Source of the DNA: Helianthus annuus
Lineage: Eukaryota; Streptophyta; Magnoliopsida; Asterales; Asteraceae
Assembly (NCBI RefSeq): GCF_002127325.2
Contig: NC_035443.2
Location: 148,938,415-149,002,414 of the forward strand
DNA length: 64,000 bases
Direction: 5' to 3'
Position 1 is the stretch's first letter; every line of letters starts with the position of its first letter. The notes below the pieces were generated by a model. It worked only from the letters and a program-made list of their open reading frames with translations, was not told the DNA's origin and searched no databases. Positions 1-64,000 of this stretch are shown one piece after another. The position numbers and the translations under genes are program-made.

Positions 1-158
1 GTGTAAGGCTTGTTATTAGGACTTGCAAAATTCAAGGTTTTAGCATCCCCCCACACTTAAATTACACATTGTCCTCAATGTGTCCCAAAAATAAGTTTTT
101 AGGTTGATTGAATGTGTAAAATGGTGTTAAAAGCATAATTTTATGTTACTGGCAGTCT

Positions 159-350
159 GGACACGGCCTCGTGGTGACCGGGCACGGCCCCATGTTCAGG
201 TGCTAGTAACAAAAATTAAAGAAAAGAAACAGAAGCCTGGACACGGGGGCGTGTTCAGTGAACACGGCCCGTGTCCAGTTACCTGAACTGGGCGATTTTC
301 TGCAGGATGTTCAGCACGGGGCCGTGTTGGCTGGACACGGCCCGTGCTGA
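159..350. repeat. Three paired GC-rich quasi-palindromes
   Basis: Three pairs of a CACGG-NN-CCGTG-like 12-mer lie here, with half-sites starting at 162/183, 242/263 and 315/336. Each pair is 21 bp start to start. Further pairs in this truncated element start at 1172/1193, 1666/1688, 2447/2468 and 2530/2550. The motif is GC-rich against an AT-rich background. Confidence 0.85.
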
Positions 351-680
351 GCTTACTGTAATGAAAAAATTGTTGTCGGATGGCGCTGTTTTCATGCATG
401 AGCCATGTTTCTTGTTTCCCTTGTTATCCTTCACCATCCAGAGTGTGTTTTATTCCTTATAACACCATCTTAAAACCATCATTTCATTAAAAACCATAGA
501 GAGAGCTACCCAATGTTCCTAGAAAAGTAAAAAGAAATAAAAACGAAAAATCTTAACTAAAATAGGTCAGGAGGTACACAAAGTTATCATAAAGAGTTCT
601 ACTTCTTTGTTGGGAAAATTTCGGGAATAGTTTCCCGATGTAGTAGGACTCTTGGCTGATGTTTTTCTTCCTAGATGTTG

Positions 681-1118
681 TTAAAGCCATTCTTCTATCT
701 CCCTTGGAAGGAAGAAGGCGGCTTCATTTTCCTCAACATCTCGCGGAGGAGGGGGAACACCTACCGGGACTCCTTGTACTATCCCTTGCGGAGGCTCTGG
801 GTGTATAGCGTACAATTCGGCGGGTATGATGACTTCGGGAACCACGTTCCATGCCCTTTGGGTTATTATAGGTACCAAAGGAGGAGAGGCGAGAAGGTTT
901 AACCTCTGGTGCAAGAGGTTTACTTCTCGGAGACACCCTTCCAGTCCCACCGTTAGATGGTTGATACGGTCGACCAATGCTTCTTCCACCCCCGTCATTT
1001 CATCAATAGCCTCTCTTAGGGCGTAAACATAGTTTACAAGAGAGTCTTCCGCCGTTGACGATCTCCTCCCCTGTCGGTTATTTCTTGATGAAGACGTTCC
1101 GCTTGTCCTGCTCGCCAT
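681..1118 (-). CDS. Hypothetical ORF of a non-autonomous Athila-like element
   Basis: An ATG at 1116-1118 opens a 145-residue frame. The N-terminus is Ser/Arg-rich, a central helical stretch contains the spaced acidic and leucine residues of a short coiled coil, and the C-terminal third is rich in Pro, Val and Glu. No catalytic motif is visible. In the parent element this is the 3' region, the slot where the full-length copy carries its ATHILA ORF-1-like protein. The C-terminal tail of that protein also has a coiled-coil-like segment, but I cannot show homology by eye. Function unknown; it could be a decayed remnant of that ORF. Confidence 0.4.
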   Translation of the reverse strand: MASRTSGTSSSRNNRQGRRSSTAEDSLVNYVYALREAIDEMTGVEEALVDRINHLTVGLEGCLREVNLLHQRLNLLASPPLVPIITQRAWNVVPEVIIPAELYAIHPEPPQGIVQGVPVGVPPPPRDVEENEAAFFLPREIEEWL

Positions 1119-1656
1119 TTCTGGGGAAATAGACCGAAAAGGGCTCAATTTTTACGAAACAGTACATCGGACACGGCCCCGTGCTCGCTGAGCACGGCCC
1201 CGTGTCCAGTTGTCTGCAAGTTTTTAGATCAAGGAATCTTGGAGTTTTAAATTATTTTCATGATTTTTAGTCGAGTTTTAAGCACAGATAATTTAAAACG
1301 AAGTTACACAACTTACTTTGAGTAAGATCCCTTGAATAATAACCTTACAAACTTCACACTAAAGGTTGGAATCATGGAGTTTCCAAGCTTTAATGGAGGA
1401 AATGGTTGAAAAATTGAAAGAGAAGGCAATGAATAAAAGTGGAAAAGACAAGAGGGTTATTTGGAACCTTCTTTTAAAACTTACCTAGGATAGTATGAGT
1501 GAAGATCCCAGGAATCTCTGTCTTTTAAAGTGGTAAAAAATGAGCAGGATTCAGGCTGCATTTAAAGAAAACGACAGCGCGTTGGACACGGCCCCGTGTG
1601 CAGTTAAAATCCTGACATATTTTGTCCGTATTCTGACAAAATCAGAAGAGAATCTT

Positions 1657-1971
1657 TTAGGTGGACACGGGGGCGTGCTGACCTGGACACGGCCCCGTGT
1701 CTTGAAGCTGTCTTATGGAGTTTCTCCATTTTCTAAGGAACTTATTTATATCAGGTGGTTCCTTACTAGTTGGAACAACCCCAAAGTGCCTAAGATACCT
1801 TAATTTCTCTAGACTAAGACGAGAACGCAAGAGGTTGTCGGTGAGGGTAATTCCTATGTTTATTTTAGGTGGACAAGTCCAACCCTTTCCCGGGCTCTCG
1901 TTAAAGAAGGTGTATGCCGAATCGCTCAGGTCTATGTATGCACCGAACGAAGTCGATGGAGAGTCCTTCAC
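1657..1971 (-). pseudogene. Decayed ORF in the element interior
   Basis: This 104-codon open frame begins only at a GTG, overlaps the stop of the upstream minus-strand ORF by two bases, and lies in an adjacent frame. Its end reads through a GC-rich palindrome pair (Gly/Pro/Cys-rich tail), which suggests that the tail is not selected protein. It may be the frame-shifted continuation of the 1968-2381 ORF, which would make both parts one broken gene. No domain recognised. Confidence 0.3.
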
Positions 1972-2381
1972 GGCACAATCGGCACAGGACGACTATCGTC
2001 CATGTCTTTGCTAGAAATGAATGTAAGATTGGAAACAACGAGGTTGTTTTCATGCAATCCCAACACTTCTTCTTGGTTATCGTCTTGGGATGAATCAATG
2101 AAATCCTTCCTAAGCTCTTTTAACCAATTAAGAATTAGATTTTCTAATTGAATTAACTCGTCAAGGAGCATTTCTCCTAGAATATCTGGTTGGGCGCATT
2201 CGAGGGAGAGATAGTGATAATTTTTACTTTCGCCCCTCTTAAGGTTATAGGGAGATGATGGGTCTAAATAGTGGGGCTTATAATTTAGAAAATAACATTC
2301 TAATTCTTTATGGTTGCCGCCACATAATCGACACCATGTACCATAAGAGTGCCGAAAGTAAAAAGAATTACCATCACTCAT
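1968..2381 (-). CDS. Small CCHC zinc-knuckle ORF in the gag slot
   Basis: An ATG at 2379-2381 starts a 137-residue ORF. Near its N-terminus it has a short zinc-knuckle-like motif, C-x2-C-x3-H-x4-C (one residue shorter than the canonical x4 spacing), in a Tyr/Phe-rich context. An amphipathic Leu/Glu-rich helix and an acidic tail follow. It sits about 275 bp inside the element's 5' end, the gag position. The larger Athila-like element has an ORF of similar plan at the equivalent place (18779-19747): N-terminal cysteines, aromatic-rich stretch, helix. I infer a reduced nucleic-acid-binding gag substitute; sequence homology is unproven. Confidence 0.45.
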   Translation of the reverse strand: MSDGNSFYFRHSYGTWCRLCGGNHKELECYFLNYKPHYLDPSSPYNLKRGESKNYHYLSLECAQPDILGEMLLDELIQLENLILNWLKELRKDFIDSSQDDNQEEVLGLHENNLVVSNLTFISSKDMDDSRPVPIVP

Positions 2382-2655
2382 GTTTGTGTCAGAAATTACC
2401 AACCGCCGGGATCTAACTGTTCTGTTTTCAGTAACTGAATCTTGGGCACGGGAGCGTGTTGAGTGAGCACGGCCCTGTGTTCAGCTTACTGTCAGACTTA
2501 AAACAAGATTGCCAGTTCCAATGATTGGGCACGAGGCGTGTTCAGCGGGCACGACCCGTGCTGAGCTCTGCAGAAGCTGAAAAACTAGAAAAATCCTAAA
2601 AAAATAAAAAGAAAATAAAAAAATGATTAGGCCGTTGATTCCTAACTTTCTTAAG

Positions 2656-2798
2656 ATGCTGTTCCCACCCTTTGCCTAGAGATGTTGATACCCCCATTGA
2701 AGATACTGTTCCCACCCTATCGGTGAATGAAACCGTTCAGTGGAAACGTATGTACGAGAATCCTACCAGGGCTTTCACTTTTTCCGAGGGTATTTTGG
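2656..2798 (+). pseudogene. Antisense accessory gene of Tat element, exon fragment
   Basis: This open fragment encodes about 47 residues ending in a segment rich in aromatic and charged residues. The same reading frame resumes at 4472, after the solo LTR and its duplicated tttgg. Continuity of frame across that insertion shows the piece belongs to one exon with 4472-4522. The gene's 5' part is missing at the junction with the truncated element at 2655. I tentatively link it to the plant 'putative gypsy type transposon' antisense proteins of Tat elements. Confidence 0.6.
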
Positions 2799-4466
2799 TG
2801 ATGCGTGCTAGTGTGTATATGTTTTAGGTATATATTTTAAGCCCATTTTTACACTTTTTAGCCAAGTTTTAAATCTATAAGACACGATATTTACTAACAC
2901 TACACACACATATGGGCAAGTCCACCCATCGTGGACGTAGTATAGTGTTGGTAAGATACCGAGGTCGTGCAAGGACACAAGAGCTTTTAGTACCGGTTTA
3001 TCCTCAACGTCTAACCAAATCAAAATGTTAGAAAAGATTTTTTAAAAACTAAGAAAATAAAACTAAATGCTGAAAAATAAAAATAAAACAGATAGACAAG
3101 ATGAATCACTTGGATCCGACTCGTGTATAGTGTAACCTTTGATTATTTTCGCACTTTTGTACTTATTTAAGAGATTATCTTAGTTATTGTAGTAGGCCCC
3201 TCTTTTGAAGGTGACGTTACCCTCAACCCAGTAGTTTGAGTCAGCAAGGATACAATCCTAAAGGGTCGGATTATTGAAAGATAATTAATTAAGTTATTAA
3301 TGCAAATTATGGTAGGCCCCTCTTTTGAAGGTGACGTTACCCTCGACTAAGTAGTCTGAGTCAGCAGGGATACAGTCCTAAATAGCCGGGTTATAGTATT
3401 AATAGTAGTTTAACTTATGAAGGGGTCAAAGAGTTTGGATCCCCGCCATCCAATACCTTTGGGTATTGAAGGAGATCCTACTAAATTTGACCCAGGTCCC
3501 TTGCAGGACCTCTAAACGCTGAACAAGGGCAAGACTCTTACCAAACCGTTCCCTTAACCCCCGACCAGGTAGCCAACATACCTCCATATAGACCGTGGAG
3601 ATATGAATGGTGAAAATCTTTTATTTTATATAGACAGTAAAATAATGTAAAGACACCACGGACAAACGATAAGGAAGAATCACCTTCAACATAAGAAACT
3701 AGTTATTAAAGTCATTAATACAAAACCAAATAAAAAGTGCAAAAGATTAAAAATAAAAAGTATTACACTAGACACTTGTCTTCACCAAGTGATGTAAGAG
3801 ACTTAGGCAAACATGGCATTTGATTGTCAAGAACTCTTACGATCAATCTTGGATCCCGAGACGACTCACACACTCTATGATGGACAATGGATGATGGTGG
3901 TGGATGATGGTGTTATGGTGGTGGTAGGTGGTGGGTGAAGTGTGAGAGAGGTGGTGTGCCAAGGGATGAGTTGAAATGGCTCCAAGCACTCCAATTTATA
4001 GGCTGAACAGAAGCCTGGGCACGGCCCCGTGGCCGTCTGACACTCTCTTTTTTCATTAATTGTAATTCGCAATTACAATAAATGCGCCTGCAGTACTCTG
4101 ACCACGCCCCCGTGTCCGCTGGGCACGGCCCCGTGGTGGGCAATAGAAGCTTCTATTAGTTTGTCTTTTCTGCTGCTTCTTGGGCACGGCCCCGTGCTCG
4201 CTTAGCACGAGGCGTGTTCAGTCTTCTGCCTTCTCTGTTTTGCTTGGGAGGATGCTGTCGAGGGGTCGGGCAATCCACTTTTGTCCCTTTTCTTGTATTT
4301 ATGTTAGATTTTGCTGTCTTTTTGCTTCTTTTGTTAATTTGAGCTCATTTAATCCTGAAAATACAAAAGGAAGACAAAAACACACTTTTTCCAACATTAG
4401 TACTAAAAAAGGGTTAGTTTTATGCCACAATTGATATAATTTATATGTTGCATTTTGCGCGTATCA
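2799..4466 (-). mobile_element. Solo LTR, Athila-like family
   Basis: Read on the minus strand the LTR starts TGATACGCGC at 4466 and ends CGCATCA at 2799 (1668 bp). It matches the LTRs of the element at 16687-36113 along its length but differs at many sites, so it is a diverged subfamily. A perfect 5-bp target duplication, tttgg, flanks it at 2794-2798 and 4467-4471, and no PBS or internal sequence adjoins it, which defines a solo LTR. It contains a TATA-box-like segment (3994-4001, minus), a nearly perfect 31-bp palindrome around 4054-4084, GC-rich palindrome pairs at 4103/4124 and 4185/4206, and a ~120-bp direct repeat at about 3190-3390. It likely arose by LTR-LTR recombination. Confidence 0.9.
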
Positions 4467-4471
4467 TTTGG

Positions 4472-4699
4472 CTATGGGGGGTTTGAGTCCCTCCTATCTT
4501 GTTCGACCCAAGGCTCTCTTTGGTAAAAAAGGTATTTTTTCGTCTCGGATTTGCATTTGCTTATTTTGTTTCTTTGTATCTGTGTAGTCATCTTTAGTGC
4601 CTTTCTTTTGCAGAGTTGACTTTGTGGAGGTTGCTTCAGGGAGATTCCAAGGATGTGCAGTTTGTGGTTGATGGTGAAGTTGTTCCGGGTCTGGGCCGG
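4472..4699 (+). pseudogene. Antisense accessory gene of Tat element: exon, intron, exon
   Basis: Exon 4472-4522 continues the frame of 2656-2798. A probable intron follows, 4523-4613 (91 bp, GTAAAA donor, TTTTGCAG acceptor, pyrimidine-rich 3' end). The next exon starts at 4614 and keeps the frame to the copia insertion at 4699/4700. Beyond the copia element, from 36845, the same frame continues. The flanking 5-mers gccgg (4695-4699) and gccag (36840-36844) are the copia target duplication with one mismatch. The gene is therefore split by two separate insertions. Confidence 0.6.
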
Positions 4700-5436
4700 T
4701 GTTGGGATTGAACCCTATCAAAGGAACAGATAATTAAAGCCAAAACTGGATCAGGGCAGTGGATCCAGAATAAGCAGATGTTTACATACAAGTCTCTCCC
4801 CTTGAAAGTGATTACAACAACTGATGACCTCCTATCTGCTGATCTTGCTATCTGCTGACCTACAACTGCTGCTCAAAACAAGATCTGATGAAAGACTAAA
4901 GTCCTGCTGATTCAATCTACTGCTTTGAGTCAAGCACTGCTGATCCGGACAAGTGCTGCTGGGTTCACAGCAGTAGAAGGTTGCAGCAGCTGATCAATAG
5001 TTTGCTTTGTAATGTAATGAAATAGCAGTAGTTAAACACAACAGTATTTGTATAGATCAGAGGTTAGAGTTTGTTAGGAGGTTAGATGTCACTTTCATGG
5101 TGACGTCAGTTAAGATGCTCAGTTGTTTGCAAGTGCTTATAAATAGCTCAGTACTTTGTACTGTTCTATTAGCTCTTTTGCATCATTCGTCTTCTTTGCA
5201 CGAACAAACAACTGAGCTCTGGCTGAGGGGGAGTTTGCATTCATTCATCAATCATTGTAATCGTTGTTGAAATAAATTCAATCTTTCGGTTCATTGTGTA
5301 AAGATGTTTGATCAAAGTATTACTCTCGTTTGATTGTATGCAAAGTTTGTTTTCATCTTAATTCCGCTGCACACTCATCCACTTTCATCTTAATTACAAA
5401 CACAAAATACAATCAAAATCAAACTCAGATCCAACA
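4700..5436 (+). repeat. Copia 5' LTR
   Basis: Starts TGTTGGGATTG and ends CCAACA, 737 bp. A TATA-like TATAAATA lies in the segment 5135-5150, about 300 bp before the LTR end, and marks the likely start of the element transcript. The 3' LTR has identical ends and the same length once the nested insertion is removed. Confidence 0.95.
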
Positions 5437-5438
5437 AT

Positions 5439-5450
5439 TGGTATCAGAGC
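5439..5450 (+). other. Primer binding site, tRNA-iMet type
   Basis: TGGTATCAGAGC lies two bases after the 5' LTR. It is the canonical sequence complementary to the 3' end of plant initiator-methionine tRNA, used to prime minus-strand DNA. Confidence 0.95.
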
Positions 5451-5600
5451 TAGGACAGTCAAATTTGATTTAACAATCATTTTGACGTAAAAAGTTCAGC
5501 TCATAATAGTTGATACTGATCGTTTGTTCGTTTGTTGAAAAACAGAGTGTTGATTAATCACCATTAAAGTTGATTTATCAGTATCTGTAAAACAACAAGA

Positions 5601-7397
5601 ATGGCGTCACAATCTATGGATGATAAAAACAACACCAGCTCGCTTTTTAAACCACCAATGCTAAAAAGAAATGAGTACAACATCTGGCAGAGGAGGATGG
5701 GTCACATCCTCGCTCAACAAAGCACAGGTTGTTGGAGGTCTGTCGTCTTTGGTCCCCATGTTCCTACAGTGCCAAGCGCTGAAGATGCTAAACAATCCGT
5801 TCCAAAACCTATTGAAAATTATACCGAAACCGATTTTCAAAGGATTGAACTAGATGCTAAAGCGTTTACCATCATAGCATCAGCGCTGCCCAATGAAATA
5901 TATGCTGGACTGTTACACTGTAACAGTGCCAAAGAATTGTGGGACACGCTTAAGGAACAGTTTGGGGGTACCGAAGAAGTCATAGAAAACAATAGGGAAA
6001 TCCTGAACCAACAGTATGAAACATTTTGTCATGTTAAAGGTGAATCACTGACGCAACAATTTGAGCGTTTCAGTTGTCTCATCAGTGAACTGAGGCTTGT
6101 TAAAACCACTTTTACAAACTCAACTCAAAATAGCAGGTTCCTCAGGTTACTGCCAGAAAAATGGGACACCATAGCTTTTGTCACCCGAAATTCACCCGAG
6201 TTCAAGGATCTGACCTTGACCCAACTCCATGGTCGACTCCTGACCTACGAAAGGGAGTTGAACCAGAAAAGGAAGTTACAAGAGTCAGGAAAAACTGTTG
6301 ATGATTATACATTCGGTAACACTGCTCTTTTGGGTCAAGAAGAATCTGGGAGTAGTGGTAAGGATCAGGGTTATGATCACTTCATTGACATAACTGCTGG
6401 TGCAAATTTTAATAACTCTGATCCTCACTCTACAAGTTATGCATTCACTGCAAACGAAAACCAGATGTCAGACAATCTAAGCTTTGAACTAAATGATCTA
6501 CAGCATTTTGACCCCACTGATTTAGAGGAAATGGACATCCTGCATCAACTGGCCTTGCTAAGTATTAGAACTAGCAAGTTTTATAAAAGAACATGGCGAA
6601 AATTCCCAGGGTTGCATGGGAATCTAAGGGTTGGGTTGGATAAATCGAAAATAAAATGCTACAAGTGTAATAGGCTGGGACACTTTGCTAGGGAGTGTAG
6701 GAGTCAAACTACTGGTCCCATAATCACACATCCTAGCTCAAATCCTAGACCTCAAAATCAAAACACTGTGCACTATGCCCAATATGCCCCAGCAGCTCAA
6801 GTGAACACTGCTTATTATGCTGCTACCCCTGTGCCAGTGCACTATGTCCAAACCACTGTTCCACAGATTCAATTTGTTCAAACCCCTGTCCCCCAGGCAC
6901 AGGTGCAACCTACACCTCAAACCACTGCTCCAGCAGCAGTGCAACCAGATCAACAAAGTTTTTTCACTCAAGGGTTTGTTGATTGGAGCAGTATGCCTGA
7001 AGACCTTAGTGATGAAAATTTTACACTCTATGCTTCCAATGTTTCTTCTCATGATGAATTTTGTTTGATGGCATTAGAATCAATACAGGAGGGTGTTGAA
7101 TCTGAAGAGGAACAGCTGGGTTCCGAAGCAGTGGATGAGGTGATTGAAGCAGTGGTTATTGCTGTGGCTAATGAAGTACCGTTGGGAGAAAGTTCAGGCA
7201 CCCTGATTGAACCACTGACAGATCCATGGTCCGAAGAGAACAAAGAAGAAAAGGCAGGTGAGAAAGAAGAAAGAGCCGAAGATGAAGAAAATCCTCAATG
7301 TGATTGTGCAATGATGGCTGCTGCCAAGGTATCACCTCAAGTTCTTGAAAAACTGTGTTCTGACAATTGCATTATTGCTTTTGCTAACATCAAATAG
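5601..7397 (+). pseudogene. gag: Copia gag, N-terminal part, ended by in-frame TAG
   Basis: ATG at 5601 opens 598 codons. Residues about 10-230 match the copia-type capsid (UBN2/retrotran_gag) pattern, with the Trp-rich start and the helical segment carrying the LWDTLKEQF-type motif. A zinc knuckle C-x2-C-x4-H-x4-C spans residues 353-366. A Pro/Gln/Thr-rich region and then a Glu-rich acidic tail follow. The TAG at 7395-7397 is in the same frame as the next ORF (7398-8366), so it looks like a single nonsense change within a longer gag rather than the natural end. The protein would form the virus-like particle and bind element RNA in the cytoplasm. Confidence 0.85.
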
Positions 7398-8366
7398 GTG
7401 AATGAAAACCTTCGTGATAAAATCTTATCTGATGAAGTCAAATTTGAAAGATCTCTAAAAGAACTTAAAAACAATTTGACTGAAAAAGAAAAAGAGATTA
7501 GCAGCATGAAAGAAGAGCAAAGCATAACCAAAACCCAACTCCAAACCTTGGTAGAAAAATACCAAGTTTGTAAAAAGGAGTTAGAGTCCACCCAGATCAC
7601 ATGTGAGAGATGGGTGGAATCCTGCAAAGGGTATGAGGTTATGCTTGAAAAACAGATAAAAAGCAATGTGAAATTTGGGGTTGGTTATAGAAAACATGAT
7701 GATGAAAACACTGCTTTTGGAAAATCTGTTTCAACCACTGATGAAACTGCCGAGTTCATCCCCACAAACAAGAATGGCCAAGAAGTGAAAATCACTGACA
7801 AACTTGGTAACAAAATCACACTTGACAGACCAATGGGCCCCTCTGTTTTTGAGGAGATTGAGAATCATCAGTTTAAACCAAAATGGTCTGATGAGTGTGA
7901 TATTCTTGAAAATTTCAAGCCAATGGACTTTACATCAACTGATGGTGTTAAAGCTCCAAAAGCTAAAGTCATACCTCTCAAAGACATCCCAGCAGTGGTT
8001 AAAACCTCTGCTGCAAAGGAGTCTGAAAAGAGAAAGAAGAAAGAAAAAATTGATAATTTGTTTTGTGAATTCTGTGAGAAAAGGAATCATCTAATAAAAG
8101 ACTGCTTCCACTTAAAAGCTTATGATTTAAACAAAACAAGTGTCATTGCTTCAGCTGAAAGTTGCAGTGTTTGTGGTAAAACAAACCATAAAACTCAAGC
8201 ATGTGTGTACCTCAAAAACTTTGATGTGAAAAAGAATGAGTACATTGCTAAAACATCCTTGAGTTCATCAGCATCATCACCATCTGTCAAATTCAGTGCC
8301 AGTTCAAACAGCTGTCACAAAACAGCTGAACCAAACATCTGTCAAAAGAGATGTTCAGGTTACTGA
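7398..8366 (+). pseudogene. Copia gag extension with two more zinc knuckles
   Basis: In frame with the upstream gag after one TAG. The first ~75 residues form a Lys/Glu-rich coiled coil. Two further C-x2-C-x4-H-x4-C knuckles begin at residues 223 and 256, giving three knuckles for the whole gag. The frame ends at 8366 in sequence that continues sensibly only in the +1 frame (8296-8652), indicating a small indel around 8290-8366. The extended gag with multiple knuckles is unlike short copia gags and supports a Sirevirus-like assignment. Confidence 0.75.
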
Positions 8367-8652
8367 TGCACCTCCTGCCAACCAATTCAGAAAAGGCAAG
8401 GAAAAACAGTCTTACCAATGGATTCCACACGTTTATGAGGTCTACAAAAAGCCCTCTAAACCCAGAGTGAATAGGCATCCTTTTGGTTATCAGCAGGTGA
8501 CTGGTCAAGACCCCCAACAGCGGTTAGCAAGAAACAGTACTAAAACTGTTCAAACCCCTGATCTAACTACTGTCCTTCACTCTGCATCCACACCAGTCAC
8601 TGTTGACACCCCATCCAAAGCCCTGCTGGCTTTGGAGACCTTAATGAACTAA
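8296..8652 (+). pseudogene. Copia gag-protease linker, frameshifted
   Basis: Lys/Pro/Gln/Thr-rich segment of low complexity joining the gag knuckles to the protease. It is in a different frame from both neighbours, so there is at least one indel on each side (about 8300-8366 and about 8640-8660). No domain is visible. Confidence 0.6.
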
Positions 8653-8666
8653 TCCTTTTACTTCAT

Positions 8667-9527
8667 GTGCAGGGAGCTTCTGCATGCTTTGATAGTCTTT
8701 GGTATGTAGATAGTGGAGGCTCCAGGCACATGACAGGATGTAAAGCCCCCCTAAAAGACTTTAAAATCCATGGTGGGGGTGATATATCCTTTGGGAATAA
8801 TAGTAAAGGGAAAGTTCTGGGGTCTGGTACAGTGCAATCTGGAAATGTAAAATTTGAAAATGTCAATCTAATAGACAATCTGAAATTCAACCTTCTGAGT
8901 GTATCTCAAATGAGTGACAAAGGGTTTGGGTCATTCTTCACAAAAGATTGTTGTAGGATTGTTGGACCAGAAATGGTCAGAAAGATTGAAGCAATAATCA
9001 AAACTGGTCAAACTAAACTTGTTGCTCAAAGAAGTGGCAATGTTTATGTTGTTGACATGTCAAAAGAGTGTCCCAGAGCTGATGCCTGTCTGTTCTCAGC
9101 TGCCTCTAACAAAGAGACAGAACTTTGGCACAGAAGGCTGGGGCACACAAATCTTAAGACAATCACAAAAATTTCAAAAAATGGTTTGGTAAGAGGCCTA
9201 CCACAAAAATTGTTTTCATGTTCTGAACATTGCATTTCCTGTTTAAAAGGAAAACAACATAAAAGTTCTTATAAGTCCATTGAAGAGTCCAAAACAACCC
9301 AATGTTTGCAAATGCTGCACATGGATTTGTTTGGCCCAGTTCAAGTCATGAGCCTTAAGAAGAAAAGATATTGTTTGGTTATTGTTGATGACTTTTCTAG
9401 GTTTACATGGACTTTCTTTTTACACTCTAAAGATGAGACTGCAAGCATTTTGCAATACTTTGTGACACAGGTTGAAAAGCAATTTGACCTTCCAGTGAAA
9501 AGCTTCAGGAGTGACAATGGCACATAA
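8667..9527 (+). pseudogene. pol: Copia protease and integrase N-terminal half
   Basis: Residues 12-19 contain the aspartic protease active site in the copia form (WYVDSGGS). The integrase zinc-binding HHCC segment follows (HRRLGH, then the C-x2-C pair), then the first catalytic Asp in the HMDLFGP motif and the second in SDNGT. The frame then meets TAA at 9525-9527, four codons after the second catalytic Asp, inside the DD35E core. The next ORF continues in the same frame. Integrase would join the cDNA to the genome in the nucleus; this copy cannot make it intact. Confidence 0.9.
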
Positions 9528-10628
9528 TTTAAAAATAAGGAGTTAGATGCCTTCTGTGTGAAGAAAGGGATTGTAAGGCAGTACAACATCCCTAGAACAC
9601 CAGAGCAAAATGGGGTTGTTGAAAGAAAAAACAGAACTCTGATTGAGGCTGCCAGAACTATGCTTGCAGATTCAGGTTTGCCATTGACTTTCTGGGCAGA
9701 AGCAGTAAACACTGCTTGCTATGTCCAGAACAGAGTTTTAATAAACCCCAGGCACAAAAAGACTGCTTATGAAATTCTGTATAATATCAAACCACTGATC
9801 TCATACTTCAAGGTGTTTGTCTGCCCATGCTTTATTTTGAGCTTAAAAGATTCCATTTCAAAATTTGCAGCCAAAATTGATTGTGGTTATCATCTGGGAT
9901 ACTCAGCCACTGCCAAGGCCTACAAAGTGTTCAATACACGGACCAAGGCGGTGGAGGAGACTTTGAATGTAAAGTTCAATGAACTTTCCTCAATGAAAAT
10001 CCCAGCAAATCCTGCTGATCTGTTTGATCTTGAAAAGTTTACTTTTGAAAATACTGCTGTCAAGACTAACAGTGCAGGTCCAACAGAGGATACAACACCA
10101 GACTATGGGTATGAAATCATCGTCCCTCAAAGGTCTGCCACAAAGGGAAAGGCATCAGTTGTTCAAAACAGCTGTCAAAGCTCAACCACTGCTACATCAA
10201 CAGTTGTTGACCAAAGTAGCCCATTCACCACTGCTTCCACATCCTCAAACGCTACTGACAAAAGTCCTCAAACAGTGGATAAAAGTCAGCAGTTGTCCAC
10301 TTCATTACCTCCTATTCCACCACCTTTTGAAGCCACTGCTGAGTCATCAAAGTCACCAGCAGTGGTTAGCTCAGATGACACACATTTGCAGCCTTCACCA
10401 ACTAATTCCATCATACCATACCAAGGAGATTTAATCTTCTTGAGATCTCATCCACCTGATCAAATCATTGGCAACATCAATGAAGGGGTGCTCACAAGAA
10501 GCCAAACCCAAAACATTTGTCTTTTTGCTGGTTTTCTATCACTCCATCAGCCAGTCAAGTACCAAGAGGCACTAAAAGACAACAGCTGGGTAGAAGCCAT
10601 GCAAGAGGAGCTCCAACAGTTTAAATGA
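9528..10628 (+). pseudogene. pol: Copia integrase C-terminal part and start of RT region
   Basis: Same frame as the protease ORF after its stop. The catalytic Glu of integrase is in NGVVER, with 35 residues between it and the second Asp. The copia-type C-terminal integrase region and a Ser/Thr/Pro-rich linker follow, then the beginning of the RT domain. Ended by TGA at 10626-10628, in frame with the downstream RT. Confidence 0.85.
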
Positions 10629-12074
10629 CAACAAGTATGGGAGCTTGTACTACTGCCAGCAGAGGTTAGTCCCATTGGCACAAAGTGGGTCTTCAAGAAC
10701 AAAACGGATGAAAGGGGCATTGTTGTCAAGAACAAAGCCAGGCTTGTGGTTCAAGGTTACAGACAGGAAGAGGGGATTGATTATGATGAAACATTCGCCC
10801 CTGTTGCAAGATTGGAAGCTATTAGACTGTTCCTGGCCTTTGCTGTCAACCACAACATGAAGGTGTTTCAAATGGATATCAAAAGTGCTTTCCTCTAAGG
10901 TACACTTCAAGAAGAGGTGTATGTATGTCAACCTCCAGGTTTTGAGGATCCATTCTATCCAGATCATGTCTACAGGCTAAACAAAGCTCTGTATGGCCTG
11001 AAGCAAGCACCTAGGGCCTGGTATGAAACTCTCTCCAACTTCCTACTATCAAATGGTTTCAAAAGAGGTACCATTGATAAAACACTGTTTCTTAAATGGA
11101 GAGGGAAGGATTTAATGATTGTCCAAATTTATGTGGATGACATTATTTTTGGAAGCACATGTAACAAAACGTGTGAAGAATTTAGAGAACTCATGACAGC
11201 TGAGTTTGAAATGAGTGCAATGGGTGAGCTGCAATGCTTTCTTGGTCTCCAAGTACAGCAATTGCAAAATGGAACTTTCATTCATCAAAGCAAATATGCT
11301 AAAGAACTTTTAACCAAATTTGATATGAATGATTGTACACCATGCAACACACCCATGGCAACAAATAAGCTGGTCATGTCTGATGAAAAGGATGAGCTGA
11401 TTGACCAAACACTTTATAGAAGCATGATTGGGTCTTTATTGTACCTAACTGCATCTAGACCAGACATCATGTTTGCAACATGTGTCTGTGCAAGAAGTCA
11501 ACCAGCTCCCAGAAAATCAAATCTCATTGCTGTAAAAAGGATTCTCAGATACATAAAAGGTGCTCCCACACTTGGTATCTGGTATCCAGCTAATGGGAAT
11601 ATCAAGCTTTCAGGTTTCTCAGACAGTGACTTTGCTGGATGTCACACCACAAGGAAGTCCACTTCAGGAGGGTGCCAGTTTCTAGGTGATTGCTTAGTCT
11701 CTTGGCAAAGCAAAAAGCAAGCAGCAGTTTCAACATCCACTGCTGAGGCTGAATACATTGCTGCTGCAAGCTGTACAGCCCAACTCCTGTGGCTTCAGAA
11801 TCAGTTACTGGATTTTGGTATCACTGCCTTAAAAACACCACTCATGTTGGACAGCCAGGCAGCAGAAAATATCATCAAAAATCCAGTTTCCCACTCTACC
11901 ACCAAACACATCGACATCAGACATCACTTTGTGAGGGATTGCTATGAAAAAGGTTTGATTTCTCTGCATCATGTCCCAACTAAAGACCAGCTGGCAGATG
12001 TGCTCACAAAAGCACTTGATACAACCACTTTTGAAAGCTTGGTCTCTAGGATTGGGATGCTGAACATGGAATAA
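10629..12074 (+). pseudogene. pol: Copia reverse transcriptase and RNase H
   Basis: The frame continues through the RT_copia fingers ([13 protein letters not shown] motif) to a TAA at 10896-10898, then stays open to a natural TAA at 12072-12074. The RT catalytic YVDD is visible near 11130-11142, preceded by the conserved YGLKQAPRAWY motif. The RNase H domain follows, with DSDFAG, the STAEAEY active-site segment, and the C-terminal region ending in the usual DVLTKAL motif. Domain order protease-integrase-RT-RNase H defines Ty1/copia. Confidence 0.9.
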
Positions 12075-12609
12075 CAAGCAACATCTTGTTTTTCTTTGAA
12101 TAAAAGCAACAAAATGTTTTCAGAAAATCAAAAACTCATCCTTAAAAATAGCTAAAAATGAAATTTTCATTATAGTCCTTAAAAGTCTGCCATAACCACT
12201 GATTGTTCAAAAGTCTGCTCTACTTCAAAAGTCTGTCCACTGCTGAAAGTCAACCCCTGTTCTCTCATTCCTTTGATAAACTCTGTTGTTCAAAAGCAGT
12301 GTCTTATCCACTGATATGCTATCCACTGATAGTAAAAATCATCCACTGCTTCATTACCACTGCCTTCATCAGTCATTTTCATCAAAGTACTGTCCTCCAC
12401 TTTCACCAGGGTTTGTCACGCGGGCAGTACATAGTAGTCAGACCTTTTGTAACGGCTGCCACGTCAGCATTCACTCTCTTCCCTTATAAAATCCTCCACT
12501 CACCACCAAAACAGGGTTTTACTGTCGAATTGAATTCTTAAAAATTCTCTTCTCAAAGCAGTTTTTTCTTCTCACTTCTCACAAATTTCTTCGATCATTC
12601 ATCTCAAAA
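12075..12609 (+). other. Copia spacer between pol and 3' ORF
   Basis: 535 bases with no supported ORF; the open frames here are Ser/His-rich and start-less. The direct repeats of CCACTG/TCCACTGC-like words recur in the downstream ORF region too. It could hold a splice acceptor for the 3' ORF, but I cannot pick one. Confidence 0.4.
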
Positions 12610-12958
12610 ATGACAAAATCGAAGCCATCTGCAAAAACCCTCATCCAAATCATCATCGAAAACAGCCTCTCAAAAGGCAACTTCCACTGAAATTCCATAC
12701 AAATCATCTCACAATCTCCTAGGTCTTCTAACAAAACCAGGAACCACCGATGTTTTCGATTCCATCATCAACATCATGGCAAAATCAAAGTACAAAACTT
12801 TGTTCACCGCCGATGCACTCATCTATTTGGAGACGCAAAGGGAGTTCTGGAAAAATGCAACCCTTGACAAACAAGGAGACACTGCAACCTCCATACACTC
12901 TTCTATAAAAGGGAAAGAAGTCCAAATCACACCACAATCCATTTCAGAGGTCTTTTAA
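12610..12958 (+). pseudogene. Copia 3' (env-slot) ORF, N-terminal fragment
   Basis: ATG at 12610 begins a Lys/Ser-rich N-terminus that shifts frame around 12640-12660. The continuing frame (open from before 12776) runs to TAA at 12956-12958. The next ORF is in the same frame, so the TAA is an in-frame nonsense codon. Confidence 0.55.
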
Positions 12959-14209
12959 CTCGATGACCAGGAAGGTAAAACTTCTTTCACTAAAAACGAG
13001 TTACAAACTGACTTCATTGAAAGAGGGTATGAAGCCACAATGATGAAGAAACTTACCTTACAAAAACGTTATTTTCCGTCAGCAACCAGATTTTTATTTC
13101 ATACCCTCCTACTATGTGCTTCAAACAAAACCACTTCTTTCAATGAAATCCCTTTAAAGATTCAAAATCTGGGATATGCAATTCTTCAAGAAGAAAATTT
13201 TAACTATTCTCGGGAAATCTTTAAAGATTTGGTTAATAATGTTGAAACAAAATCATTCTTACTGTTTCCAAGGTTCTTAAGTTATTATTTTGCAAAGAAA
13301 TTCAGTAAGGATGATTTAGCTATAATAAACCAAGGTGAGACTACTCAAATAAACTGCTTAACAACTGAAACTTTTTCAAGAATGTTAGCACCTTGTAAAA
13401 CACAAGCAGAGGTGCCTGAGCAGAATTTAGCAGCCACCACTGCTCCTCAGGTATCTGCTGCTGAGCCTACTTCTCTAGGTGATCAAAGCAGCAGACCAAC
13501 TGTTTTGAAACCCACACCTACAAATCCCAAAAAGCCAAACAAAAAGAAAAATCAAAAACCCCCCAAACCAACCAAAACGGCAACTCTAGAGGATGAGATA
13601 CCAGAGCTACTGCCTGTGACAACACAAATGTCACAAGAAACCACTGCTGCTACTTCCTCACAGCAGTTGGTCCAAATATCTCAACCAATAACCATAACTC
13701 CTCCTGCTTCTTCACAAAAAGAAAAGGTTGTACACAAAGGGCCACCACATTATGATGCTCTGGATACACTCGTTTCCATCATCCACAGCTCAATGCCCGG
13801 GGCAACTCCTCTTTCTGCACCCACCATCACATCCACAATTCCACCAAAAACACAACTTCTGTTGGATGCAATTGATCTGAACCAGGCATTACCCAGTCCT
13901 TCTCAATCACCTGTTAATGAGAATATGCCTCAACAAATGACTGAGCCTGATGTATCATTCTTTGCTAACCCACCAACACAACCTGAAGAGGTTAAACCCC
14001 TTGAGTTACAAGTAACTCTTGGTGGTAATCCAAGTGAAGCAGCCACTACAACTGTTGAACCCACTGGTTCTCAGTTGGACAGTGGTTACATCAATAAGAC
14101 TTCCTTGGAGGCAATTCCTTTTATAGCACCTCTGTCAACCACCAATGGATTTATTTATTCTACTGGAAACATCAAAAGGTTGTCAAGTGTTGAAGGGAGA
14201 AGACCCTAG
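12959..14209 (+). pseudogene. Copia 3' (env-slot) ORF, middle fragment
   Basis: In frame with the fragment before it. The first ~130 residues contain the FPSATRFLFHTLL-like helical segment and a second helical block ending in FPRFLSYYF, which resemble the conserved N-terminal domain of proteins encoded next to plant Sirevirus-type copia elements. A Thr/Pro/Ser/Gln-rich low-complexity region follows. It stops at TAG 14207-14209, in frame with the next segment. No signal peptide or transmembrane segment is apparent, so 'env-like' refers to position only. Confidence 0.6.
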
Positions 14210-16621
14210 TACCGAGAAAAAGGGGCATCAATGGTTGATGTTTGGAGTAAACTCCCTACCTCTACCACTGATAAAACCACTGCTAGTGGGAAATCAGATG
14301 ATCCCATTAAATTGGGTGATGGTTTAAAGTACCAGAAATTGACGGCACGCGTTGAAAAACTTGATAACTCTGTTGCAGAACTCAAAGATATGCTACAACA
14401 GTTGTTACAAGTTCAAAAGGTACAATCCACTGCTGTTCCACCTCAAGCATCTGCTCTACAACAGGCACCTGCTACAAATGAGCTCTGGAATCTATTTCAA
14501 CCTTTTCTCCATCATCAAGCACAACTAGCACATCAGCAACATGAAAAACATGCTAAACAGCTGAGAAATGCAATGGAGTCAAGGTTCAAGAACACTCAAG
14601 CTGATCTAAAGGCTCTCAAAACTCAGATCCTGCACACCACTGGCACTGCTCCTCCACCAGTCTTCTTCATTGATCAACTTCCCGAAGATAATGCCAAAAA
14701 GGGGGAGAAAATTCATGAATGGAGAAGGAAGGGAATAGAGGATGGTCTCTACATTGCACCAGAAAACTCAAATATGACCAAACAGATCCCTCTGCCAGAT
14801 GGAAGCAAGAAAATTGATGTGACCACAAATGCACTGGCAGAGGCAGTTGCAAGTGTAAAAAGGGATAGAGAGGCCAAAAGAAAAGCCAGGGTGGATTATC
14901 CGGATCAGGGTACTTCAGGGTCAAAAGATGATGAAAATATTATTGATGAAAAGAAGAAGCCTACAAGAAGAGTAAGGCTACCCAAATCCATTCCAACCAG
15001 ACGTTCAAAGTCTGTTCAAAAACCACCACCTAAAACAGCTGTTGTAACTTCTGTTGTATCCACTGCTGTTGGTGCTTCAGTGGTTTCAACATCTGTTCCC
15101 ACTTCAACACACACCACCTCAACACACACTACATCCACTGCCTTACCACCATTACCACCAAAAACAAAATCACCTCCTGCCAAAAGGCAGAAGACAACAG
15201 TTGTTACAACATCTGCTGTAAAGACAACAGTGGTTGGAACACTAGTTGGTTCAACAACTGTTAGTCTATCACAAACCACTGCCACTACATCCATTGTTCC
15301 GTCCAAAACATCATCAGTCTCTCCTCAAATAAAGAGGAGAAGGCTAATTCTTAAAGATGATGTCACTTCACCATCCCAAACATCTTCAAAACCTTTAGCT
15401 CTTGTCACAATACCAAAACCAGTTCCTCTTTCTTCAGTTCCAATGCACAAGCCCTTACCTCCTGCAGGTGTTCAATTTCCTCTTGAACTTGAAGCTGTTA
15501 GAGAAGAAATAAAATCTTTCTATTATGAGGATGACCCTGCCAAAAGGAGTTTGCCATCAATAAAAGGATATCCCTGGCCTAAAAATGTTGATGAGTACTT
15601 GAAAATCAAGGCCAAGCAAGCAGAGGATATCTCAAAGAAAAACACTCAAGGGAAATCTGACAAAGAAATTTCTAGAAACTATCAATATCTGCTCACACAA
15701 GTCAGCTCCCTTGAGCGATTTGCAAAAAATGTCAGTCAACAAATTTCAGAAAGAGCAGCTGAAACTTTGAAGAAAGACTACATTGAAAGCATCATGGCTC
15801 ACAAGAAGTACAAAGGAGAGAGATACATGTACAAAGAGTGGACTGTTCCTGAGCTTGAAGATGAAGCAGCAAGAATTCAAGACATGATAAAAAGGAAAGT
15901 CACTCACACTCCTCCTGACTGGGCAAAGTATAAAAGGAATGTACCTGACAAACAGGTAGAACTGAAAAGAATGAGAGAAGAACTGGTTACTACTGAATAT
16001 GGTAACAAAAGACAAGTTGCAAGATGGAAAGAAGATGTGGTCAGGACAACCTACAAAAGGTTGGAGGAATTAAGAAAGAAAGATCCAAAAGTTCCTCAAA
16101 AACCTGACTATCCTGAAGCAGAGGTTTCTAAAGGACCATCAAAGCTGCAAATCAGGAGTGCCACTGCTCCAACTGGTAATGCCATCTATAAAAGAAGGAT
16201 ACACAAACAGTTGAGAGATGAAACCATCCAAGAGATGATAAAAGGAGATGACCTTGTAAAAGAAGGCATAAAGAAAATGTTCATAGAATCTCTTGGCTTG
16301 GGTCAAACTGCAAATACTGCTCAGTCAGTAATGAATAGGCCAACCTCACCAAATACCTCTGCAAATAAACATCTCCCAAGAAACCCACCAGGCTCAAAAA
16401 TACAAAAGTGGGAAACTGACAAACAGACCTGCGTATTGACCTTGCTCAGGTCTGATGGAGAAGTGGAGAAAATATCAAGGGAACAAGCTCTTGGCCTAAG
16501 TCTTGAAGATTTGCAGGATCTCCTTGATCTTCCACTTAGCAGGGATGATGAAGACACAGATGCCCTTGACTTTGAACTACAATTTAAAGGTCAGATAAGG
16601 GAACTGTTGATGAGGCAATAA
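14210..16621 (+). pseudogene. Copia 3' (env-slot) ORF, C-terminal fragment
   Basis: Open for about 800 codons (first ATG at 14231). A coiled coil spans roughly residues 30-60 from that ATG. Basic Lys/Arg patches, a Thr/Val/Ser/Pro-rich low-complexity stretch (about 250-400), and a long charged helical region (about 420-640) follow, with an acidic Asp/Leu-rich C-terminus before the TAA at 16619-16621. The end is 39 bases before the PPT. The size of the whole ORF (about 1330 codons) exceeds the pol RT-RNase H part. The function of such ORFs is not known; the charge pattern suggests a nucleic-acid- or protein-binding structural protein. Confidence 0.6.
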
Positions 16622-16660
16622 AGTTCCACAATAATGAAGAGTTTTGGCATTATCTATTCC

Positions 16661-16669
16661 AGGGGGAGA
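16661..16669 (+). other. Copia polypurine tract
   Basis: AGGGGGAGA two bases before the 3' LTR start at 16671; primes plus-strand DNA in LTR retrotransposons. Confidence 0.9.
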
Positions 16670-16670
16670 T

Positions 16671-16686
16671 TGTTGGGATTGAACCC
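16671..16686 (+). repeat. Copia 3' LTR, first 16 bases
   Basis: Begins TGTTGGGATTG as the 5' LTR does and is cut after 'aaccc' by the Athila-like insertion; the remainder resumes at 36119. Confidence 0.95.
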
Positions 16687-18376
16687 TGATGTGTGTAAAA
16701 TGCAACATATAAATCACATCAATTAAGGCATAAAACTAACCCTTTTTAAGTACTAATGTTGGAAAAAGAGTGTTTTTGTCTTTCTTTTGTATTTTCAGGA
16801 TGAAATGAGCTCAAATTCACAAAAGAAGCAAAAAGACAACCAATTCTAGCATAAATACAAGAAAAGGAATAAAAGTAGACTGCCCGGACCCTCAACGGCA
16901 CCCCCAAAGCAAAGAGGAGAAAGCAGAAGACTGAACACGCCCCGTGTCCAGCGGACACGGGGCCGTGCCCAAGAAGCAGCAGAAAAGACAAACTTGTAGA
17001 AGCTTCCATTGCCCACCACGGGGCCGTGTCCAGCGGGCACGGGGGCGTGATGAAAGTACAGCAGGCGCATTAATTGTAATTGCGAATTACAATTAATGAA
17101 GAGAGAGAGTGTCAGACGGGCACGGGGGCGTGTCCAGCGGACACGGGGCCGTGCCCAGCCTTCTGTTCAGCCTATAAATAGGGGTGCTTGGTTTCATTCC
17201 ATCTCATCCCTTGGCACACCACCTCTCTCACACTTCATCCACCACCCACCACCACCATAACACCATCATCCACCACCATCATCCATTGTCCATCATAGAG
17301 TGTGTGAGTCGTCTCGGGATCCAAGATTGATAGTAAGAGTTCTTGACAATCAAGGCCATGTTTGCCTAAGTCTCTTACATCACTTGGTGAAGACAAGTGT
17401 TTAGTATAATACTTTTTATTTTTAATCTTTTGCACTTTTTATTTGGTTTTGTATTAATGACTTTAATAACTAGTTACTTATGTTGAAGGTGATCTTTCCT
17501 TATCGTTTGTCCGTGGTGTCTTGGCGTTATTTTACTGTCTATATAAAATAAAAGATTTTCACCATTCATATCTCCACGGTCTATATGGAGGTATGTTGGC
17601 TACCTGGTCGGGGGTTAAGGGAACGGTTTGGTAAGGGTCTTGCCCTTGTTCAGCGTTTAGAGGTCCTGCTTGGGACCTGGGTCAATTTTAGTAGGATCTC
17701 CTTCAATGCCCATAGGTATTGGATGGCGGGGATCCAAACTCTTTGACCCCCTCATAAGTTAACTACTATTAATACTATAACCCGGCTATTTAGGACTGTA
17801 TCCCTGCTGACTCAGACTACTTAGCCGAGGGTAACGTCACCGCCGAAAGCGGGGCCTACCACAATTTGCATTATTAACTTAATTCATTATCTTTCAATAA
17901 TCCGACCCTTTAGGATTGTATCCTTGCTGACTCAAACTACTGGGTTGAGGGTAACGTCGCCTTCAAAAGAGGGGCCTACTACAATAACTAAGATAATCTC
18001 TTAAACAAGTGCAAAAGTGCGAAAATAATCAAAGGTTATACTAATACACGTGTCGGATCCAAGTGATTCATCTTGTCTATCTGTTTTTATTTTATTTTAT
18101 TTTTCAGCATTTAGTTAGTTTTTATTTTTCTTAGTTTAAAACATTTTTCTCACTTTTTGATTTGATTAGACGTTGAGGATAAACCGGTATTAAAAGCTCT
18201 TGTGTCCTTGGACGACCTCGGTATCTTACCAACACTATACTACGTCCACGATGGGTGCACTTGCCCATATGTGTTTAGTGTTAGTAAATATCGTGTTTTA
18301 TAAATTTAAAACTTGGCTAAAAGTGTAAAAAGGGCTTAAATATACATCTAAATTATAACACACTTCACGCACATCA
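16687..18376 (+). repeat. Athila-like 5' LTR
   Basis: 1690 bp. The probable core promoter is TATAAATA at 17173-17180. Upstream lie three GC-rich palindrome pairs (starts 16936/16956, 17017/17038, 17121/17142) and a 31-bp palindrome. Downstream, two imperfect ~117-bp direct repeats lie at about 17786-17880 and 17901-17990, each with the TGACTCA(G/A)ACTACT and GAGGGTAACGTC words. Confidence 0.93.
17068..17098. repeat. 31-bp perfect palindrome with 3-base centre, LTR U3
   Basis: Two 14-base arms (CATTAATTGTAATT and its complement) flank GCG. It lies about 75 bases upstream of the TATA box. It is repeated at 27325-27355 in the 3' LTR and, with small changes, at about 4054-4084 in the solo LTR. 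It could be a regulatory dyad or a hairpin; no factor assigned. Confidence 0.85.
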
Positions 18377-18382
18377 AGTTTT

Positions 18383-18400
18383 TGGCGCCGTTGCCGGGGA
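18383..18400 (+). other. Primer binding site, tRNA-Asp type
   Basis: TGGCGCCGTTGCCGGGGA, six bases after the 5' LTR, complementary to the 3' end of plant tRNA-Asp and typical of the Athila lineage. Confidence 0.85.
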
Positions 18401-18778
18401 CACAAGGATTTTAAGAAAGCTTAAAATCGACGGCCTAATCAGTTTTTCAAAACCTTTTCAAAACGCGCGCACATTTTTCTGCATTTTAGTTTAGTTTGCA
18501 TTTACAGTAGTCTGAACACGGGGCCGTGCTCGCTGAACACGCCCCCGTGCTGCATATTTTTAGTTAGATACCCAGATACAGAGTCTGAACACGGGGCCGT
18601 GCTCACTGAACACGCCCCCGTGTCCAACGTGACCAGTAAATTTAATTAAAACGCCCAGATACAGACCCTGAACACGGGGCCGTGTTCACTCAACACGGGG
18701 CCGTGTCCAGCTTCTGTTTCCGTCTTTATTTTTGTTTTCTGGTCCCGAGACTCAGTTGTGGTCTGTTGAGTGATCCTT
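18401..18778 (+). repeat. Leader with three repeated GC-palindrome units
   Basis: This non-coding leader of about 380 bases holds three imperfect copies of a 74-81-bp unit. Each has one palindrome pair (18517/18538, 18590/18611, 18673/18694), all spaced 21 bp, followed by AT-rich sequence with CCCAGATACAGA. It is transcribed as the 5' end of the genomic RNA, so it could act as RNA structure or packaging signal; this is inference. Confidence 0.75.
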
Positions 18779-19747
18779 ATGGATCAATACTCAAGAGGTT
18801 ACAACTACACCTATGATGAGGATGATTATAGGGGTAATTATTGCACTAGTTGTCGTAACGCATGCTCGGTTCAATGTAATAACTCATATCAACCATCCAA
18901 TTCATACAACTACTATGAGGAGCCCAGGTACGAGCCATCAACTTCATACACATCCTATGAAGACCAAAGGTATGAACCTCCTCCCTCATACTCATATTTT
19001 GATGAACCAAGGTATGAGCCTTCATACTCATACTTTGAAGACTCAAGATATGAGCCACCACCTTCATACTCTTATTATGAGGAACCATGGTGTGAACAAC
19101 CCACCTCATATGAGTACTATGAAGAACAAAGTTTCGACCCTTATCCATCATATACTTACAATGAAGAACAATGGTGTGAACCATCTACTTCATATGAGTA
19201 TTATGAGGAGCCAATGATCGAACAACCGGATTCAAGCTTTGAGGATCCAAATTCTTTTTCTCTCACCGAAGTGACCAATAGGATATTAGAACACATTAAA
19301 ACTATCGAACGTTACATGAAAGAATCTCGCGCAAGGGAAGAGGAATCCCGCGCAAGAGAAGAATTAAATGGTAATAATAACGTAGAGATAGTTGAAAATG
19401 TAAAAACGGAAGAACAAGAAAGTGAAAAACCGACACATGAGTTAAACAATGAAAAAGGTGAGTCCGATAATGTTAAAATTCATGAAGAGTCTAATTTTGA
19501 AGAAATTAATCTCTTGTCACCTAATTTTGAAAATCATTGTTTAGTAACCCCTCATGCTAAGTTTTTAAAAGAGTTAAACACTAGTGCTAAAATCAAAGAA
19601 ATGGTAAGTGTTAAGTTAACAAATGATCAAACCTCGCTAATAAAAGAAGACCCTTTTGAAATTAACATTACACCGGTTCCATGTTTTTTTTTCAAAATTC
19701 ATTTATTAGTAATATCACCATTGATAAAGATCTTTGTGTTAACATAA
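18779..19747 (+). CDS. Tyr/Glu/Pro-repeat ORF in the gag slot
   Basis: ATG at 18779 (a GTG three codons upstream is in frame); 322 residues. The N-terminus has C-x2-C-x3-C-x3-C spacing. Residues about 40-145 are tandem copies of a 14-16-residue unit of the type [14 protein letters not shown]. Next come a helical segment with an ARE-ES repeat, an acidic linker, and a region matching the gag-protease linker of Athila polyproteins (HAKFLKEL motif). The ORF ends in an alternative frame past a T9 run at 19684-19692, where the pol frame opens. It lacks a recognisable capsid domain. I infer it replaces gag or is its truncated relic. Confidence 0.6.
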
Positions 19748-22700
19748 TGCCTAACTACATTTTTGAAAAATTAAGTATTAGTGATTTTACTCCACTTCAA
19801 ATTCCCATTTTTCTATCCGATCGAAAAATGATAAAATCAATCGGTGTAGTTGAAGATGTTTTGGTTCAAACAAATCAATTGGTGATCCCAACCGACTTTG
19901 TCATCCTTGATGACGCCCCACTAGTCTTGGGAAAACCTTTTGTACAAACTCATAAAGCTTTGAAAAACCAGAAATTCAACAATCTACCTCTTCAGTTAGG
20001 GGCATTCAAAAGGAGCATAGACCTTGAGCGTTCAATGAAATATCCTTTTGGCAATAATGACCCCCTAATTGAAGATGAAACTGAACCACCCGATACGACT
20101 AGCGAAGAAGACCACTTTGTCGAAGAAGAGATAGCCATAGAACAAACCTTTAAGGTTCTTAATCTAGATGAGCCACAAAATAAGGTGTCTTCTAAAGACC
20201 CAACCATTGAGCTCAAAGAACTTCCTAAAGGTTTGGAATATGCTTTTCTAGGCAAAGATGGTAGTTTACCTGTAATTATTTCATCTAAATTAAGTAACGT
20301 AGAAAAAGAGAAATTAGTTAACCTACTTAAAAAACACAAAAACGCGATCGCTTGGAAGCTTGTAGATATTAAAGGAATAAGCCCTTCCATGTGCACGCAC
20401 AAAATTTTAATGAATGATGACTACAAAACGGAAATTCAACCACAACGAAGAGTGAACCCCAATGTTCAAGAAGTGGTTAAGAATGAAGTCATCAAGCTGC
20501 TTGACGCCGGACTAATCTACCCTATCTCCGATAGTCCGTGGGTAAGTCCCGTTCAAGTAGTCCCAAAGAAAGGAGGTATGACGGTAATAACTAATGAGAA
20601 AAATGAATTAATACCAACAAGAACCGTCACAGGATGGAGAGTTTGTATAGATTATAGGCGATTAAATGAAGCAACAAGGAAAGACCACTTTCCTTTACCC
20701 TTCATTGATCAAATGTTAGAACGATTATCCGGTCATAAATTTTATTGTTTCTTAGATGGTTTTTCAGGTTACTTTCAAATACCGATAGCACCAGAAGACC
20801 AAGAGAAAACAACTTTCACATGTCCCTACGGAACTTTCGCATATCGACGCATGCCATTTGGTCTATGTAATGCCCCTGCAACATTCCAACGTTGTATGGT
20901 GGCCATTTTCCATGATATGATAGAAAAGACAATGGAAGTCTTCATGGACGACTTTTCCATCTTTGGAGACTCATATGACCAATGCCTCGATAATCTTGAA
21001 CGAATGCTATCCCGATGTGAGGAAACTAACCTCGCCCTTAACTGGGAAAAATGCCATTTCATGGTAACAGAGGGAATAGTACTCGGTCACAAAATCTCAA
21101 GCGAAGGAATGGAAGTTGATCGAGCAAAAATAGAAACTATTTCTCGATTACCTCCTCCATCCTCCGTAAGAGCAATCAGAAGTTTCCTAGGGCATGCCGG
21201 ATTTTATAGAAGGTTTATCAAGGACTTTTCAAAAATTTCAAGGCCTCTAACAAAATTACTTGAAAAAGATGCACCCTTCATCTTTGACAAGGAATGCAAT
21301 CAAGCATTTCTAACCCTCAAAGAAATGCTAGTCAACGCACCTATCATGATAGCGCCAGATTGGAAATTTCCTTTCGAAATCATGTGTGATGCAAGTGACT
21401 TTGCTGTTGGAGCAGTCTCGGGACAAAGAAAAGAAAAGCATTTCCACCCAATTTATTATGCTAGTAAAACTCTTAATGATGCACAAGAAAATTATACAAC
21501 TACAGAAAAAGAATTACTAGCAGTGGTATTTGCTTTTGATAAATTTCGTTCTTATCTTGTTCTTTCTAAAACTATAGTCTATACAGACCATGCAGCCATC
21601 AGGTACCTCTTCAAGAAACAAGACGCAAAACCTCGTTTAATCAGATGGATTCTACTCCTCCAAGAATTCGACATCGAAATCAAGGACAAAAGAGGAGCAG
21701 AAAACACTGCTGCAGATCATCTCTCACGCTTAGAAGACCCAGCTTTGGAAACAACCAGAGACGAGCAAATCAACGAGAAATTTCCCACAGAATCCTTGGA
21801 AATGATGGAGAGTAGACAAGAGCCATGGTATGCCGACTACGCTAATTTCCTAGCTAGCGGTATAGTCACCAAAGGATGGCCACATCATCAAAGAAAGAAA
21901 TTCTTTGCTGATGTAAAGCATTACTTTTGGGAAGATCCCTATCTTTTCAAAATGTGTGCCGACCAGCTCATCCGAAGGTGTGTCCATGGTAATGAAGCAC
22001 GAAGAATTCTCCGTCATTGTCATGAAGGTCCATACGGAGGACATCATGGTGCCGCAAGTACCGCAAGAAAGGTATTTGAATCAGGATTTTACTGGCCAAC
22101 CATTTACAAGGATGCAAAAGACCTTGTAAAGACATGTGATGCCTGCCAGAGATCAGGTAATATTTCTTCCAAACACGAAATGCCTCAAAATGGCATTCTC
22201 GTTTGTGAAATCTTTGATGTGTGGGGGCTCGATTTCATGGGACCTTTCCCACCTTCAAAGGGAAACAAATATATACTTGTGGCAGTCGATTACTTGTCTA
22301 AATGGGCGGAGGCCGAAGCTCTTCCAACAAATGATGGAAGAGTAGTGGTAAAATTTTTGAAAAAACTGTTTTCTCGCTTCGGGACACCAAAGGCTTTAAT
22401 AAGTGATAGAGGTACCCATTTTTGCAATCATCAACTCGAAAAAATATTAACAAGGTATGGGGTCTATCACCGGATCTCAACAGCATATCACCCTCAAACA
22501 AATGGGCAAGCCGAAGTGACTAATCGAGGTTTAAAACGAATACTTGAAAAAACCGTAGGAATAAATAAAAAAGAATGGGCCGACAAATTAGACGATGCTT
22601 TATGGGCTTTTCGAACTGCTTATAAAACCACTATAGGCACAACCCCATATAAACTTGTCTATGGAAAAAGTTGTCACTTGCCAGTAGAAATAGCTCACAA

Positions 22701-23106
22701 AGCCTACTGGGCAATAAAAAACGTAAACTTAGATTTAGAAACCACCGGTAAAAATCGATTTTGTCAAATAAATGAATTAGACGAGCTAAGGAATTATGCA
22801 TATTCTAACTCCGAAATTTATAAAGAAAGAATGAAAAATTTACACGATAAATATATTAAATATAATGAATTTCGGGTAGGAGATCAGGTTCTATTGTTTA
22901 ATTCACGACTTCGATTATTTCCTGGTAAGCTAAAATCTAGGTGGTCAGGACCTTTTTCCGTCACCCATGTTTTTCCACACGGTGCAGTAGAAATTAAAAC
23001 TCGAAATGGGATACCATTTAAAGTCAATGGCCAACGGCTAAAACTCTACCGAGGATCCATTGAGGATGAGCAAGAGGAGATCTCACTTCAAACGGTTGAC
23101 GAATAA
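19681..23106 (+). CDS. pol: Athila-like pol: protease remnant, RT, RNase H, integrase
   Basis: 1141 codons without a stop. The protease-like region (residues 1-95) keeps the VEDVLV and LGKPF motifs, but the usual DLGAS active site reads DKDLCV, so catalysis is doubtful. RT spans about 250-450 with FMDD at residues 421-424. RNase H starts near 560 with its first Asp at 570, and the DHLSRLE end motif is present. The integrase zinc region (about 790-840) contains the FYWPTIY and C-x2-C motifs. Catalytic D851, D909 and E945 give exact DD35E spacing. A C-terminal chromodomain is not evident. The pol frame overlaps the upstream ORF by 67 bases and begins at a T-run, so it may be reached by frameshifting or have been separated by an indel. 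Confidence 0.92.
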
Positions 23107-23908
23107 ATTCATACCCGACATGTCGCGGACAGGTAAGTGTACGTTTAAAAACCGGTAAGTCTTCTAGCCATTTTCGGACATAAGGGGCATGCACACGAGC
23201 ACAAAAAAAAATAATAATAATAATAATAATATTTTCAAAAACTTTGCTCGGCACGGGGCCGTGTCCGATGGACACGGGGCCGTGTCGAGGCAACTGTCGG
23301 GATAAAACCCTCTTTTCCTATCAGTTACCTCATTCCACACGCCCCGTATAGCCGAAAACGCTCTGGTTCCAGGCGATTTTCCGCAGATTTCCGACGTCAC
23401 TACCGAGTTTAACAACATCAAGGTATGATTCTATCATCTTTAGTAGTTAGATTAGTTACTTGCATGTAGTTAAAACATCAAAAATTGGGGAAAAATCTAG
23501 GGTTCTTCATGTTCATCCGGATCGAACTCAAAATTTTTGATGAAATCTGTTAGTAGTAGTTTAGATTAGTGTAGTAGGAAGTAAATAAACATGTATTGTT
23601 GATAGATTCGTTCGATTTCCAACTAAAACCCCAAACCCTTGTTCTTGAACCGAAAAACACGAAATTGAAAGGGTAAACGGTTTGTTTTGGGAAAAACGAC
23701 ACTTAGGGTTTCATTTTCGGGGGAAACTGCTACTATTGGGCTAAAAATTTTTAGGTTTTCGAAACCGGGACGAAAAATGAAGTTTTTGGGTTACAGACGC
23801 CTGGACACGGGGCCGTGTCCGCTGAACACGGGGCCGTGTCCAGCCCACTGTTTGCGGTTTCACTCCAAATATCTTTGTTTCTTACTAACTTTTAATGTAT
23901 TCTTTCAG
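23107..23908 (+). other. Pol-ORF3 spacer with probable intron 23423-23908
   Basis: No supported coding sequence. A donor-like AAG|GTATGA at 23420-23428 and a TTCTTTCAG acceptor ending at 23908, directly before the ATG of the next ORF, suggest a 486-bp intron. This would let the downstream ORF be expressed from a spliced subgenomic RNA. It also contains an (AAT)n run (23211-23230) and palindrome pairs at 23252/23273 and 23806/23827. Confidence 0.45.
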
Positions 23909-25051
23909 ATGTCAAAATTCACGAGGTTCAACGCAAGCGAACTTGACGCTAGGGCACGGTATGAGATACTACAAACAAGACCGGAGGAGTACCCTAGGCG
24001 GGCATGTACCGACTTGTTGACCATGGTGAATCCACTTGACCGATTCAACAATATCGTGAGAGGTCCGCTGGCAGTTGCATTGAACACCCGGCTTCGGTCG
24101 GTGCATCAATGCACAATGGAGTTTTACAGTACTTTCATTTTCAACTCGAGGTGTGACCCGTTTGACAATGAGGGGGTCACATTTCGATGTGGAGGGACAA
24201 TGTACTCAATCTCCATGGCACAGTTTGGATCTATCATAGGGCTATATGGTGAAGAGGAATCGGGGAATGAAGAGAATACTGGGGGGCTACGAGACTTGGA
24301 TGAAACCGAACGCCAAGCCGCATGGGCTCAAATAGGTGAAGGAATCTACAACCCTAGCAGCACCAAAAGCACCAAACTGAGGGACCCGCTATACCGCTAC
24401 ATTCACAGGCTCCTCACTTACTCGCTGAACCAACGTCACGACAGTAGTGGCGTTGTAGGGTTGAAAGATTTGGTTGTCCTTCACTGCATCCACAACCAAA
24501 AGCCTCTCGATGTTCCATATCTCCTACTGCGAAACATGCATCTCAACCGCCTTGCTAGAGCTCCAACACCTATCTTCTTTGGGGGATGGGTGTACCGTAT
24601 TTTCAAGCACTTCACGAACATCCCAAGGTCCTTTCAAAGAAGTCCATGGTCGGGACGAGTCGATTACCACATTTTCCGAGCCATGAACTTGCTTTATGAG
24701 GCGGAAGACGGGACGGTAAGCTTTCAAAGGATGCAAGGCTATGCATGGAACCCACAGGAGGCTCTAGTTCTTCATGCACCACCTCCCCATTATCAGTACC
24801 AACCCCATGGCGATCCGGGTCAATCCTCCTCACAAGGAGGCGGTTTTCCTAACTTTCAAAGTTTACATGATCTTTTGCAGGAAAACCTCATGTGCACCAG
24901 GAACACCTACAATCTCGCCAACAACACATACCACCGGGTTGGAGCTATCGAGCGCAACATTAACGATATACAAGATGATATCGGTAGCATCCGGGAGTAC
25001 ATGGCGGGGCATGGGGGTGGAGGTGATGGTAGCGATGAAGACATGGAGTAG
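23909..25051 (+). CDS. ATHILA ORF-1-type protein in the env slot
   Basis: ATG at 23909 immediately follows a CAG acceptor; 380 residues. An open frame extends further upstream to a TTG but runs through a palindrome pair, so I choose the ATG. The body resembles plant ATHILA ORF-1 family proteins: a globular helical domain with the GGTMYSISMAQFGSIIGLY-like core, WAQIGEGIYNPS, and a helix starting RDPLYRYIHR. Residues about 290-320 are Gln/Pro/Gly-rich, followed by a coiled-coil-like segment and an Asp/Gly-rich acidic end. I see no convincing transmembrane helix. The function is unknown; its position after pol matches the env-like slot of Athila elements. Confidence 0.75.
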   Translation: MSKFTRFNASELDARARYEILQTRPEEYPRRACTDLLTMVNPLDRFNNIVRGPLAVALNTRLRSVHQCTMEFYSTFIFNSRCDPFDNEGVTFRCGGTMYSISMAQFGSIIGLYGEEESGNEENTGGLRDLDETERQAAWAQIGEGIYNPSSTKSTKLRDPLYRYIHRLLTYSLNQRHDSSGVVGLKDLVVLHCIHNQKPLDVPYLLLRNMHLNRLARAPTPIFFGGWVYRIFKHFTNIPRSFQRSPWSGRVDYHIFRAMNLLYEAEDGTVSFQRMQGYAWNPQEALVLHAPPPHYQYQPHGDPGQSSSQGGGFPNFQSLHDLLQENLMCTRNTYNLANNTYHRVGAIERNINDIQDDIGSIREYMAGHGGGGDGSDEDME

Positions 25052-26942
25052 GAGGTTTGAAGGAACAAGGGGCAGGTTGGTGATGAGCCCACAGGTTTAA
25101 GTACCCTTCTCTATCAAACAATTTACGGCCTGCGTGCCGCTTGTTGAACAATTTACTTTCTTTAACTGTTTTTTATTTTCGTTTTATTTTCACTTTATGC
25201 TTGGAGACAATTAACGTTGGTAAATTAGGATGGTTTATGTTTGTTTGGTGTGGTATTGAGTGATTAAACAGGTACAATGCAAGGGTTAGAGTGCTAAACA
25301 TTAGCACTTGCAGCCCCAAAATGGAGAAACCGGGAGACAAAACCTGTTTTTCAGGCTCACAGACTGTCCACACGGGGACGTGTCCAGCCGACACGCCCCC
25401 GTGTTCATCTCCCAGACCTGCTGTTTGGTTACTGACCTGCAATTATTTGCCAGACACGAGGCCGTGTCCAACCGACACGCCCCCGTGTTCATCTTCTGTA
25501 AGTTTTCATTACTGGCAGTTCACCACGGGGCCGTGTCTAGTGGACACGGGGCCGTGTTCAGACTGCCAGTAACATAAATCTTTGCTTTTTTTACCCACTT
25601 TTACACATTCTAATCAACCGAAAATCTTATTTTTGGACACATTGAGGACAATGTGTAATTTAAGTGTGGGGGGGATGCTAAAACCTTGAATTTTGCAAAT
25701 CCTAAATACAAGCCTTACACAAAACTCTATTGGAACCGCTAAACACCCCAAATTTTTTCAAAAACTTTTTCGTTTTTTTTATTTACTTGTCTTAGTTTAA
25801 TTTGGGAATAACAAGTTCTAAAAAGGTTATATTTTTACAAATTTACAACCGATAGCTTCGTGATAACAAAGAACCAACATAAGAAAATTACGAAACGGCA
25901 TAACAAGTCTAGTTAAAAATTCGATTATATATACTTGATCACATTAAAAACCCATTCCCACAAAAGTGAGTTTTGAGCCTTTATTGAGCATACAAATATA
26001 CATCTTTAGACTAAATGCTCATTTTTCGTTTCTTGTGTGAATAGCCGCTTGGTTCTTACAACTCTAGAACTTGCCACGACGATACATCCCCGGTCCTTAC
26101 CAACTTAAACCCAAGTAAGTAAGTGATGGAGGCATTAGGACTAACCATATTTTTCTTTCTAAACCATTATTTTTCATTTTTTTTGCCACCTACCCAAAAT
26201 CCCCCTAGTTAGCCCCTTTGAGCCTAAACCTTTCATTTCATTACCCCAAAACCCTTTTTACCCACCAAAAACCCTTTTTTATTTTTCACCCTTTATTTTA
26301 GTGACAAGCTCGGTTTTTCATAAGCTCGCCATTTTATGTGACTCTAAAAAAAAAATGATGATGAAGTCAAAAACAAACAAAAGCTAGATAAAAGCTTTTT
26401 TGGAGAAATACTTCAAAATAAAAAGTCACTAAAAACAAGGTATGTCACGAAAACCGACGCTTTTGACGATTTTCGCCCTTTTACTAACTAACCCAACCAC
26501 CCACCTTTAACCCAAGCCTAACCCTTCACCCAAAAAGTCCTCTTGATATTTACAAAGGTAAAAAGTTAAAAAGGAGGAGGATTGATTGCTTGGCAAGCCT
26601 ATGGAAGGCGTAAGTTCCATGCCGCTCTCGAGTGATTCACTAAAAATTACACCTTCGGCCGAGTGTTGAGTGATCTCCCGCGAGGTATGTGAACTTGTAT
26701 ATAAATGGAATTTTAATAAGGCATGCTATGCCCGAATAAGTAATTTATCTTATGAAACGTTCAAAATAAATCATAACGAATAGGATTGTAAATAAATAAA
26801 AATAAAACTTACAAAGATCTTGGATTCCCGACACTCTAGGACAAGCCAAAAACTTTCTCTTCTACCTATTCCATTTGGGAGTGTAAGCCACATTTAAAGA
26901 GTTTTGCTTGAGGACAAGCAAAAGTTCAAGTGTGGGGGTATT
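25052..26942 (+). other. Athila-like 3' non-coding region with second PPT-like tract
   Basis: About 1.9 kb without a supportable ORF. It has palindrome pairs at 25371/25392, 25455/25476 and 25524/25545, a PPT-like AGTGTGGGGGGG tract near 25664-25675 preceded by TTGAGGACAA, and long C/A-rich and T-rich stretches. The first part is shared with the truncated element at positions 1-140. The same TTGAGGACAA plus GTGTGGGGG arrangement recurs at 26909-26940, where it is the true PPT. Confidence 0.7.
26929..26942 (+). other. Athila-like polypurine tract
   Basis: AGTGTGGGGGTATT directly abuts the 3' LTR at 26943. Confidence 0.75.
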
Positions 26943-27633
26943 TGATGTGTGTAAAATGCAACATATAAATCACATCAATTAAGGCATAAAACTAACTCTT
27001 TTTAAGTACTAATGTTGGAAAAAGAGTGTTTTTGTCTTTCTTTTGTATTTTCGGGATGAAATGAGCTCAAATTCACAAAAGAAGCAAAAAGACAACCAAT
27101 TCTAGCATAAATACAAGAAAAGGAATAAAAGTAGACTGCCCGGACCCTCAACGGCACCCCCCAAAGCAAAGAGGAGAAAGCAGAAGACTGAACACGCCCC
27201 GTGTCCAGCGGACACGGGGCCGTGCCCAAGAAGCAGCAGAAAAGACAAACTTGTAGAAGCTTCCATTGCCCACCACGGGGCCGTGTCCAGCGGGCACGGG
27301 GGCGTGGTGAAAGTACAGCAGGCGCATTAATTGTAATTGCGAATTACAATTAATGAAAAGAGAGAGTGTCAGACGGGCACGGGGGCGTGTCCAGCGGACA
27401 CGGGGCCGTGCCCAGCCTTCTGTTCAGCCTATAAATAGGGGTGCTTGGTTTCATTCCATCTCATCCCTTGGCACACCACCTCTCTCACACTTCATCCACC
27501 ACCCACCACCACCATAACACCATCATCCACCACCATCATCCATTGTCCATCATAGAGTGTGTGAGTCGTCTCGGGATCCAAGATTGATAGTAAGAGTTCT
27601 TGACAATCAAGGCCATGTTTGCCTAAGTCTCTT
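26943..27633 (+). repeat. Athila-like 3' LTR, left part
   Basis: Matches 16687-17383 except for about five single-base differences seen by eye. It contains the same TATA box and palindromes (pairs 27193/27213, 27274/27295, 27378/27399). It is interrupted after ctctt (27629-27633) by the chromovirus-like element. Confidence 0.95.
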
Positions 27634-29266
27634 TGTAACAACTCTCACCAAAACTATTATTTCTTATTATATTTTGTCCAATAGGAAACCCTAATTGAGA
27701 CCCCCAAGTGATACTGCATGAACCCTAAAATTTTCAGAACAATCGGAATCAGGATCAAGGCCCCTAAAACTCAGGGGGGGTATTTCCTAGTTAGTATTAT
27801 CTAAACAGTTTTCGATAGAAATCGAATTTTCTCGAACCGTCGACTCACCCAAGCTACTGGGACACGTGGCTACCTCATATTAAAAGTGACCTCTCGCGCC
27901 ACGCGCCAGGACCAGGTTTCCCTGTCGTGACACGCGAGCGCTCCGTTTTTCCAGTATAAATAGAGGAGTTTGGCACTTGATTTCCTGCGTTGGTTCGACG
28001 GTAAAATTCGATTCCTACACCCAGATATCGTCGAAATACCACAAAAACCCACATAATCTCGAAATTCTGCCGCAATCGGGGTAATTACTCGATCGCTATT
28101 ACGATTCATTTTCCGAGTGATCAATATATCCAAGGAATGCCTAAGTGCCGCCCACATTGGGTTATGCTTTGTCGTTTGTCGGTAATCCGATAAATGAGTT
28201 GAAGCATTGTACTTTGTCGTTGTCGATAATTCGATAATGAGTTGAAGTACTATACTTTGTCGTTTGTCATTTTGATAAATGAGTTGAAGTATTGCACTTG
28301 GTCATTCATTGTGAGAATTTGATCTCGGGAAATTATCGTAACTGCTGTATTGATCATTAACCCGGTTTTTGTGAAATTCATTAAGGTTCGAATCTCATGA
28401 CTACCGTTAAGGTTTGATTTGGGTTTTACACCAATACATATTCTATTCTGTTAAACCACCAAAAACACTCCCAACTACACCCTTACAATCAAACAAACTA
28501 TTAAATCATCAGAAGATCCAGAATAATAAAAGTACATGCCTAATTATCGAAAGAAGTAGAATCAAGAAGTTTGTTAACTCAATCCTGCATGCTGAATTGT
28601 GAGTCATTCTCTTTTTATCAATTGTTTTACAATACTCCAAATCATTTTTCAGAGTTATAATTACAGTGATTAAGTTTATGTAATCACCAAATTACAGCCG
28701 GTATGTGGGGTATTGTGCACAGTATTGTTATCATTGTTTCCTTCACATTAGGTGGGCGAGCCTAATTGTGACATACGTCACTCATTGGGCCAGCCAATGG
28801 TGATATGACCACAGTCACAGAGCTGGTCTGTGACAAATACCTATTCTTGAAATGTTGGTTTATAATAAACATATGTAAAAACTCTTAATACTGTGAATTA
28901 TAACAAATATGTCATTTTCAGTAAAATGAATGAACTCACTCAGTATTTCCCGCTGACAAAACCTTTTTAAAACACGTTTCAGGTGATTACAATAGATTGG
29001 AGTAAGGATTGGATCCGACACTGAAGGACTTCAAGAAGTGGCTTATTTTCCAATTAAGAAATATTGTTTTATTAAAAGCTACCTTTGTAAAACTTGGAAT
29101 TTATTCCATCCATTTAAATAAAATCCGGTGTTTCTAAACTCTGATATTTTTCCTAACTCACGGTCCTGATGAAATTTCCGCTGCAATGTTTTTCAAAATA
29201 ATCACCGGTACCACTGGACTGCTCACGGCACCGATTCCGGCCAAGATGGGGTCGGGGGTCGTGACA
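27634..29266 (+). repeat. Chromovirus-like 5' LTR
   Basis: 1633 bp. A TATA box (TATAAATAGAGG) lies at about 27955-27966. A threefold ~50-bp tandem repeat at about 28158-28300 is built on CTTTGTCGTT and GATAATGAGTTGAAG words. A GTGGGCGAGCCTAATTGTGA segment near 28752 is shared in inverse orientation with the LTR at 62742. Confidence 0.93.
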
Positions 29267-32200
29267 GAAGGTGGTATCAGAGCTAAGCCACTGCTTTAAG
29301 CCTATAAGTGTTGTGATAACAATACTTAAATAAAAGAGTTAGGAGATTGCTATTAACTGGTAGCACATCTGATAGAATTTAGACTTGCACATAAGAAAAG
29401 ATGCCTTAGTATAAGCTAAGCCACTTGTTTACGCAAATAGGTGTTATAATAATACCTAAGCTTAAACAGAAAATTAGAAACTTAATATTATCTGATAACA
29501 TTCTGAATGATATTTAGACTTGAACTTAAGAATTTTGCCTTAAAATAAACTTTAAGGTAAATTACTTATATAAGTATAATGTAATGGATACTGGTATGTC
29601 ATAAGAATGACGGTTAGCAGGCAATAGCACTTAATTGTTATTTATTCTTGCTTATTGATATTATTTGGTCTAGAATAAGAGATATTATGAGAATACAAAT
29701 TTCTTTGATTCTGGATAAAAGTCCTAATAAAAGAGGCACTTTTAAAATCTTGAAAAGATACTATTTATGGGAAATAGAAAATTTTCTCCGGCAAAACTGG
29801 GTATAGAGTAGCAGACTCTCCAGCTTGTCCGGATATACTGAAGTTACCTCTCCGGCGAGTACCGGGTAAGACGGGGTATATGATATGTCAAACAAGTGAC
29901 AAGATTTCCCTAAATAATATCTTAACCAGATTTCTGACTGGTCCTTGGAAATATGAATTTGATAAATACATTTGATTTTATAGAGGATATGTATATTACA
30001 GCATGTGAAATATATGATTATATAGATATGTATATCTATAAGAAATTTCAAAAGCCATAACAATTGATAATTAAGGATAAAAGCACAAGTATATGTGTCA
30101 ATAATTCCTTTATCAAAAATCTCTTACCTATATCGATATCAAACATTATTTTGTTTGATCATCTACCTCGTAACTCGAGCAACAATAATAAATGGAAACC
30201 CATTAAGTTGGGACACCATCAAAAATATAAGAATTACCAAAACGTTACCATAAATTATTAACGCCATAAATTGTGAACGCAAGTAAGAAGCATGTCAAGT
30301 TGTGCTAATGCACAAGAAAATACATGAAACTTAAAATTATACAACCATAGACGTCAAAGTTTATCACACACAACTTCCAAGGCAAGACCTTTGAAAAACA
30401 TAAATTAGGCACAATGACACCAATATTAATTCCATCGGTAAAAGTACTACTAATAAAAAAAAGTGGTATTTTGCCACATGATCTTACAAAACAATCAAAA
30501 TCTTGCTGAGATACAATATTTCACAAACATTGGTGCATAGTCTAACCTGAGTCATAATTATTAGCACTACAAAAGAAGTCATATAGTTTTGCAAATTCCC
30601 TATTTCATTTCACTTCATTCGGCATTCTCTGATAATGTCATTTAACAATAGTTATCACACGAAATTCCAGATAAGAAGTTCTTATATTTCTTTCGTTGCA
30701 ATTCTGACTTCTGCCTATAAAGAGTCGACTTTCGTGTTTTCCACTTCTTTTAATGGTAATCATACCATGAAGATTTCTTTCATAGCAGCAAATATTGATC
30801 CATTTCATTTCTTGGTAAATCCACACGTTACACATGCACTGTTTGTTGCGCATATGGTTCATTTGAGTTATGAAAACCATAGGAGGGCAACATTCCAATT
30901 TGTTGTTTTATCAAAAGTTCAAATATCATTTCACTATACTTGATCTTTGCATTGTAAACCGCGTTTTTACAAAGCAATAACTCTCTAATATCGAAGCAAT
31001 GAGTCTCTCGAAAAAAAAAACCTCGAGTTTCTTTTGAAAAGTATACATGGTTTTGTTGTGATCATGTCGAACTTTCTTATTCAAACTCGGTTTATTCAAA
31101 ATCAGTTAACTTGCTCGCAATACATATTCCATTCAAAGTCCCATATGATGAACTGCAACCATCATATTCAAAATAATCCCAACAAGCACTTCAATTTTCT
31201 TGAACTATAACATGCTTGTTGGTCTTCAACTTCATTGAATCATTTTCTTTAAATCACGATCACCTTGTGGTGACGTTTTCACAAAATCTGAAGCTTGCGC
31301 TAATCTCGGATTAATTATTTAGTTATTTACTTATTTTGAATCCGCTTTGTTGATTTATTCTATACAAACAATCTTAACACAATTATGTGCTAAGATAAGG
31401 ATACCCCATTTCATGTCCTATTTCCGTGTATCTCTTAAATAGTTCTTACAGCATCAATCGAGCCTTTCGTGATATTTATTATCATCATTGATCGAAAAAC
31501 ATTATATAAATTTAAAAATATAAATTTTTGGAAACTTACATAAGTAATTACCTAATTTATAATATAGTATTACTATATTTAAAATTCTTGTTAAAACCAT
31601 TGAGGTGCAGAATTTATATTTTACATATAAAATTATGTTTGAGGTATACTCTCATTTCAATTTTATTTAGTTATTTATTATTGGTAATTCATATTAATTT
31701 TATTATTAGTAATAATATTAATAGTGATAGTGTTAGTATTATTTTAAAAATACTAGGGTTATTGTCAAAGACGGGTATTGGATAGCCTAGCCTTAGTTAG
31801 GCATGGACTGATCACCTATGCTTAAACAAGGCAGCACTAACCAATATCCAACCATGATAATAACTATTTACTATATATAAATTAAGTCATCATACTTAGT
31901 TAGTAAATTTCAATTACATGTAAAAATATTTTTATATTATATAGAAATATATATATACTTCGTACTGTAAAGAGAAAATATATTTTCATAAAAATAATTA
32001 AAGGGACGAACAAAATTATCTAAATAATTGTCTAAGCATTCATGAACAAAACATATGATCATCTTAATTAATATTTCACAACTATTAAATACTTATAGAA
32101 ATATTCTTTTATAATATATACATATTAAAATATCAAATATCATTTACGCAACCCAATATTTAAGTATGCTTGATATTAGAATAAACATTTATTATTTTAC

Positions 32201-33475
32201 TTTTATGATTTAAAATACCCTATTATAAAATCTTATAGTAAACATACTTGATTTTAAAAATAATAATCATGAGTTCTACGATATTGGGTAAACCTATTTA
32301 TAAAACATATATTATTATTATTACGGGTTTTGATATTTTAAACCTATCTATATTTATTTATTATTCTACTTTATGATAACAGGAAAAGGTATTTAGTAAA
32401 TCAAAATATCACCTATCTTTAAATCAAATATTTTGATTAAAATCATCTGAATACAATTGTGTATTAAGACAAAAATACTCTAACTTCATTGTCTTTTCAT
32501 GTATTCTTACAAATCACCCATCTCAGCACATTGATTTTCTCATTCAATAATTGACGAATCATTTTCATATTTTCATTTCATTTTGAACCAGTCAATCTTA
32601 AGTCTTCCTTAGGTACCAATCAAGGTAAGTTTTCTTCTAACAAAGAATTTTACTAATTCCAAAAAGTTCTTCACATTCATTTTAAGAATCTATAGATCAT
32701 ATATCTTTTGGCTTGAACCCAATCACCTTGAAAAACTATACCATTTCATCTCATTCGTTTGAACATTTCATCTTTTGAAATATCTAGATTCGCTTCCTTG
32801 AAACTCTCAATTTCGAAAAACGGTGAATTTATTCGGTCATCCTTGAATCATTTTACAAACTTGATGTCGATAAATTCGCAAGTTTAGAAATTCATTTCGG
32901 ACAATTGAACTTTCTCGAACTGTTTCCTTTTTAAGAACCAAAAATATTTGTGCCAAAATAACAGCTGCGAAGGCATAGGGCAACTAGACGGTATTAACGT
33001 AGCAATTGCAGTTATGAATTTTCAGTACATGAAAAGGAGGTGATCCAGGTAGCATCCGAATAGATTTATGGCCTGTGCTAAACCCTATTCATATGTCGTT
33101 CGTTTGATTTGTCATTTTCTTGGTACCATTATGTACTCAGATTACAATACACTAAATCCGGTTGTCCAGTACCATTTAAGTAAACGATATTGATTTTTCG
33201 GATAATCATTAACAAATCATTTTCCATACTTCCATTCACAAATAAATATCTATCCATTCAGAATCTCCCTCAATTAATCAAAGTAAGTTCATTTCGAATA
33301 TTAAATCCAAATTGTTTCTATAAATCATTTTTAAGTTTAAATTTTCATACCCCTCAAAATATCTTTTGATTCCATTCCACGATACATTGTTTCTCTTAAT
33401 TAGAAGAAGAAACATAACCCAAGAAAATATCCTAGTCCAAATCTCGAGGACGAGATTTTATTAAGGTGGGGAGGA
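29267..33475 (+). other. Interior of the chromovirus-like LARD
   Basis: The PBS TGGTATCAGAGC lies at 29272-29283. An imperfect ~130-bp duplication follows (about 29281-29410 and 29415-29540, both with AGCTAAGCCACT). The rest is AT-rich with only short, non-homologous frames, the longest about 100 codons. No zinc knuckle, protease, RT or integrase motif is visible on either strand. The PPT is at 33461-33475. Confidence 0.8.
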
Positions 33476-35108
33476 TGTAACAACTCTCACCAAAACTATT
33501 ATTTCTTATTATATTTTGTCCAATAGGAAACCCTAATTGAGACCCCCAAGTGATACTGCATGAACCCTAAAATTTTCAGAACAATCGGAATCAGGATCAG
33601 GGCCCCTAAAACTCAGGGGGGGTATTTCCTAGTTAGTATTATCTAAACAGTTTTCGATAGAAATCGAATTTTCTCGAACCGTCGACTCACCCAAGCTACT
33701 GGGACACGTGGCTACCTCATATTAAAAGTGACCTCTCGCGCCACGCGCCAGGACCAGGTTTCCCTGTCGTGACACGCGAGCGCTCCGTTTTTCCAGTATA
33801 AATAGAGGAGTTTGGCACTTGATTTCCTGCGTTGGTTCGACGGTAAAATTCGATTCCTACACCCAGATATCGTCGAAATACCACAAAAACCCACATAATC
33901 TCGAAATTCTGCCGCAATCGGGGTAATTACTCGATCGCTATTACGATTCATTTTCCGAGTGATCAATATATCCAAGGAATGCCTAAGTGCCGCCCACATT
34001 GGGTTATGCTTTGTCGTTTGTCGGTAATCCGATAAATGAGTTGAAGCATTGTACTTTGTCGTTGTCGATAATTCGATAATGAGTTGAAGTACTATACTTT
34101 GTCGTTTGTCATTTTGATAAATGAGTTGAAGTATTGCACTTGGTCATTCATTGTGAGAATTTGATCTCGGGAAATTATCGTAACTGCTGTATTGATCATT
34201 AACCCGGTTTTTGTGAAATTCATTAAGGTTCGAATCTCATGACTACCGTTAAGGTTTGATTTGGGTTTTACACCAATACATATTCTATTCTGTTAAACCA
34301 CCAAAAACACTCCCAACTACACCCTTACAATCAAACAAACTATTAAATCATCAGAAGATCCAGAATAATAAAAGTACATGCCTAATTATCGAAAGAAGTA
34401 GAATCAAGAAGTTTGTTAACTCAATCCTGCATGCTGAATTGTGAGTCATTCTCTTTTTATCAATTGTTTTACAATACTCCAAATCATTTTTCAGAGTTAT
34501 AATTACAGTGATTAAGTTTATGTAATCACCAAATTACAGCCGGTATGTGGGGTATTGTGCACAGTATTGTTATCATTGTTTCCTTCACATTAGGTGGGCG
34601 AGCCTAATTGTGACATACGTCACTCATTGGGCCAGCCAATGGTGATATGACCACAGTCACAGAGCTGGTCTGTGACAAATACCTATTCTTGAAATGTTGG
34701 TTTATAATAAACATATGTAAAAACTCTTAATACTGTGAATTATAACAAATATGTCATTTTCAGTAAAATGAATGAACTCACTCAGTATTTCCCGCTGACA
34801 AAACCTTTTTAAAACACGTTTCAGGTGATTACAATAGATTGGAGTAAGGATTGGATCCGACACTGAAGGACTTCAAGAAGTGGCTTATTTTCCAATTAAG
34901 AAATATTGTTTTATTAAAAGCTACCTTTGTAAAACTTGGAATTTATTCCATCCATTTAAATAAAATCCGGTGTTTCTAAACTCTGATATTTTTCCTAACT
35001 CACGGTCCTGTTGAAATTTCCGCTGCAATGTTTTTCAAAATAATCACCGGTACCACTGGACTGCTCACGGCACCGATTCCGGCCAAGATGGGGTCGGGGG
35101 TCGTGACA
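33476..35108 (+). repeat. Chromovirus-like 3' LTR
   Basis: Same length, ends and internal repeat as 27634-29266, with two substitutions seen by eye. Confidence 0.95.
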
Positions 35109-35113
35109 CTCTT

Positions 35114-36113
35114 ACATCACTTGGTGAAGACAAGTGTTTAGTATAATACTTTTTATTTTTAATCTTTTGCACTTTTTATTTGGTTTTGTATTAATGACTT
35201 TAATAACTAGTTACTTATGTTGAAGGTGATCTTTCCTTATCGTTTGTCCGTGGTGTCTTGGCGTTATTTTACTGTCTATATAAAATAAAAGATTTTCACC
35301 ATTCATATCTCCACGGTCTATATGGAGGTATGTTGGCTACCTGGTCGGGGGTTAAGGGAACGGTTTGGTAAGGGTCTTGCCCTTGTTCAGCGTTTAGAGG
35401 TCCTGCTTGAGACCTGGGTCAATTTTAGTAGGATCTCCTTCAATGCCCATAGGTATTGGATGGCGGGGATCCAAACTCTTTGACCCCCTCATAAGTTAAC
35501 TACTATTAATACTATAACCCGGCTATTTAGGACTGTATCCCTGCTGACTCAGACTACTTAGCCGAGGGTAACGTCACCGCCGAAAGCGGGGCCTACCACA
35601 ATTTGCATTAATAACTTAATTCATTATCTTTCAATAATCCGACCCTTTAGGATTGTATCCTTGCTGACTCAAACTACTGGGTTGAGGGTAACGTCGCCTT
35701 CAAAAGAGGGGCCTACTACAATAACTAAGATAATCTCTTAAACAAGTGCAAAAGTGCGAAAATAATCAAAGGTTATACTAATACACGTGTCGGATCCAAG
35801 TGATTCATCTTGTCTATCTGTTTTTATTTTATTTTATTTTTCAGCATTTAGTTAGTTTTTATTTTTCTTAGTTTAAAACATTTTTCTCACTTTTTGATTT
35901 GATTAGACGTTGAGGATAAACCGGTATTAAAAGCTCTTGTGTCCTTGGACGACCTCGGTATCTTACCAACACTATACTACGTCCACGATGGGTGCACTTG
36001 CCCATATGTGTTTAGTGTTAGTAAATATCGTGTTTTATAAATTTAAAACTTGGCTAAAAGTGTAAAAAGGGCTTAAATATACATCTAAATTATAACACAC
36101 TTCACGCACATCA
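35114..36113 (+). repeat. Athila-like 3' LTR, right part
   Basis: Continues the LTR interrupted at 27633 and matches 17384-18376 except for about two differences. It ends CACATCA at 36113 and is followed by the duplicated aaccc. Confidence 0.95.
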
Positions 36114-36118
36114 AACCC

Positions 36119-36839
36119 TATCAAAGGAACGGATAATTAAAGCCAAAACTGGATCAGGGCAGTGGATCCAGAATAAGCAGATGTTTACATACAAGTCTCT
36201 CCCCTTGAAAGTGATTACAACAACTGATGACCTCCTATCTGCTGATCTTGCTATCTGCTGACTTACAACTGCTGCTCAAAACAAGATCTGATGAAAGACT
36301 AAAGTCCTGCTGATTCAATCTACTGCTTTGAGTCAAGCACTGCTGATCCGGACAAGTGCTACTGGGTTCACAGCAGTAGAAGGCTGCAGCAGCTGATCAA
36401 TAGTTTGCTTTGTAATGTAATGAAATAGCAGTAGTTAAACACAGCAGTATTTGTATAGATCAGAGGTTAGAGTTTGTTAGGAGGTTAGATGTCACTTTCA
36501 TGGTGACGTCAGTTAAGATGCTCAGTTGTTTGCAAGTGCTTATAAATAGCTCAGTACTTTGTACTGTTTTATTAGCTCTTTTGCATCATTCGTCTTCTTT
36601 GCACGAACAAACAACTGAGCTCTGGCTGAGGGGGAGTTTGCATTCATTCATCAATCATTGTAATCGTTGTTGAAATAAATTCAATCTTTCGGTTCATTGT
36701 GTAAAGATGTTTGATCAAAGTATTACTCTCGTTTGATTGTATGCAAAGTTTGTTTTCATCTTAATTCCGCTGCACACTCATCCACTTTCATCTTAATTAC
36801 AAACACAAAATACAATCAAAATCAAACTCAGATCCAACA
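36119..36839 (+). repeat. Copia 3' LTR, main part
   Basis: 721 bases matching 4716-5436 with six differences by eye, all transitions. Ends CCAACA, then gccag. Confidence 0.95.
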
Positions 36840-36844
36840 GCCAG

Positions 36845-38301
36845 AGTGAGGTAGTGTCAGTTACCGGGGGATCTGCCCAGGTTGGGGGTTCTATCACCGT
36901 GGGGGGTGATGAGGGGAACCCTTCTGACGAGGAGGAAAGTTCCCCTGACCTTCCTCCTGTTCAACATTCTGGCCAAAGTGATGATGAGGATCTGGAAATT
37001 CGTTTAGTTCGCAAGAGAAAATCTGCAAGTCCTCAGCCAGCCCCCGCTCCCCGTGATATCCGTCAAAGACTCCGAAGTGCCAGTGGGCAGAAGCTCCCCC
37101 TTCCTTCAAAAGCTGCTTCTGAGCGTCCCCCTGTTGGGGTCAAGGGTTCCTTGTCCAAACATCTGAGATCTTCAAGCCTTATGAGTGCACCTTTGCTGGT
37201 GGGTCCTTTCTCCTCTTTGTTTATTCTGTTTCATCTTTGTTTGATTTCTGATGTTTCGTTTGGTGTAGGGGAGCTCTCGTGATCCCATAGAGATCATTAC
37301 TAGTCCCTCATCTTCCCGGGTGCGGGACAAAACCCCGGAAGTAGGCCTGGCTCACTTTACCTCAGCTTTTGAACTCTCCCCTCTTCATGCTACGGGGACC
37401 AGCAAGCTCACTGAGCCTGAGGGTCTCATCCATCGGTCCCCTTTGGCTCCTTTGTTTGCTGACGCTATTCCCCTCACCTATGTTCCCAAATGGAAAGTTT
37501 CTCATTCTTCAGTGATAGGGACTCTTGAGGCCGCTAGGGACTTTCTTACTCATGTTGTTCCTCCCTCCCATAAGTTTGTGAACTCTGCTCTGAGGGATGA
37601 TCTTTTCGAGGATCAGTACAGCATGTCCCTTTGTGAGAGCTTTTTCAGGGGTGCTGGTATGTTGCAGAGGATTGACGATCTGAGGAGGGCGAATGAAGGG
37701 CTCAAGGCTGAGCTTAAGGCTTCCCAATTTGTTGCTGCCGGACTTAGGTGCCAAGTGGTTGAAGCTGAGAGGAAGTTACAGGAGGAGAAGGTATACAATC
37801 CTTCCTCCTCCCCCTTTTTTGTACTGACTTTTTGTCCAGGGGGCTGGGGCCATGCTAGAGAAGAAGGAGCGAGCCTGGGAGCAGGAGATGTCGGTGCTGG
37901 TGGGGGAGAAGGAAGAGTTGGCTGCTGAGTTGAAGTATTTGAAGGAAGTTGGCTCCGTTTCCCAGGAGCAACTTAACACCATGTATGCTGACTATGGAGT
38001 AACTTCTGATGACAATCAGCGGTTGGCAAAGGAAAAGCATTGGCTAATTACAGAAGGTTTTGGAGCCTTCCTTGCTGCTGTTGCCCAGTCGGAAGATTTT
38101 AAGAGGGGTTTGGAGGAGATATACAGGGCTTACCGGGATGTTGGCTACCAGGCCGGTCTGAAGGATGGTTATGCTTACTCTGCTCAGGGTCTAGGCAGGA
38201 AAGAGACTCCGCTGTACAACTCCAAAGCTAAGAAGAAGTTGTCCAAGTTGGATGGGGAGTTTGGAAGCAAGACCCCTGCTATCCTGAAGAAAATCCTGTA
38301 G
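36845..38301 (+). pseudogene. Antisense accessory gene of Tat element, downstream exons
   Basis: The frame open before the copia insertion resumes here. Exon to 37198; intron 37199-37268 (GTGGGT donor, GTGTAG acceptor); exon 37269-37790; intron 37791-37839 (GTATAC donor, TCCAG acceptor, only 49 bp); exon 37840-38301 ending TAG. All three junctions keep one frame, which supports them. The product has an acidic Ser/Pro/Glu-rich linker, a basic patch, then a globular part and a long Glu/Lys-rich coiled coil. Because it runs opposite to gag-pol, its introns are not removed from the element's genomic RNA. The family is probably the plant gypsy-associated antisense protein; role unknown. Confidence 0.6.
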
Positions 38302-39194
38302 CATCCCTTGATATCGATTGACGAGTTAAAAGCCCTGTTTTCCTCTGCTGGCCCTTCCTCTCCACCATCTTTGTCTGGGGGTGCCCCCGAGTGATTTCTG
38401 AACATTTATTTTCTTCGATATGGTTGTAACTTAACTACTTGCCTTAGGATACTTTTAAACTTTTTGGTGTTTGGGGGCCCTTGTGTGGGGGCCCTCCCTA
38501 GTAGCTAATCATGTAGTTTATGATCTTGTGTTGTTGCCCTGTTATTTGCATGCTTTTTGTTATGTTTGTTGCTTTACAGGGGCTTTTTCTTAGGATCAAG
38601 ACGGTGTTCTTCCTGGGGACTTTTGGACCATTTTACAAGAAGCTGAGCTTTGGTTCTTTTGGTTGAACTTGTCATGCTTTGTTGTTTTGTATTTCGGCCA
38701 AAGTTATTGAGGCTTTTCTTTGTACATTTGTTTTGTAAATGAATGAAACATGATTTCTTTTTGTAGTTTAGTTTACAAAGATATATTGTGTTTGTGGTTT
38801 GTCTAGTAAACATGGATTGTCTGTTCGAGGCCAATCACTGGACAAGTTTATAATGTGAGATTATGTTTTTGGTTTGCTTTTTTGTCCGTTTTCTTTGGGT
38901 TAGCTAGACCCTTTTTGCCCCACGGCCGGGCTTTTGGCATGTTTGATGTGCTTTGTACACGTGTGTTTGCCTGTTGATTAGGTTTTATGGTGTTTCCAGG
39001 CACGTCTGCCTGGGTATACGACCTGCTATTTTGTCAAAAGAGGACATGCTAATTGCCCGTTTTTCATTTGCTTTTTTGGGGGTTGAACTTTCCAGCATAA
39101 ATTGTTACAAAAGATCTGTCCTTGGGGGAACCCCAGATTAATAGTTAAATGTTACAAAAGCGGCTCTTGGCCATTTTTCCTGGGGGTAGACCCT
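38302..39194. other. Convergent 3' regions of the antisense gene and pol
   Basis: About 890 bases between the TAG of the plus-strand gene and the stop of minus-strand pol. T/G-rich on the plus strand, with AATGAATGAAACA near 38740 as a possible polyadenylation region of the antisense gene. No ORF I can support. Confidence 0.5.
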
Positions 39195-39970
39195 TTACAT
39201 GTGATATTTCCTAAGCTGCATGAGGTTCCATGTTCTGGGGACCTCCTTGCCTTCGAGTGTTTCCAATTTGCAGCTCCCTTTGCCATTTGCCCATATGACT
39301 CGGTAAGGCCCTTCCCAGTTGGGGCCTAGCTTTCCGGTGCTTTCCTGCAGGCTGGCTTCATTTGCTCTTATGACTAGATCCCCTGGGACGAGGTTGAGCT
39401 TTTTCATCCTGGCGTTGTAATAACTTTCCAACTGCCTCTTGTATTTGGCCTCCCTGATTGCTACCATTTCTCTTCTTTCTTCCAAGAGATTCAAGTTCAT
39501 CATGAGGTCTTGCTCATTCTCCTCCTCCCGGAGCCTCATTCGGGCAGTTGGGGATCCTATCTCAGCTGGGATGACAACTTCTGTCCCGTAGGTTAGGCTG
39601 AAAGGAGTCTCCCCATTGCAATTTTTAGGGGTGGTCCTATATGCCCATAACACGAATGGTAGTTCCTCCAGCCATCCCTTTTGTTTTCTCCCGAGTCTTC
39701 CTTTCATTCCCTTGATGATACTTTGGTTAGCTCTTTCTACCAATCCATTACTTTGGGCATGGGTGATGGAGGTAAATACTTGTTGAATGTGCATCTGCTC
39801 GTACCATGGCCTAAAAGGTCTTCCAGCAAATTGGACGCCCTTATCACTCACCAGTTCCTTTGGGACCCCGTATCTGCAGATGGTGTTGTCTAATACGAAC
39901 CGCCTCATCTGTTCCCCAGTTATTTTTGCCAAGGGCTTCGCCTCGATCCACTTGTTAAATAATCGATGGC
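39195..39970 (-). pseudogene. pol: Tat pol: integrase C-terminal part, frameshifted
   Basis: Contains the second catalytic Asp in the VSDKGVQF motif and the Glu in NGLVER, with exactly 35 residues between. The conserved FVLWAYRTTP segment and the C-terminal integrase region follow, ending in WNLMQLRKYHM before the stop. It is in a different frame from the integrase N-terminal part; the switch lies near 39955-39970 in an A-run, consistent with a one-base loss. Confidence 0.85.
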
Positions 39971-41200
39971 CACTACCACATACTTGACCCCTTCTGGACC
40001 TTCCGGGAATGGCCCGATTATGTCGATAGCCCACTTTTGGAAGGGCCAGGACGTTGAGACAGGTATCATGGGGTGTTTGTGTCGGTGGGTCATTGGTGCA
40101 TGTACCTGGCAATTATCACACCTCTTGATCTCCTCGGATGCTGTTTCATACATTCGCGGCCAATAGAACCCCACATTCATCACCCTTGTTACTATCGTCC
40201 TTGGCCCCGAATGCATTCCACAAATCCCCTCATGCATCTCCCTAATCACATACTCAGCTTCTTCCATATCAACACATTTCAGGGATAGGCCTAGGTATGA
40301 TCTTCGATACAACTCCCCATCAATCAGCTCATACTGCAGGGCCTTGACCCTTACCTTTCTGGCTGCCCACTCCCCCTCAGGCAAGGTTCCGTCCCTGAGG
40401 AACTTTATGATTGGTGTCATCCATGTTTCCTGAGCACTTTCAACTGCAACCACCTCCTTTGTGTTAAGGGAAGGAGAGGTCAAGACTTCCACTTTAACTT
40501 CCCTTGCGAGGTGGTCGAATGTTACTGAGGCCAGCTTACTGAGGGCGTCGGACTTTCTGTTTCTCCCTCGGGGGATGTATTCTAACTTGAAGGTTTTGAA
40601 TGCTCCAGCTGTTTCCTTTACTTTGGCCACGTACTGAGCCATGGTGTTGTCTTTGGCTTCATACTCTCCTTGGTACTGTTTAACCACTAGTTGTGAATCG
40701 GTGCTAGCTTCCACATGTCTTGCTTTTATTTTTTGTGCCAGCCTTATTCCTGCTAAAAGGGCCTCATACTCTGCAGTGTTGTTGGTGTTCTCGAAGTCCA
40801 GTCTTATGGCGTAGGTCAGCTCGATCCCTTCGAGGCTTATCAATGTGATGCCTGCTCCGCTCTCTTCTTCACTAGAGGCCCCGTCGGTGAGCAACTTCCA
40901 CACAGCCTCGCCCTCCTTTTCTCTTTCTTCTTTCTCCAAGGCTTCCCATTTTAAAAGTTCCCTCTCTTCATCCTCAGGGACTTCTGCTAAAAAGTCGGCC
41001 AGTATCTGCTCCTTCATGGCCGTCCTGGGCTTAAACTCAAAAGAGTGTTCCCCCAGCTCCACAGCCCATTTAGCCAATCGTCCGGACAGTTCTGGCCTCT
41101 TGAGCACTTTCTGAAGGGGTTGATCGGTCATTAAAGTGATCTTGTGTCCCTGGAAGTACCTTCTGAGCCTTCGGGATGCGAAAACGAGGGCTAACGCCAA
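39920..41200 (-). pseudogene. pol: Tat pol: RNase H, second RNase H-like domain, integrase N-terminus
   Basis: The frame starts inside the first RNase H (LVFASRRLRRYFQGH motif). A linker and a second RNase H-like domain follow, with LTDGASS, TNNTAEYEALL and STDSQLV, the archaeal-like RNase H typical of the Tat clade. Next come the integrase zinc region (FYWPRMY, C-x2-C) and the first catalytic Asp in AIDIIGPF. It is separated from the RT part by a frameshift near 41195-41210 in an A-run and from the rest of integrase near 39960. Confidence 0.88.
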
Positions 41201-43671
41201 TTTTCCAGGGGCATGTAACGCTCCCCAGGACCTTTAAGCGTTCTACTGATGAAGTATGTTGGTATTTGTTTCCCCTCCTGTTCTACCATCATGACTGCGC
41301 TTATGGTTGTCTTTAAGGCCGACAAGTATAGGAGCAGGTGTTCCCCAGGTACTGGGGTGGCCAGGGTTGGGAGCTGGCAGATATAGTTCATCATTTCTTG
41401 GAAAGCAGCTTCTGCTTCAGTGGTCCATCTGAATTTGTTTGTTTGGAGGCAATCGTTCAGCACCTTCATGAAGGGGAGGGTCCTGTCGGCTACCTTTGAT
41501 AAGAAACGGTCTAGTGCTATTAACCTCCCGTTCAGTTGTTGAATATCTTTCAGGGACCTGGGGGATCGCATTTCAGCCACAGCTTGAGTTTTCTCCGGGT
41601 TAGCTTTGATTCCTCCTTTAGTGACCACTACCCCTAGGAAACTCCCATCTTCTACCCCAAAACAACACTTTCCGGGGTTTAATTTCATATTCACATCTTG
41701 CATAGTGTGAAGAGTCTCAGCTATGTCATCTATCATGGCCATTTCTGTCAAGCTTTTGATAACAATGTCATCAACGTATACCTCCAAGTTCCTTCCCCGT
41801 TGTTCCCTGAACAAGGTGTTCATGAATCTCTGATATGTGGCCCCAGCATTTTTAAGACCGAAGGGCATCTTGGTATAGCAGAATGTCCCTTCGTCTGTGA
41901 TGAAGGCGGTTTTCTCTTCGTCCTCTATTGACATCTGGATCTGATGGTATCCCTTGTAGGCATCCAGGAAGCATTTCAAGGGGTACTGAGACAAAGAGTC
42001 TACCTGGACGTCTATTTCTGGGAGGGGGTAACAGTCCTTAGGACATGCTTTGTTTAGATCTTGGAAGTCGATGCACATCCTCCATCCCCCGTCTTTGTTT
42101 TGAACCATGACCGGATTGGCAACCCAGGACGGATACTTTACTTCTCTGACTATTCCTGCCCTGAGCAATTTTCTGGTTTCCTCACAAGCAGCTCTTCTTT
42201 TGTTGGGTCCCATGCTTCGCTTTTTCTGTCTTACTGGTTTCGCCCATGTGTAGGTGTTGAGTCGGTGTTCGGTTAGGCTCCTGGGGATTCCTGTCATGTC
42301 TCCGTGTTGGAATGCAAACACATCTATGTTGAGGAGAAGCAGTTCCTTTAGGGCACTCTTGCATTTGTCACTTAAGTGACTTCCTACTTTGATCATTTGT
42401 TCTGGGAATCTATCGCAAAGGACCCACTCCTCTACTCCCTCTTTCCGGGGCTTCTCAGATGCCTCTCCTTCGGATACGGAGGAAATTACTTCATAAGCGG
42501 ACTTTACCCAGGCTAAACCCTTCGGTGTTTGAAACACTAAAGCTCCGTGAGGGGTGGATGCCTGTGCTTGTAGGTCCCCTATTTCGGGTCTTCCTAAGAT
42601 TGCGTTGTACTTTGAGGGTGCCCGGACCACTGTGAAGGTCAGGTTTATTGTTCGAACCCGATCCCCCACCCCAACTGTGAATGGGAGCCTGATTTTTCCC
42701 AGGGGGTGTGATACACTGTTGTTGAATCCCACTAATGGGATGGAGTCTTCTTCAAGCCGATCTCTTACATCTCTGTCAAATCTGAGGAAACAATGCTCAT
42801 ATGTTACCTCGACACCAGATCCTCCGTCCACGTGTATTCGGGATACCTTGTGACCAGCTATTATCGCTGAGATGTTGAGGGGAAGTCGTTGTACCTCATT
42901 TTCCTCCAAGTGTGGCATGAGGATGGGAGCTTTCATGCAGTTCGGGGAGCCCAGGATTCTGGCCTTTACACTCTGGGTGGTATCGAATTCATTACTCCTT
43001 CTAATCATATCCACATCTGCCCTCCCAGGCTCCCTTGCATCTCTTCCCTTGCGATCCCCTCCTCCTTCCTTGATTTCCTTAACCAAGTGGGCCAGTCTTC
43101 CCGTTTTCACTGCAGCCTCTATCTCTCTCTTCAAATACATGCAGTCATCAGTTTTATGCCCAAAGCCTTTGTGGAAGTCACAATACTCGTTTGGTTGTGC
43201 CTTTGGCCCAGGTTTTATGGGTGGTGGCCTTGGGAAGGAGTTCTTTACCCTCTCAGTGGCCAGTATCTCGCTGGGGGTTTTGGTGAGAGGGGTGAAATTA
43301 TCAGAGTAAAGAGGGGGACCTCTCCCCCGGGGTCTATATGGGGAGTATGAAGGCCTTGTTCTGTCATGCAGCATTCTATCAAAAGTGGGTTTTCTAGAGT
43401 AAGGTGTACCTTTTTCAGGAGGTTTTGCAGCTGGGGTGACCCTTCGAGGTGTGACGTCCGTCTCCTTGGCTTTGCTAACTGTGTCTTTTCCTCTGACAAA
43501 GGCTCTGACCCTGTCCATGAGGTTATCAAACGAGTGGGGGAACTCCTCCCCCAGTTTCTCACACAGCTGGGCATGCTTTAGCCCGTTTATGAAACTGCTG
43601 ATCTTCATGACCTCCGGGACATCCTTGATGTCCATGCTCTCCTTGACAAACCTCTCCATATACTGGTCGAT
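41191..43671 (-). pseudogene. pol: Tat gag C-terminus, protease and reverse transcriptase
   Basis: Residues counted from the Met at 43659. Residues 160-173 hold the gag C-x2-H/GH-x4-C type knuckle. The protease active site reads DGGS at 278-281. RT spans about 490-690 with CIDFQDLNKACPKD near 529-542 and YVDD at 628-631. The RNase H start is truncated by a frameshift at about 41200. It is in frame with upstream gag after a single TGA (43672-43674). Confidence 0.88.
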
Positions 43672-44460
43672 TCACTCGTTATCCCTCTGCCTTATGTGTA
43701 AGATCTCGTTTGGATTTTTGACCACTTTTCTTTGCTGACCAAAGTTCCTGAGGAATTTCTCGCTTAGCTCCTCATAACTGTCGATCCCCCCTGGGGGGAG
43801 GCTGTCAAACCAGAGTCGGGCTCCCTCCGTCAAAGTTTGTACAAACATGTGGCACCATACAGGCATGGGCCATCGCCCAAGTTGTCCCGCTCCCCTGAAG
43901 GCATGGAGGTGATCTTCAGGGTCTCTTGTCCCGTCATAGTGGTCAAAGTTTGGAGGTAGCTTTGTCTTGGGGGGCATCGGTGCTTCTGCAATCTTCCGTG
44001 TGAACTTCGAGACCTCAGCTAAGTCCCGTGGCAGGTAGGGTTGATCCAGGCCGTCATCATTTTGGTTATCCCTTTCCTTTACCTTTTCCTTTGGCTTCTT
44101 TCCTGTGATGAGGTCCTCCCTTTCTTCTGAAGACATTTGTCTAAGGGCATTCATGAACGTTTCCAGTGGGTCACCGCTGTTGCTTTTGTTTTGAAGGTCT
44201 GTCCCTTCCTGGTTGGAAGGTGTGTCAAAGGAAAGTCTAGCCCTGAGGCTGTTGAGCTTTTCTTGTCTCTCTAAATCTTCGAGACATTTTGTTAACTTTT
44301 CTCTGTGCATGGCCACAAAATCTGGAGTGATGTGCTCCGTTCTTTCTGGGTTTTCCACCTGGTTCTCGTTGTCTTCTTCATGAGTTATGTCTTCTACTGT
44401 GACCCTATCTGGATCATTCTGTGCCGTCTGGGTGATACATGAGTTGGGTGGGGTTGCCAT
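43672..44460 (-). pseudogene. gag: Tat gag N-terminal part, ended by TGA
   Basis: ATG at 44458-44460. An acidic N-terminal region is followed by the Tat-type capsid (retrotrans_gag) domain, seen in FDHYDGTRDPEDHLHAF, LTEGARLWFDSLPPG and the helix ending EILHIRQRDNE. The TGA at 43672-43674 interrupts the same frame that continues in the next ORF, so this is an in-frame nonsense codon. Confidence 0.85.
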
Positions 44461-44529
44461 GTTGCTGCTGGTGAGATAAGCTACTCTTAACGTCGGAGTT
44501 TGATGTGGGAACACCGGTCAGGCTGATGT

Positions 44530-44544
44530 CCACGGATGGCGCCA
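44530..44544 (-). other. Primer binding site of Tat element
   Basis: On the minus strand TGGCGCCATCCGTGG begins one base after the LTR end. The TGGCGCC start is shared by plant gypsy PBS sequences; the exact tRNA (possibly Arg, as reported for Ogre-like elements) I cannot confirm. Confidence 0.7.
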
Positions 44545-44545
44545 A

Positions 44546-45223
44546 TGTCGAATACCCAAATCCCGGATGACGTTAGATGGATCTTCGCTGACGTCAAGAG
44601 TCTTTACCTTCGTCACTGCAAAAGAACAAACCGTTAGCCTCGCCACGGAGGGCCCCGGAGGGGGGATCCGTGACCAAGCTCCGGCGTGAGAATAAGTAAA
44701 CTTGGCGGAAGAGTTAAGAGTTTATCCCGATGAGTATGATCACCGGGATGTTTCCTCTAAGGTGTGAATCTAATAAATGTGGTATGTGTGATAAATATGT
44801 GGGCATATTGGTCGGAAGTTAATGTGAGAGTAGTAAATGTGAGTGTAGTAAATGAGATACCTCATGCCTCTCCTGTGATCATCGTTTCTCACTCTTATAT
44901 ATCCACCAAGCCTTAACCTTCACGTGAGATATTTTGATGAGATAATCCAACGGATCCTGATGGTCTTCGGGGGGCTCAGACACGTGTCTGACCCCTAACG
45001 GTAAGATCATAGTCTTATTTAATGTTTCCGGCGATGAGGTACGTTTCCAGCAAGAGATCCTCTTTTAATCAAGCATTAAATGTTGCCTGTCTTCTCTGGT
45101 CCTTTTTCCCGCTGATAACGGTAACCTTAGTGGGTAAGGCAAACTCTTGTTGGGCTTTTCTTGTTGGGCCCGCATGATGACAGCCCAAAGCGGGTAAATG
45201 GGGTTTCCCATTGGCCCGTCGTC
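44546..45223 (-). repeat. Tat element 5' LTR
   Basis: On the minus strand it begins TGACGACGGGCC at 45223 and ends ATTCGACA at 44546, 678 bp. The left boundary is fixed by the PBS; the right boundary is inferred from the TG start. A TATA-like segment (minus strand, ATATATAA) lies at 44895-44902. The partner 3' LTR is not in the window, so the ends cannot be checked against a copy. Confidence 0.65.
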
Positions 45224-45797
45224 AAAGGTGATTTATAATTTGAGTAAAGTTATTCTACAAAGCCTCCTAAAAATTAAAAAAAAAATGTAAAAAGACACAA
45301 TGAATTGCAAAATATAACACAACGTCGAACAAATATAATACAATTCTGAAAAATATAATACAATGTCGAATAAAAAGACACAATGACGCAAGTATAGAAA
45401 GATACAATGATAAATAAAATACACAATGACGCAGATATGGAAAAGATACAATGATAAATAAAAAAACACAATGATGTAAACAAATGTCTAAAATGTACAA
45501 GCTAAACATCGAAACACAAAAACCTAAAATCTCACATCGTAGAGTTTTATGAGACAGTTTCAACGTCGCTTGAGTAAGGTCAATCTGAGTTCGTTTGATA
45601 CTCTTTTTATAACTTCTTATTTTTATGAGGCTTTCTATTTGATTATATCCCTTGTAATAAAACCACCTTATTAGCATTTTTCATTTATTTGGCTGTTAGC
45701 AATTAGATAAAGAAATTTATAGGATATAATTTAACTAACTAGAAGAGAAATACTGATATTTAGAAAATCTTTATCAAACATTATAGATAAGATCAAA
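45224..45797. repeat. AT-rich DNA with degenerate tandem repeats 45291-45475
   Basis: About 185 bases of imperfect repeats of 22 and ~48 bp built on ACACAATGACGCA and GATACAATGATAAATAAA words. The rest shows no gene. Confidence 0.7.
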
Positions 45798-45951
45798 ACA
45801 TAAGAACATTAAGATAGGTTCACATCTAGCATTACATTTGATTTTGATTCTTTTTTATTATATCGTGTGTCAACACATAAGAACATTAAGATAGGTTCAC
45901 ATCTAGCATTACATTTGATTTTGATTCTTTTTTATTATATCGTGTGTCAAC
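45798..45951. repeat. 77-bp tandem duplication
   Basis: Units 45798-45874 and 45875-45951 look identical. The hAT-type element is inserted exactly at the end of the second unit, whose last 8 bases are its target duplication. Confidence 0.9.
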
Positions 45952-46487
45952 CAGTGTTGCAAAAGTCGGATTCCTCGGCCGAGTACTCGGCGAGTACTCG
46001 GTCCTCGGACCTCCACCTTGGCGACTTCCTCCTAGGCGGTCTCAACTAGTCGGCCTCGGGAGTACTCGGTCCTAGTCGGCGCCTAGTCGGCCTAGTCGGA
46101 GCCTAGTCGGCCTAGTCGGAGCCTAGTCGGCCTAGTCGGTCTAGGCGGTCAACGTGGTTTGTTAACTTTTAATCGGTCAAACTCGGTCAAAATCGGCCTA
46201 CTCGGCCTTGTACTCGGACTACTCGGCCTTGTACTCGGACTACTCGGCCTTGTACTCAGACTAGTCGGACTTGTATTCAGAATATTTGAACTTTAAACAT
46301 GTTTCATTTTAAATTATACCCAGTTGACATGAATTATGCTTATTTTAACACATAAATAATATATAACAATTAATTTTATTTATATTTACCATGTCCGCGT
46401 ACTCCCCGAGTACTCTCCGAGTACTCCGATTACTCCCAACTCCCCAGTCGGCCGACTAGGGACCGCCTAGCGACTTTTACAACACTG
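45952..46487. mobile_element. Non-autonomous hAT-type MITE rich in TCGG motifs
   Basis: 536 bp bounded by imperfect inverted ends CAGTGTTGCAAAAGTCG and CGACTTTTACAACACTG (16 of 17 match). A perfect 8-bp duplication gtgtcaac lies at 45944-45951 and 46488-46495. CAGNG termini and 8-bp TSD define hAT. It has no ORF. About 300 bases of the interior are a dense array of ACTCGG, TAGTCGG and CTCGGCC words, some in 20-bp tandem units. Confidence 0.9.
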
Positions 46488-46495
46488 GTGTCAAC

Positions 46496-46889
46496 ACATG
46501 TTATTAACTTATTACATGCGGCAACTCAAACAACAATGTCAACATTATCACATGTATAATATTATTATCTATCCTAAAACTAAATGTCGGTCATATTTAC
46601 TAAATTAGTCTTTCTCATTGCCTTTTAAATAACCTTTTCATTATTTCTTTTTTCACATTTGGTCCTCCTAAAATGGATGAAAACATTATGTATTTTCTTT
46701 TTGGTATCTACAACTGGACCGATCTATTTTATTTTTGGTTTCCAGAAATATCTTTCCAATATTTCAAAACTAATAATTTCTATTTTATTTTTAGTCTCCA
46801 GAAATATCTTTCCAATATTTCAAAACTAATAATTTCTTTTAATTTTAAATTCTAAGCATTAATACAATATTTATATTCTTTATTAACTA
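46496..46889. repeat. AT-rich DNA with a 56-bp tandem duplication
   Basis: Units 46724-46779 and 46780-46835 are near-identical. No gene. Confidence 0.8.
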
Positions 46890-46920
46890 CTAGGTTGTGG
46901 ACCCCGTGTACACGGGTTAT
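46890..46920 (-). other. Helitron-like 3' terminus
   Basis: On the minus strand a CCCGTGTACACGGG hairpin is followed by CTAG with T after it, the pattern of Helitron 3' ends. The matching 5' end is not identified; 46921-47610 is AT-rich and otherwise featureless, with one short ~45-bp repeat at about 47165-47240. Confidence 0.45.
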
Positions 46921-47614
46921 ATAACAAATATATCACGTAATTAAAAGATGATAAATACCATAAAAATGCTTAAAACCATCCATAATCAGAAAAATGTCAA
47001 CTTCTTTGAATGTTAAAGAAAAATAAAATAAATTAAAACAATTTAAGATGTTAATATATCATGGATAATGCTATTTTTCAATAAATACATAAGTAAAACT
47101 TACAATTTACACATCTTGAATATAAATAATTTGAAATGGAAAGCTACACTTGATAAATTTGCTAGTACGCCTAAATTTTAAATATTAGCAATGTGCACAT
47201 ATTTCATTAAATAGTACGCCTAAATTTTAAATATTAGCAAGAGAACGTATTTTATTAAAGAGTTTCACTTTAATATCATGTTTTGTTATTTGTGCAGGGA
47301 ATAGTAAAAAAAATAAGTTATCACAAGATTTTTATACTCCAAGGTTTAACGGTTTTATTTCATTGGTTTTTTCTTTAGGTTGTTATACCGAGTGCCGATA
47401 TCATAACGAATCAAACTGATACCAATCGAAGCTGAATTCTTACTGCATTATGCGAGGGATTCCACTATTTATAACTTTAAATTATGCATTTGTTATTGCT
47501 AATAACTAAAAATATTAAACCCGTCACATTCATTTATCTCATCAATCAAATGTAAACTAAAGAGCTATGTAAATATCTTCTACAATAATGAGAAATAACT
47601 TATATATATACTAG

Positions 47615-48137
47615 GTTATAACCCCGTGTATTACACGAGTTGAATAAATAAATTTTATATACTGAATACTAAAACAGTATATCTTTAAAAACCTTCTTTA
47701 TTGCACGGGTTGAATAAATATAATAAATAATAAAAACTTCTATCTATAAGAATAATATTGTACGGATTGAATAAATCTAATTTTATATACCAAATAAAAA
47801 AGTTATATCTTTAAAACACGTGTATTACACGAGTTGAATAAATGTAATATTGTTTACCAAATAATAAGAACAATACATCTTTAAAAACCTCATTTATTAC
47901 ACGGGTTGAATAAACATAATTTTATATACCAAATAATAAAAAAATTACATCTTAAAAAATATGCGTATTACACGGTTTGAACAAATGTAATTTTCTGTAA
48001 TAAAAAATAAAAAAATATATATCCTTAAAAAACCCCGTGTATTGTACGAATTAAATAAATCTAATTTTATATATCAAATAATAAAAGTTATATCTTAAAA
48101 ACCTCATGTATTACATGGGTCGAGTAAATATAATTTT
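47615..48137. repeat. ~70-bp minisatellite, about 7.5 copies
   Basis: Units begin near 47620, 47691, 47750, 47816, 47886, 47959, 48030 and 48100. Each has the palindromic GTGTATTACACG (variably mutated), then GTTGAATAAA, TAATTTTATATACC and an A-rich end. The first unit is the Helitron's terminal hairpin, so the array looks like repeated copying of the 3' end. Confidence 0.85.
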
Positions 48138-48274
48138 GTAGAGTGAAAATAAAAATATTTAATATATTTACACAAAGTTTGGTTTTCGTGATAAAAATAG
48201 ATTATTCTGTCGTTGCAAAATTTGTTAACGAAGTCTCAATAAATTTAACCATTTATTTAAAACTACGTAACCCG

Positions 48275-48595
48275 TGGTTATATCACTTTTACACTTTTAG
48301 CCCGAAAAATAATTTTTTAACATCTAAACCACCAACGTCTTTTTTTTCTAAACTTTTTGGCCCCTAACGTCTTTTTTTCTAACCCTCTTGGCTCCTAACA
48401 TTTAATGGATGGGGTTAGTGTTAAGGGCCAAAAGGGTTAAAAAAGAAGACGTTGGGGGCTCAGATGTTAAAAATAACATTTAATGGATGAGGTTAGTGTT
48501 AGGGGCCAAAAGGGTTAGAAAAGAAGATGTTAGGGGCTCAGATGTTAAAAAATTCTTTTTTGAGCTAAAAGGGTAAAAGTGATATAACCATAGGT
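48275..48595. mobile_element. Fold-back element with internal 77-bp duplication
   Basis: The left arm (from GTGGTTATATCACTTTTAC) is complementary to the right arm (ending AAAAGTGATATAACCA). Two ~77-bp units at about 48398-48475 and 48476-48552 are direct repeats. No ORF. TSD not certain, so the superfamily is open. Confidence 0.75.
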
Positions 48596-48809
48596 GCCAA
48601 AAGCGTAATTTACTCTAAATATTATAAATGAGAAGAATATTAAACTAAATAATAATTATCCATAAGATATTAAACTAAATAATATTTAGTAGAATGATTA
48701 TCTATAATTAATTAGAAAATATTAAATTAAAATAATAATTATCTATAAGAGATGCCCTAATATGATGACAAGTGTCCAAAAAGTGGTTTCTTTTATTATA
48801 TAGTATAGA

Positions 48810-49179
48810 TAGATGATTGATCTTAAATTAAGTTACAACAATAAATTAAATATAATTTAATAATTATATAAATTAATTAGATTAGACTCATGCGAATTAG
48901 ATCAAATCCGTATCAATAATAATAAAAAAAATAGTTAGTAAATGATTCCAAATAATTATATAAGTAAAAATTATCCTTTTTAAAATTAATGACCCTAATA
49001 AATTAACTTTTTAATAATTAATTATTTTTTTCTAACGTTTTTTATTAGTTAATTAATAGATAGATCAATAAAAGAGTTCAAATATATAGAAGCTCTTTGT
49101 ATCAGGGCAATCTTCGTAACTATGTTTCAAATAATAATATTAATAATTTAAACTATTAATATAGATAAAATTGAGAGAT

Positions 49180-49210
<31 letters not shown>

Positions 49211-49353
49211 GAAGGATAATAAAATATAAAATATTTTTAAATAAAAATAAAAGTATAATTGTGATGTTGAAGGAGGAATTGCCATGTGGCATTAATTGTA
49301 GTCTTTTATTAATATTTAGATTAGATATAGAAAAAGATATGATACTTTAACTA
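48810..49353. other. AT-rich DNA with (AAT)n microsatellite
   Basis: No gene or bounded element seen. A TAA/AAT run lies at 49181-49210. Confidence 0.7.
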
Positions 49354-49362
49354 TAATTCTTT

Positions 49363-49895
49363 GGGGTATTGGATTTTAATAATCCCAAGTTTCACTAATT
49401 GGCCGGTAATAATCCCAACTTCAAAAATTGTCTACAACAGTCCCAACTTGTAAGATTTTAGCCACCAATGATCCTTGTCTAACTGGGTTATAACCTTGTT
49501 GGGCTGGTGACCTGCAACTTATTCCGGCGACCCGTTTTACCCCTGAAACCACCAAACGAGACCACCACCAATCATCTCCGACCTCCTGTAATCTTCTCCG
49601 CTTCTCAAAAGTTTAAAATTTCCACCATCTACGCAACTCCGGTGACCTGCAACTTATTCCGACGACCTTCTTTACCCCTGAAACCACCAAAGGAGACCAC
49701 CACTTGTCATCTCCAACCTCTAGTGACCTTCTCCGCCGCTCAAAACTTCAAAAAACTAACTGGGTTATAACCCAGTTAGGCAAGGATCATTGGTGGACAA
49801 AATCTTACAAGTTGGGACTGTTGTAGGCAATTTTTGAAGTTGGGATTATTACCAGCCAATTAGTGAAACTTAGGATTATTAAAATCCAATACCCC
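49363..49895. mobile_element. MULE-type element with long TIRs and internal duplication
   Basis: 533 bp with terminal inverted repeats of about 130 bp starting GGGGTATTGGATTTTAATAA and only a handful of mismatches. A perfect 9-bp duplication taattcttt lies at 49354-49362 and 49896-49904. The 9-bp TSD and long TIRs fit Mutator-like elements. The interior has two imperfect copies of a ~130-bp Pro/Thr-coding-like segment (GTGACCTGCAACTTATTCCG each), open on the plus strand at 49507-49770 but probably not a protein. It could be a captured host fragment. Confidence 0.88.
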
Positions 49896-50140
49896 TAATT
49901 CTTTTTTTTTTTCAAATTTATTTTCTCTGACAAAAAATCATTTTCATATAACTATTGTTAACTATAACACGTTCTTTCAATATCTTTAAATACTCTCAAT
50001 ATCTTTAAATACGCGTGGACCGTTACATAAAAGACAAGCGATAACCCATCCGTTTGATGTTTACAAGGATCCTGAACATTGAAGTTATGAACTTTAATTA
50101 ATTTGTTTGCGTTTTACTTAGAATTCTTCATTTGAATTTT

Positions 50141-50182
50141 GATAAGTAACCGCGCCGCAACGCGCGTTGGCAAAATTACTAG
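50141..50182 (+). other. Helitron-like 3' terminus
   Basis: A GC-rich hairpin (CGCGCCGCAACGCGCG) ends 13 bases before CTAG at 50179-50182, followed by T. It looks like a Helitron 3' end; I did not find its 5' end between 49905 and 50140. Confidence 0.45.
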
Positions 50183-51214
50183 TTTAACCTAAATTGCAAT
50201 CAATCTTAAGGAAGATATTTGTCCGTTGGTCATAAAACACAAGCCGAGGTCACCAAGTATAAAAACCAATTGATGTGATTTAGACTAAAAATAAACTTCA
50301 GATGAGTTGTTATATTATAGTGTTATAAACACCAAAAAAAAAAAAATAAGGGTTATCATTTCATGAATGTTTAAAACCACAAACCCTTGGAAATCCACCA
50401 CACCTCTAAAATTGGACACTCAAACAACAAAGGCAAGTGTGCACCATTCTACGCATACAAAATAAGTAGTAGGGTGTATGTGTGATGCGGTGGAGATGGC
50501 ATTTTGCATTGCGACACTGTTTCTGGTAGTATCCTTATTCGTATAATATTTATTGAAGTATTATTGTGTCGGATATACGTCATAAGTATTACACATGTCT
50601 AGCAACTAATAAATTTAGCATTTAAATTATCGAGTACTTCAAGAAACCATTGATGCAATAAAGTGGCACACGAATAAAGAAAAATATATATTAAACATAA
50701 AAGTTCAATAAAGTAACACATGAATAAGGAAAAATAAATTTTAAACATAAAAGTTATTAAAAATGAGCAGGTCGTCATGGTACTTTCGAATATTGACTAA
50801 TACAAACATACTCATACTCTTATACATGCGCTTAAAATGGGTCAATGCGACATGCTTTCATAAGGATACATAAACGGAGTTGTGGAATTTTGGGTTCGGA
50901 AGACGTATGATGTTGCGGAGTACCGACAAGATTGTCTTTACCCGTGTTTGATTCCATTTTAGTGGTAATGCATTCTCCAATTTTCCTGCAGAATTACGAG
51001 AAAGTTGATGATACTCCAATATAACCTAATATAACTGGCAAGTGGAATCTACTTAAACTATACAAAACATACCCTGGTATTCTACAAAGTTTCTATGGCA
51101 ATCATTTCCAGTCTCAAGTTTCATGCAAAATAAAAAAAAAGTTGGATTAATTTTGAAGGTAATAACTTTCGGAAATGAGATAGCATGACCCACTTAAACA
51201 ATACGCAAATGGAA
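50183..51214. other. Unassigned AT-rich DNA
   Basis: About 1 kb without a supported gene, terminal repeats or tandem array; only short A-runs and a weak duplicated AATAAAGTAACACATGAATAAGGAAAAATA-like phrase near 50660-50750. Confidence 0.6.
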
Positions 51215-51505
51215 ATAAAAGGATTAGAATTCTTTTTTTTTGAAACGAAAATTTCATTCAAAAAACGGGGAAGGCCACAAAACGGACCAACCCACGACCA
51301 CCACTTACAACATGTACAACGGGTATTTCACCCAGTCTTTCCAATCAATCCTATTACATTTCTTTCTATATTTTAACCATACGAACGCCAAGGACTTAAC
51401 TATGGAAACAACCTCTACCGCCTTCGGATCGGAGTCTTGAAACACCACCTTGTTCCTTTCTTTCCAAAGTGCCCAAATAGTAACCATAAAAGGATTAGAA
51501 TTCTT
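51215..51505 (-). mobile_element. 5'-truncated LINE with 20-bp target duplication
   Basis: A direct repeat of 20 bases at 51215-51234 and 51486-51505 flanks about 250 bp. On the minus strand this reads the end of a LINE ORF2 (open at 51305-51485, WALWKERNKVVF motif) and then a poly-A end (plus-strand T-run near 51231). A poly-A tail, variable-length TSD and 5' truncation define a LINE insertion by target-primed reverse transcription. Confidence 0.9.
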
Positions 51506-51763
51506 AAAGCTGTAAAATAACATGTTCTAATGAAATTTAAAGATCAAATTTACATAGAGTATACGTGAAAGAATCAGATGGTCAGGCATGATTATAACGT
51601 GTTCGGATCAAAATAGGTAAAAAAAAATTGTATGGATCTACACTTGGGAGGCAGGGTATGTTGACCTGCTTTAACAATCACTTGTTGATTCCTTACAGAT
51701 CGCAACTGAACTGATAACTTTCCAACTAAAATTTACTTGTTTTGATCCGTTACACATTTTTCC
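51506..51763. other. No feature recognised
   Basis: AT-rich spacer ending at the first (TA)n tract. Confidence 0.6.
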
Positions 51764-52848
51764 ATATATATATATATATACACACATACATATATATATG
51801 GTAACGTTATTTTAAAAAAGGTTAAAAGTGTGAGAAATATTGTGGAGATGACATGTGTCCTCATTCTAAATTAATTCAAAAAGGTAAATAAGTAATTTTA
51901 TCATTGATTCAATTAATTGATAACCTTCCATAACCGCCACCCTTATTTATAGGAACATGATTTTTTTAAAGATCTCTATAAAAACACTATGAATAACACT
52001 GCAACCACTATTCAGCACATATATAACACCATTCAATATTTATATAACAATATTCAATAAGTATATAACACCATTCAATAAGTATATAACACCATTTTAA
52101 AGATCTCTATAAAAACACTATGAATAACACTACAACCACCATTCAGCACATATATAACACCACTCAATAATTATATAACATCATTCAATAAGTATATAAC
52201 ACTATTAAAGACACTACAAAACACCATTCAACAGTTCATAACACTGTAATAAGTACATAACACTACAAAACAAGTATAACGCTACAAACCACTATAAAAA
52301 CACTATGAATAGTATATAACACCATATTACCCTATTATAACTCTGTATAACACTACAACCCCGTCATTCCACTGCCGCCCGCCGTCATAGGGAGGTGGCC
52401 GGCGCCGCCTCTCTACAGTCTCTCTTCTCTTTCTCTCGCTCGAACCCAACCACCCGACACCACACTGCCGTCGTTCCACTGCCGACACCACCGCTGATGA
52501 AGATGATGATTCGAGATGGACTCATGATGATGATGATTCGAGATGGACTGATCTGGAGAAGAAGGAGGATTCGAAAATCTGGAGAAGAAAGAGGATTCGA
52601 AGATTTGGAGAAGAAAGAGGAATCGAAAATGCAGGGATTTGATTTACAGTTTCCTATTTCAAGTGGATATAAAAGACTCTATTACCCCTACAATTTTCAA
52701 ATCAGTCCAAAAAATAAAACACATTTTATAATTTGGTCCCTATTGATCTTAACCATGAGATCAAAGATCTAGTGGCTGATATTCTTTCTTACCCTTCTCA
52801 CACTTTTGGTCTTTTTTACAGGAACCTCAATATATATATATATATATA
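51764..52848. mobile_element. (TA)n-bounded element 1
   Basis: TA tracts at 51764-51799 and 52830-52848 bound about 1030 bp. The inner ends are imperfectly inverted: each has a run of A followed within a few bases by AAAAGTGTGAGAA. The interior has a ~128-bp duplication with TATAACACCATTCAATAAG words (about 51970-52210) and short repeats of GATTCGAGATGGACT and AGGATTCGAAAAT near 52500-52630. The plus-strand frame 52395-52772 across these repeats is probably not a gene. Confidence 0.65.
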
Positions 52849-53098
52849 GGGAAAGGTTAACATACAAAAGTCCTTATCCTACTTCACGTACGCGACGCGC
52901 TCAACCATCAGATCTGGGCAATAATCACGCATGGGAGCTCTAATAACGCATGGGAGCAGTTTTTGGGTGATAATCACGCATGGGAGGTGATAATCACGCA
53001 TGGAGGTGATAATCACGCACGTTATAATGGTGAAAAAAATAATTACGCACGTTATAAATTCTGTCGCGTATGTTAATGTAGGTTAAGCCATTTTGTAC
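52849..53098. mobile_element. (TA)n-bounded element 2
   Basis: Starts GGGAAAGGTTAACATAC after a TA tract and ends TGTAGGTTAAGCCATTTTG before the next. About 250 bp. The core is repeats of GATAATCACGCATGGGAG and variants. No ORF. Confidence 0.65.
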
Positions 53099-53111
53099 AT
53101 TATATATATAG

Positions 53112-53736
53112 GGGAAGGTTCATTTGAGAAGAATATTCTTGCAAGAAGAATAGTAAATTAATCTAGACCCTATATTTTTTTCATCAATGGTTGTGAATTA
53201 AGATATCATTTATGTCCACTTTTAATTAATGTTTTAATTAACAAGGGTAGGATAGACAATTTGAGGTATAACACTATTAAATATTATAAAGGGTTATTCA
53301 AGTCTCATTAATGTCACCATAATTTTCTCCTTCACCACCATTAATGTATTAGGTCCTACACCAATTTTATTAAGAGTAACAAAATTATTGTAAAGTGTTG
53401 TGTCCTACACATATTTTAGTATATGTCGCAAAATTATTTAAAAGTGTTGGGAACCTACACATTCTGTACCCTACACCAAAACATTGTTTTTATGGTGTAG
53501 GAAATGTTGTTATTATGGTGTAGGAAACGTTGAATATGTAAGATCATGTACATGAGTGTTTTATTGTGTAAGGTGCAAATCTATTTTATAGGATAAACTC
53601 ATTAAATGATTAGGATTTATTAATTTATATAGCAAAAATAAAGGATAGACTAATTAAATGACCGGTTTAAATTACCTTTGTACCCTTTTATTCTTTTTAT
53701 TCTTAATTTGTGATTCTTCTCATTTGAACTCTCCAC
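53112..53736. mobile_element. (TA)n-bounded element 3
   Basis: Starts GGGGAAGGTTCATTTGAG and ends CTCATTTGAACTCTCCAC, an inverted pair of about 22 bases. TA tracts lie on both sides. No coding potential. Confidence 0.7.
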
Positions 53737-53758
53737 TATATATATATATATATATATG

Positions 53759-54162
53759 GATAGGAGTTGGCTAGAAAGTCCAAATTTCCTAAAAAGTGTA
53801 AAAAGTCATAAAACACCATAATGTCAACCATAAAACACACCAAAAACCCACAAATAATATGATGAAGATTACTAAAACATCATGTATGTGGGTTTTCTGT
53901 TGTGTTTTAGATGTTAAGGCTCTGATTGTGGAATGACAAATATTATTGTGTTTTATGTTGTTTAGCATTGTGTGTTTTATATTCATAGTTCTACGATGGT
54001 GTGTTTGAAGTTTTTATGGACTATTAGAGTTTTAATATGGTGTTTTAGTAATATTCATTCTATTATTTGTGAGTTTTAGGTGTGTTTTATGCCTGAAATT
54101 ATTGTGTTTTATGACTTTTTACACTTTTTAGGAAAAACACACTTTCCGTAGGATCGTTACCC
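53759..54162. mobile_element. (TA)n-bounded element 4
   Basis: Starts GGATAGGAGTTGGCTAG and ends with the complement of GGGTAACGATCCTACG. The inner 30 bases of the two ends are near-perfect inverted repeats containing CCTAAAAAGTGTAAAAAGTC. TA tracts at 53736-53758 and 54163-54184. Confidence 0.75.
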
Positions 54163-55493
54163 ATATATATATATATATATATATAGGGTAGGGTTCATGC
54201 GAGAACCACCTTTATTGCGAGAACCGCGAGAACCAATGTGAACAGGGGGCAATTTTGTAAATACCAAACAACTTTTAAAATATCTTCCTCCACTACCGGA
54301 CTTCAAACATAAATTAAATTGCACTTAATAAACACTTTCACGTCCACACTCAGAACTCAAGAACTCTACACTCAGAACTCGATCAGATCCAAATCTTTCC
54401 ACATTTCTTAACCTGATTATCTCAACAATTCGTTGATTACAATCGATTACATAATCTTCTCGAATACATCTTCAGTTCGCCGTCATCATCATCGATTACA
54501 ATCGGTTACATAATCGTCTCGAATACATCATTAGTTCGCCATCATCAGTTCACCATATCGAAGCATCTGGATTGAGATTTTATCTCAGATTTGAGATTTT
54601 ACCAGCAGATATTTCATATTTCGTCATATAATCGAGGTTAGTTCCCCAAATTTGTACAAAATTAGTCGTATAATCTATATTAGAAACATAATAATTAGGG
54701 CAACATTGTGGATTTTTAATCCGTTCGTAATTAGGGCAACGTGCCAACGTGATTATAAGAATAGATTGTTCAATGAGTGTGTCACTACGACGGTATCGCC
54801 GGGAATCAATCGCCGTCGGTATTAGGTGTACATATGTATAGTTATGCACATGTGCATATCTTACCATAATAGATTTGTTAATGATTAATGTTATATATGG
54901 TTAGTGATAATACGAATTTTGATTCGGTACAGGTTAAGGTTTATTATTGAAGCAAGCTTACGAATTTTGATTTGGTACAGGTTAAGGTTTATTATTGAAT
55001 CAAGCTTGCTGATAAGGTGAGTCATGTTAATGCACATGTGCATAGTTATGCACATATGTATGGTTTGCTAGATTAAGTTAATAAGGGTATGCATATGGAT
55101 GCAAATGTGCATAGTTATGTACATCTGTATACTTTGACAGAATGGGTTATTAAGATCATTCATGCTGATGTACATGTGCATAATTTGCCAGAATATATTA
55201 ATAAGGTCGTTTATGTTGATGCACATGTGCATATTGTATATGGTGATGATAAAATTAATGTTAATGCACATATTCATTGATAAGTTATGTTTATTTCTTT
55301 TTTTGAAACCAAGGGATGAAAGGTCAATTAAAATGCCGGATGGAATGGAATATGATTACGCGACGGTTAAACAAAAAGGTAAAAAAAGTTGATTAATGTT
55401 TGATGATCCAGATAGGAGTTTATGCACATGTGCATCCCTTTATTAAATTCATGTTAAATGATATCATTTATGTAAACACATTAAATATATCGT

Positions 55494-56640
55494 GCAGGTG
55501 CGCAAGAAGAAATAAACACAAAAAAGGCAGGAAATTAAGCGAACTCGTGATGAAACCTCAAAAAAAGAAGGTTACGTGATGAAACACAAAAAAGGAGGTG
55601 ACGGAGTGTGTGCGGATAAGAACAAGAAGTTGGCAAGATCAACGGTAACTGCGACAGTTGATACTGATTACCATATAGTTGTATTCAGATTCAACATAAG
55701 GTATCTAATATAGCGTGCCATTAGGTGTAGAATGTACAATAGTTGTAATTGTTCCAGTAGTGTAGAATGTACAACACTTGTAATTGTTCATGTATACATA
55801 AAAAGTAAAGCATATAACATTCTAATTAATAAGGTATATGGCGTGTTTACGCACGTGTTCAACATTTATTCGGTGATGATTACGGGGCGTTGGTAATGTG
55901 ATGCACGTGTGCGTAACATTATGTACTGATGGTTAACAGTTTATTTGTAATGATCATGGATTGGTATCAACATAATGCACATGTGCATGATTATGTAATA
56001 TATGAAAATAAAAGTAATGAATGTAAAAAATAACAGTTATTTGTTTAATGTTTATTATTGATGATTATTGGGTGTTAATAATGTGATGCACATGTGCATA
56101 ATTATGTATTGTTGGTTAACAGTTTATTTTTTTTTGATGATTACAGATGGTTAGCAACATAATGCACGCAGGTGCGCAAGAAGAAATAAACACAAAAAAG
56201 GCGGGCATCTAAGCGAACCCGTGATGAAACCTCAAAAAAGGAGGTTACGTGATGAAACATAAAAAAGGAGGCGACGAAGTGCGTGTGGTAAAGAACAAGA
56301 AGTTGGCAAGATCAACGGTAACGACAACGGTTGATACTGATGATCATATGGTTGTATTCAGATTCAACATATTCAACATAGGGTATCTAATATAGCATGC
56401 CATTAGGTGTAGAATGTACAATAGCTGTAGTTGTTCTTGTAGTGTAGAATGTACAACACTTGTAATTGTTCATGTATGCATAAAAAGTAAAACATATAAC
56501 ATCCTAATTAATAAGGTATATGGCGTGTTTACGCACTTGTTCAACATTTATTCGGTGATGATTACGGGGCATTGGTAATGTGATGCATATGTGCATAACA
56601 TTATGTACTGATGGTTAACAGTTTATTTGTGATGGTTGGC
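55494..56640. repeat. Direct duplication of ~470 bp within element 5
   Basis: About 55494-55960 and 56163-56640 are near-identical, each starting at GCAGGTGCGCAAGAAG and ending with GTACTGATGGTTAACAG. The first ~180 bases read as a Lys/Arg-rich plus-strand frame broken by stops, perhaps an exon remnant. Confidence 0.8.
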
Positions 56641-57207
56641 AACATAATGCACATGTGCAAGAAGATGGTTGGCAACATAATGTACATGTGCAAGATTACA
56701 CGATGTATGAAAATATAAGTAACTTATGTAATAAACCAATTGTTTGTTTAATGTTTAATGATAAAAAAGAAAAGGATTAATAATTGAACATGGATTATGG
56801 TGTATTGGCAAAATAATGCACATGTGCATTATTATGGTATGATTGTAAATAAATGTGATTTACTTGATGAGAGAATAATGAAGCATGTAAAAGTAAACTA
56901 TAAAAAAAAAACACTTTAAGGATATAAAAGTGAATCATGTGAGTGTAAACTTCGAAACACATATAAATGTATAATGCCTTTAATCTCAAAGCATATGAAT
57001 TGCAACTCTTGTTGATCTAAATTTGTAGATGTTACTTATATAAAATTATTCATAACATTTAGCAAGGTACTACACCACAATTACATCCACCAATAGAAGG
57101 AAAACTCATACAGAAAAAACAAACAAAATACTATACTGGAAATACATCAAAATTGTTCCAGGCCGCCCAAGTTAAACTCACCTCCTTCGATCTATTTTTA
57201 CCTATAA

Positions 57208-57711
57208 CTAACTAATGTTCTTGATCTCCTCGACTACCTTCTGCACCGACAATTGACTTTGATTAAAAACCATCTTGTTCCTCATTCGCCAAACGCTCCA
57301 GAGGTAGATAAGGGACACCGCATAAATCGCCTTTTTCTTTTTTGAAGACCCTTGGACAATATTATGATATTCCAGCAAATCTTTGAGACTGAAAATAAAT
57401 GCAGCTGGGCCTTTGCACCAGTGAGTAATTACGGACCAAACTGTTTGAGCGAACTGACATGAAACGGAAATATGTTCACATGTTTCTGGGGAATCGCTGC
57501 AGAAAACGTAGCAGTTTGACTGTGTTTGGATGACTGTTGCGTTAAGTGCCACCTTCGTTGGGAGTCTCTCGACTAAGGCTATCCACCCGACCAAACCAAC
57601 TTTTTTAGGTGTCCAATTATTCCAAACAAATACCTGCTCGGGAACCTCCTTATTATATGTTTGTATCATAGACTTCAAACTCCGAACAGAAAAGTCTCCC
57701 GACGTGCTCAA
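57208..57711 (-). pseudogene. LINE ORF2 C-terminal fragment (RT zinc-binding domain)
   Basis: 167 codons open on the minus strand. The fragment shows the plant LINE zf-RVT pattern: a Trp-rich start, C-x3-C-x5-E-x-C-x-H spacing (CYVFCSDSPETCEH), then FAQTVW and the C-terminal WRMRNKMVF helix. Only the end of ORF2 is present; the RT itself is absent. It lies inside element 5. No clean TSD was identified. Confidence 0.75.
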
Positions 57712-58769
57712 ACATCAAACTCATAAATCTTTTCAAGTCTCTCCCAGTAGTCATTTCCATTAATTACAAGCAGGCCTAGATCTGGTACATCACAAGGAGA
57801 GCAATAACATCACAAATTTATTGGGACAATGTAATATCATGAAACTTTGGAGGAGACCTATCAAAATAAAAGGTAAATCAAACAAGAATATTGAAATTTT
57901 AATTTGACAGGAAACAATTGGTCAGCCTGGATATGGAGCTATAGATACCAAGGTGATCAACTCACCTGTTAACAAAAGAAGACAAATTGGATCACAAGAA
58001 CAATATGGCCAGAGTAAGTATTAGAAAGTGGCACAAAAAATGGAAGAAGATGGTAGCCTATCCTCTCAAACAGAAGCCATATGACAGTTGCAGAAACAAA
58101 AAATGGAAGAAGATGCAATAGCTGTATCAACTAAGTATGTCGCTTATGGACACACAAATCCTCTCTAACGGTTTTAACATTGAAAGACGACTTATTTTTC
58201 CGAGTGCAAACCCCACCCATATTGACCCGTCTTCATTATAGTGTCTCTCAGCAGCGCCAAAAGCTACATAAACTCCACCCATGCCTCCCCGGTTGTCGGA
58301 TTGTTATTCCATTGCCAATCCCACACAGTCACCTCCCTTTTTTTCTAGTTGTCCGCCACCCGAGCCCATTTGTTTGCTGCCATCCTGTACATAATTGGAC
58401 AGTCATCCATAAGGCACTTGTTCATAAAATATACATCAACGACATAGTTTAATTTTCAACATAATGCACATCAACGACATAGTTTAATTTTAAACATAAT
58501 GCACATGTGCATATAAGTTAATACAATATCATTTACAATCAACATAATGCACATGTGCATATAATTTAATACAACATCATTTACAGTAAATATAATGCAC
58601 ATGTGCATATCATTTAATATAATATCATTTACAGAGTATATACATAATTTGCAGTAACATAATACCTTAAGTCACAAATGAATGAATTGCAACTCTTGAT
58701 GTTCTGTATTTGTAGGTGTTGTACCAGTCGAAGTAGTGTCAAAAGATAATGAACGATTAGATACATTGA

Positions 58770-59003
58770 TTATAAGACAACATTGTCTGATGTAGACATA
58801 GATTCAAGAGTCTGAATTTCAAAGCCATGAATATGTTGACTTACAACCGTTTTAGACATAAACCTGTGACTACCAACGGGATTGACAGCAGATGGACCAC
58901 CAAAGTCGGCATCAGATGTTGTATGAGGATGATATTCAGACAATGAATGAAGAGGATCATCAGATATACGAGGATATACAAGTGATGAATCAGGAGACGC
59001 CAT
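58770..59003 (-). pseudogene. Short Ser/Asp-rich ORF, possible transposase N-terminus
   Basis: ATG at 59001-59003; 77 residues, rich in Ser, Asp, Pro and His, ending at a stop. Its composition resembles the poorly conserved N-terminal segment of FAR1/MULE-type proteins, but no WRKY-GCM1 zinc finger or DDE motif follows, so this is weak. It begins about 315 bp inside the right end of element 5, a plausible place for a transposase start. Confidence 0.25.
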
Positions 59004-59315
59004 ACGTCGCTGTAAACACCGTGTAAACTGCAATCATCGTGAAATACGTGAACGCCGACTATCTATATGCCGTGAAAACCACCGTACATGGCTCTTCGCC
59101 GCCGTGACACCGCCGTGGATGCATCTCAGACGAGTGTGAAGACCATGATGAACTGGTGAACTTCTGAAACCCTAGAATGGAGATAACAATGACATAAGGA
59201 GAAAAAAAAAGAAAGCGTGTTTTGGTATAAACATAAGATAATTACAAAAATGCCATGTGTTCACACTGGTTCTCGCGGTTCTCGCAATAAATGGTGGTTC
59301 CTAACGGATCCTTAT

Positions 59316-59317
<2 letters not shown>

Positions 59318-59364
<47 letters not shown>
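59318..59364. repeat. (TA)n microsatellite
   Basis: About 47 bases of uninterrupted TA dinucleotides, the longest tract in the window and the right boundary of element 5. Confidence 0.97.
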
Positions 59365-59366
<2 letters not shown>

Positions 59367-61940
59367 TTTTTAACTCCAAAAACAACTACGAAACCATAAT
59401 TAAGTAGTGGATCAGTTTAATGGAAGGGATTTGGCACTTCTGAGTAAGAACATTGTGATGCATCATCTTATGCTAAAATCATTGTGTTACATATCTTTGG
59501 AGCATAGTTTGATATGGGTAGCATAATTTGAATAAAAATATCTAGTGATGGAATCAATAAGATTAGTTTGGGAAACCAAAGACCCAAATTTTTGTCATAT
59601 CGAAACCAGAAATTTAAACTTAGATTAGGTCTTCCGTGATAAATCATATATGGTTTTGGTTTTCAGTTCTAGAACAAAACTTCACCACAGATTCAAAACA
59701 TATCGATTTAGGGTTAGTTGCTTTGTATAATCAGATAATATGACACAAATTGAAGCATAACCAGGGAACAAATTACTACCATTGTTCAGCCCAACTAAGA
59801 GTTTGTATAGTATGTTGCAAGAACCCCATATGAAAGTGAGACTGGAAGAAAAATGCAAAACCAGAATCTTCACCGTTCTTCACCATCATAAATTTGAGTA
59901 TTGAGAGAGAGGGGGAAGGGAGCAGAATCCTTACTGTCTCTTTCAAATGAGGCCCAACTTGATATGCACAAGTTTCACATAATCAAAATCCTCAAAAATT
60001 TAGAACACAACAAACAAAAACAAGATGAAACGGAGGAAGTGAAATGGGATTAGGGTTTTGAGAGACGGGGAGAACTATGGAAGTGAAACCAACGTTTAAA
60101 TTTTGAATGCCGGGCCACGTGTTTGAACTTTCAAGTGTGGGTGGGGGTACAAAGCTAAATAGGATTGTACAAAATGTACAAAGAGCTATACTTTCCAAAT
60201 TTTATGAGATTTGGTGAAATTTACCATCTTATCCGTCCTACATATTATATAGTAGTATAGATAAAATTTTGTAATGCACTTTAAGGTTTAAATTTTAAAA
60301 ACTATTTCTCACTTGGTTAACTATAAAATGTTGCAACACTTAGGAAGGTTTTGTTGATATTTAACTAACCTTTAAAAAAGGAAGTTTTATTGATATTTGA
60401 TTAAAGTGTTTAATAAATATTTGACAAATATTTGAGTTTTTAAAAAAAAAAAATTGAAAGGAAATGTTATAGAAACTTTTGCATTGAACAAATTTCTATA
60501 ATAAACCCTATAGTATTTGTTTTTGAAATAAGTTAGTGTGGTAATTTTTTAATATTTTTTATTATTTCATTCGACAAAAAAAAAAAAAAAAACTAGACGA
60601 TCATATTTTTAAATAACATTTACTATAAACTAGAATATATTTCTATAATAAACCCTATAGTATTTCATTCGACAAAACCCCATTTGCTCATCATGTCACT
60701 TATCTAAGCAAAACAACAACAAACCGTATTTAGATTGAAGTGAAAAATCATGAATCTAGAAATTAGTTTAATCACGAAAAAAACGAACAAGTGAATTAAC
60801 CTAACCAGAACAGATTTCGCAATTAGAGTTTCCATTCTCATCATATCAACTTTGTACTCAATCTCTAATCACATTTGGATGATAAATCAAAATAACAAAA
60901 ATCATCTAAAACGGAAGGACAGAGAACATACCTTGACTGTTCCAAAACATGAAGCTTGAAAATGAAATCGGTGGAGGTTATTAATTGAATGATTGTGGTG
61001 TGGCGTCGATTGATTTAGGGTTTCGGATCCAGGTTGGGAAGATGAACGAGGGATTTAGGTTTTAGAAGTTCTATATAGCCGGGTCAAAATAATGGGTTTG
61101 GTAACCCACGCGGTACCCATATAAAAATAAATTGTTTATTTTTTTGCTAATAGTTCATATATTCTAATGGTTTTACTTTTTAAATACAAATGATTATGTT
61201 ATATACATAAAAACCCATTAAATTAATGTGTTCATATGGTTTTTTTAAGGTTTAAGCGTTTTCCTACACATGCGTTATGTTATGTGTAGGTAATATTCCT
61301 ACATAAAAAGTACATATGTGTAGATAAGGGTTTATCTACAAAGGGTAAAATTCCTAAGAAGCTAAGAAGTTATAGGAATTAGAGATATGGCAATCATTAC
61401 GGTTAAGGGTGGAGGGTACAAAGTAACAAAAGTAAATTAGACAATTAGTTAATTATGATAAAAACACCATATACCATTTATGATAGACAAAATTACAGAA
61501 ATCAACCTTAATATATGCTTAATACTGCAAGTTATACCTTTCAGTTTTAAAAACACACAAACCAACATTTTTCTTCATTTTTCGTTGCGAGAATCAACCT
61601 TTACCACAAACTGAGTTAGTTATCCGTGTTAACTCCCCTCACACGCAAAACATGTGAGGGTATTCTGGTCTTTTTAATTGTTTCTTTAATATATATTTAT
61701 TTGTTAATAAACTTCAAACACAAAATTACAGAAATACCTTCCGGTTTAAAAAAAACACTCAAACCATCCTCTTCATCATTTTTCGTTGTGAATTCATACA
61801 CACAAACAAACTAGTAAAAAACCCGCATGTTGCGGCGGTAATTCGCAGCAAATTGTAGAAAAAAGAACACCCGCAACAGTATAATTGTAAATCATGAAAA
61901 ATTGTTGTACTTTAAGATTAAGTAAAACCATGGCCTATTC

Positions 61941-61943
<3 letters not shown>
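59365..61943. other. Unassigned AT-rich DNA with minor signals
   Basis: No supported gene. Noted: a TCTATACTACTATATAAT Helitron-like 5' end on the minus strand near 60263 and a CTAG plus hairpin 3'-like end on the minus strand at 61811-61835, neither paired. A leader-like segment on the minus strand (about 61060 to 60935) ends at a donor AAG|GTATGTT near 60930. Degenerate direct repeats lie at about 61488-61590 and 61719-61790, and a duplicated AATTTCTATAATAAACCCT phrase at about 60490 and 60635. Confidence 0.4.
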
Positions 61944-61978
<35 letters not shown>

Positions 61979-62741
61979 CGGGATTTAGAGAAAACGGTAG
62001 AAAGTGTGAGAACGGTGAGACGCTTATGGATCGTCCGATTAAAACAATCTATGGACTAGATTAGCGCGGTGGCGTTTTCGTAAATAATATCAATTTTATT
62101 ACGTGGACGTGCCTCATTAAGGGTAAAAAGGTCTTTACACTTCTATACCAAAATGCCATACTGATGAATAAAACGCTATTACAGACCAAAACACATCGCT
62201 ATATAAACAAAAACATCCCAGACATAAAAACACACCCCCAGAACCTGAAACGCTGTATTTTCTACTATATACCATTCATCTTACAAACGCCAAAATCCCC
62301 AAAACATCAAACATAACTACTCAAAAACCGCCATATTTTCTACTATATACCATTCATCTTAGAAAACGCCAAAACACTCAAACATCAAAGATTCCAAAAA
62401 AATCGACGGTTCTTTCAGATACACTATTTCCTCAGTAAAACGCCAAAAATGCCAAATATCGTTTCGTGTATATTCAACTATTGTTCTACGCCAAAGTTTC
62501 GGATAATGCATTCTTCCCTGAGGTGCTGTGACTCAAATAACATTTTGCTGCATGAGATGGACAAATCATAAACAAAAACATGTTGGGGTCAGACTTATGT
62601 CATTTTCTGTGTTTTGTTCTTGATGAATATTATAATGGCATGAAAAGACGAATGACACTGATAGTTGTTTGAAGATACATATTCAAACAAAAAAATTATG
62701 TCATTTTGTCTTTCTAAACGGTCACAAAAACACAAGCATGG
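61944..62741. mobile_element. (TA)n tract and left end of a sixth TA-bounded element
   Basis: The TA run 61944-61973 is followed by GGGTCGGGATTTAGAG, the same style of end as elements 2-5. The right end is not found before the LTR insertion at 62742. It contains a ~79-bp duplication of TTTTCTACTATATACCATTC (about 62252 and 62331). No ORF. Confidence 0.5.
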
Positions 62742-64000
62742 TGTCACGGCCCTCGACCCGGTTTTACCCGGTCCAGAAGCTGCGGGACAGAAACCCGTGG
62801 TATTGGTGTTTAAGTAGGCAGCGGAAATTTTAACAGGATCGTTTAAACTGAAAACACCCATTTATTTCATTTCAAATTTCGGGACAGACCCCGTATTTTA
62901 CAATAAAGGAATTTCACTGGGAAATCCCATGTTTACAAAAACATGTTTACTTATTTACTGAGCCACTTTATCCAAGCTGGTAGTGCTACGCGACACTTTT
63001 CCTCGTTCACAGTAAATCACCTGAAACATATTTAAAAAGATTTTATCAGGGGGGAAATACTGGCGAGTCATTCAATTTGCACAAAACGACACATTTTTAC
63101 AATTTACGGCATTAAGAGTTTTCACATTTGCCCTATCTTATAATTAGCTGGTTCAGTTGTCACTCGACCGGATTCTATGACTGTGGACATATCACTAATT
63201 AGGCTCGCCCACCTAAAGTGATAAATCATTAGTACTAATGTGCACAAAACCCCCACTTACTGCCAGTAATTAAAGATTAGCAAAGACTTAATCACTGCAA
63301 AGTATAACTAGAAAACATTTAGGGTTTTTGCAAACAATTTGGTAAAAAGAGAATGACTCACATTGCAAGTTTAGTTGGACAGAGTTTTGCCTACTGATTA
63401 AGCTTGGTAACCTAGTTAAATAACAATGCACACGAAACTAGGTTAGTAACTTAATACAACATTTACGATAAGCTCACGAAATCAAAACCCTCACGACGAA
63501 TGACAAAGTATAGCCTGAATTCGGGCAACACTTAAACATCCATCGGATCTGTTTCAATCGATCGGGCATTGTATCGTAGCAGTGATCGAGTTATTACCCT
63601 GTTATCGTAGCAGCGTTTCACCACAAAACTAAATTTTCGCACAGAAGGAAGCTTTGTAAGTGAAAGATTTCGAACAGACGATAATGGCCATGCAACGTCC
63701 CATTTATAGCAAATTTTTGAGTTCTACGTGGCCCGCGTAAACTCGAAGAACAACCTACGTGGCCCGCGAGGGCCACCCTAGCTACGACTATGGCTACCGT
63801 GTCACGTGTAGGTCTGCCACGTGTCTGACACGTGGCCTAAAGCTTACCCGGAGTTTAGCCAAGCTGTCGCGCCCCACGTACGCTTTCCTTAAGTCTTACG
63901 CGGCCTGCGACAGATCAAGAAATTTTGAATTTCTTGATTTTTCACAAGGATTAGGGTTTTAGGGGTTCGGGTTTTCACTTACGGAGTGTTTTGGGACATT
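62742..64000 (-). repeat. Partial chromovirus-like LTR, minus strand
   Basis: Begins TGTCACGGCCCTCGACCC, the reverse complement of an LTR end like GGGGGTCGTGACA at 29266. Inside, the AGGCTCGCCCACCTAA segment near 63200 matches the inverse of 28752, and the order of landmarks mirrors the 27634 LTR, though sequence identity is only moderate. There is no PBS to its left, so it is either the 3' LTR of a minus-strand element lying to the right or a solo LTR. It runs off the window edge. Confidence 0.75.

Follow-up and report, generated by a model that had tools for sequence, protein, structure and literature searches.

Paired CpG-rich palindromes at a locked 21-bp spacing in Athila retrotransposons of sunflower

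Introduction

The closest described system to the repeats reported here is that of the RM boxes, palindromes found in Ty1/copia Sireviruses; Bousios et al. 2010 (PMC2829016) report this motif as absent from the classic Ty1/copia elements that they compared. RM boxes and the sunflower pairs are both short, GC-rich and CpG-rich palindromes present in many copies with diverged flanks, both lie in the LTR upstream of the TATA box and again upstream of an env-like gene, and, as far as that text extends, neither has a known binding factor (PMC2829016). The commonest sunflower half-site, CA-CGG-GG-CCG-TG, contains the CGG-CCG signature of the RM box. Of 284 half-sites 144 have this signature, and 100 of 142 pairs have it in one half or both; it is missing from CACGCCCCCGTG, CACGGGGGCGTG and like forms. 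Unlike the RM boxes, the constant part of the sunflower half-site is CACG..CGTG, and some common forms are without CGG-CCG; the host is a Ty3/gypsy Athila element in which reverse transcriptase precedes integrase and an ATHILA ORF is present; the sites stand in strict 21-bp pairs, and they also occur in the leader and after ORF3. The Ty3/gypsy lineage and the locked two-turn spacing are new relative to the RM boxes.

Two other systems are comparable in part. The LTR palindrome clusters of maize Sireviruses (Bousios et al. 2016, as cited in PMC10760457) likewise lie in the LTR cis-region and give strong predicted secondary structure; a link to small RNAs is reported for the maize clusters (PMC10760457). 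The target motifs of VANC in VANDAL elements (Hosaka et al. 2017, PMC5735166) resemble the pairs in being short, non-coding and expanded as tandem repeats; they differ in belonging to DNA transposons, in being 9-mers, in having a known, element-encoded binding protein and in a demonstrated loss of methylation, and the term palindrome is absent from the text of PMC5735166 as available. The first-pass annotation knew of no description of the sunflower motif. This holds for the exact motif in the open-licence papers searched, and the accessible parts of PMC6911290, PMC2410132 and PMC12477314 contain nothing on such a motif, but the RM boxes are a close analogue.

Results

The window, a 64-kb stretch of sunflower Chr11 (assembly HanXRQr2), contains 51 matches to a loose 12-mer, among which 23 pairs are formed. 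The same tally had been reported in the first-pass annotation and was reproduced by the motif scan, with half-site starts 21 bp apart in 19 pairs, 20 bp in three (starting at 2530, 16936 and 27193, one or both halves being 11 nt long) and 22 bp in a sole case, starting at 1666. Five matches lie outside pairs: those at 1587 and 4020 are full but unpaired half-sites, and those at 23338, 25124 and 37043 each have one wrong arm base. The half-site consists of conserved arms, CACG and CGTG, with a loose G/C core between them, and the 12-mer forms the middle of a longer, imperfect palindrome (about CTGRACACGG..CCGTGTYCAG). The original observation is confirmed overall: the pairs lie where they had been placed, in the U3 of LTRs, in the leader, ahead of ORF3 and in the 3' region, and linker sequence is indeed more variable than spacing (identity 0.774 in linkers, 0.987 in arms). 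Pairing is not the sole arrangement, as other copies also contain single half-sites.

Self-alignment located a full element on the + strand, with its 5' LTR at 16697..18377; this is 99.3–99.8% identical to the 3' LTR, which a nested insertion splits into two pieces (26943-27633 and 35109-36114). The Athila layout has three pairs in U3 and three in the leader, two more in the interval from pol to ORF3 and another three after ORF3. The U3 pairs, designated a (11+9+12, 16936..16967), b (12+9+12, 17017..17049) and c (17121..17153), cluster 5' of the LTR TATA box (CTATAAATAG, 17172..17181) as RM boxes do, all three at most 240 bp upstream of it, the half-sites of pair c starting 51 and 30 bp 5' of TATA. 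Their counterparts in the 3' LTR are at 27193..27224, 27274..27306 and 27378..27410. Leader pairs follow at 18517..18549, 18590..18622 and 18673..18705. As with the additional RM boxes, copies also precede the third ORF: one pair lies in the pol–ORF3 gap (23252..23284) and another about 70 bp ahead of the ORF3 ATG (23806..23838), and the 3' region has pairs at 25371..25403, 25455..25487 and 25524..25556.

The open frame at the gag position, 18770..19747 from stop to stop, gave no match in a Pfam search. The pol frame (19666..23106, stop to stop) encodes reverse transcriptase, RNase H and integrase in the order RVT_1, RT_RNaseH, Integrase_H2C2, rve, which is the gypsy order. ORF3 (23909..25051) matches the Pfam family ATHILA (PF03078; E 6.9e-06, 25.6 bits, cut-off 20.2), as do 14 of 15 aligned proteins in all, and has a secondary weak match to Transposase_32 (PF20167) under the Pfam cut-off; its structure model, with a mean pLDDT of 37, is of too low quality for structure-based comparison. 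On these domain matches, the pair-bearing elements are assigned to the Athila lineage of Ty3/gypsy. ORF3 is presumably env-like.

The segment 2802..4456, previously read as a solo LTR, is by self-alignment the 5' LTR of a second element, which lies on the - strand at 1-4456 and runs off the edge of the window. Its U3 contains pairs a (4185..4216) and b (4103..4135), and a lone half-site (4020..4031) where pair c would sit. Two leader pairs (2530..2560, 11+9+11, and 2447..2479), the pair with a 10-nt linker and 22-bp spacing (1666..1699), a lone half-site (1587..1598), an internal pair (1172..1204) and three 3' region pairs (315..346, 242..273 and 162..194) complete the set, all on the - strand. 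Matches to gag, pol and ORF3 were sought in the visible part of this element and in two related elements, L029 and L037, and none was found; L029 and L037 have seven and eight internal pairs, respectively, besides those in their LTRs.

Genome-wide, exact CACGGGGCCGTG occurs 69,610+70,468 times and its reversed control 19+11 times, so that abundance by chance is excluded. The spacing lock extends beyond the window in the same manner: CACGNNNNCGTG-N9-CACGNNNNCGTG is found at 77,167 places (control, 5), against 189 CACGNNNNCGTG pairs for gaps 0–8 summed (control, 6) and 5,419 for gaps 10–38 summed (control, 18). Among 50 places listed for gaps 10–38, 11 have a gap of 10 and 13 contain triplets with the same 21-bp period. 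A random genome sample of 20 stretches of 10 kb contained no pairs and no matches to the element at E 1e-10, and these stretches are therefore unusable as neutral copies. A scan of viral contigs gave 42 stretches, with a single place in each.

Half-sites come and go as complete 21-bp units. The half-sites at 4020 and 1587 have paired relatives, which makes the loss of a single 21-bp unit probable in both cases; pair c is represented by one half-site in five of 20 LTRs chosen by their TATA box. In the opposite direction, the homologous copy L030 has five half-sites at the position of the pair at 23252..23284, and other copies contain runs of three to five on the 21-bp period, some with identical linkers, as well as losses of one unit. 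Duplication of 21-bp blocks may be the source of part of the spacing lock. As described in the accessible text of PMC2410132, distant Athila families recombine with each other, which is a possible route for spreading the units.

For conservation, 20 LTRs were picked by the TATA box alone, ignoring the motif. The half-site at -30 (-29 in one LTR, L114) has intact arms in all 20. A same-shaped 8-base control 3' of TATA survives in 8,758 of the 12,940 LTRs genome-wide, 12,940 being the number of genome occurrences of a 17-mer spanning the TATA box (binomial p 0.0004 against 20/20), and in 15 of the 20 chosen LTRs as read off the listing (Fisher p 0.047 against 20/20). In this sample identity is 0.963 in the arms, 0.844 between pairs and 0.733 in the 9-nt linker. 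Nine half-site positions outside the locus selection gave 0.972 for arms, 0.812 for linkers and 0.938 for other sequence, and there CpG is retained at 141 of 152 arm sites against 840 of 1,024 elsewhere (Fisher p 0.0004). The arms thus show excess conservation over their surroundings, the motif-independent sample included. Alignment gaps in the 20 LTRs are not rarer in arms (72/960) than in linkers (42/540) or between pairs (142/2,920). Transitions in the linker and adjacent bases run at about 4–6 times the rate of the rest of the element and 2–3 times that of the further flank, which is unexpected for a passive spacer.

Discussion

The pairs are best read, with a probability of about 0.5, as DNA sites for a putative, probably oligomeric protein with a role in transcription or against silencing. 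Each 12-mer would be one half-site, and two of them 21 bp apart, a distance of two helical turns that places them on one face of the DNA, would form one docking site for a protein whose binding is cooperative or involves a dimer of dimers. The clusters 5' of the LTR TATA and in the leader, the pol–ORF3 gap and the 3' region would probably act in cis, promoting transcription of the element or shielding its control regions from silencing, while duplication and deletion of 21-bp units would add and remove half-sites. A two-turn protein site had been proposed in the first-pass annotation beside a conserved RNA structure. The former fits best, given the kept arms, the hypervariable linker of nearly fixed length, the position next to TATA and the retention of pairs in two elements without coding matches; the latter is unsupported.

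In that RNA reading each pair would be a hairpin in the element RNA, with one half-site per arm and a 3-nt loop, serving packaging, dimerisation, translation or as an RNA mark. Fold stability against shuffles reaches z <= -2 in 13 of the 14 window pairs examined (of 23), but the pairs self-fold because a tandem palindrome must. In favour of a hairpin, the core is strand-biased: among 141 oriented pairs, homologous copies being counted separately, both cores are G-rich in element sense in 81, G is followed by C in 47 and C by G in 10, both are C in none, and three have a tied half (Fisher p 0.016, the copies not being independent). Retention in the two elements without coding matches would be compatible as well, with packaging in trans then required. 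Complementarity outside the pair slightly exceeds chance between position classes (p ~0.03), a marginal result in one of four between-class tests. Within classes, however, half-site covariation is absent at partner positions (apex p 0.42, base p 0.46), a class-weighted dyad scan ranked the hairpin centre 38th of 71, a hairpin loop does not need exactly 9 nt, and the placement at -30 and -51 relative to TATA suggests DNA. We consider the hairpin unlikely, if the strongest of the competing readings. A trend towards an RNA or cruciform hairpin among 20 window pairs (outside-pair complementarity p 0.04 and 0.03) failed in the larger data.

Slightly less probable still is a neutral or selfish 21-bp tandem repeat that slippage and template switching would have spread within the element, with the spacing as no more than its repeat period. 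The multi-unit runs and single-unit losses are as such a repeat would leave them. The first pass had set against its own reading an origin of all pairs in one very recent tandem amplification lacking excess conservation. This holds by half: units of 21 bp have indeed been added and removed, yet within one repeat unit the arms far outconserve the linkers, also in the TATA-chosen sample, and the roughly 25 position classes have unlike outer flanks around one common pair design. Arm conservation, together with the higher CpG retention, has already weakened the neutral repeat. That the palindromes instead face the host, their hairpin RNA yielding small RNAs by which the element is recognised, as proposed for maize Sirevirus palindromes, whose clusters draw excess small RNAs in the available text of PMC10760457, is improbable: the excess of transitions beside the arms is the expected trace of local cytosine methylation and deamination, but retention of the CpG-holding arms and the strict spacing are left unexplained, and host recognition might accompany some other function as a cost.

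Within the preferred protein-site reading, a more specific version seems doubtful: a protein of autonomous copies, for example that of ORF3, might bind the pairs in every copy, even those that encode no protein, and keep LTRs and control regions unmethylated. If so, a linker that changes fast while keeping its length would bear the mark of an arms race. One Athila cluster of sunflower, which may or may not be the pair-bearing family, is described in PMC12844716 as having the highest GC content and a drop of LTR methylation in every context.

Palindromic boxes appear to have arisen before TATA and before the third ORF in two retrotransposon superfamilies that are unrelated, with CGG/CCG partly in common, and the matching places suggest a shared need. 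The geometry is sharp and testable, and a single genome offers tens of thousands of natural variants. Should a protein bind the pairs, sunflower would be a very large natural binding assay; should none bind, the pairs would illustrate how strongly constraint can be mimicked by a tandem period on its own. The arms CACG/CGTG presumably resemble NAC, CAMTA, BZR or ARF sites. Against the protein site, lone half-sites and runs of three to five are tolerated, and the strand-biased core is not needed by a symmetric DNA site; inheritance of duplicated units could explain that bias.

Results

Layout of the pairs in the window

A GC-rich 12-nt near-palindrome (half-site) gave 51 loose matches in the window. 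They comprise 23 pairs, two unpaired half-sites and three matches in which an arm base is wrong. The 23 pairs counted in the first-pass annotation were thus borne out, with start-to-start spacings of 21 bp (19 pairs), 20 bp (three) and 22 bp (one). Each half-site is the centre of a longer imperfect palindrome, approximately CTGRACACGG..CCGTGTYCAG, such that adjacent half-sites lie nearly head-to-tail.

The full Athila-type element begins at about 16697 and includes a pol frame with RT, RNase H and integrase, and a third ORF matching Pfam ATHILA. It carries three pairs in U3, where the two half-sites nearest the TATA box (17172) begin 51 and 30 bp upstream of it, three in the leader, two in the pol-ORF3 interval and three downstream of ORF3. 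The 3' LTR, interrupted by a nested LTR element (27634-35108) whose 1,633-bp LTRs are 99.9% identical, holds three more. Direct repeats of 726 bp (4711-5436 and 36114-36839; 99.2% identical) lie either side of the Athila insertion and are perhaps the LTRs of an outer element. A minus-strand relative at 1-4456, the reversed element, contributes one LTR and roughly 2.8 kb of internal sequence to the window, and no gag, pol or ORF3 match was found in this portion.

Spacing across the genome

Both strands of the 3.01-Gb genome were searched, with the reversed motif as control. CACGGGGCCGTG occurs 140,078 times (control, 30). Pairs with intact arms (the CACG/CGTG ends) numbered 77,167 at a gap of 9 nt (control, 5), 189 at gaps of 0-8 pooled (control, 6) and 5,419 at gaps of 10-38 pooled (control, 18). 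The 21-bp lock proposed from the window therefore holds genome-wide, the gap being exactly 9 in 93% of pairs with a gap of 38 or less. Among 50 matches listed for the 10-38 class, 13 were triplets on the 21-bp period, 26 had other gaps and 11 had a gap of 10, which is thus an established variant (e.g. at 1666).

Runs of 3-5 half-sites on the same 21-bp period were found at positions that hold two in the window (related loci L030, L082 and L093), and in U3 of three of 20 LTRs chosen by their TATA box (L097, L104 and L105). In five of these 20 (L102, L105, L108, L110 and L114) the pair nearest the TATA box was reduced to a single half-site. Units are therefore gained and lost in 21-bp steps.

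Conservation of arms and linker

The paired half-site is a real, genome-wide feature that is more constrained than its surroundings. The window copy served as the reference for loci found by the motif in three fetches (4/8, 9/9 and 16/16) and for the reversed element, over stretches alignable across 150 bases. Identity was 0.987 in the arms, 0.774 in the linker, 0.831 in the five adjacent bases, 0.890 in the further flank and 0.946 in the rest, and CpG was retained at 420 of 441 arm positions versus 852 of 1,029 in the rest. As the motif itself had found most of these loci, the comparison was redone at nine half-sites differing from the searched 12-mer, using the first two fetches and the reversed element and scoring gaps as changes; identities were 0.972 (arms), 0.812 (linker) and 0.938 (rest), with CpG retained at 141/152 versus 840/1,024.

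The 20 TATA-chosen LTRs came from the first 100 matches listed for a TATA-box 17-mer, some already-sampled places being omitted; all lie on one chromosome, and the anchor is itself biased to young copies. The arms of the -30 half-site (-29 in L114) were intact in 20/20. A same-shaped 8-base control downstream of the TATA box was retained in 15/20 (read off the match list; Fisher p 0.047) and in 8,758 of 12,940 LTRs. Gaps excluded, identity was 0.963 in the arms, 0.844 between pairs and 0.733 in the linker; mean column entropies, with the window copy added, were 0.176, 0.516 and 0.472 bits, respectively. In the same 21 sequences the linker measured 9 nt in 57 cases, 10 nt in four and 14 nt in one, which adjoins a doubtful match. 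The arms were not spared alignment gaps (7.5%, against 7.8% in linkers and 4.9% between pairs), because losses take whole units.

Among the stretches compared, conservation was lowest in the 9-nt linker (e.g. 16947-16955), whose length is nearly fixed. Divergence in the linker and adjacent bases is chiefly by transitions, concentrated in the linker at its outer positions. Transition rates were 0.176 (linker), 0.054 (further flank) and 0.031 (rest), and transversion rates 0.050, 0.056 and 0.022. The excess could stem from fast cytosine deamination or from selection on a purine/pyrimidine pattern.

Nature of the pairs

As judged from sequence, the most likely reading, with a probability of roughly one half, is that the pairs are a putative DNA site for an oligomeric protein. 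Nuclear localisation is predicted for a sunflower Athila third-ORF product of the same Pfam kin in PMC11728184, and fits a putative DNA-binding role. The strand bias of the G/C core (141 oriented pairs: G/G 81, G/C 47, C/G 10, C/C 0, a tied half in 3) stands against a purely symmetric DNA site.

A conserved RNA structure had also been proposed from the window, with half-site covariation as its check. When 14 window pairs were folded, 13 scored z <= -2, but folding is inevitable in a repeated palindrome. Cross-pair complementarity slightly exceeded chance among 20 window pairs (p 0.039 and 0.026). Between 25 position classes, which were roughly clustered and of which a few may be related (124 pairs, after 17 array-internal pairs and one unoriented pair were dropped), only the outer bases were marginal (p about 0.03; others 0.16, 0.25 and 0.87). 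No covariation was detected within 19 position classes (95 pairs with a 9-nt linker; p 0.42, 0.46, 0.82 and 0.995), and in a class-weighted dyad scan, five array classes dropped, the hairpin centre ranked only 38th of 71.

A role tied to coding sequence in cis is unlikely, since two of three related loci examined, L029 and L037, gave no gag, pol or ORF3 match yet hold seven and eight internal pairs; the third, L036, has one distant pol-like piece (about 2671-2982, 36% identical to the window pol). Among the first 100 TATA matches listed, the 24 same-strand neighbouring distances below 15 kb measured 5.1-6.3 kb in 16 cases and 10.1-10.3 kb in five; L029 and L037 belong to the shorter class. What remains for the pairs is a role as control DNA, or in RNA packaging in trans.

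Comparison with known systems

Palindromic boxes in LTR retrotransposons are already known, and the sunflower Athila pairs are a new form of such boxes. As described in PMC2829016, Sirevirus RM boxes are palindromic and CpG-rich, and lie upstream of the LTR TATA box and of the env-like gene. The Athila motif is alike in layout, and its commonest half-site form shares their CGG-CCG signature; the two are unlike in superfamily, in the constant part, in pairing and in the additional locations of the Athila motif. CGG-CCG occurs in 144 of 284 Athila half-sites, and 100 of 142 pairs have it in one or both halves; it is missing from other common forms. VANC targets (PMC5735166) are likewise short, non-coding and expanding via tandem repeats, and are bound by the element's own protein. 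PMC12844716 describes one sunflower Athila cluster, which may or may not be the window family, with the highest GC and a drop in LTR methylation in all contexts.

Tandem repeats elsewhere in the window (55022-55233, 56631-56695 and 58433-58634) have units containing a different palindrome, GCACATGTGC or a near-identical one.
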